In this document: positions 1-64,000 of the stretch, piece after piece
Position numbering within the stretch: position 1 is the stretch's first letter
Layout: each line of letters begins with the position of its first letter
Origin: Eunapius fragilis
Lineage: Eukaryota > Porifera > Demospongiae > Spongillida > Spongillidae
DNA length: 64,000 nt
Assembly: GCA_963681505.1 (NCBI GenBank)
Contig: OY811973.1
Span: 3,321,955 to 3,385,954 of the forward strand
Reading direction: 5' to 3'
Position numbers and translations under genes: made by a program
Notes under the pieces: model-generated
The model's input: the letters and a program-made list of their open reading frames with translations, nothing else
What the model was told of the DNA's origin: nothing
Database searches by the model: none

Positions 1-1987
1 TGCCAACATAGTGCCCACTGTAGCTAAACAGAGGAAGGACATCCAGTCCTGTATAGTGATATAGCTGTTCAAGGTCATACACACTGGAGGCTGCTATGAT
101 ATGCTTGGGACTATCCATTGAAGCCAGTGCAAAGAGGTGCTCATTGAGACGCTCAAACTCTTCCTTGGTGCACCGTCCCATGCTGTAACGGTGCGCAGGT
201 ACAAATACAATGGTCCTGTTGAAGGGCATCCACATCTCACACATGCCTGGCTGGAAGAGGCACACAAAGGCATCTGTGGACTTGATCACTGGATCGCTTT
301 TATAAAACTCAAAGTTGCTTTGGATCATCTGCTCAGTAAGCCGCGTATTCATGCAAGATGTGTTCTTGAAGGATTTTTTAATCACATCAGATACTTTTTT
401 GTATATTGTGATACTTTTTTTCTTCCACACTTCAGGATGGCGACTTTCATCATCACCTATAGCTAAAACAACCTTTTGCCCAAAAGCATCAAGGGTACTT
501 GGAATATCAATGCGAGTTCCAAAATGGATATCTGATGTCCAAAATGTTAGCGATGTGTTGTCTCTACAGGCTGCAGTGTTCTTAATGATGGTATTTACCC
601 CAGAAGAACATTTATGTGTCACACGCTGGACACTCTGATTTATAATTTCTCCTAACCATTTGGCAGTAGTCACTGCATCTTGAGAGGAGATGTATTCTGC
701 TGTCATATTCAGTCCTCCAGTGTTATCCTGACTTTGAATAGGAGGAAATGCATAGCCTATATCCTCCAGCTGCTGTAACCATTCTCTAACCATTGCTACG
801 TCTTGATGCCCTACAAGACCAGCTAGGTAGAGGTCATGCCACAATTGCTCTGTACAGTCTATTAGCAACTTATGGTGACACCTCCAGCTCAGAAGAAAGT
901 TCACTAATAGTTGAGTCTTATGATAACCTTCTTTGGTGCTATTATCTTCACCTCTGAGGCTGTCACTACTGTGAACGACCAGTGGGCGAGGTAAAAACCC
1001 CACCCTGAGCCCGGCATCCCAATACAACCTCTGGGCAATATAACTTCTCCAGACATCCCTAAGTCCCTCTTCAACAGTGACAGGTAAGTAGAGTGCCCAT
1101 AGTGTGGGGTGGAAGTGCAATGTGCACTGAGAATTGTAAGGAGAGAAGATTCCCTTTGGAACCACAAGAGACCTTGTCTCCTTGCTTCTGATGAAGAAGA
1201 AGGGAGTGGGAACCACGGTGTCATACACTTTGTCTGCATCAGGCCTGTAGTCTGAGAGGGACTGCAAAACTCCAATAAATTTGCTCTCGACTGTTACACG
1301 TTTTATTCCCGTAGCGGAGCAGTTTCTGACGCGTACGTCATTGATAGGCAAGCCTCGCGGCCATGAGGGTAAGACAGGTGCACCCAGTACGGGATAAGGA
1401 TTGTACGTGGGCCACGTGTGGTTTAATGGTTCCATAGCGTCCACCTCCGGTACGCCATGCAAGGCCATGGCTTCATCCAACGAAGGGGCCCCCCGGGGCG
1501 CGGCACCTTTGACCCAAAACTTGAGCATGTGATCATCGTCAAAGTCCCATATGGCCGTGGCCCCATGAGATATGGCGTAAAGGTACCCCGCATTCTTGTC
1601 TCCGGTAAGTAAATTTGCACATTTTTCACTATCATGCGGGCCGATGTTATTTTCTGATGTGTTACCAGAATAAACTATTACAACACACCACCCGTCCAGT
1701 TTAAGGAAGCGACTTACTGACACAGAGAAAGTATTTTGTTTGGTGTTCATAACGCCCCACTTCTGGCAATTCCGACATGGGCAGCCCCGACATGTTCCAA
1801 CTACCGTTGCCTGGTGTGGAAGAGAATCGTTTGCCAAACTTCTGAACGAGGTTTGAGGGTTTTCTTCGTCGTGGATTGGAAGTGGTGATGTCACGCTTTG
1901 ATCTTTAGAAAAACGACTGAAGGAGAAGTATACGCCGCATATGTACAAGAGCCCTGAAAAGATAAGAACTGCTTCTCTCGCCTTCAT
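1..1987 (-). CDS. STELLO-like (DUF288) putative Golgi glycosyltransferase, partial
   Basis: Seen: 662 codons on the minus strand with no stop and no intron; the frame runs off base 1, so the C terminus is missing. The start is the ATG at 1985-1987 because it opens directly into a type II signal-anchor (MKAREAVLIFSGLLYICGVY). A Cys-rich patch (CRGCPCRNC, residues ~66-74) follows, then the acidic motif in GYLYAISHGATAIWDFDDDH (residues ~134-153). Further on come WPRGLP, LHFHPTLWALYLPVTV and RDVWRSYIAQRLYWDAG (~residue 308). Known: plant STELLO1/2 are Golgi DUF288 proteins needed for cellulose-synthase complexes and share the same order (GYLFAI..GA, WPRGLP, DV.R.YWGQRLLWE). Inferred: a Golgi type II transferase; the DFDDD motif could be its DXD metal site. 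Substrate unknown. A second domain follows around residues 495-662 (VLAIGDDESRHPEVW to FSYSGHYVG). Intronless structure is unlike the other genes here and could reflect retroposition. Confidence 0.8.
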   Translation of the reverse strand, partial: MKAREAVLIFSGLLYICGVYFSFSRFSKDQSVTSPLPIHDEENPQTSFRSLANDSLPHQATVVGTCRGCPCRNCQKWGVMNTKQNTFSVSVSRFLKLDGWCVVIVYSGNTSENNIGPHDSEKCANLLTGDKNAGYLYAISHGATAIWDFDDDHMLKFWVKGAAPRGAPSLDEAMALHGVPEVDAMEPLNHTWPTYNPYPVLGAPVLPSWPRGLPINDVRVRNCSATGIKRVTVESKFIGVLQSLSDYRPDADKVYDTVVPTPFFFIRSKETRSLVVPKGIFSPYNSQCTLHFHPTLWALYLPVTVEEGLRDVWRSYIAQRLYWDAGLRVGFLPRPLVVHSSDSLRGEDNSTKEGYHKTQLLVNFLLSWRCHHKLLIDCTEQLWHDLYLAGLVGHQDVAMVREWLQQLEDIGYAFPPIQSQDNTGGLNMTAEYISSQDAVTTAKWLGEIINQSVQRVTHKCSSGVNTIIKNTAACRDNTSLTFWTSDIHFGTRIDIPSTLDAFGQKVVLAIGDDESRHPEVWKKKSITIYKKVSDVIKKSFKNTSCMNTRLTEQMIQSNFEFYKSDPVIKSTDAFVCLFQPGMCEMWMPFNRTIVFVPAHRYSMGRCTKEEFERLNEHLFALASMDSPKHIIAASSVYDLEQLYHYTGLDVLPLFSYSGHYVG

Positions 1988-2271
1988 TGATATGGATTTG
2001 GGCCAAAATTGGTAATTTCCTGAACCAATATGTAGGCGTATGTGTACCACAAATGACGTCATACCTGGTACATAGTGATTGAACTACCTGTACCAAGGTA
2101 TGATAGCAAGCAGACTGTACCAGATAATCGCTACAATTTGTACCAGATTTTCATACATATAATATGCATCAGAATGATCACATACACTGATCAGGGGTTA
2201 TTGTCCCTTATATAGTATTGTTTACAGCCACGTGTTAATTTCATTCATAGCTGTTACAGCGGTGCTTTCCC
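1988..2271. other. Intergenic, upstream of the STELLO-like gene
   Basis: No coding region, RNA gene or convincing TATA box is visible. Several short variants of 'ggtac' and 'gtaccaga' recur around 2040-2150, suggesting degraded repeat sequence. Confidence 0.4.
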
Positions 2272-3376
2272 CACATACAGGGGGGACTCGCTTTTCGCAC
2301 CTCGCAGATGGAGAAAATGCGCAACATTCATTGCACCTTTAACATAACTGTCAGTTGATACAGCCCTTCCGACGTCAGTACCGCTTATAATATTCATTGG
2401 CTGTTGAAAACGTTGTGGGTCATTTATAGCGCTTCGTAATCCGCCCCCTTTCTCCAACCATAAAAGATTTAGTTCCTATAGCTAGCTTCTCCACGCCCTG
2501 CCTACTTCTTACCTTCATTTCAAAGCTATGTGTACCTAATACCAGCATGCTCACTTCCTGTCATTTCAACCTTGCTTGATGATATACACAGGTCAATGGA
2601 TATGGTTATAGTACCAAATCGCCATAACCGTATCCATTGAATGTTGCAAATGCATGATGGTGTGAGCCTACAGAAGAGCTTCAATCCAAACATTGTACCT
2701 TTTGCTTTTGTTGCACAGCAGAAAATGGTGTGTTCACTGACATATCTAAGATGAGTTTTCATGGTATGGTGGGGATTAGGATAACTGCACCTCCTCCCTT
2801 CCCAAATTTAGATCATTGACGTTCTGAACCTTGCAGCGAGACTGATGTCCTATAGCCGATAGATGTACATCCTTATTAATGTATGCCTACCTACTCCTTG
2901 TTACATGATCAGATGCTCAACGAAGGTGCACCGTGTATATCATCAAGCAAGTGAACACTTGAGGTAACAGTGTATACTGATAGTGCATCATTCAAAGTTT
3001 CCTACTTTGGGTTGGGTACTCAGGTTGTGTCCATCCCTCCACCAAGGTAACAAAGCAAGGTTGAAATGACTGGAAGTGAGCATGCTGGTATTAGGTACAC
3101 GTAGCTTTGTAATGAAGGTAAGAAGTAGGCAGGGAGTGTGAGAAGCTAGCTATATAGGAACTAAATCTTTTATGGTTGGAGAAAGGGGGCGGATTACGAA
3201 GCGCTATAAAAAATAAGCCCATAACGTTTTCAACAGTCAATGAATATTATATAAGCGGTACTGAAGTCGGCAGGGGTATATCAACTGACAGTTATTATAA
3301 AGGAGCAATGAATGTTGCGTATTTTCTCCATCTGCGAGGTGCGAAAAGTCTCCACTTGCGAGTCCCCCCTGTATGG
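2272..3376. mobile_element. 1.1-kb element with ~300-bp terminal inverted repeats
   Basis: The left arm (2272-2576) is closely mirrored as its reverse complement by the right arm (3052-3376). The same short peptide frame (starting MEKGGGLRSAI) therefore appears on the minus strand at left and the plus strand at right. The core of ~475 bp carries a hairpin at 2597-2640 (tcaatggatatggttat against ataaccgtatccattga). No transposase is encoded. Inferred: a foldback-type or non-autonomous DNA transposon. Target-site duplications could not be fixed, so the outer ends are approximate. Confidence 0.65.
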
Positions 3377-3411
3377 AATTTCAAAGCGCACAATACACGT
3401 TAAAACAATAA

Positions 3412-3964
3412 AGGCGTTTCTTCACTAGCAACCGCAAACCGGATCGATCCGGTGCGTCTTCACTAGCTAATTAGCATTCATCGACCAAACCGGATCGATC
3501 CAGTTGGGGCGTAACCCATGACAAAATGGCAGCTGTGCAACTGGTATATGCTTGCTTAGCCTACTTCCAGCTACGAAAAAGAAACCTCCAAAATCGCACA
3601 AAAAGGGCATAAAAACGTCGGCGGCAACGCGCTAGGAGATATATTCAAGTATTGAATTCACGGAGGTATACAGACCTACCTTCTATACTGAGTATACATG
3701 TATACCGGAGTATGTTATTATAACATAAATGATAAATCAACTTATTTCGTACAACGCCGTCCAGCTGTCGCTGAACGTCAGCTGCCCCCCAGATTCCCAC
3801 CAAAGTTCTAGTTTCCTCGTTACTCCATAGTTGCACAGCGGCCATTTTGTCATGGGTTACCCAACTGGATCGATCCGGTTTGGTCGATGAATGCTAATTA
3901 GCTAGTGAAGACGCACCCCCGATCTGGATCGATCCGGTTTGCGGTTGCTAGTGAAGAAACGCCT
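3412..3964. mobile_element. MITE copy A, TAGTGAAGAAACGCC family
   Basis: The ~145-bp ends are inverted repeats. The outer TIR begins AGGCGTTTCTTCACTAGCAA and is followed by the palindrome CCGGATCGATCCGG. The arms reach inward to the segment shared by 3520-3555 and 3830-3860 (caaaatggc/gccattttg). The left flank is TAA and the right is TTA. Inferred: non-autonomous PIF/Harbinger-like MITE (3-bp TWA target). No coding capacity. Confidence 0.7.
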
Positions 3965-3968
3965 TTAA

Positions 3969-4120
3969 AGGCGTTTCTTCACTAGCAAAGGCAAACCGGA
4001 TCGATCCGCATTGTGGTCAATGAATTTAATCAGTGTATATGGATCAATGTACTCACTGATTAAATTCATTGGCCACAATGCGGATCGATCCGGTTTGCCT
4101 TTGCTAGTGAAGAAACGCCT
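3969..4120. mobile_element. MITE copy B, same family, near-perfect palindrome
   Basis: 152 bp, almost completely self-complementary, with arms meeting around 4035-4050. It has the same terminal sequence as copy A (AGGCGTTTCTTCACTAGCAA) and is flanked by TAA on both sides (3966-3968 and 4121-4123). It abuts copy A tail to head, so one copy probably inserted at the end of the other. It lies immediately downstream of the transposase relic on the minus strand. Confidence 0.75.
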
Positions 4121-4121
4121 T

Positions 4122-6130
4122 AAGATTGATGCACCAGTCATGTTCAAATACAAGTTATGTTCTTGACGTTCAACGTTTTCCACTGTCTCTGTCTGCTTAA
4201 AGCAACAGCTTGTATCACATTCATGTGCTATGGAAACTGCTCTTTTGATGTTTTTTCCTGGTATGATGAAGATAGTAGTGGTTAGGTCTAATTGAGGGCA
4301 GTCGTATTCATTCACAAATGGTGTTCCACCAAATGACTGTAAGCCCTGTACAAGACAATAAGTACTGTCTTGTAGCTTGAACACCGCTAACAATATTCCA
4401 TACAGCATCTATATGAAGAAGCACCTAACAAACACATCACACTCAACGGAAGTATCTTACATCATGTTGCTGTGAAACGAGCTCTATGTAATCCCCGCAA
4501 TTCACCAAACTTGACTGTTGTGACATGACTGCACGGTACATGACCACTTTGTCTGTCAGCTTAGCTGATCCTAGCACAAGGTCATAATGCACCCCGCACT
4601 GTAACAAGAAGCGGATGGTGGTAGAGCGTCCTCCAGCTGAGCAACTCAGACAGAGATTCTTGCATGCCTAGGTGAAAAGAACACCTCTGCATCACTATAC
4701 AGCAGTGCATGCATTTTGAGACAACCTTTCTGGGTGTCCCATGCAGGCTGATAAATGATTCTGTCAGCACGGAGTTCTTGCAAAGAGATACCACCAATAA
4801 CATGTTAGACAAATGTGGACGAGTGCAGATCCCTCAATGCACCACCACACCTGTGGATACAGTTGTCACATATTTTATTCATTACCAACATTGCTATGTG
4901 TAGCTCACACTAGTATGTCCTCTGAGACGTCAATCATGACAAATGTTGCAAGATACAATTTAAATGCATAGCCATGTCACGACTGGGGGCAAGTCTATTT
5001 CCATGTACATTGTAGTTCCGCACATTGGAATTAAAAGACTCAAACCTAAAGGAAAAGTAACATATATAGGCATAATAATAAACATACCATTCAGCACTAA
5101 ATGCCGAACAGGGCCCAAATTTTATCATCGAGTTAACTTGATGAAGTGCAAGGTGAGTCTTCTGTGTTTGTAGAAGTTCTGGCATGTACATGCTTCACAG
5201 TGTGAACAAATTCACTACTTACCTCTCTCCACTCCTCTACCAGTGAAAGTTTGAAAAGTTACAGTAGGAGATCTGAAATATCTGTGATGATAATACAGCA
5301 TCACATAACCACATATCACCACAATGCACTTACCTTCAAATATGCTAGTACAACTTTCTTGTCACCTTCACTCAGAGGTATGGACTCAAAATGAAAATAC
5401 ACATCTGGGACCACCCCTTAAAGTCACGCCCAACAAATGACTGGTAATGTTACCAATGATACATCTTTGTAGTAAACCCAGATGAACTGAACAATTTAAT
5501 GTGAGCCAGGATTTCACTTCTTATCTGGGCACTCATTTTTGGCTTAAGGATGTGTTTGCAAGTGCCTAGCAAAAATGTATGCAAAACATTCCACTGGTGT
5601 GCATCTATAGGAGTAAAAGAAATGTTAGAATTAAATGCTCACACCACTCTAAATGCATGTCCTTACTGATAGAAGTCAGCAGGGATGCATAGCAAAGAAT
5701 TGTCCACTTCTTTTATACCAACTTCCTTCCTCAGCTCCACCTTGTCCTGCTCACTTGTCTTTGATTTGACTGCTTGAATATGGAGCAAGGCTGCTTCCCT
5801 GGTGCACAGTCCACCCACAGTGTCTGGATTTTGTGTTCTAGAGGTCTAAGGGACAACAAACTTCATAGCCTATATTTGAAAGAAAGTGAAGGTAACTTAC
5901 GGCAATATTTTAAAGCACTATTGCCAAGATGATTCAGCAACTCTGAAGCTCTGGGATTGACACAAACTATAATCATCAGTGGAGCAATTACCAGCACAAC
6001 TTCTTCGTACTAATTCTTCCGTAAATGCAACGTGGCTTCTATGCTTTCGGGTTAGTAAATGCCTTTTGAGAGCGCTTCCATACTCGAAGCTTTCTTCACA
6101 CAGTTCACACGGATATAGATATCCTATAAC
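4122..6130 (-). pseudogene. KDZ/Plavaka-like transposase gene remnant with C2H2 finger
   Basis: Minus-strand blocks in order. (1) 6130-5930: C2H2 finger YPCELCEESF...HLLTRKH. (2) 5840-5667: ends CIPADFY at a donor. (3) 5603-5450: QWNVLHTFLLGTCKH, then a stop. (4) 5450-5344: HYQSFVGRDFKGWSQM with an internal stop. (5) 5262-5223: LVEEW in another frame. (6) ~5130-4935: AFSAEW, intron, then NVRNYNVHGNRLAPSRD and a stop. (7) 4800-4460: QPAWDTQKGCLKMHALLYS and later LLQCGVHYDLVLGSAKLTD. (8) 4408-4122: MLYGILLAVFKLQDSTYC to NLYLNMTG. The NVLHT.LLGT.KH, FKGW and NR..PSRD patterns recall KDZ/Plavaka-type (CACTA-related) transposases. Frame breaks and stops show it is dead. Exon boundaries are approximate and the family call is from memory of motifs. 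Confidence 0.45.
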
Positions 6131-6816
6131 ACGGATATTAGCAAACTGTGTATCAACAAAAAAATTATAAGGTATATGTAAGTAGCATACACTTTAAATG
6201 TCGCGCGTATCCCACACATGCGATTGTGCATGGTGGTCCAGTCAATTGGATAGCCACGGAGACATAGAAACTACGCTTCGCCATAACAACAGAGAGAAAT
6301 GGGCATTAAATAAAAAATAAATGTGAATTAATAATTTGTTAATTATCTAGCGACTTTTAAGACAGGAGAACAAGAACCTCAAATATGCGGTGCACCAAGC
6401 CAGCAGCAGTTCAGAATGAATGATCCCAGAATGAATGATCTTCACCACTACCAGTAGATAATCCCACCGATGACAATCTAAGTATCGGTCTATGCGCTGA
6501 CATTTTTATACGCGCATGCATGTTAATCTATTTGTTCACAAAGTTCAAATATAACCCACGATTGGTACACTATGTGTCCAGCCTGATACTTGTATGTCGA
6601 TCAATCTGGTACACGCTGTCAGAGTTATGTGCCAGAATGTGAATACATTCTGCATTCTGGCACAGACAGTCAAAACAATCTGAACCAGATTGGTTCTCCC
6701 TATCATACCTGATCCAGGCATTTAAAGAGATTTGTTCAGAATGATGGGAATATCATATCTGATACCCATTTGGCTGTGATACTACTCTAAATTAGCGTGC
6801 GTAACACACAACTTTG
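6131..6816. other. Intergenic, with a small hairpin
   Basis: No gene recognised. 6628-6664 forms a perfect 12-bp-arm hairpin (tgtgccagaatg against cattctggcaca). Direct repeats of 'gaatgaatgatc' lie near 6415-6440. Probably degraded transposon sequence. Confidence 0.35.
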
Positions 6817-7245
6817 TTAATTAGTTGCGCGGGCTACGTTGACGTATATATCCCATTCCGTATTTGGATAGCATCCTAATACACGAACATCAAATTCCCT
6901 ATGAGACATGTGGAATCCGTGCCAAAAATCACACGTGGTTTTGGCGGCCAATCGTGAAAAAGTATGTTGAGCCTCCTCACCCCATGCTCCATATACCTCC
7001 TCAGCCATTGGGACACATACCCAGTTGAGCTCGGTGCACTTCTGGTCATTGTTGACGTGGGCAGCTAGTTGATCCTGCTGTGGTATCAACAATACCAAGC
7101 GGTGAGACCACAGTGAAGTCAAGGGCTGCAGACAAATTGGGTTTGCTCCAAACCTGCAGCCCTTTTTTTTTACCAAATATGACACAATTGATACAAAATC
7201 CACCATCACAAGTTTTTGAGTATGAAAGCCAGGGAAACGTTCCAA
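6817..7245 (-). pseudogene. Retroelement ORF fragment (C-terminal part)
   Basis: A 142-codon minus-strand frame without any gene context. The stretch CVPMAEEVYGAWGEEAQHTF resembles the tail of retroelement polyproteins common in invertebrate genomes, where a '.PLA.ETYG.WG.EAQ..FS' pattern precedes the end of the reverse-transcriptase ORF. No catalytic domain is present. It may be a truncated retrotransposon copy; family assignment is from pattern memory only. Confidence 0.35.
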
Positions 7246-7246
7246 T

Positions 7247-7660
7247 CTAACATTTTCTTTGTTTTGTATACTCTAACTTAGATGGAAACTTAAAGTGAGA
7301 TGCATGCCGAAATGCATTTTTCAATAGCCAATTCTTTTGCTCATTACTGAGCTGTATTACATCTTGTGGCTTATACTTACCCAGGTCTGTTTCCAGTGGG
7401 GATACAAGTGTCTTTACAGCAACAGTCAAATCTTAAGGACAATCCAAGCAGCTAGAAACGGAGGGACTACATTGCTTAATGGGGCTGGAATTTAGCCAAT
7501 AAATTGATCCATCATCTGATTGCATCATGGCTTTATTTCTCCTGATGGGAGTACACACCTCACTGCTGCTTTCTTTGGGAACTAGATAGCTTAGAGTACA
7601 TACCAATGGTACCATGCTGCTAATCTCTGGAGGATTGCATGGCCTTGGAGTCAACACCAT
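7247..7660 (-). pseudogene. hAT (zf-TTF type) transposase N-terminal fragment
   Basis: Two minus-strand stretches in the same frame, separated by one TAA stop at 7433-7435. The second contains LSNEQKNWLLKNAFRHASHF followed by KFPSK. This resembles the segment before the TTF zinc finger in hAT/ZMYM1-like transposases (pattern L.d.QK..LL.n.f.p...y.FP). No DDE or dimerisation domain follows; the sequence goes into the retroelement fragment. A truncated relic. Confidence 0.4.
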
Positions 7661-7733
7661 GAGTACATGTACTTGCTGACTCGATGAAATGAAAGTTATA
7701 TTTTTATATAGACAAGTAAAGAAAAATATTCTC

Positions 7734-7994
7734 TAACGAGAAAGTTGGTGGGATATAGGATTTGAGAAGGCAATAGTGGTGTCAAAAGGAGGGTAACAAG
7801 GCCGGTTTTGGGTAAAGAAAAATGAGACAAAAATAAAAATCCTATATTTAGCACTTCTTTTGGTCCTGTAACATTTACACGTTCATGTAGTAAACTGATA
7901 TAGGATTTTTCTTCCCTCAAAACCTTGTTACCTTCCTTTTTACACCACCATTGCCTCCTCATCCAATTCCTATATCCCACCAACTTTCTCGTTA
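7734..7994. mobile_element. MITE copy 1 of the 'GAGAAAGTTGG' family
   Basis: 261-bp palindromic element: left end TAACGAGAAAGTTGGTGGG, right end its reverse complement. The arms extend ~115 bp and share tracts such as ccaccattgcc and aaccttgttacc with their mirror sequences. A second copy of the same family lies at 56937-57178 in RFC1 intron 10. No ORF of its own. Confidence 0.75.
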
Positions 7995-8349
7995 GATAAT
8001 GTTTTCCTTTCATACTTTTTTCCTTTAAATTTATTGCCGATGATATCTGATAAGTGCTGACAAGTTATAGTTATAACATAGCCTCTTTAATTGAAGATCG
8101 GGCACTTACTCAATTCCCCCCCTCCCCCCCCCCCCCCCCCCCTCCACTTCAATTACCGTCACGAGCAGACGCCCGCTTTTTGTTCAGGATCGAACGCGGG
8201 AGGACTCTAACTTGTCCTCTCGATTTTGGAGGTATTCCTCTCGTCGTTTAGCTCTCCTCTTTTGTTGACGTGAAGGCATTTTGACAGAAACAATTAAATT
8301 TCGCTAGCCAAAAGTGGTGAACAAACTGCAATCAAATGAAATCCCACCT
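7995..8349. other. Intergenic with a poly-C tract
   Basis: An 18-base C run and shorter C runs lie near 8118-8142. No gene is recognised. Such G/C homopolymers (also at 11730, 15720, 18268, 24299, 29071, 47210, 48315 and 52305) recur through the window. Confidence 0.4.
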
Positions 8350-8977
8350 GTTCATAACACTGCACAATTCTAATTATCCGTGAATGTCGCCATGGGAACG
8401 CTTTAATACAACACTCCAATACGTAATGATTACGTAATCAGTTTCATGCTTTATTCATATATATGATACCTGAAGATGTCCTTCCAGGAGATTCTAAAAC
8501 TACTAACGTGGTTCCTGATTGAACGCGAAATTACTAGTCTGGGGACCTAACCTATTGGAATTGGCTTTTCGTCTCACCCAAAGACTCGCGGAGCAATTAA
8601 CCATCGGTCTGGCCCCCAGACTCGAAATTACCCTATTGTGACTTGACTGATCAGAAGTCATGAATTTGACCACCTTCCTCGGAACGATGTCTCGCCACCT
8701 GTGCCGGTAAGATAAAGCCTCCCAGTTCATCCCTGTCAATAACACCTACGCGTGTGCTCACATTTTATATCACTATAACGCCAGCATCACCTCGACCAAC
8801 ATTGGCTTCACCGTTTATAAACATGAGTATACAAGCAAGGTCATGCAGTCTTGACCCAAGGTCTAGTTATAATAACACACTGCAATGCTGATTTGTGTCA
8901 GGAGACGTCTGACAGCTGCACTCCAGAGGATCCTCGTGTTCCTCGCACAGTTTCTGATGCGGGTTTTGTACTGGAGT
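8350..8977 (+). repeat. Segmental duplication copy 1, 5' part
   Basis: Near-identical to ~14125-15000: shared blocks include the gaatgtcgccatgg, cactccaatacgtaatgatt and cctgaagatgt tracts. Copy 1 lacks roughly 230 bp that copy 2 has at ~14282-14520. The duplication continues at 11011-11950 after an inserted transposon. Confidence 0.8.
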
Positions 8978-11514
8978 AGGTACTTTGACAAATCGCGTAA
9001 GTGGGTCCGTAAATCGATGATCTAAAACTACGTCGAAAACTGGACACGTATTTCGTAAAGTTTGAAAAAGGTCTTAACAAGCGAAGAAACTTGTTCGATT
9101 CTCTGCACGGCTAGATCGACTACACAGCTTGACTTAGTTAGCCAATTAGTTGTAGAATGCAACACCATTGCCTAATTTCTAGCTGGTTCCGGATCTATTT
9201 TTGTTTTGATGCATTGAATTCGTAGTATAACTTCGGGAATGAATCTTGACTCTAATTGTGAGCCAACTATCACGGGATGTATATTGTTATTTAAATCAGG
9301 TATTGAATCGTCATACTACAAAGTATGAGGACGTGTGGATGATGCCCAAAGGGTGCTTTAACTACCCAGGCGTTTTGTGTTGGTCTGCATGAAAAAAGAA
9401 CACACAAGCTTATGTAAATGTATCTTTATATTTTAACTAATTAGGTTTAATTAGATTCTTTGTCTACAAAGCTTAAGCACATAGCCATTTCTTACAATAA
9501 AATATATACCCTATTTATTGCACACCCCATTCTTCGATCAACTAAGTTGTGAATGACATTACGTTGAAGATTGAACTAATTTTTCTATTTCTGTTGTTGT
9601 AACATTGCAATTCGATGAGTGTTCTTTTCAAGTCAAATATTCATATTTAATTAGATGCATGTGTAATTACTGATGCGCATTTGCGCAACCAATGCTTTGT
9701 TGCTATTTAGAATGAAGATAGTTATTGATCTCAAGAGGCTCATTTATGAATATATGTAAAAGGATGTGAGTGAGCATGGATCCCTTCTAGCTCTTGATAT
9801 AAGAAATGGCTTACTGCATTTTGAATTGCCTTTAAATGAATCCCAAACAAATACATTCAACGATCCACTTTCATCGGTCAATGCTAGCCAAACTGACACT
9901 TCCCAATCCATACCAATAAACCTTAGATCTAGCTACACTATATATGAGGCAAGAAAAAGTGCTTTTTTTAAATTAAAAAAGGAATTTGATTACACATGTA
10001 CATCAAATCAGATTGAGTACTTGCTAGTATTAAAATGCTAAACCATACAGTATCTTCAAAGTGCAATGATTAAGTTGGCCCACACGAAAGTGGGATTTCT
10101 ATATAGCAAAGTTAAAAGTAAGATCATTAAAACACTGCTATGATTGTGTTGTCTCACCCACCGGATGAACAGCAAGATAATTTGGTAAAATTTTGCAAAA
10201 CACAGGTCAGGTATGCTGGACAAAAAGTTAAGAATCAGAAGAATAAGGATACATTTAGGAGAAGTATTGGGAAAAAAAGTTGTAGAGAAAGAAGATTATT
10301 TCCTACCTAACTACAATATTAAATGTTTTGTCAGATATATGGTGTCTACATTTACATCTTTGGTAGAAGAATGTACTCTGATAATGGGCATGTAGTTTGT
10401 GTGAAACCTTTTACAATGCCAAAATTCCTAAAGTCATTGTAACCTATTGGAAGTTGAAGAAGATGGGGATAAGTGAACTGAATACATAAATCTATTTGTA
10501 CATGTAGTGGTGTTTTTGATATGTTTCTTATGTCAGCTTTGCATTAAAAATTGTACTAGCAGTTAGATTTATATCAGTTAGTACCATAATTCTAATCACT
10601 CAGTTCATATAGTTATATGTGTACTATTTGCAGAATAACGTTAACCTTCTTCTTATCATGACCAATGGTAAGTGTTAGTTACATATTGAAGCGAAATCCA
10701 ATGCATCCCTATGTATGATATCAGCAAGACTATGTATATTAAAGTTTTGGTTAAGGCTGCACACTTATTTATATCTCTATACTGATTATAAACTCAACCG
10801 GGACAGTTTTTGTTTTGCGTACCCTATCAATTCACGTACATTCGCGATCATTTCATTTGTGATCTTTCGAATAGCGTGGTGCTCGCAACGAAACGCATCA
10901 CCATGAATATAAGGTATCTTTGGGATGTAGATTTTTTGCTCTTTCCAACAATATATAATATGCGGCTTAAATCCCAATTTCAAAAAAATATCAAACTACC
11001 TAACTGGAGTCCAATTACTCTACTCGGAGGACGCAGACTGCCTATTGGTTCTAGGGAACTGTACGATGCCTACCGCGCAAACGTAGCGTATCAGTACTCG
11101 CTGCCTGTGATGATTTTTACGATCTCTTTGGATGCCGTTTTCACCGTTCTGAGCTTCCCGCTTCAGTTCGAAGGGGTAGCGACGTTCTTTGCGACGGGGA
11201 CCGACTCACCTTACCTCCAAATTATGCGCACTGTCGCTTGTCTCGTTTTAGTGCTACTTTCAATGTACCTTTCGAAGTATTTAAAGAAGATATGGCCTGT
11301 TGTTGCATTTTTGTCCATCGTTACGCTCTCCCCGCACCTCATGTTCTACCTCGACGTGTGGACTGTCTTCCCGCCATACCTCCTAATGTTGGTGATGGAA
11401 ACCATTCACTTCCAGCAGAGCTTTCTGATGTCGCTGGCGCTCTATGTCATCACGACGGTTGTTGTGCTAACGCAGCTCACGTATCCAGCGGCAGAGGTCG
11501 AAACGGTACAGAAA
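8885..11514 (+). pseudogene. Duplicate adenylyl cyclase exon 1, split by a transposon
   Basis: The 5' part (8885-8977) encodes [16 protein letters not shown] through VLYWS; the 3' part (11011-11514) encodes [19 protein letters not shown] onward to the donor AAA|gtaagc. Between them lies the 8978-11002 element, which puts a stop after ~20 further codons. Compared with the intact exon at 14896-15498 there is a 9-bp deletion near the start and an extra proline codon (LSFPLQ versus LSFLQ). No later cyclase exons follow this copy; at ~11950 the similarity stops. It is either a broken gene duplicate or an alternative haplotype placed in tandem by the assembler. Confidence 0.75.
8978..11002. mobile_element. 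2-kb DNA transposon insertion with TSD ACTGGAG(T)
   Basis: Defined by comparison with the uninterrupted second copy: ACTGGAGT occurs at both 8970-8977 and 11003-11010, once only in copy 2. The ends are imperfect inverted repeats, TAGGTACTTTGA at left and TCAAACTACCTA at right (reverse complement TAGGTAGTTTGA). The TSD is 7 bp if the T belongs to the element, 8 bp if not. The interior is AT-rich, with only short ORFs (91 aa at 9766-10041, 60 aa at 10213-10395) that I do not recognise. Probably non-autonomous; superfamily undetermined. Confidence 0.75.
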
Positions 11515-11950
11515 GTAAGCAGCCCGGTTTTTAAATGAATAATTTTAGGCCCTGTAATTCATTCAGAACGAGAAGGGTGGGGGGAAGGGGGAATATATTG
11601 TATAACACATAGCTTGGGGAACATGCAGTTAGTTTACTTCCCGTCATTTGATGGTGGGAATTATAATTTATGTGCCGTTTAGTGGTGTCATTGAGTGATT
11701 AAGTCTTAACAATATGAGTTAACATCACACGGGGGGGGGGGGGGGACCTCATCGGATCAATCTTGGTGATTTGTCAGTTACATATATCTGGTACAAAGTG
11801 CCAACATTTTTTGTAACAAAATAATTTGGGAATCAAGGATTGATTCTTGATTCGACGAGTGTACATCAAGGCTCGAGCCGTCTTTACCAAATGTTCTGCA
11901 CGTTAGGTGCATGGGATAAATTTCTTGACAACATTATACCAGCCAGGTAT
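11011..11950 (+). repeat. Segmental duplication copy 1, 3' part
   Basis: Matches 15001-15958, including intron sequence and a poly-G tract (12-16 G here, ~27 G in copy 2). Similarity ends at 11950 ('agccaggtatc' versus 'atcatgcaaaa'). Near identity in non-coding sequence means the copies are recent or allelic. Confidence 0.8.
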
Positions 11951-12629
11951 CATAAGCAATCTTAGTTTTTGTTATTTTTGTTATCACAAAATAAATCATA
12001 TGCTACTGTGGGATAAGAGCAGATACATGTAGTGGAGGTCATACAACATAAGCATACAGTGGAGGTCATGGGGCGTATACATCACATATCTATACACACA
12101 CAAGCAATAAGGTGCACACTAATATCTTGAACAACGGGTGTTATTATGAACACAATGTCCTAAGGAGCAGTACATGTTGCATGATGAAGGTATACTAGGG
12201 TAGTTGACTGCTACCAGCAACATGTATCCATATTCAATTATTTCTTGCATTGTTGTCATTTGCTTTTTGTAAGCCCAGACATACCTCCCTTTGCACCATG
12301 CACTAATGAAGTGTAGTAGTACTTTTTTAACAGACTATTATTATTATTTACCATGGCAATTCTGCATAATCCTGGTGAGAGGGTGGGAGGGAGAGAATGT
12401 GTGTGAGATATCGAAAGACAGAAAGTGCTAGACATACAAAGACAGAGAGGAGAGGGGTGAACACTCATTATTTTTACCATTACCACAACTGGTCCCTAGA
12501 GGTAGTTGTTTGACTACTCTCTTTCTGTTTAGATATGTGTCTCTCTGTGTCCCTCTATCATGCACTCTATCATGTAATCATGCACTCTATCATGCAATCA
12601 TGCACTCTATCATGATCTCTCTCTCTCCC

Positions 12630-12701
<72 letters not shown>

Positions 12702-12736
12702 ATCTCTCTCTCTCTCTCTCTCTCTCCTCTCTCCTC

Positions 12737-12834
<98 letters not shown>

Positions 12835-13497
12835 TCTCTCTCTCTCTCTCTCTCTCATGCTCATGCTCTCTCCCTCCCACCTTCCCCATAGAGTCCAGGA
12901 TCAGAGTATCTTGTTGCCATGGTATATAATATGATTGAGATCTTATCTATTGAAAAAGTACATCCTACTACTCTCCATTAGTACATGGACAGATACATGA
13001 TGCTGGTAGCATTATTACATGCATGCAGCATCATGTGCAGTTCTTTAGGATATTGTGTTCACAATAACACCCACTACATAGCAATAGACAATAGAAAGGT
13101 ACGAATTTACAATCCTGAAGGCATGTTGTTCAAGATACTAGAGTACTACCTAAATAGGCACCTTATTGCTCTGTGCTTACACATATGTATTGTAATGTAT
13201 GTTCTCACGGCCTCTATACATACTCATATCTATATGTTCATGTCATACGGAATCCACTACATGAATATACTCATATTCCATGTTTAATATTGATTTCACA
13301 AAAACTATTGCTGATCTAATCACTGTCCCATTTTGTCATTGTCACACTAACACATATAAGACAGCTGATATTTTAAAGCTAAAAAAACTATCTGAGAACA
13401 ACAGTATGCATGGTGTTAGGAAGAAGCATTGATTTACATGTAATGACATGGTTTTGTCACAAGACAAATACAGGAGAAAGCTTGTGAGCAGCAGTAC
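11951..13497. other. Unassigned sequence between duplication copies
   Basis: No gene recognised. It holds a long (CT)n array and otherwise AT-rich sequence. The 100-codon frame at 12985-13287 has no family resemblance I can name. Confidence 0.4.
12604..12858. repeat. (CT)n microsatellite
   Basis: About 250 bp of CT dinucleotides with rare interruptions (cct, ctcat, ctcgt). Preceded by three copies of 'catgcactctat'. Confidence 0.95.
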
Positions 13498-13685
13498 CCT
13501 CTACACATCTTCTCTTTGACACTGAGAAGGCTTATGATGCTGTGAACAGAAACATCATTTGGCCATTGCTCCAAAAGTGTGGCTTACCACCAGTGACACT
13601 CATAGACAAACTAAATGAGGGCACATTAAACCTGTTAACCCCCTATGACATCATTAATGGACTGTTGCAAGACTTTATGAACTAA
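13470..13685 (+). pseudogene. LINE-type reverse transcriptase fragment
   Basis: The frame starting at 13512 reads LFDTEKAYDAVNRNIIWPLL followed by QKCGLPPVTLIDKLNEG. This matches the pattern around the first catalytic Asp of LINE reverse transcriptases (F.D..KAFD.V.....W..L...G.P......I...H.G). The upstream part is frame-shifted and the C-terminal YADD region is absent, so this is a short dead fragment. Confidence 0.6.
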
Positions 13686-13918
13686 GGCAGCAGGCTAGCT
13701 GTCAATACCACCAGATAACTCAAGTTCAATGTAATGATCCAAGTAAGTGCTTCTTACCATCCATTCAGTGCCATCAACCACAACCAGCTTGATGTAATTT
13801 CTTACTTTCCATGCCTCTGTAGTGCCTGTCCCACAGGACAAGGAGATAACCATACAGATATCTAAAGCATTTTCAGTAGCTTAATCTCCAGCAAGGAACA
13901 ATCAACCCATAGCTGTTG

Positions 13919-14118
13919 NNNNNNNNNNNNNNNNNNNNNNNNNNNNNNNNNNNNNNNNNNNNNNNNNNNNNNNNNNNNNNNNNNNNNNNNNNNNNNNNNN
14001 NNNNNNNNNNNNNNNNNNNNNNNNNNNNNNNNNNNNNNNNNNNNNNNNNNNNNNNNNNNNNNNNNNNNNNNNNNNNNNNNNNNNNNNNNNNNNNNNNNNN
14101 NNNNNNNNNNNNNNNNNN
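13919..14118. other. Assembly gap (200 N)
   Basis: Exactly 200 undetermined bases, a conventional scaffold-gap size. It sits directly at the left edge of duplication copy 2. Confidence 0.99.
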
Positions 14119-15958
14119 CATAACGCTTGCACAATTCTATTTATCTCTGTAATTATAGGCGAATGTCGCCATGGAACGCTTTAATATAACACTCCAATAC
14201 GTAATGATTACGTGATCAGTTCATGCTTTATTCATATATCCGATACCTGAAGATGTGCTTCCAGGAGATTCTAAAGCGATTGGTATAACTTGCGCTCTTT
14301 AAAACCATTCCTATCCCGAGTACTACTCTTCCGAGAAGAAGAAGAAGACGATGACGGAGGAGAATTGGTCTGCTGTGAACGAGAAACACTTAAAGCAAAC
14401 AGTTTTGAAGACTGGAACAAAACATTAAAATGACTGTCTTTGCCTTCTGGTTCGATAGCAAACTAAACTATCCGTTTCTGGGTACGCGAGTTATACGCGG
14501 GTCGCGGATTTCACGACACAGGTCAATTAGCCATAGGTCTGGTCCCCAGACTAGAAATTACTGGGAGTATATTGTGAAATGAGCAACTTGACTGATCTGT
14601 AGTCATGAATTTAACCCTGAGTGAGGGACGCAGCACACACACCTTCCTCGGAACGATGTCTCGCCACCTTGTGCCGGTAAGATAAAGCCTCCCAGTTCAT
14701 CCCTGTCAATAACACCTACCACGTGTGCTCACATTTTATCAACCTATCACTATAACGCCAGCAACGCCTCGACCAAAATTGGCTTCACCGTTTATAAACA
14801 TCAGTACATAAGCAAGGTCATGCAGTCTTGATGCTCCCAAACCAGCTCCATTTGGGTTCACTTGACCCGACGTCTAGTTATAATAACACACTGCAATGCT
14901 GATTTGTGTCAGGAGACGTCTGACCGCTGCACTCCGGAGGATCCTCCGTCTTCTCGTGCCCCTCGCACAGTTTCTGATGCAGGTTTTGTACTGGAGTCCA
15001 ATTACTCTACTCGGAGGACGCAGGCTGCCTATTGGTTCTCGGGAACTGTACGATGCCTACCGCGCAAACGTAGCGTATCAGTACTCGCTGCCTGTGATGA
15101 TTTTTACGATCGTTTTGGATGCCGTTTTCACCGTTCTGAGCTTCCTTCAGTTCGAAGGGGTAGCGACGTTCTTCGCGACGGGGACCGACTCACCTTACCT
15201 CCAAATTCTGCGCACTGTCGCTTGTCTCGTTTTAGTGTTACTTTCAATGTACCTTTCGAAGTATTTAAAGAAGATATGGCCTGTTGTTGCATTTTTGTCC
15301 ATCGTTACGCTCTCCCCGCACCTCATGTTCTACCTCGACGTGTGGACTGTCTTCCCGCCATACCTCCTAATGTTGGTGATGGAAACCATTCACTTCCAGC
15401 AGAGCTTTCTGATGTCGCTGGCGCTCTATGTCATCACGACGGTTGTTGTGCTAACGCAGCTCACGTATCCTGCGGCGGAGGTCGAAACAGTACAGAAAGT
15501 AAGCCGCCCGGTTTTTAAATGAATAATTTTAGGCACTGTAATTCATTCAGAACGAGAAGGGTGGGGGTAAGGGGGAATATATTGTATAACAAATAGCTTG
15601 GGGAACATGCAGTTAGTTTACTTCCCGTCATTTGATGCTGGGAATTATAATTTATGTGCCGTTTAGTGGTGTCATTGAGTGGTTAAGTCTTAACAATATG
15701 AATGAGTTAACATCACACGGGGGGGGGGGGGGGGGGGGGGGGGGGGACCTCATCGGATCAATCTTGGTTTCCAACTGATTTGTCAGTTACATATATCTGG
15801 TACAAAGTGCCAACATTTTTTGTAACAAAATCATTTGGGAATCAAGGATTGATTCATAATTCGACGAGTGTACATCAAGGCTCGAGCCGTCTTTACCAAA
15901 TGTTCTGCACGTTAGGCGCATGGGATAAATTTCTTGCCAACATTATACCATCATGCAA
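14119..15958 (+). repeat. Segmental duplication copy 2 (uninterrupted)
   Basis: Contains the 5' flank, intact exon 1 and part of intron 1 of the adenylyl cyclase gene, matching 8350-8977 plus 11011-11950. A block at ~14290-14430 unique to this copy has a frame ending REEEEDDDGGELVCCERETL and a stop shortly after, of unknown meaning. Confidence 0.8.
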
Positions 15959-18900
15959 AAAGATGTACCTAAAAAATTTTGCACGCGCGTGGACCGATGG
16001 CATTAAAGGATGTAACAGCAGACCATTTGCATGCATACATATTTTCCCCTCTTGTACGCTTCAGCCGAGCGTCCAACCTTAGATAAGGCATTTTCAGTTC
16101 TGAAACGTAGGGTTAAGCTGAACTGAACCATGCAGACATATAGGCCCTACTGGGCCCTATCTAATAATAATGAACGTACGTATATACACTGCGGCTTCTC
16201 ACCCTCGCTCCCTTTGCACCAGGTTACAATATGTCTGCTGATGCTAACAGTGGTTGCGATGATGGCTGTGGTTCACCTTCTGCTTGAACTGAAGAATAAA
16301 TCGGCTTTCTTGGCAATCCAGAAAAGCGTTGTCAAGCAACAGGACACCGAAAAGGAGCTTCGGAAACAGGTACATTGTTCACTGGGGAGGTTAGCACCTG
16401 CACCTGCAGGAGGTTAAAGATCCTTTTCAACTTAATATCACATTGCATGAGATTATAAAGTAGGGCATGCAAACGGTCTGTTGTCTGTTACCACGGAGGG
16501 GCAGACTTTTAATAATGTAACCACCATTGCAGGAAAGGCTACTTACTTCCATCCTGCCACAAGCAATTAATCTGATAAGCTCCATTAAAGAAAGCTTCCT
16601 AGCAAAAGAATTTGAAGGACAGTTCAGGAAATTGCACATTAGCAGAGAAGAGAACGTGAGGTACTTTGGATACATTTCTCCCTCCTCCCCTCCATTTCTC
16701 CCTCCTCCCCTCTATTTGTCCTGTGCTTCCTCTTCTACATACTGTCCTTCTTCGTTCCCTCCCTCTAATCTTTCTTTCCCTCTCTCCTTTGTCTCCCTCT
16801 CTCCTTTCTCTCCCCTCTCTGTATATGTCTTCCCTCCTCTTCCCTTTCCTCCATCCTCTCTCCCTCCCACTCCCCTTCCTTTTTCACCTCCCCTCGCTCT
16901 CTCCCTCTCTCCCATCACACACCAGTATTCTGTTTGCAGATATCATTGGCTTCACTGCCCTGAGTTCAAAGATCAGTGCTAGAGAATTGGTACACTTGCT
17001 GAACAGTCTATTTGCACAGTGTGATGCTCTGGCAGAGGTGAACGTTTGCACTCATCCACACAAGCACACACATAAATTCACACACACACCTACACTTTCA
17101 CACCTACATTCCAGTACACTGTACTGCCTCACATGTCAAACTATTTTCATACTTGCTACTTGATGAAATACACAAAGCCATTTTTTATAAGGGAAAGGTG
17201 TTACAGCCTTAGTGTGACTATAGACACCAATGTATATGCTTTATTTTCTCTACGACCAACTGAATTCATTGTCACAAAAGTACATCTTATTTGAATCAAT
17301 CATGACTTGCAGCATGGGCAGAGGCCTGGGGACTTGCAGCATGGGCCTCTAGAGGCCTGGGGACTTGCAGCATGGGCAGAGGCCTGGGTACTTGCCAGCA
17401 TGGGATAGATTACACCCGCTGTGAGCACAGCACGTATGTAGTACAAGGTGTGTTGTGTATGTGCGTGTGTGTGTGTGTGTATGTGTATGTATGTATGTGT
17501 GTGTGTATGTGTGTGTATGTATGTGTATGTGTGTGTGTGTGTGTGTGTGTATCTGTTGTGTGTGTGTGTCCAGCAGGTCTGATCCAACACAGCTCTCTCA
17601 ACAGCTCAACCATTGCCTTCGCATCAAGATCCTTGGAGACTGCTATTACTGCGTCTCTGGACTATATGACAGCAGGAAGGACCATGCTGCCTGCTGCGTC
17701 AAGATGGGTCTGGGGATGGTCAAACTGCTCAAGTGAGTGCAACCATTCAATGCTGTCGCAAAAGGTACAATTCCCCCCTCCACTCTTTTTTCTTCCATCC
17801 TCCCCTCTCCCTCCTCCTCCTTTCCTCCTTTCCCCTTTTCTCTTTTCCTCACTCCTTCCCTCTCTTCCCCCCCTCTGCCCCTCTCTTCCCTCACCCTCCC
17901 TCCCACTCTCCTTCCTTTCCTCTTTCACTCCCTTCCACCTCTTCCATCCTCCCTCCCACTCTTCCCTCTCTCCTCATTTCCCTAGAGATATGAGCGACCA
18001 GACCAACCACACTCTGGCAATGAGGATTGGCGTTCACACAGGTTCAGTCCTCTGTGGCCTGATTGGTCTCCACAAGTGGCAGTTTGACGTGTGGTCCAGC
18101 GATGTTGACATTGCACACCACATGGAGTCAGGGGGGTTGCCGGGGTGAGAATATCACAAGGGTTAACATCACTTTGGTCAAAAAGGCTTAACAGAGTGAT
18201 TTAAGATAGTGCGTTAAAGATAATAATGAGTTTAGAACATACATATATGTTGTTGCTTGGTCTTTGGGGGGGGGGGGGGGGGGGGGGCTTGCTAAGAGAG
18301 GCCTGCATTAATTTTTTAGGCACATCTTTCGCAGAAGGGTGCACATCACCAAGGCAACACTGGCTGCTCTCAATGGCTCTTACATAGTGGAGCCGGGGAA
18401 TGGACAACTGAGGGACACATATCTGAAGGCAAAGGGAGTGGAGACATACCTGGTAGTATGTCAGGATGGTGATGACATTGACTTAATACAGCTTCCTGAA
18501 AACAAGGTACAAACGTACTAGTCGCTTTCGTATTCCTTGCTGCAAAACACACTACCCACTTTCATATTCTGTATATTTCTGCATACTACAAGCAACACTA
18601 CCCACTTTCATATTCTGTATATTTCTTCATACTACAAACACTACCCACTTTCATATTCTGTATATTTCTTCATACTACAAACACTACCCACTTTCATATT
18701 CTGTATATTTCTTCATACTACAAACACTACCCACTTTCATATTCTGTATATTTCTGCATACTAGCTCCTTTTTGATGCTGGCTGCTTTTACGTTTTGGAT
18801 ATCACTTATATACCCAAAACCTTTGTCCTTCCCTTAACTTCCCTCCCATATGCAAGGACTGTGCCACCCCCGCACTCCTGCCATCTTGCGTCCTGCCCCA

Positions 18901-21900
18901 GCGGGACAACCTCTGCACCCCTTACCCCGTCTCCCCGGCCTTCAGCATGGCCTCCTCTAGGACTGTGTCTGCACTACACCCCTCTGCTGTTAACTGCCAG
19001 CTGCAGGTCGTGCGGTCCAGAGGCGGGTCCACCACGGTGAATTCCAACACAACGGAGTTGGAACTGTCCGCCAAATATCTCAAAGACATGTTGTCTGTTG
19101 CTGAAAATGTGGGTGTGGTTATCCTCGATAGGCTGCTTGTAACTGTTTTGCATTTTATCCCTACGGCCCTCAGAGCAACATTAATGCTGAACAGGATATG
19201 AGGTCTGTGGTAGTACGTTAGTCTGCACTTGGGTCCTGCATTAATCACATCATCCCAATCACATCATCCCAATCACATCATCCCAATTACATCATCCCAA
19301 TCACATCATCCCAATCCCATCATCCCAATCACATCATCCCAATCACATCATCCCAATCACATCATCCCAATTACATCATCCCAATCACATCATCCCAATC
19401 ACATCATCCCAATCACATCATCCCAATCACATCATCCCAATCACATCATCCCAATCACATCATCCCAATCTCAAAAGCAATCTTTTTGAGGAGAGCACCT
19501 TTCTAAGCAATATGCAAGAAGCCATGGCCAGGGGCTGTGATTACAGGTAAGGCTTGGTGATTTATGGATTGTTTTAAATGCTGGGCACATCCATGTAAGA
19601 TGGGGCATATCCATGTAAGATGGGGCACATCCATGTAAGATGGGGCACATCCATGTAAGATGGGGCACATCCATGTAAGATGGGGCACATCCATGTAAGA
19701 TGGGGCACATCCATGTAAGATGGGGCACATCCATGTAAGATGGGGCACATCTATGTAAGATGGGGCACATCCATGTAAGATGGGGCACATCCATGTAAGA
19801 TGGAGCACATCCATGTAAGATGGGGCACATCCATGTAAGATGGGGCACATCTATGTAAGATGGGGCACATCCATGTAAGATGGGGGACATCCATGTAAGA
19901 TGGGGCACATCTATGTAAGATGGGGCACATCCATGTAAGATGGGGCATATCCATGTAAGATGGGGCACATCCATGTAAGATGGGGCATATCCATGTAAGA
20001 TGGGGCACATCCATGTAAGATGGGGCATATCCATGTAAGATGGGGCACATCCATGTAAGATGGGGCACATCCATGTAAGATGGGGCACATCCATGTAAGA
20101 TGGGGCACATCCATGTAAGATGGGGCACATCCATGTAAGATGGGGCACATCCATGTAAGATGGGGCACATCCATGTAAGATGGGGCACATCCATGTAAGA
20201 TGGGGCACATCCATACAAGATGGGGCACATCCATGTAAGATGGGGCACATCCATGTAAGATGGGGCACATCCATACAAGATGGGGCACATCCATGTAAGA
20301 TGGGGCACATCCATGTAAGGTTGCTGTGCCATGCAATACATACACTATGGTTGTTGCTCACTGGATGAAATAGGGCACAATTACCAGCTACCATTTCTTT
20401 TGCCCCCCTCCCCCAACACACACACTCACACACAGTGAGGTTAAGAAGACTCTCAATCTACTTACCAATGAGTTAAAAAACAGCAAACTTGAAGCCAAAG
20501 TGTGTGCCACGTTTGCGTTTATCCCTGTCATGTTATCTTGTTCACTTCTGTCATGTTATCTTGTTCACTTCTGTCATGTTATCTTGTTCACTTCTGTCAT
20601 GTTATCTTGTTCACTTCTGTCATGTTATCTTGTTCACTTCTGTCATGTTATCTTGTTCACTTCTGTCATGTTATCTTGTTCACTTCTGTCATGTTATCTT
20701 GTTCACTTCTGTCATGTTATCTTGTTCACTTCTGTCATGTTATCTTATTCACTTCTGTCATGTTATCTTGTTCACTTCTGTCATGTTATCTTGTTCACTT
20801 CTGTCATGTTATCTTGTTCACTTCTGTCATGTTATCTTGTTCACTTCTGTCATGTTATCTTGTTCACTTCTGTCATGCTATCTTGTTCACTTCTGTCATG
20901 TTATCTTGTTCACTTCTGTCATGTTATCTTGTTCACTTCTGTCATGTTATCTTGTTCACTTCTGTCATGCTGTTATCTTGCCCAGTTTCAAAAGCTCCCA
21001 TTCAAGCGGCCATACATCTTCATATCAGTCCTGTTGGGCCTCCACGTGGTGTTCTACATATGCCAAATGATATTTGGACCCAGGAGGTATGCCCCAGTAT
21101 GGCTGCCAAATGGTATATGGACCCAGGAGGTATACCCCAGTATGGTTGCCAAATGGTATATGGACCCAGGAGGTATACCCCAGTATGGTTGCCAAATGGT
21201 ATATGGACCCAGGAGGTATACCCCAGTATGGTTGCCAAATGGTATATGGACCCAGGAGGTATACCCCAGTATGGCTGCCAAATGGTATATGGACCCAGGA
21301 GGTATACCCCAGTATGGTTGCCAAATGGTATATGTACCCAGGAGGTATACCCCAGTATAGTATATGGACCCAGGAGGTATACCCCAGTATGGTATATGGA
21401 CCCAGGAGGTATACCCCAGTATGGTATATGGACCCAGGAGGTATACCCCAGTATGGTATATGGACCCAGGAGGTATACCCCAGTATGGCTGCCAAATACC
21501 AGTATAATTTGGTGGTTATAGGAAAGCTATATAGTTCAATTCTGTGAAATGGGAGGCGGGATTTGGTGTGGCATTAATAAGAGTACATTGCTGTATGAAT
21601 GAATGAATGGCTGTAGATTGGAGGTGGATGACGAATTAATGTCATTGGCAGGTTTGTTTCTGTCCATGTGAGCTACATTCTTGGAGGTGGGGTCATTGTG
21701 CTGGCCCTGCTAGTGGCTTTGGCAGACAGTGTCAAGGTAAGTGACTGCATGTGCTGATGGTGTCAATGAGCAGCCATCTTTGAACATCATCAAGATGTGG
21801 AGAGGGTGGGATAGAGGTGGAGAGGGATAGAGATGGGGAGGGAGAGGTGGAGAGGGAGAGGGGGAGGGAGAGGTGGGGAGGGGGAGATGGGGAGGGAGAG

Positions 21901-22850
21901 GTGGGGAGGGGGAGATGGGGAGGGATAGAGGTGGGGAAGGAGAGGTGGGGAGGGAGAGGTGGGGAGGGGGAGATGGGGAGGGATAGAGGTGGGGAGGGAG
22001 AGGTGGGGAAAGAGAGGTGGGAAGGGATATTCTTGGCCAAGACTTTGTTGTCCAGTTGTGAATACTTTGTACTACCACAGCTTTGTAAATCTCCAATGGA
22101 CACCAACCTTTTTTTTTTGTATATTACTGCATTGAATTAATTAACTGAGACCACACCCACCAATATCTAATCATCAGGACCTCATTTTTAATTTTGAGGC
22201 TATAGTGGGCCTGGCATACTAATTTGTTAATTAAGTGTAGTTGTTAAAAGTTTATACTAAGTTTAGTTCATTAATAATTTTGTTATACAAGTGAAGCTAT
22301 GCATTTTTATCAAGCATAATGAATACTACCAATTACATAATATTGGCATTAAGTTTAGAGGAAAAAAAATAACCATGTTTTTTTATGAACTGTTTGATGC
22401 CACCCCCACTATGGTCAAAGTCCTGACCACTTTCATAGTATATGGTAGTTAATTAACAAAACATACCACTAATTTAACGCAATAGCATACAAAAATGATT
22501 TACCTACACGTGCTCGCTGAAATTTACTAATGGTATGGGGCAAAATGTTGGCCAATGGGATGGAGATGGAGAAGAGCAAAGAGGGGAGGGGAGAAGGTGG
22601 TCAGAGGGATGGTTGGGACGTACATTCGTGTGACGTATGTTTATCCTCTCTCTGTGTACATGACACATTTGCCTGTGCAATAAACATCCCTGCACCTTGG
22701 TGCATGTGTGCACAGTACCTGCAGTTCTCTCCCCTACTGCCCCTGAACAACACACTGAGGACAGTTCGATCAATGCGTGCTTTCACTTTCATGGTCCTCT
22801 GGCTCATTGCCACTTTCTCTAGTACAGTTGGACTGGTGAGTTTGAGCAGG

Positions 22851-22890
<40 letters not shown>

Positions 22891-22999
22891 CACACACACT
22901 ACACACACACACACACTACACACACACTACACACACACACTACACACACACACTACACACACACTACACTTACTAATGCATTCAAAAATGCGTACAATG

Positions 23000-23036
<37 letters not shown>

Positions 23037-23637
23037 GGCACACACACACACAATGGCACACACACACACAATGGCACACACACTTATGCTCACACGTGAT
23101 CAACAGATGCAGTGCACTGCTAACGCTCCATACTTGAAGCCATATCAGAAAGTCGATACCCAGAGTCCAAACTGCTATCTGGCCCACGTGAGTGATACAC
23201 CTTTGGATAAGGGCTTCGAACAATACACATACACCACACCAACATACACACACATACACACACATACACCACACCAACATACACACACATACACCACACC
23301 AACATACACACACATACACCACACCACAATACACACACATACATTACACCAACATACACACACATACACATACATTACACCACCATACACCATACCAACA
23401 TACACACACATACACCACACCAACACACACACATACACCAACATACACCACACACATACACATACACCACACCAACACACACACATACACCAACATACAC
23501 CACACACATACACATACACCACACCAACATACACATACACCACACCAACATACACCACACACATACATGCACACACATACACCACACACATCACTACCTT
23601 ACATTTGTACACATTCTCACATCACGCTTGCACACTT

Positions 23638-23691
<54 letters not shown>

Positions 23692-23880
23692 CTGCATCTG
23701 GCAGGTGATGGTACTCTCTGTGTTCATCATGATGCCATTCAATGACATACCACTCCTGGGACAGTTGATGTGTTCAGTGTTTGGCCTCTTCTTTGCCCTC
23801 TTCTCTTCTGTACTGGCATACCTGGACACATTTCTCATCATTTATGCCCGGTTCTATGGCAGTAAATACATGTGAGCAAC

Positions 23881-23960
<80 letters not shown>

Positions 23961-25646
23961 ATATACATACACACATACACACATACACACATACACACAT
24001 AACACACACACACACACATACATATACACACACACATAACACGCATGCACACACACACACACACAAGCATATTGTAGCAGGAGAATTTGCAATTTGTAGC
24101 AAGTGGTCACCTAGACAAAGGTCAATGATATTTTCACTTCTGACTGTTACTAAATGCTCATGCTATATCTTTGCATGTTGAATGACGAAATCATTTATTG
24201 CAGATTCCTCTAAATGTTCTGATGTTAATTAGGTAATAACTTGCCAAATCTAAATTATCCTAAATTATAAATGGGGCTTTAACTAAATGGGGCTTTTTTG
24301 GGGGGGGGGGGGGGGGGGGGGCTGAAAACTGTATTCATTGCTGACCTTACCATATTTGGCAATAAATATACCTTTCAGCCCCCCAGAATGCCTCTTCCTA
24401 GGCTTTAACGTCTTAATTTTACTTCAGTGCTTTATAACTGTTTAATAGCGAGTCCAGTTTTAGATAATTGGTAAAATAACAGCAGTCTATCAAAAAATTT
24501 GAAAAGTGAACTGTAAGCCTGCTTTTTTAGAACACGTATTATATGGAAACACTACCAGGAGGTACGGGCACTCACCAAATATCGTCTTCCTTTTTTTAAT
24601 GAATGGTATAGGGAGCGTGCCCTCATAGACTACATCTTTGTCCTGTTCATCTTACCTATAAGCATCACTGGAGCAGCCATCCTTTCCAAGCAGGTAAAGG
24701 CACACTCAGATGCAATCCCTGTATGATGTGTTGAAACATAGTCTACAGCAGTGTTGCTCTCAAATATGTTCTAATTATTGCTCTCTTCCAAATATTGCTC
24801 TCCTTCAAATACACATGCAACCCTCTAATTGTTGCTCTCAAATGTATTCACTACTCTATTTGTTGCCCTCCATTACCTCTGAAGTACCAGCTGAGCAGAC
24901 GACACAGCTTCCTTCAAGCTCAAGAGGTCGGGGCAAAACCATATGATTAAAATCCTACAGCAGATGGAATTTTTATTTTTATTTTTATTTTCAATGCTAA
25001 AAACGACATAGAGATGTGAAGAAGAACAGAAGGTTGAAAAGCTAAAGAAATCGAACCTAGTGATCCTAAAGAACCTGCTGCCAAGCCACGTGTTGGAGTA
25101 CTTTCTCAACGCAGATGAAAGTGCAGTACGTCACCCTTTCAACATGCACACATGCACACATAAGCATACATGCACACATAAGCATACATCCACCATATCG
25201 TGAGGCACATGTGTGACATTCCCCTCCCCCTCACAACGTCTTTGTCAAAGGCTATCAACACATAAGATTCCCCCCCCCCCCTCCCCCCTCATTCAGTTGC
25301 CTAGGTCATGCGGTAACTATATTATTACTCTCCAAATGTAGCCCACCTGTCATGTCTTACCATTATCTTCCCACTCCATGTGCATTAACCCCCAAGGGGC
25401 TCTACTACCAGAGTCATGAGGAGGTTGGAGTAATGTTTGCATCCATTCATGGATTTGAAGAATTCTATGAAGAACTCACCATCAATAACCAGGGCATTGA
25501 GTGCCTGAGGCTCTTGAACGAAATATTTGCTGACTTTGACCAGCTGTTAAAAGAGGAACGCTTCCAGTGCCTGGAGAAGATAAAGACCACAGGGTGTGTC
25601 TACTTGGTGGCCTCAGGTCTCAAGACCAAGGTAGGCAGTGTAGGCA

Positions 25647-25682
<36 letters not shown>

Positions 25683-28071
25683 ATGTATGTATGTATGTAT
25701 GTATGTATGTATGTATGTGCATGTATGTATGTATGTGTGTGTGTATGTATGTATGTATGTATGTATGCATGTATGTATGTATGTGATGTATGTGTGTATG
25801 TGTGTATGTGTGTATGTATGTGTGTATGTATGTGTGTATGTGTGTATGTGTGTGTGTATATGTGTGTGTATATGTGTGTATGTGTGTACATGTGAGGGGA
25901 GGTGTGGCCACACGTTGCACCAATCAGCTGTACATGTTCCGCCTTCCCCCTAGAACTCAGGCATGCGTTGGAGGCACTTGAGGGCTCTGGCAGAGTTCTC
26001 CTTTGCCCTGCAAGAGCAGCTGGACCTCATCAACAAAAATTCATTTAACGACTTCAAACTGAGAGTCGGTGAGCTCCAATTGGAGGTGCAGTCTGTATAT
26101 ATAGCAGCGTACTGTCTCTATGTCGCACGTCTGCCAATTGGTATTACAACGCTCTCTCATAATACCTTGGCTCCTCCCCCTGCCCCGCCCATCCTCAGGG
26201 ATCAGCCATGGTCCTGTAGTGGCAGGTGTGATAGGTGCAAAGAAGCCACAGTACGACATATGGGGAGACACCGTCAACCTGGCCAGCAGGATGGACACCA
26301 CAGGGGAGGTTGGGAAGACACAGGTCCTGCTGTCCATACACTACAGGGGAGGTTGGGAGGACACAGGTCCTGTCCATACACCACAGGGGAGGTTGGGAGG
26401 ACACAGGTCCTGTTCATACACTACAGGGGAGGTTGAGAAGACACAGGTCCTGTCTATACACCACAGGGGAGGTTGGGAAGACACAGGTCCTGTCCATACA
26501 CCACAGGGGAGGTTGGGAAGACACAGGTCCTGTCCATACACTACAGGGGAGGTTGGGAGGACACAGGTCCTGTCCATACACTACAGGGGAGGTTGGGAAG
26601 ACACAGGTCCTGTACATACACCACAGGGGGTGTTGGGAAGACACAGGTCCTGTCCATACACCACAGGGGAGGTTGGGAGGACACAGGTCCTGTCTATACA
26701 CTACAGGGGAGGTTGGGAGGACACAGGTCCTGTTCATACCCCCTTGCAGTGTGCATGGTTATTGCCCCACCCCCCACCCACGTGCCAACATTTCCATACC
26801 TCCTCCCCATCCCCCTCTCACTACCCCACACCCTCACCTCACCCTCCCTACCTACCCCTCTTCTACCTGCTCCCTCCTACCTTCATCCCTTTCTACCCCT
26901 CCCACCTACCCTCCCCTACCTACTCCTCCCACCTTCACCCTCCCCTACCTACTCCACCTTCACCCTCCCCTACCTACTCCTTCACCCTCCCCTACCTACT
27001 CCACCTTCACCCTCCCCTACCTACTCCTCCTTCACCCTCCCTACCTACTCCACCTTCACCCTCCCCTACCTACTCCTCTTTCACCCTCCCCTACCTACTC
27101 CTCCTTCACCCTCCCCTACCTACTCCACCTTCACCCTCCCCTACCTACTCCACCTTCACCCTCCCCTACTTACTCCTCCTTCACCCTCCCCTACTTACTC
27201 CTCCTTCACCCTCCCCTACCTACTCCCCCTTCACCCTCCCCTACCTACTCCACCTTCACCCTCCCCTACCTACTCCTTCACCCTCCCCTACCTACTCCAC
27301 CTTCACCTTCCCCTACCTACTCCACCTTCACCCTCCCCTACCTACTCCACCTTCACCCTCCCCTACCTACTCCCCCTTCACCCTCCCCTACCTACTCCAC
27401 CTTCACCCTCCCCTACCTACTCCCCCTTCACCCTCCCCTACCTACTCCACCTTCACCCTCCCCTGCCTACTCCACCTTCACCCTGCCCTACCTACTCCAC
27501 CTTCACCCTCCCCTACCTACTCCTCCTTCACCCCCTACCTACTCCACCTTCACCCTCCCCTACCTACTCCTCCTTCACCCTCCCCTACCTACTCCACCTT
27601 CACCCTCCCCTACCTACTCCTCCTTCACCCTCCCCTACCTACTCCTCCTTCACCCTCCCCTACCTACTCCACCTTCACCCCCTACCTACTCCACCTTCAC
27701 CCTCCCCTACCTACTCCTCCTTCACCCTCCCCTACCTACTCCACCTTCACCCTCCCCTACCTACTCCTCCTTCACCCTCCCCTACCTACTCCACCTTCAC
27801 CCTCCCCTACCTACTCCACCTTCACCCTCCCCTACCTACTCCACCTTCACCCTCCCCTACCTACTCCTCCTTCACCCTCCCCTACCTACTCCACCTTCAC
27901 CCTCCCTTACTTACTCCTCCCCTCTCCACACAAACACAGGTAGTACATGAGACGCAGGTACTGTTGGCGGCACAGGGATATGGCTTTGAGTACAGAGGAC
28001 CTGTTTATGTGAAGGGGAAGGGAAGCCTTACCACACACTACCTTGTCCAGAAGGCTGGACATAAGCAATGA
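14896..28071 (+). CDS. ADCY: Membrane adenylyl cyclase (class III), 21 exons, 1085 aa
   Basis: Makes cAMP from ATP at the plasma membrane. Exons: 14896-15498, 16223-16369, 16533-16660, 16926-17037, 17605-17732, 17986-18144, 18335-18506, 18857-19108, 19491-19546, 20436-20499, 20986-21086, 21652-21736, 22716-22835, 23107-23187, 23705-23871, 24531-24693, 25012-25125, 25397-25630, 25954-26068, 26199-26323, 27940-28071; all phases agree. Order: six-helix bundle (exons 1-2), C1 catalytic domain ([43 protein letters not shown]), second helical bundle (exons 11-16), C2 domain ([45 protein letters not shown]). Both C1 metal-binding Asp, the C2 adenine-site Lys and Asp, and the C2 Asn/Arg of NLASRM are present, so it should be active. 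Length is typical (~1080-1100). C1 resembles the ADCY1/8 group most, but subtype is not assigned. Least certain: exon 9 acceptor and exon 5 acceptor. Confidence 0.9.
16675..16925 (+). repeat. Pyrimidine-rich tract, cyclase intron 3
   Basis: CT/CCT-rich sequence running up to the 3' splice site at 16925, in effect an enlarged polypyrimidine tract. A similar tract at 17765-17985 precedes exon 6. Confidence 0.7.
17455..17570 (+). repeat. (TG)n/(TATG)n microsatellite, cyclase intron 4
   Basis: TG repeats with TATG interruptions. Just upstream (17313-17400) is a short array of 'ggcctggggacttgcagcat' units. Confidence 0.9.
18555..18765 (+). repeat. ~42-bp minisatellite, cyclase intron 7
   Basis: Five copies of a unit containing 'cactaccc' and 'tttcatattctgtatatttc', between exons 7 and 8. 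Confidence 0.9.
19243..19472 (+). repeat. 14-bp minisatellite, cyclase intron 8
   Basis: About 16 copies of 'aatcacatcatccc' with occasional single-base changes, ending just before the short exon 9. Confidence 0.95.
19587..20320 (+). repeat. 20-bp minisatellite (~36 copies), cyclase intron 9
   Basis: The unit 'tggggcacatccatgtaaga' is repeated almost without change; variants are cacat/catat, ccat/ctat and two 'ccatacaaga' units 60 bp apart. The sense strand of each unit carries GTAAGA, a splice-donor-like hexamer. As 60 is a multiple of 3, all frames stay open and give spurious long ORFs on the minus strand. Confidence 0.97.
20526..20980 (+). repeat. 23-bp minisatellite abutting a 3' splice site, cyclase intron 10
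   Basis: About 20 copies of 'tgttatcttgttcacttctg' plus 'tca'. The last unit runs into the acceptor 'ttatcttgcccag' of exon 11 at 20985, so the array is a repeated pyrimidine-rich acceptor-side sequence. Confidence 0.95.
21066..21495 (+). repeat. Splice-donor-containing minisatellite, cyclase intron 11
   Basis: Eleven copies of ACCCAGGAG|GTATRC. The first is the end of exon 11 plus its 5' splice site (21078-21092). The next six follow at 43-bp spacing (21121, 21164, 21207, 21250, 21293, 21336) and the last four at 31-bp spacing (21367, 21398, 21429, 21460), where 'gttgccaaatgg' has been lost from the unit. Confidence 0.95.
21796..22028 (+). repeat. GA-rich minisatellite, cyclase intron 12
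   Basis: Irregular 11- to 23-bp units of 'ggtggggagggagagg' type. G-rich on the sense strand. Confidence 0.85.
22850..23087 (+). repeat. (CA)n microsatellites, cyclase intron 13
   Basis: CA runs with 'ctacacacaca' and 'aatggcacacaca' interruptions, filling most of the intron. Confidence 0.9.
23220..23690 (+). repeat. CA-rich array, cyclase intron 14
   Basis: Imperfect units of 'caccacaccaacatacacac', then a pure (CA)n run of ~55 bp ending shortly before the exon 15 acceptor. Confidence 0.9.
23884..24064 (+). repeat. (CA)n microsatellite, cyclase intron 15
   Basis: Starts 12 bp after the donor of exon 15 and continues as pure, then interrupted, CA repeats. Confidence 0.95.
25649..25890 (+). 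repeat. (GT)n/(GTAT)n array directly after a donor, cyclase intron 18
   Basis: The donor AAG|gtaggcagtgtaggcagtgt passes directly into GT and GTAT repeats; G/T-rich on the sense strand. Confidence 0.95.
26300..26740 (+). repeat. Splice-donor-containing 40-bp minisatellite, cyclase intron 20
   Basis: Eleven copies of 'GGGGAGGTTGGGAAGACACAG|gtcctg' type (longest quoted part shortened). The first copy is the coding end of exon 20 (TTGEVGKTQ) and its donor at 26323. The next 'acacaggtcctg' copies start at 26361 and then every 40 bp to 26721. Confidence 0.95.
26800..27935 (+). repeat. 24-bp pyrimidine array before the last cyclase exon
   Basis: About 45 units of 'ctacctactccaccttcacc' plus 'ctcc', with point and length variants, ending at the acceptor of the terminal exon (27939). 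A/C/T only over most of its length. Confidence 0.95.
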
Positions 28072-29310
28072 CATCAAAAGTGAATGTGTGAATAACGAAA
28101 ATGCTGCAAGCGTGTGCAACTTTATTCATTTTAATCGAACTTAAATATTTTGCATTTATCAGTTGGTTGTAATTAGATGTATAAACTGAAGTGTAGTGGC
28201 TATGGTGTTCACTTATCATCAATACATGAGTCACAGTTATTTTATTCATAAGTTGTTCAATCATCAGTAGTAGTGGCATTTAGTAATCTTAGACCAATGC
28301 ACACAGTAATCTTAAACCAATGCACACACATTGCTTCAGTAATCTTAGACCAATGCACACAGTAATCTTAAACCAATGCACACACATTGCTTCAGTAATC
28401 TTAGACCAATGCACACAGTAATCTTAAACCAATGCACACAGTAATCTTAGACCAATGCACACAGTAATCTTAAACCAATGCACACAGTAATCTTAAACCA
28501 AAGCACACACATTGCTTCACTAATCTTAATGCACACACATTGCTTCAGTAATCTTAGACTGATGCACAAACATTGCTTTCAGTAATCTTAGACTGATGCA
28601 CACACATTGCTTCAGTAATCTTAATGCACACACATTGCTTCAGCAATGCTTCAGTAATCTTAGACCAATGCACAAACATTGCTTTCAGTAATCTTAGACA
28701 GATGGACACACATTGCTTCAGTAATCTCAGACCAATGCACACACATACTCCAAGTCTTTGGAGAATGTCAGGTGGCATGGCGTGTGGAGGTGTTACCAGT
28801 GGGTGGAACCCATGAGCCAATTGGACATTTCTTACCCCTCACACAACAACTCTCCAAGTTAACTAACTGATTGGAGGGCCTCACCAGCAAAGTGCATATG
28901 TGCATATACACCACATCTTCTTTATGCAGTAGTGTCGTTTGTACTGAACATACCCAATATGTATATGAGGTGGGGAAGAAACCAAAGTGGAAGTGTTCCA
29001 TCCCTACATATCCCTGCCAAGGTTCTGTAAATTGTACATAATGCATTTATCAATGGGTTCTCCTCCACCGGGGGGGGGGGGGGGGGGGTGACTAATTTTT
29101 TACCCCAGACCTGGTGTATTGTTACCTCATAAAAATTGCAAAAATCAGCATGTGTTTGTTGAGAGGATGTGATGCTAGAAGGGTGGGAGATTTGAAAGCC
29201 ACCACACTTGTCTCGTCTGGGGTGTAAGCGGGGAAACCTCTTCTGTTTAATGTATAAGCTGTGATGCTACATATTAAGAAATCGGACTGGGCACGAGGTT
29301 CTGGGCTGTC
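28072..29310. other. Cyclase 3' flank and DNAJC27 5' flank
   Basis: No gene. Contains the 28290-28745 minisatellite, a poly-G tract at 29071-29088 and otherwise unremarkable sequence. The cyclase 3' UTR should start at 28072; no clear AATAAA was identified. Confidence 0.5.
28290..28745 (+). repeat. ~33-bp minisatellite
   Basis: Irregular units of 'cagtaatcttagaccaatgc' and 'acacacattgctt', some with one half deleted, in the cyclase 3' region. Confidence 0.9.
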
Positions 29311-30290
29311 ATGGAAACGGTTTGTGCGGACGAACACTTAAGGACCCTACGAATCAAAGTGATTAGCATGGGGGCGGCGGAGGCTGGAAAGGTAGAGTGG
29401 GACCTGACCCTTAAAGTGCTGTAAGGAGAGATAAGGCCTATACCCACAGAGTTGCCTTATTAAACGATTTTGCGAGAAGCGGTTCGTCTCGAAGTACATG
29501 GCGACACTCGGAATCGACTTCGGCGTAACAAAGTGTGTGCTGCAACTTTCCGCTGTTTGCATTCAAGAATAAAATTCTTGTTCGTAGAGTTAAAGTAGGC
29601 GACAGGGACGTTAAAGTTGACATATTTGATATGGCGGGACAACCTTTCTTTGCAGAGGTTTGAATTTTATATTGAGCGCGGTAAAAAAAAACACTCACAC
29701 CTACTTATATTTCCGCCTAGATCAGGTTCGCAACGAATTCTACAAAGACACGCAGGGGGCTATCCTTGTGTATGACGTCAGCAACAGGGCCAGCTTTGAG
29801 GCCATGAGCAGCTGGCTAGGGGAGATGAAGGATCACGTGACCGACCCCCGCGGATTGGACTCTGTGGTCATCGCTGTGTGTGGAAACAAAGTGAGTCACT
29901 CAAGATGGAGACTTGGGAGGCCACTTACTTTTATTATTGAGTGCAGTTGGCTATATAGTTTGATGTTACAAAATTGCAATATGATTTTCTCTTACTCTCT
30001 CTCTCTCGCAGATCGATCAGGGGAAGAGGAAAGTGGAGCAACCAGAAGGACAGCTGTGGGCGGAGTCTAGAGGATTTCTTTACTATGAGACATCGGCACA
30101 TACGGGAACAAACGTAGCAGAGATGTTTCAGGCCCTGTTTGCCGCCACCGTTGCCATGGTGACAAAAGGAGAGAAGCCCAGTGTGTGCATGGGGAGCAAG
30201 TACACGCCTGAGCAGCTGTCCCTAGTACAGAGGATCCAAGGCTGCCGGGACAGCCACGACATCCTGGGGGTGCCAATGATATGTAGCAGG

Positions 30291-30377
<87 letters not shown>

Positions 30378-30898
30378 CTTTGTATTCACACTTAAGGGTG
30401 CTATGACAGCACTTTGTATTACCTAAGGGTGCTATGACAGCACTTTGTATTCCCACCTAAGGGTGCTATGACAGCACTTTGTATTACCTAAGGGTGCTAC
30501 AACCGCACTTTATATTACCTAAGTGTGCTATGACAGCACTTTTTTACCTAAGGGTGCTACGACAGCACTTTGCATGTGACATTGGGAGAAAAGGTGAAGC
30601 AATGGAACTTGGTATAATAGGACATTGCATGGTCTAAAATTATATTATTTTTGACATCATCATTGAAAGAATAAACATAAGATATCTCCTTCACCTTCCT
30701 CCCTCCTCCCATTTTCACTCGCTCTCTCCTTCCCCTCCACTTTCTCCCTTCCTCCCCCTCCCTCACAGGGATGAGGTAAACAGAGCTTACAAACAGCTTG
30801 CCATTCTCCTCCATCCTGACAAGAACCAGGCTCCAGGGAGTGACGAGGCATTTAAGACCATTGCCAGAGCCAGAGAAGAGCTCCTGAGAAACTGTTGA
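29311..30898 (+). CDS. DNAJC27: DNAJC27 (RBJ): Rab-like GTPase with C-terminal J domain
   Basis: Exons: 29311-29391, 29450-29532, 29588-29657, 29726-29890, 30012-30289, 30769-30898; 268 aa, phases consistent (human protein 273 aa). GTPase motifs: P-loop SMGAAEAGKS across the exon 1/2 junction, G3 FDMAGQPFF (not the usual DxxGQE-type switch, as in vertebrate DNAJC27), G4 NKID across the exon 4/5 junction, G5 ETSAHTG. The J domain (ILGVPMICSRDEVNRAYKQL, then LLHPDKN) has the HPD tripeptide needed to stimulate Hsp70. Known: vertebrate DNAJC27 binds MEK and promotes its nuclear retention, and it lacks a prenylation motif; here too the C terminus (LLRNC) gives no CAAX box. The start ATG is the only one preceding the P-loop exon in frame. 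Confidence 0.93.
30290..30575 (+). repeat. (GT)n at the donor, then ~31-bp minisatellite, DNAJC27 intron 5
   Basis: The donor CAG|gtaggt runs directly into ~80 bp of GT. It is followed by about six units of 'taagggtgctatgacagcac'. Confidence 0.95.
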
Positions 30899-31932
30899 TA
30901 CCTTTCACCACTCCTCCTCCTCCCCTCCTCCTCCTCCCCTCCTCCTCCTCCCCTCCTCCTCCTCCTCCTCCTCCCCTCCTCCTTCTCCTTCCCCTCCTCC
31001 TCCTCCCCTCCTCCTCCTCCCTTTCCCTCTGTCATCCCAAACTATACATTCTTGAGCATTGCTTAACTCAAACAGGTATTATTATTAACTCAACCTCCAC
31101 ATGTGTGCTACTTGCACACGTGAGCATGTCTATCCAATTCACAGATGTGGGGGTGGGGGTGGGCTGAGGTTCAAACATGGCAATAGTTTAATGAATGCCA
31201 CACAGGTCTCCTAGCAATACCAACAAATGCACCAATATCTGTGTATGATGCAGTGCACCACCTCAAGCATGGGCACACCTCTCACCCTACAAGGACCCCC
31301 TCCCCAGCCTTCTCTGAGGATTTCTCCCCAGTACATCCCCAGACGTCAACAAGGCCCTCCTCCCCAATATATCTCCTTCACTGAGGAGTCTTGAACAATG
31401 CCCTCCTCCCCAGTACATCCCCAGCCTTCAACAATGCCCTCCTCCCTAGTACATCCCCAGCCTTCAACAAAGCCCTCCTCCCCAGTACATCCCCAGCCTT
31501 CAACAAGGCCCTCCTCCCCCAGTGCATCACAGTGGCCTTCTCCCCAGGCTGACACAAACAGTCCGGAGGACTGTGAGTGCTAGAAGAAGAAATTAGGGCT
31601 TAGGGCAGGTTAGGGGGGGCCGAAGGCCCACTACATCCTTCAACTTTTCACCCCCTCTCCGAATCCGCTCTCAAATTGCACCCGTCCCTCCCTCCCTCCC
31701 CGACACTCTTCATTGAAACCCACTAACTCCCCCTCTCCTTAATAAACGCCATCTTGGCTATGGGGAGGCGCCTGCGGCGCCATACTCTAGCTTCTATGAC
31801 AAGGACCTCCACACAAAGCTAGCTAAATGAGGCCCCACCCACCTGTGGTTAATGAACTTAGAATGGAAGTAAAAAGCATAAGGATGAATGGAAGAACTGT
31901 GTGTGCATAAGTGTGCATGTGTGAGTTGTGTG

Positions 31933-31986
<54 letters not shown>

Positions 31987-32769
31987 CAATTAAGTGACCA
32001 GGGGGCCAGATCTCTTTCCTATATTTTAGGGTGTCATGATTTCATTGAGGGGAAATGGGCAACTTGCACCTAAGCTGTATGACATCATGTGCTACAGTAG
32101 GTGGAAATCAGAGGAGCATCCACACGTGAGGTGTGGATCATGTGACATGCACATCTGCTAAGTAAGCCAAGGTCTATTCTTTTATCAAACATTTATGAAG
32201 ATGCTTACATCAGCAAAATCATCCAATGTAGTGTGCTCTAAATAGGGGAAGTATGGTGGCCTGGATTAATGGAGGGGGGGTGGGGGACACGAGACATGCA
32301 TGCATGAAGAACCACAAGGACAGTGAGGTGTAGTAGAACCCAGTGTGTGGCCATCTCCTGTCTACTGGCAGACAAAACCCACTGAATGTGGTGAACTGAA
32401 TTCTTTTTCATCTACACAACTAACACCAGTACATAATGTTTTGGAGATGCAATCACCCAGTTGAGGTGAGCTATACAGTGTGGGTATGTAGACTGAGCCC
32501 ACCCCCCAGTTATCATGTGTGATAGCCTAGGTAAACCTGCCCCTTGAGGTAACATGAACATTTGTGTAGGCACCATCCTGTTCTGTTTGCTGTGCTCTCA
32601 GCTGTCCTGTAGATAATACTCCAACAAGAGCTGTGACATAACTTATTTAAGAAAAAAAAATCTTTTTGAATTAAGTGGTCAACTGTTTCATGGACCAGCA
32701 TGGTTAACGTGCTCTCCCCCCCACACCCCCTCCCTCCCTCCCTCTCCCTCCCTCCCTCTCTCTCTCTCT

Positions 32770-32800
<31 letters not shown>

Positions 32801-33059
32801 CTATTGCAGCAGCAGCTGGCTGAGAGGACTAATCCTCTCTTCCTTTGTGATCTAAGATAGATATTACGTGGCTTCACACATCTCACAGAAGGACCTCCTA
32901 CTGCCATTGGAGGTGTGGGGTAATGCTATTATCTGCCATTTGCAAAACCCACATAGGTGATAAAATTAGCCATCCTTAAGATAAGCTGGAGATTCATACT
33001 GATAATGAGGCCCCACCTCATCAACTGATGTGGGCACAAAGGCTGGTGATTGAGGTCTA

Positions 33060-33121
<62 letters not shown>

Positions 33122-33650
33122 TGTGTGTGTGTGTTAAATGTGTCGGTGCTCAATAGTGTTCATGCATAAGCAGATTGAACTAGCACTTTCTTCATACTAA
33201 CACAGCCAAGTTCTTGAGAGCAATTTAGCAAACATCACTACTACAGTGTTGACCTCTTAATGTCTTTAGGTTAATGGCACAGGCATACACCTCCTCTCGA
33301 AACCTAAAGATGTTTCATTGACCAATCAAATCCACTTGATGGTTAAGTGTAAGGTAATGATCTGGGCAGGATATTAAGAGTTAAGTGTCCAGAAGGCCAA
33401 TAAGGGAAACAAAATTTTGATCCTGCTCCTGTCCCCAGCTAGCTAAGACAGCGGTTTTTTTTTAACTAAACAAAACAAAAAAAAAACCTCGTTCAAGGAG
33501 GGGTTAGTTATTAAAAGGACATTTATATATAAACTCGCTAATATAACGTACTTGTCGGTGATCCCAGGGAGCATATTGGGCTGCATATTGTTCTTGCCAA
33601 TCTTCGTCTTGAGCTGTAACCGTCTTGGTCGCTAGGGAGGATATTTAAAC
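30899..33650. other. Intergenic between DNAJC27 and Pumilio
   Basis: No gene found. Holds a (CCT)n tract (30905-31025), a ~33-bp minisatellite (31330-31540; 'cctccccagtacatcccc' units), TG arrays (31935-31984 and 33061-33133) and a CT tract (32713-32800). A palindrome ggcgcctgcggcgcc lies near 31770. Confidence 0.5.
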
Positions 33651-36600
33651 ATGACTGCAATCATCAAGTACATGTACGACACCTGCGGCACGGTAAGCGG
33701 ACGTAACGCATCGTTCAACAGTCCCCCATTCTCGTCCGCGTAGCGTGTATGTACTCGCCTTGCCGGCGCTCTTTTTTTTTTTTTTTTTCTTTTTCTTTGC
33801 ACTGCTCTCTGACTAACCTTCTTTCGTTCCAGCCGGATATCTCGATTCTCCAACAAGAGCATGCCATGCGCGAGCTGCAAATTAAATGTATCGAGGTAAG
33901 AAAGCAAATAAACGCGTCTACCTCGGCACTGACATGTTTTACGCGAACTAGGAATCCTTTAGCGCTTTGCCCTTCACTTTGCCATTATTCCATCATTTTT
34001 TTTTTTTTTAATGCTTTTTTTTTCCCTTTTCTCTCTTTGCTCAGCAATCAATTGGACAATTCATAGACTACGTATCGAGACTGGCGCAAGACCAGCAAGG
34101 CTCGCGGCTGATCCAGGCCAAGCTTGAAGAGGCGACGACACGGGAGAGAGACTGCATACTGGTCGGGGTTGCGCCCCGTGCGCTTGAACTCATGTGCAAT
34201 CCCTTCGGAAACTACGTCATCCAGAAGTTGCTAGAGTTCGGGACCCCCGTGCAGCGCAGGGGCGTGGTCGAGCTCATGCGGCGGAATGTGGTGACCCTCG
34301 CTTCTCACACGTACGGATGCCGCGTGGTGCAGTCTGCAGTGCAGAACCTACCGCGACACATGCAGGTAGGTGCGGGCGTGATAGCTAATTAAAAATCCAT
34401 GCTTAACATTGAACATTTGTGGGGGGGGGGGGTTGCGTTCTCCCTCAAGAGAAAGCAATAAATTGTGCGCCATAAATTCAATCACAGATACAATGTATTT
34501 TATAATCGTAGATAAGGAAGTAGTTTTAGTCTTGGTGTTGGGGGTGGGGGGTATAAAGTGTGAAGACTGCATGCTAATAAGGTAATGTTCTTAGCAGGTG
34601 AAAGGTTTCCAGGCCTGTGGCAAAATGTTATTTTCTGTTTGCAGAAACCACCCCCCCCCTCACCCCCTCACCACTACATAATTCAACCACCCCTCTCCTT
34701 GCCCCAACAGGCTGTGCTCCTATCAGAGTTGGAGGGTTGCATAGTGAACCTGATCAAGGATGAAAATGGCAACCATGTGGTCCAGAAGTGCGTGGAGTAC
34801 ATTGACTCCTCCCTCCTGGACCCCCTGGTCAACGCCCTCCAGGGTCAGGTGCCGGACCTCTGCATGCACCCTTTTGGATGCCGCGTCATCCAACGTGTGC
34901 TGGAACACTGCAACCAGACCCAGGTCACCTCAGTCCTGAAGGAGATACACCTTCAGTCCAAGCAGCTGATAAAGGTATTAACCTTTTTTTTTAAATAAAT
35001 TTTTTAAAATAGTTTTTTTAATCGTGGCGTGCAGCATCACCCAAATACAATTAGGCAACTTGTGGGTCTGATTATTTTGTACTTCTGGGTGTGACGTCAC
35101 GTACTAGCAGGTCCACTGTCTCTTGCCTGTACACTGCAAACATTACCTGGTGTGTGTTTCAGTTTGCTTTTTGACTTGTAAGGAACAAACGCTATAATTA
35201 AGCTGCGTCGTGTCCGTCTAGAACAAATAATCAGATATCATGAAAGTTGCCTATTGCAACACTGGCTTTTCTTCAAAAGCCTACTCTGTTAGGCTCTATG
35301 GGGGCAATGTGATTGGGCATAGACCTCATTCTCCCGTGTCACTTAAGTTTTCGAATGCTGTTCTCTCAGTGTTCGGTTTGTTACCCACAAGTAGTTCGAA
35401 CTTAATTTGTCATTGAGATTTCTGGTTGCATGTGCAGACTCATGTGTCCCCTGGTCATTTGTTATCCCAGGTACGTGTAGTTAAGCATGTTTCATAGGCA
35501 TAGACAGGGAAAGGCAAACAGCCCCCCTACTACGTAGATAAAGGAGGGGGCAGCCCCCCTCCCACGTAGATAAAGGAGGGGGGAAAGGCAAGGGTTCTAC
35601 AGCCCCTAGATAAAGGAGGGGGGAAAGGCAAACAGCCTCCCTACCACGTAGATAAAGGAGGGGGGGAAAGGCAAACAGCCCCCCCTACCACCAGGTTTTT
35701 TTTTCCAATATTATGATTATAGTTTCCAATTGTCTCAGGTCTTCCTGATCTCATGACATGCTTTTGAGCAATGAATTCCATTAGATTATCAACCCTCCAG
35801 TGTGAAATAGTATGCTCTTGTGCAAGCTAACAGCCAGTGGCCAAATGTCATTATTGTTCTTCCAACTTAATGTGTCGCAGGATCAGTATGGAAACTATGT
35901 GATTCAGTATGTTTTAATGCATGGAAGGCCTGGGGACAAGACAAAAATTATCGGACAGCTCAAGGGGCGTGTCACTTCTCTTGCCCAGCACAAGTTTGCC
36001 AGGTGAGATTAAGTGCCAGTACTGAAATGTATGCAGAGGTGTGTGTGTGTGTATGTATGTGTGCATGTGTGTGTGTATATGTGTGTGTACGTGTGTGTTT
36101 TTATGGTTAGGATTGGCCTCAGTACCGGTACATGAAAGTGGGAACAATTCGTGTGCATATATTTTGATGTACTTAGCTTAGTTTATGTACAAAACATGAA
36201 CTGAAGCTGAACTCTTAGTTTGCTTCTAACCTTATGGTTCTGTTTTTTTATTTAAATTTTAATAATAGAAACTGTTGCATGAGAGAGCATTAAATAAAAT
36301 CTGCTTAACTCTCGCTCCCTTCCAACAGCAATGTGGTAGAGAAGGCATTAGAGTGTGCTTCCATATCTGAACGACGCTCTCTGGTGTCTGAGATTATTGA
36401 AGATGACCAGTAAGTCGTGTTGGTAACTAAGTCAAGGGGCACTACGTAATTGGTTTTTATCAAATTCTTGTTTGTTGATTAAATAATATTTTTGTAACAC
36501 TGTTCCCACTTCAATACATTTTGACATTCGTCAGTTTTGTGCTCAACCCATGTATGGTACATGTATTACCACATGACTGGCCCCATCCATACGTGGCATT

Positions 36601-37034
36601 ACCACATGACTGGCCCCACCCATATGTGGCATTACCACATGACTGGCCCCACCCATATGTGGCATTACCACGTGACTGGCCCCACCCATATGTGGCATTA
36701 CCACATGACTGACCCCACCCATATGTGGCATTACCACATGAGTGGGACTTAGATGCAGACACATGCAACCACACCCCCACCCAATGTAAAAATTAAAAAT
36801 AAAAAGCATGCTAACTCATATAATGTCAACCCCTACAGGACCCTGTTCAACCTCACCAAACACCAGTTTGGAAACTACGTCCTGCAGAGGACCCTGGAGT
36901 CTGTAGACGCAGGGACACAGCGACTTCTCCTCTCAAGGCTCTACCCTCACCTCGGTACTCTGAAGAGGTACAACTATGCGAGATACGTCATTGAAAAGCT
37001 GGAGAAGGTACAGAATCTCCTCCCTCTCCAGTAA
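33651..37034 (+). CDS. PUM: Pumilio-family RNA-binding protein, short form, 8 PUF repeats
   Basis: Exons: 33651-33692, 33833-33895, 34045-34365, 34711-34974, 35881-36002, 36329-36409, 36839-37034; 362 aa. The eight repeats have base-contacting five-residue motifs SRLIQ, NYVIQ, CRVVQ, NHVVQ, CRVIQ, NYVIQ, SNVVE, NYVLQ, in order. This is the same code as human PUM1/2 (SRxxQ, NYxxQ, CRxxQ, NHxxQ, CRxxQ, NYxxQ, SNxxE, NYxxQ). By the established PUF code it should bind UGUANAUA in 3' UTRs and repress or destabilise those mRNAs. Only ~50 residues precede repeat 1, against several hundred disordered residues in fly and vertebrate Pumilio; an upstream exon could be missing. After the last repeat the frame reads [11 protein letters not shown] and stops, but GTACAG after GAGAAG could be a donor to one more exon. 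Confidence 0.88.
35515..35695 (+). repeat. Minisatellite, Pumilio intron 4
   Basis: Four to five units of 'gataaaggaggggggaaagg' plus 'caaacagccccccta', lying near the 3' end of the intron. Confidence 0.85.
36568..36745 (+). repeat. 33-bp minisatellite, Pumilio intron 6
   Basis: About five and a half units of 'accacatgactggccccacc' plus 'catatgtggcatt', with exact 33-bp spacing (for example 36601 and 36634). Confidence 0.95.
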
Positions 37035-37872
37035 AAGAGAGACAAGATATTTTAACCCCCAAAGCTCAAAATTCTACTGTCACAACAGTCAATGCTTGCA
37101 CCATCATTCTGCTGTTTGCATCATTTATTCATGTATGTATATATGTACACAAATCACGCTCAACATAGGCAAACATGTAACATATTATGTGGCGTGGAAG
37201 GGTGGGTGTAAGTGGTGCCTGTGGTTGTGTGATGATGTCATAAGAAATACAAGCGCAAGTCGTCTACTGTGTAGGTTGCTAAGGTCTCCTTGTTGTGAAG
37301 GATGGAGTACTTCTCTCTGCTGCTGTTACCACTTCCGGGTGCAGCTGTCATATAATTGGGTTAATAAAATTAATAAATATACCATTTTGCCATTCAGAGG
37401 GGGAATGCTGCATCTGTTTTGGGGCCTCCAACCCTCTCCCCTCCTTTGAATGATGCCGTCTAGTGGTAGTATGTTTTGCATTTCATAGTGTTAGTGTTAT
37501 GTATTAAATATTTGTATTTGAAACAAAACAAAAAAAAAAAAAAAAATTATCCACCTGGTCACACTATAATTGTTTACCCAAGTACCCATAAATCTCCCTT
37601 TAAAAAAACCTCTACGAGTAACATGCACCACATATCAGTGCCCTCCTCCCCCCCCACTCACCTAAAAATTTACCTTCTTACCTATGATTTCCATGACAGT
37701 AGGCAGCCATCGCTTCACGAGTTCAGTTCTAACTTTTTAAGCAATACAAATAGTATAGAAAATATATATACGGAAGAGTCTTGGCCTCACCAGAAGTGGG
37801 TTGGCTAAGTGACACGATGAGTGAACATGGACCGCTGCACTAGGCGAAAGACAATGTTATGGAGGGAAGGGG
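37035..37872. other. Pumilio 3' flank meeting SWSAP1 3' flank
   Basis: The genes converge here. 'ttaataaaattaataaat' at ~37360-37378 is a candidate polyadenylation region for Pumilio. No further gene seen. Confidence 0.5.
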
Positions 37873-39426
37873 CTACACAGGTGAGCTTTAAATAAGAGAA
37901 AGAAGGTACAATGGCAAAAGCACATACGTTTGGCGTTTGAAAACAAACTCTGCACCATCTACAAGGTGTGCACATGCGTGTGCCACGTCCCCAGCTCGTT
38001 CCTGCCACCTGGACTGGATCAGGGACATATCATATACCACTTGAAGGGTTAACTCATAAACATAAGAAACGTGTAGTTTGAGAACGGAAAACTGAAAAGG
38101 ATGTGGAAAGTCATAATGGATGCTTTAAATAAAGTGAAATAAAAAATCAACCCGGAGTCCAAAATATTGAATTAACCATTTGAGGCTCTAAATTTAGATA
38201 AAAACTTTATCCCAACATAGCGGATAGAAAAACATATTTACTAGTGATGATAATTTGACCGTCACATACCGTAAATGCGCAATTAGAAGCCATGGCGTAT
38301 AATCGAGACTACAAATTTTTTTCGTGGAAGGTTTGGATAATCACAATATAAATATCAGCATCACCAAAACAGTGGTCGATGGTTGCCCATACGCTTGGAC
38401 CAACGAACATTGCAATAAAAAAATCTGGTGAGGCCAGGGTATGTCTTTACATCGATGCTAGGCTTTTTGTCAGAGGAATTCATGTTTGTAGTCCCGATTA
38501 TACACCGCAGCTTCTAATTGTGCGTTTACTGTATATACCTCAATGCTGTCCCCCACGATAGAAATAACCTAACGTTCAAATGAGGTGATCATCCCCACCC
38601 CACCTCCCTAATAAGGTGATCATCCTCACCCCCACCTCCCTAATAAGGTGATCATCTTCACCCCCCCCTAATAAGGTGATTATCCTTACCCCACCTCAAG
38701 GTGATCATCCCACCCACTCCCTAATAAGGTGATCATCCTCACCTCCCTAATAAGGTGATCATCCTCACCCCCATCTCCCTCATAAGGTGATCATTCCACC
38801 CACCTCACCAATTAAGGTTATCATCCCCACCCCACCTCCCTAATAAGGTGATCACACACCCCCTCCCCACCTCCCCAATAAGGTGATCATCCTCACCCCC
38901 ACAATGAGTAACTCGTTTACAGGTACTAACTTGTTGCTGGGAGGCAAAGTAATGGCTGAAGTTGTCCACCACTATGCAAGTGGTTGTTTCGTCTCTTGCT
39001 AAATGAATGGTGTCAAAAATCGACACCAGCTCCTGCAGGGTAGAGGGGTACCTGCAGGTTCCAAATAATATTTGGGTTCACCACTAAATACACAGTTCGA
39101 AACGTTACGGGTTCTTACTGAAATCTGATAGCCTTCAGAAGATGGGCAGGTGGAGGCTGGTTGGCCGCGTTCAACAGCGGGAGCCTGTCCAACGGAGCGG
39201 GGCTGATGTATAGGATCTGTCCGTTATTCTCCGCACACACGAGTGCGTACTGGAAGAGAAGGGACGTTTTCCCGCTGGAAGGGAATGGAGGGGGGGGGGG
39301 GGGATATCGGATATAGTTTTCACAATATGAAGCATGAATAAGCTCACCATGCCCTCACCATTTCTCTGGACCAACAAGACAAACTCGATTCCCGCAGCTG
39401 GCGAGTACTTGTGCCATTTTGAGCAT
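37873..39426 (-). CDS. SWSAP1: SWSAP1 homologue (RecA-like Shu-complex ATPase)
   Basis: Minus-strand exons, first to last: 39359-39426, 39119-39274, 38931-39051, 37928-38013, 37873-37885; 147 aa, all phases agree. Walker A is GPEKCGKTSLLFQYALVC, formed across the exon 1/2 junction (TG+C). KAIRFQ|YPSTLQEL at the exon 2/3 junction matches the KIRFQYP..T.EL signature of SWSAP1, and Walker B is CIVVDNF. The last exons encode SRWQERAGDVAHACAHLVDG and a short tail. Known: SWSAP1 pairs with SWS1/ZSWIM7 and stabilises RAD51 filaments in homologous recombination. Shorter than human SWSAP1 (229 aa), and the 13-nt terminal exon is the weakest part of the model; a different 3' exon is possible. The start is the ATG giving the shortest lead into the Walker A strand. 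Confidence 0.68.
38269..38531. mobile_element. 263-bp MITE in SWSAP1 intron 3, TA target
   Basis: Ends are ~48-bp imperfect inverted repeats: CCGTAAATGCGCAATTAGAA at left, and CAGTAAACGCACAATTAGAA as the reverse complement at right. Both are followed by a 'gtataatcg.gactacaaa' block. Flanked by TA on both sides (38267-38268 and 38532-38533), as for Tc1/mariner/pogo-type MITEs. Confidence 0.72.
38580..38910 (-). repeat. ~28-30-bp minisatellite, SWSAP1 intron 3
   Basis: About ten units; on the gene's sense (minus) strand they read 'ggtgaggatgatcaccttat' plus 'tagggaggtgg'. The array begins ~20 nt inside the intron after the donor CAACAA|gttagt. Confidence 0.9.
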
Positions 39427-39481
39427 GCGCAGTGGCTCCCATTCACATGCTACAACATAACATACAGTATAAGCCTCGTGC
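39427..39481. promoter_or_regulatory. Bidirectional start region SWSAP1/N6AMT1
   Basis: Only 55 bp separate the divergent ATGs (39424-39426 minus, 39482-39484 plus). The core promoters must therefore overlap each other or the coding exons. No TATA box is obvious on either strand. Confidence 0.6.
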
Positions 39482-40641
39482 ATGCAGTCCGCCCACCCCA
39501 GTCCATGCGTCCAGGTCGGCTCCGACGACCGTGAGGATGTCTACCTTCCGTCGGACGACACCTTTCTTCTTATGGACGCGTTAGAAAAAGACTTCCCGTT
39601 TCTGGACGCACTGAGGTAAGTTGACGGCACGTTAGACTTCCGGTGCATAATTACCGCTGTAACGACCACACCCCGCGGAAAATACAAATTACATGTACAG
39701 ACCTTCAATATGCGTTGAGGTGGGTTCCGGCTCCGGAGCTGTGATTACATTTCTGGCCGCCCACTTTGGCAGCGGAGCATTTTATCTGTGAGCTGGCAGC
39801 GCAGACACATCCACACGCACTTGAAAAATTTATGCATCATTTTTCGTCTTTCTGAATATTTGTACGTCTCCTTCTGTGAAGAGCCACTGACGTCAACTCC
39901 AAAGCATGTCGCTGCACCGGCCGTACGCTACTGCACAATTCAGTTCGGACGTACGACTGTGTTAACGAGGACTTGGTAAGGAAGCAATGTAGGAGGCGGG
40001 CGGCATGCTATCGACGCCCGCCGTTGGACGTCATGCGGGCAGCCCGATGCTGCTAAGCTACTCACTTGCAATCCCTGTACGTGCAGGTCAACGCCTTGCA
40101 ACCGAGGCTGCGAAACAGCGTCGACGTACTGATATTCAATCCACCCTACGTGCCGACGCCCTCCGAAGAGGTTTGGCGACCAAACAAAGTACGCCTTCCT
40201 TGTGTCTCTCGTTTCAATGCGCACCGGGTATGGTTACCGTTATTTTCCTGGGGTCAGGTAGGCGGTATCGAAGCCTCTTGGGCTGGCGGGACTTGCGGAA
40301 GAGAGGTGAGCGGACCGGTCGGCTCCTCAGTATAAAAATTGCTAAATGGTTCTTATTCCGTATGATGGCATTTTGCAATGCAGGTGACAGACCGTCTTTT
40401 GCCAGATGTCAGTGCATTGTTATCTCGTCGCGGTGCGCTGTATCTCGTGACTGTTCCAGAAAACAGACCATGTTGGTTTCTCCTTTCGGTGTTAGGAAAA
40501 AAATGTAATTAAGTCCTTCTCGCAGCCGATATCATGGACTTTTTGGGCGCACAAGGCCTAAGCTCAGAGACGGTTATGTCAAGGAAAGCTCACAACGAGA
40601 GACTTGGCGTCGTGAGATTCTTCAACCGCGCATTTTTATGA
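39482..40641 (+). CDS. N6AMT1: N6AMT1/HEMK2 glutamine methyltransferase
   Basis: Exons: 39482-39615, 39701-39787, 39882-39975, 40087-40170, 40258-40305, 40384-40471, 40526-40641; 216 aa (human 214), phases consistent. N-terminal VYLPSDDTFLLMDALE matches VYEPAEDTFLLLDALE. The SAM-binding motif is VEVGSGSGAV, catalytic motif IV is FNPPY, then EASWAGGTCGRE. Known: with TRMT112 it methylates the Gln of the GGQ motif of release factor eRF1; DNA-N6-adenine activity has been claimed and disputed. Start ATG at 39482 is first in frame and sits 55 bp from the divergent SWSAP1 start. All introns are under 120 bp, in contrast to RFC1 next door. The gene ends 132 bp before the RFC1 start. Confidence 0.93.
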
Positions 40642-40773
40642 AATTCGGTTGTTTTTGTTACGCATGCGTAATAGCACACGTGCATTTGACAAAAATTTGA
40701 TTGTTGCGTACTTGCCGCTCAGAAAAGTGGGTTGGTTGTTACACCCTAATGAAGTTGTCGTTTAATTTTAAAC

Positions 40774-60733
<19,960 letters not shown>

Positions 60734-61503
60734 GAACTGTGACACATTGTTAACTGTTCATCTTGTCTTTTATTTTCAAGTTGTTGTCACATTGTGTTTG
60801 TCATGTATAACAACATATCCACGACATCACTGGTCAGGTAACTAACATTAATACATCACTGGTCAGGTAACTAACATTAATAGTGTACGTAGTTTTGGTA
60901 TTTATCTTCTTGGTGCAGAAAGTGAGGGACAAGCTAACCCACCTAACCCACCTAAGCTAAGCCCGTGAAGTGTGATCACTAGGGTGAAACAACCGCACCT
61001 GACAACTGATGCTAAATCAACCTCACCGGATGTGCAGGCTTATCTAAAAATAAACTTAAAAAGAAAGCTACATGTAATTCGGGAACCCAGCTCACCCCTC
61101 CCCTGGGCTAAAAATACTTCTCCTAATGCTCACTAAATATAGCTTGGTAAGTGATCTGTCCTTCGGCACATTGGTCTAAAAATTTAAAAAATGGGGGTGA
61201 CTGAGGTCCAGGCCACCACCATGCAAGGGTCCAAAGCCACCATGCAAGGGTACAAGGCCACCACCATGCAAGGGTCCAGAGACCACCATGCAAGGGTCCA
61301 GGCCACCACCATGCAAGGGTACAAGGCCACCACCATGCAAGGGTCCAGACCACCATGCAAAGGCTGTTACTGCTTCCTTTAACAATTAAGTTTGCCAACA
61401 CTAAACCCCCATTCCCTAGGGAGCTTGTACAAAACACGAAACATGGTGAATGAATTTGCACGACAGAACTGTACAATCAAATATAAATGTTCAACATATT
61501 TTT
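60734..61503. other. RFC1 3' flank
   Basis: Converges with the minus-strand gene below. Contains a duplicated 'tcactggtcaggtaactaac' (60828-60880) and a 20-30-bp minisatellite of 'ccaccatgcaagggtcca' type at 61196-61370. No gene. Confidence 0.5.
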
Positions 61504-61709
61504 TTATGCCCTTCTCTCCTGCTTCTGAGTTCGCTTCTTCTCCTTCTCCCGCCTGTCCTGCACCTTCTGCTTCTGGACCTGCCTGTTCTGCTTGTCCTTC
61601 TCAACTTTGGCATCGTGCGCCATCTTGGCCGTCTCCCTCTGCACCTTCTGCTGCTCGAGCACTGAGGCTGCGTTCATGTTGATGAACAGATCCAAGTCCG
61701 AAGGTTTAG
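61504..61709 (-). CDS. Terminal exon of an unidentified coiled-coil protein
   Basis: Minus-strand exon from a good acceptor (ttgaatacag) at 61709 down to TAA at 61504-61506. It encodes ~68 residues: AKPSDLDLFINMNAASVLEQ, then a highly charged helix of K/R/E/Q (QVQKQKVQDRREKEKKRTQK) to the end. I do not recognise the family. The even heptad-like charge pattern, good splice acceptor and open frame argue for a real exon. Upstream exons (at higher coordinates) were not found with confidence; an ATG frame at ~63100 (MLAEEFTVTEIGPFKN) is a possible but unproven first exon. Confidence 0.55.
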
Positions 61710-62545
61710 CTGTATTCAAAATAACAATAATAATAAATGAAGCACTGGCCTTGCCCAGGGGACTTATTGGCCTTGTACCTTGCGCAGGGGGTCCCCCCCC
61801 TTGACACCTTTGGCTATGTGCGGAGGGGGGGTTTCCCCTTGATACCTGGCTATGTGCGGAGGGGGGTGCCCCCTGGATACCCAGGCTATATGTGCACACG
61901 GTAGGATGCCCCCTGTATATTTGGATACCCAGGCTATATGTGCACACGGTAGGATGCCCCCCTGTATATTTGTATACCCAGGCTATATGTGCACACAGTA
62001 GGATGCCCCCCTGTATATTTGGATACCCAGGCTATATGTGCACACGGTAGGATGCCCCCCTGTATATTTGCAGGGGTGCAAGTCCCTGAAGTGGACCCAG
62101 AAAAGTTGTTGACGAGCACCTCGTTGTGAAGACACACCCACTAATGGCTGCTCATAGCTTGCAGGGTAGGCCTATTGAAGACACACCCACTAATGGCTGC
62201 AGGGTAGGCCTATTGCAGACGCACCCCACTAATGGCTGCAGGGTAGGCCTATTGCAGACACACCCCACTAATGGCTGCTCATAGCTTCACTATCTGAACC
62301 TAAGCTTAATACTTATATTTATAAATCTTCATTGCCAGTAGCCTGATCAAGAAGAACTCCACTTTCAAATGGGGGGGGGGGGGGCAATTAATGGCAATAA
62401 CACTCTTCCCTACATAGCCCCAACCACCAGTGTCTAACACAACAGCACGTTGTAGCTAAGGTCCCAGGGAAGGTATAACCATTCCAGGCTACTGTTTATA
62501 AATCAAAGTCGACAAAATTGAACAGCAGTGTTGATAGGAAGTGAG
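61710..62545. repeat. Minisatellites in the intron of the minus-strand gene
   Basis: Units of ~49 bp containing 'caggctatatgtgcacacgg' and 'taggatgccccctgtatat' (61840-62085), then ~45-bp units with 'cacccactaatggctgcagg' (62120-62280), and a poly-G tract near 62371. Confidence 0.85.
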
Positions 62546-62547
62546 CA

Positions 62548-62872
62548 AAGGCATACACTGTACTCCCCTGCCCTACAAAGGCATACACTGTACTCCCCTG
62601 CCCTACAAAGGCATACACTGTACTCCCCTGCCCTACAAAGGCATACACTGTACTCCCCTGCCCTACAAAGGCATACACTGTACTCCCCTGCCCTACAAAG
62701 GCATACACTGTACTCCCCTGCCCTACAAAGGCATACACTGTATTCCCCTGCCCTACAAAGGCATACACTGTACCCCCCCTGCCCTACAAAGGCATACACT
62801 GTACTCCCCTGCCCTACAAAGGCATACACTGTACTCCCCTGCCCTACAAAGGCATACACTGTACTGCCCTAC
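62548..62872. repeat. 30-bp minisatellite (~11 copies)
   Basis: Unit 'ggcatacactgtactcccct' plus 'gccctacaaa', nearly invariant. Confidence 0.97.
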
Positions 62873-63247
62873 TTAGTGCTTTACAACAAAGAGATTAGTG
62901 TACTTCAAATGGACAATGACAAAGTAATTCCTCACACCTGGTACAGAGAACAATGTGTTGTTTACATATGACATCGTGGCTACGTGCTGTAAAGTATCGA
63001 ATATAATCAGCTCACACATTCCACACACCCCTATCCCCACCCCCATTGGAAAGAAAAAAAGGTATGTTTTTAAATGGTCCAATCTCCGTAACTGTGAATT
63101 CTTCCGCTAACATCTTCAATATTTCAGAAAATAAAATTTCAAAACAGAAGCGTTTACAGTTATGCGTTTAAACACAAGTGATGGGTTCGAGCTTTTATGC
63201 AATACTTTACGATAGATGAACATATTGCAAGGATACACACATTGCAA
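62873..63247. other. Unassigned
   Basis: No supported gene. Holds the weak candidate first exon mentioned for the coiled-coil gene (ATG on the minus strand near 63112). Confidence 0.3.
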
Positions 63248-63598
63248 CACAGTAGACCTCACTGGCTTACACTAGTAGACCTCACTGGCTTACACTAGTA
63301 GACCTCACTGGCTTACACTAGTAGACCTCACTGGCTTACACCAGTAGACCTCACTGGCTTACACTAGTAGACCTCACTGGCTTACACCAGTAGACCTCAC
63401 TGGCTTACACTAGTAGACCTCACTGGCTTACACTAGTAGACCTCACTGGCTTACACCAGTAGACCTCACTGGCTTACACCAGTAGACCTCACTGGCTTAC
63501 ACTAGTAGACCTCACTGGCTTACACTAGTAGACCTCACTGGCTTACACCAGTAGACCTCACTGGCTTACACTAGTAGACCTCACTGGCTTACACTAGA
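63248..63598. repeat. 23-bp minisatellite (~15 copies)
   Basis: Unit 'cactggcttacactagtaga' plus 'cct'; the only frequent variant is acactag/acaccag. No unique spacers between units. Confidence 0.97.
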
Positions 63599-64000
63599 AC
63601 AGTGTTTGGCATATTTCACAAAGGTCAACCTTTTTAAATGATAGAAATTTTTTGAGACTTCCAAGTTAGTGGATGTTCATGTACATCTTAACCAAACAAA
63701 ATGCTCAAATGCAATACAAGTCTGAGCTGTCCAGCTAGCAAAACCTAACATCAAGTGGTTATCCTCCCTCAACTGAATCAACATCTTTCTAAGTACTTAA
63801 CAACTTACTACAGACTTTACTTTGCAACATGAAGTAAGTTATGATTGCCCAAACAGGGCAAGATTTTTATATTTTATTTTGTTTTTAATTCTGAGCAATA
63901 CAATTACTTTACATATTCAAGCTACAAAAAAAAAAGTGTTACACAAAATAATCATCACCCTTTCATATGATACAATCAAACTGCCCCCTCCCCCCCCCCC
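63599..64000. other. Unassigned right edge
   Basis: AT-rich, no open frame of note; ends in a poly-C tract. Confidence 0.4.

Follow-up and report, generated by a model that had tools for sequence, protein, structure and literature searches.

Tandem arrays in a stretch of the Eunapius fragilis genome are concentrated at the 5′ ends of introns, with a moderate polarity of composition

New introns can arise when sequence containing AGGT is duplicated in tandem, in which case the copies carry an AG|GT junction and both splice sites lie inside the duplicate. Such a gain, by tandem genomic duplication, has been described for an RdRp gene of potato (PMC4974935). Two further systems concern repeats or simple motifs near splice sites: (i) human genes in segmental duplications contain variable minisatellites, with units of ~30 bp on average, some of which sit at exon–intron boundaries with altered splicing (PMC2812944), and (ii) G-quadruplex motifs are ~3-fold enriched near splice junctions, more so on the non-template strand, according to a study with RNA-seq from mouse and human neurons (PMC9065059). 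An initial annotation of the 64,000 nucleotides of E. fragilis DNA analysed here (the window) proposed that intron repeats are polarised with the gene, G/T-rich ones clustering at 5′ splice sites (donors) and C/T-rich ones at 3′ splice sites (acceptors), and knew of no earlier description of minisatellites seeded by donors as a genome-wide class. The claim to novelty is too strong in view of the human boundary minisatellites as outlined in PMC2812944, and a search of literature listings, weak evidence in itself, brought up no account of sponge arrays lying close to donors.

The window belongs to assembly odEunFrag1.1 (GCA_963681505.1), which is described as 218.91 Mb in 23 chromosomes plus a 28.5-kb mitochondrial genome, with a longest scaffold of 24.99 Mb, a scaffold N50 of 9.93 Mb, 26,614 protein-coding genes and a BUSCO completeness of only 60% (PMC12616128). 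Reading the sequence by hand, together with a check of open frames, gave five plus-strand genes with 53 introns, and the expected Pfam domains were found in all five (Table 1). The gene with Ras and DnaJ domains is presumably DNAJC27-like, and the methyltransferase gene presumably N6AMT1/HemK2-like. Two automatic approaches were dropped: an ab initio gene finder, whose codon signal was too weak at 0.18 bits per codon (46 of 53 donors found, 179 predicted overall), and the joining of exon frames, which got the donor and the acceptor right for 30 of 53 introns. Splice sites were placed through sequence reading instead. The cyclase model aligns with adenylate cyclase type 8 (8buz), without a gap at donor 26324 and with a two-residue difference directly after donor 25631, while the RFC1 protein aligns gaplessly with human RFC1 (6vvo) at donors 54111, 56011 and 58399, all of which lie inside arrays. 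Junctions beyond the aligned stretches, including donors 21087 and 42996, are model only and some may be off. The 8buz alignment suggests that the acceptor of cyclase intron 6 would be 18335 rather than 18320; this intron is array-free and the counts are unchanged. RFC1 may have another 5′ exon, at about 40774; it was left out, together with a CA array (40954–41003) that precedes the acceptor at ~41042.

Several features of these genes were noticed in passing. Upstream of the cyclase gene, plus-strand frames at 8827–8976 and ~10900–11535 resemble its first-exon region, so that by eye the gene looks partly duplicated, and a TC array (12616–12856) comes after the second of them. In RFC1, inverted repeats resembling, by eye, small non-autonomous transposons lie in intron 8 (54990–55200) and intron 9 (56930–57180), and a GGA/AGG microsatellite in a coding exon (55887–55925) encodes a glycine run that falls in a gap of the aligned human protein.

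Another 26 introns were modelled outside the window, making a sample of 79. Fourteen lie in the next 30 kb downstream, in a plus-strand alpha/beta-hydrolase gene and, on the minus strand, in a short gene and three EF-hand paralogs that resemble peflin; a further 30 kb held no multi-exon gene that could be modelled. The other 12 come from three of ten random 20-kb loci, picked for likely gene frames, other likely frames there not being counted. One of these picks was biased, since the TPH-domain gene (TCHP) was spotted because its frame entered a GT array. Pfam domains agree with the labels of the hydrolase, of one EF-hand copy, of TCHP and of the Mon2 C-terminus (ARFGEF), and gave no support for that of the outside gene called CCDC43. 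Two outside introns were left out: one in the hydrolase gene with an unplaceable (possibly GC) donor, and one upstream of the Mon2 exon pair without a placed donor, in which a GT array ends ~64 bp before the acceptor. Arrays were counted when they were at least 25 bp long and scored at least 50. The sample is small and mostly from one neighbourhood, and its models are hand-made. At random locus R18 (L018/L019), a gene that is presumably vitellogenin-like (VTG) has eight modelled introns (seven of 55–98 bp and one of 445 bp), none with an array above the cut-offs; array load thus varies from gene to gene. On the minus strand downstream (L032 to L035), four very similar single-frame copies of 781–794 aa resemble, by eye, class C receptors, and 27-bp minisatellites adjoin two of the four copies.

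Table 1. Genes, arrays and paralogs discussed in the text (window positions unless a downstream locus is named)
Feature	Position	Strand	Remarks
Adenylyl cyclase gene	14896..28071	+	22 exons, 21 introns, 1082 aa; open model; Guanylate_cyc domain in two stretches
DNAJC27-like gene	29311..30898	+	6 exons; Ras and DnaJ domains (Pfam)
Pumilio-type gene	33651..37034	+	7 exons; 8 PUF repeats (Pfam)
N6AMT1/HemK2-like methyltransferase gene	39572..40641	+	7 exons, six array-free introns; MTS domain (Pfam); start uncertain
RFC1 gene	41044..60733	+	16 exons, 1226 aa; RFC1 C-terminal, BRCT and AAA domains (Pfam)
Minisatellite, 43/32 bp	21061..21488	+	first copy holds 26 exon bases and donor 21087
Minisatellite, 40 bp	26295..26739	+	first copy holds 29 exon bases and donor 26324; gapless junction in 8buz alignment
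Minisatellite, 29 bp	42995..43312	+	begins 1 bp before donor 42996
Minisatellite, 31/60 bp	54102..54789	+	begins 9 bp before donor 54111
Minisatellite, 28/56 bp	55966..56119	+	begins 45 bp before donor 56011 when described with the 56-bp unit, 15 bp before it with the 28-bp unit
Minisatellite, 23 bp	58398..58590	+	begins 1 bp before donor 58399
GT/GTAT array	25647..25888	+	16 bp after donor 25631
(GT)41 array	30294..30376	+	4 bp after donor 30290
GT array	53107..53818	+	6 bp after donor 53101
C/T-rich minisatellite, 25 bp	26908..27917	+	ends 22 bp before acceptor (intron end 27939)
CT array	57606..57820	+	ends 31 bp before acceptor (intron end 57851)
CA array, counterexample	22852..23083	+	16 bp after donor 22836
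CA array, counterexample	23223..23688	+	from 35 bp after donor 23188 to 1 bp before acceptor
CA array, counterexample	23885..24065	+	13 bp after donor 23872
C/T-rich array, counterexample	43763..44049	+	20 bp after donor 43743, 241 bp before acceptor
Three tandem peflin-like EF-hand paralogs	L031 3300–10000 and L032 450–4700 (downstream region)	minus	86–95% identity in 150-bp exon ends

The stronger pattern in this sample is the position of the arrays on the donor side rather than their composition. Arrays are present in 45 of the 79 modelled introns (51 arrays in 34 of the 53 window introns), and the median distance from the donor to the start of the first array is 31 bp. The first array lies within 50 bp of the donor in 28 of the 45, against 16.0–19.3 expected, with P between 0 of 5000 permutations and 0.0004. 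The window alone gives 21 of 34 (12.7–15.4 expected; P from 0 of 3000 to 0.010, according to how much is left free at the acceptor), and the introns outside give 7 of 11 (3.4–5.0 expected; P = 0.012, 0.024 and 0.069 for margins of 0, 25 and 45 bases). On the acceptor side, both sets together have 12 of 45 introns with an array ending within 50 bp (7.2–16.1 expected). The contrast is sharpest in the 24 informative introns, that is, those with at least 200 bp outside arrays: 13 are donor-proximal, where uniform placement predicts 3.5 (P = 2.6e-6), and one is acceptor-proximal. A uniform spread within introns, which would speak against the initial annotation, is therefore not what the arrays of the 79 introns display, their concentration being at the 5′ end. 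Along the arrays themselves, no clear gradient of age was seen in 30 rows, of which some overlap in describing a single array; in the 18 rows starting within 60 bp of a donor, divergence was by hand count greater away from the donor in 11, smaller in five and neither in two.

Some arrays contain the donor itself. At least nine exon bases lie inside an array at the donor in four of the 45 array-bearing introns (26, 29, 9 and 45 bases) and at the acceptor in none, and the array in RFC1 intron 8 holds nine further potential donors, spread over all three frames, whose scores come within 1 bit of the authentic donor's. More broadly, an array starts at or before donor position +6 in 11 of the 45 introns and one reaches the last seven intron bases in a single intron. 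The 11 are not an excess, since 9.3–14.1 are expected when starts are allowed up to 30 bp inside the exon.

Composition follows position less tightly. All eight splice sites singled out by the initial annotation do have an array in the same intron, 4–31 bp away except for one at 106 bp. Its three donors with GT arrays (25630, 30289 and 53100, modelled here at 25631, 30290 and 53101) are confirmed, with the qualification that at donor 25631 a 9-bp GTAGGCAGT repeat begins at the donor, ahead of the GT-type array. Its five acceptors with C/T repeats stand only in part: in the introns ending at 16925, 17985, 20985, 27939 and 57851 the last array stops 106, 12, 16, 22 and 31 bp earlier, respectively, but two of the five are not acceptor-specific, since the arrays of the intron ending at 16925 begin 12 bp after its donor and a single array fills the intron ending at 20985 except for 25 bp on the donor side and 16 bp on the acceptor side. 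Exceptions to the polarity rule are as plain as its examples: besides the counterexamples of Table 1, an A/C-rich array lies 16 bp downstream of donor 25126, a C/T-rich array 12 bp downstream of donor 16661, and a GT array ends 35 bp upstream of acceptor 17604.

For a wider comparison, an array was called donor-proximal when within 50 bp of the donor and closer to it than to the acceptor (acceptor-proximal likewise), and G/T-rich at a content of 0.7 or more. G/T-rich arrays make up 13 of 25 donor-proximal arrays, four A/C-rich and two C/T-rich exceptions being among the 25, compared with 9 of the remaining 44 (Fisher p = 0.014), while C/T-rich ones make up 4 of 10 acceptor-proximal arrays against 13 of 59 others (p = 0.25). 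When relative position is set against composition in all 69 arrays, 51 from the window and 18 from elsewhere, rho is −0.35 for G+T (p = 0.003) and +0.28 for C+T (p = 0.021). The window alone gives −0.36 (p = 0.010) and +0.30 (p = 0.034), and the 18 outside arrays have the same signs without significance (p = 0.13 and 0.31). Dinucleotide-type arrays within 50 bp of donors were counted by hand as eight GT and four CA (exact test p = 0.39). Array-free introns have a weaker, parallel gradient, with G+T at 0.57 after donors and 0.51 before acceptors, and C+T at 0.50 and 0.66. Since plain introns share it, the polarity of composition is a moderate tendency, partly common to ordinary intron composition, and not a strict rule. 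What survives of the window-wide rule is a moderate lean of G/T-rich arrays towards donors; its strict form fails on the CA, A/C-rich and C/T-rich arrays at donors and the GT array near an acceptor, and the enrichment of C/T at acceptors is not significant.

How could such a 5′ bias arise? The explanation we lean towards, as somewhat the likelier, is that tandem arrays of many unrelated units expand where splicing leaves the intron free. The median length of the 34 array-free introns is 90.5 bp, and in an intron that short a few bases at the start and a large part of the final ~45 would be constrained, so that an array could expand only close to the donor. Later insertions would then fall mostly in the larger gap 3′ of the array, which would remain near the 5′ end of what has become a long intron. 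The bias of composition might reflect tolerance at each end, GT repeats extending a donor that contains GT and the pyrimidine tract accepting C/T, and arrays with exon bases might be the tail of the same distribution of starts. A model built post hoc along these lines (a short intron first, an array in its free part, random insertions after, with assumed margins of 6, 45 and 25 bases) gives, for the 24 informative introns, 12.0, 14.1 or 14.9 donor-proximal cases with three insertion sizes and 0.9–1.8 acceptor-proximal ones, where 13 and 1 are observed. With 12–15 donor-proximal cases predicted in this way, no special seeding would be required; under the model a special process is unnecessary, yet could exist. 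Of the two alternatives in the initial annotation, seeding by splice signals or arrays tolerated only where they mimic the local signal, the second fares better. Two observations sit less easily with the model. A strict 45-base margin is contradicted by the 12 of 45 introns with an array within 50 bp of the acceptor, where 7.2 are expected (P = 0.004), and the model does not account for the preference of G/T-rich arrays for donors where it exceeds the weak gradient that plain introns have. The donor effect persists in weaker form once G/T-rich arrays are set aside (6 of 18 informative introns donor-proximal, 2.1 expected, P = 0.013; none acceptor-proximal).

The 13 donor-proximal cases and the surplus of G/T-rich arrays near donors could also be produced if the 5′ splice site itself, through slippage on its GT-rich sequence, an R-loop or a DNA break arising in transcription, started duplications whatever the length of the intron, an account that we consider unlikely although it deserves attention. 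It gains from GT arrays that lie 0–6 bp after five donors (30290 and 53101 in the window; ABHD1, ABHD5 and TCHP2 outside) and from the peflin-like paralogs, which have different arrays at one shared intron, none spanning the exon–intron junction. In two of the three, unrelated arrays lie 26 and 17 bp past the shared donor, and in the third a C run, at 88 bp, comes first; unrelated arrays at one donor suggest that these are young and recurrent. We had considered these copies as proof of an intron that was long before its arrays, and rejected them as such: at E 1e-3 the match between copies 1 and 2 is confined to the 150-bp exon ends and ~20 bp of intron, and for the remaining pairs the intron contributes nothing more than short matches of low complexity or on the reverse strand, from which the earlier length cannot be inferred. 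An inverted-repeat end similar, by eye, to those of RFC1 is present in one peflin-like intron. Against mutation directed by the donor stand the equally good fit of the short-intron model, the lack of an excess of donor-overlapping arrays, and the CA, CT and mixed units that follow donors without an obvious seed in them. Nor do donor-like motifs 0–50 bp off array edges lie more often towards arrays (20) than away from them (24) in 200 kb of random sequence, a weak test with an unspecific motif in regions that look gene-poor; in the window the count was 37 towards and 25 away. Seeding of duplication by splice signals, as first proposed, is thus not shown, the gradient of array-free introns adding to these points. 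The more specific statement, that in this sponge the 5′ splice site is a mutational origin where transcription or the site's own sequence starts duplications up to ~50 bp downstream, with unrelated arrays recurring at given donors and occasionally taking along a copy of the exon end and donor, we find more doubtful still.

Less probable again is selection for composition, whereby GT repeats would be kept as splicing aids at donors and CT repeats at acceptors: it could account for the G/T enrichment near donors and for the two correlations over 69 arrays, but it must contend with the CA, A/C-rich and C/T-rich arrays that sit at donors, the non-significance of C/T enrichment at acceptors and the gradient shared by plain introns. 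Chance, or biased noticing in a small sample drawn mostly from one neighbourhood, is in our estimate slightly weaker than that; it has on its side that the data are the window and 26 other introns, with TCHP picked through its GT array and a composition rule that is weak, and against it the P value for the 24 informative introns and the similar donor fractions in the window and outside. Finally, intron gain by tandem duplication of AGGT-containing sequence, at an early stage or in reverse, can be given hardly any credence and is not supported, for although six arrays contain the donor and units such as the 40-bp one carry CAG|GT, an intron gained in this way should have both sites within the duplicate, and none of the six reaches its acceptor, their ends lying 130, 293 (163 with an adjoining array), 358, 984, 1198 and 1200 bp short.

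If the 5′ bias holds genome-wide, it would (i) provide a simple account, open to test, of the growth of short introns and (ii) warn annotators of donors repeated many times within an array, as in RFC1 intron 8. Should the bias persist in introns that were previously long, it would instead suggest that a process of mutation is linked to the 5′ splice site. As for known systems, the sponge arrays resemble the human minisatellites described in PMC2812944 in having units at an exon–intron junction, where they could change the splice pattern. They differ from that account, which concerns recent human paralogs, transcripts and proposed novel introns, in that they mostly begin just inside the intron, give no sign of new introns and are known from DNA alone. 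Like the copies in tandem-duplication intron gain, as outlined for potato (PMC4974935), theirs contain an AG|GT junction; unlike them, the sponge arrays end well short of the acceptor. With the G-quadruplexes of PMC9065059, a differing class of motif, they have in common that they are strand-biased simple sequence near splice junctions.
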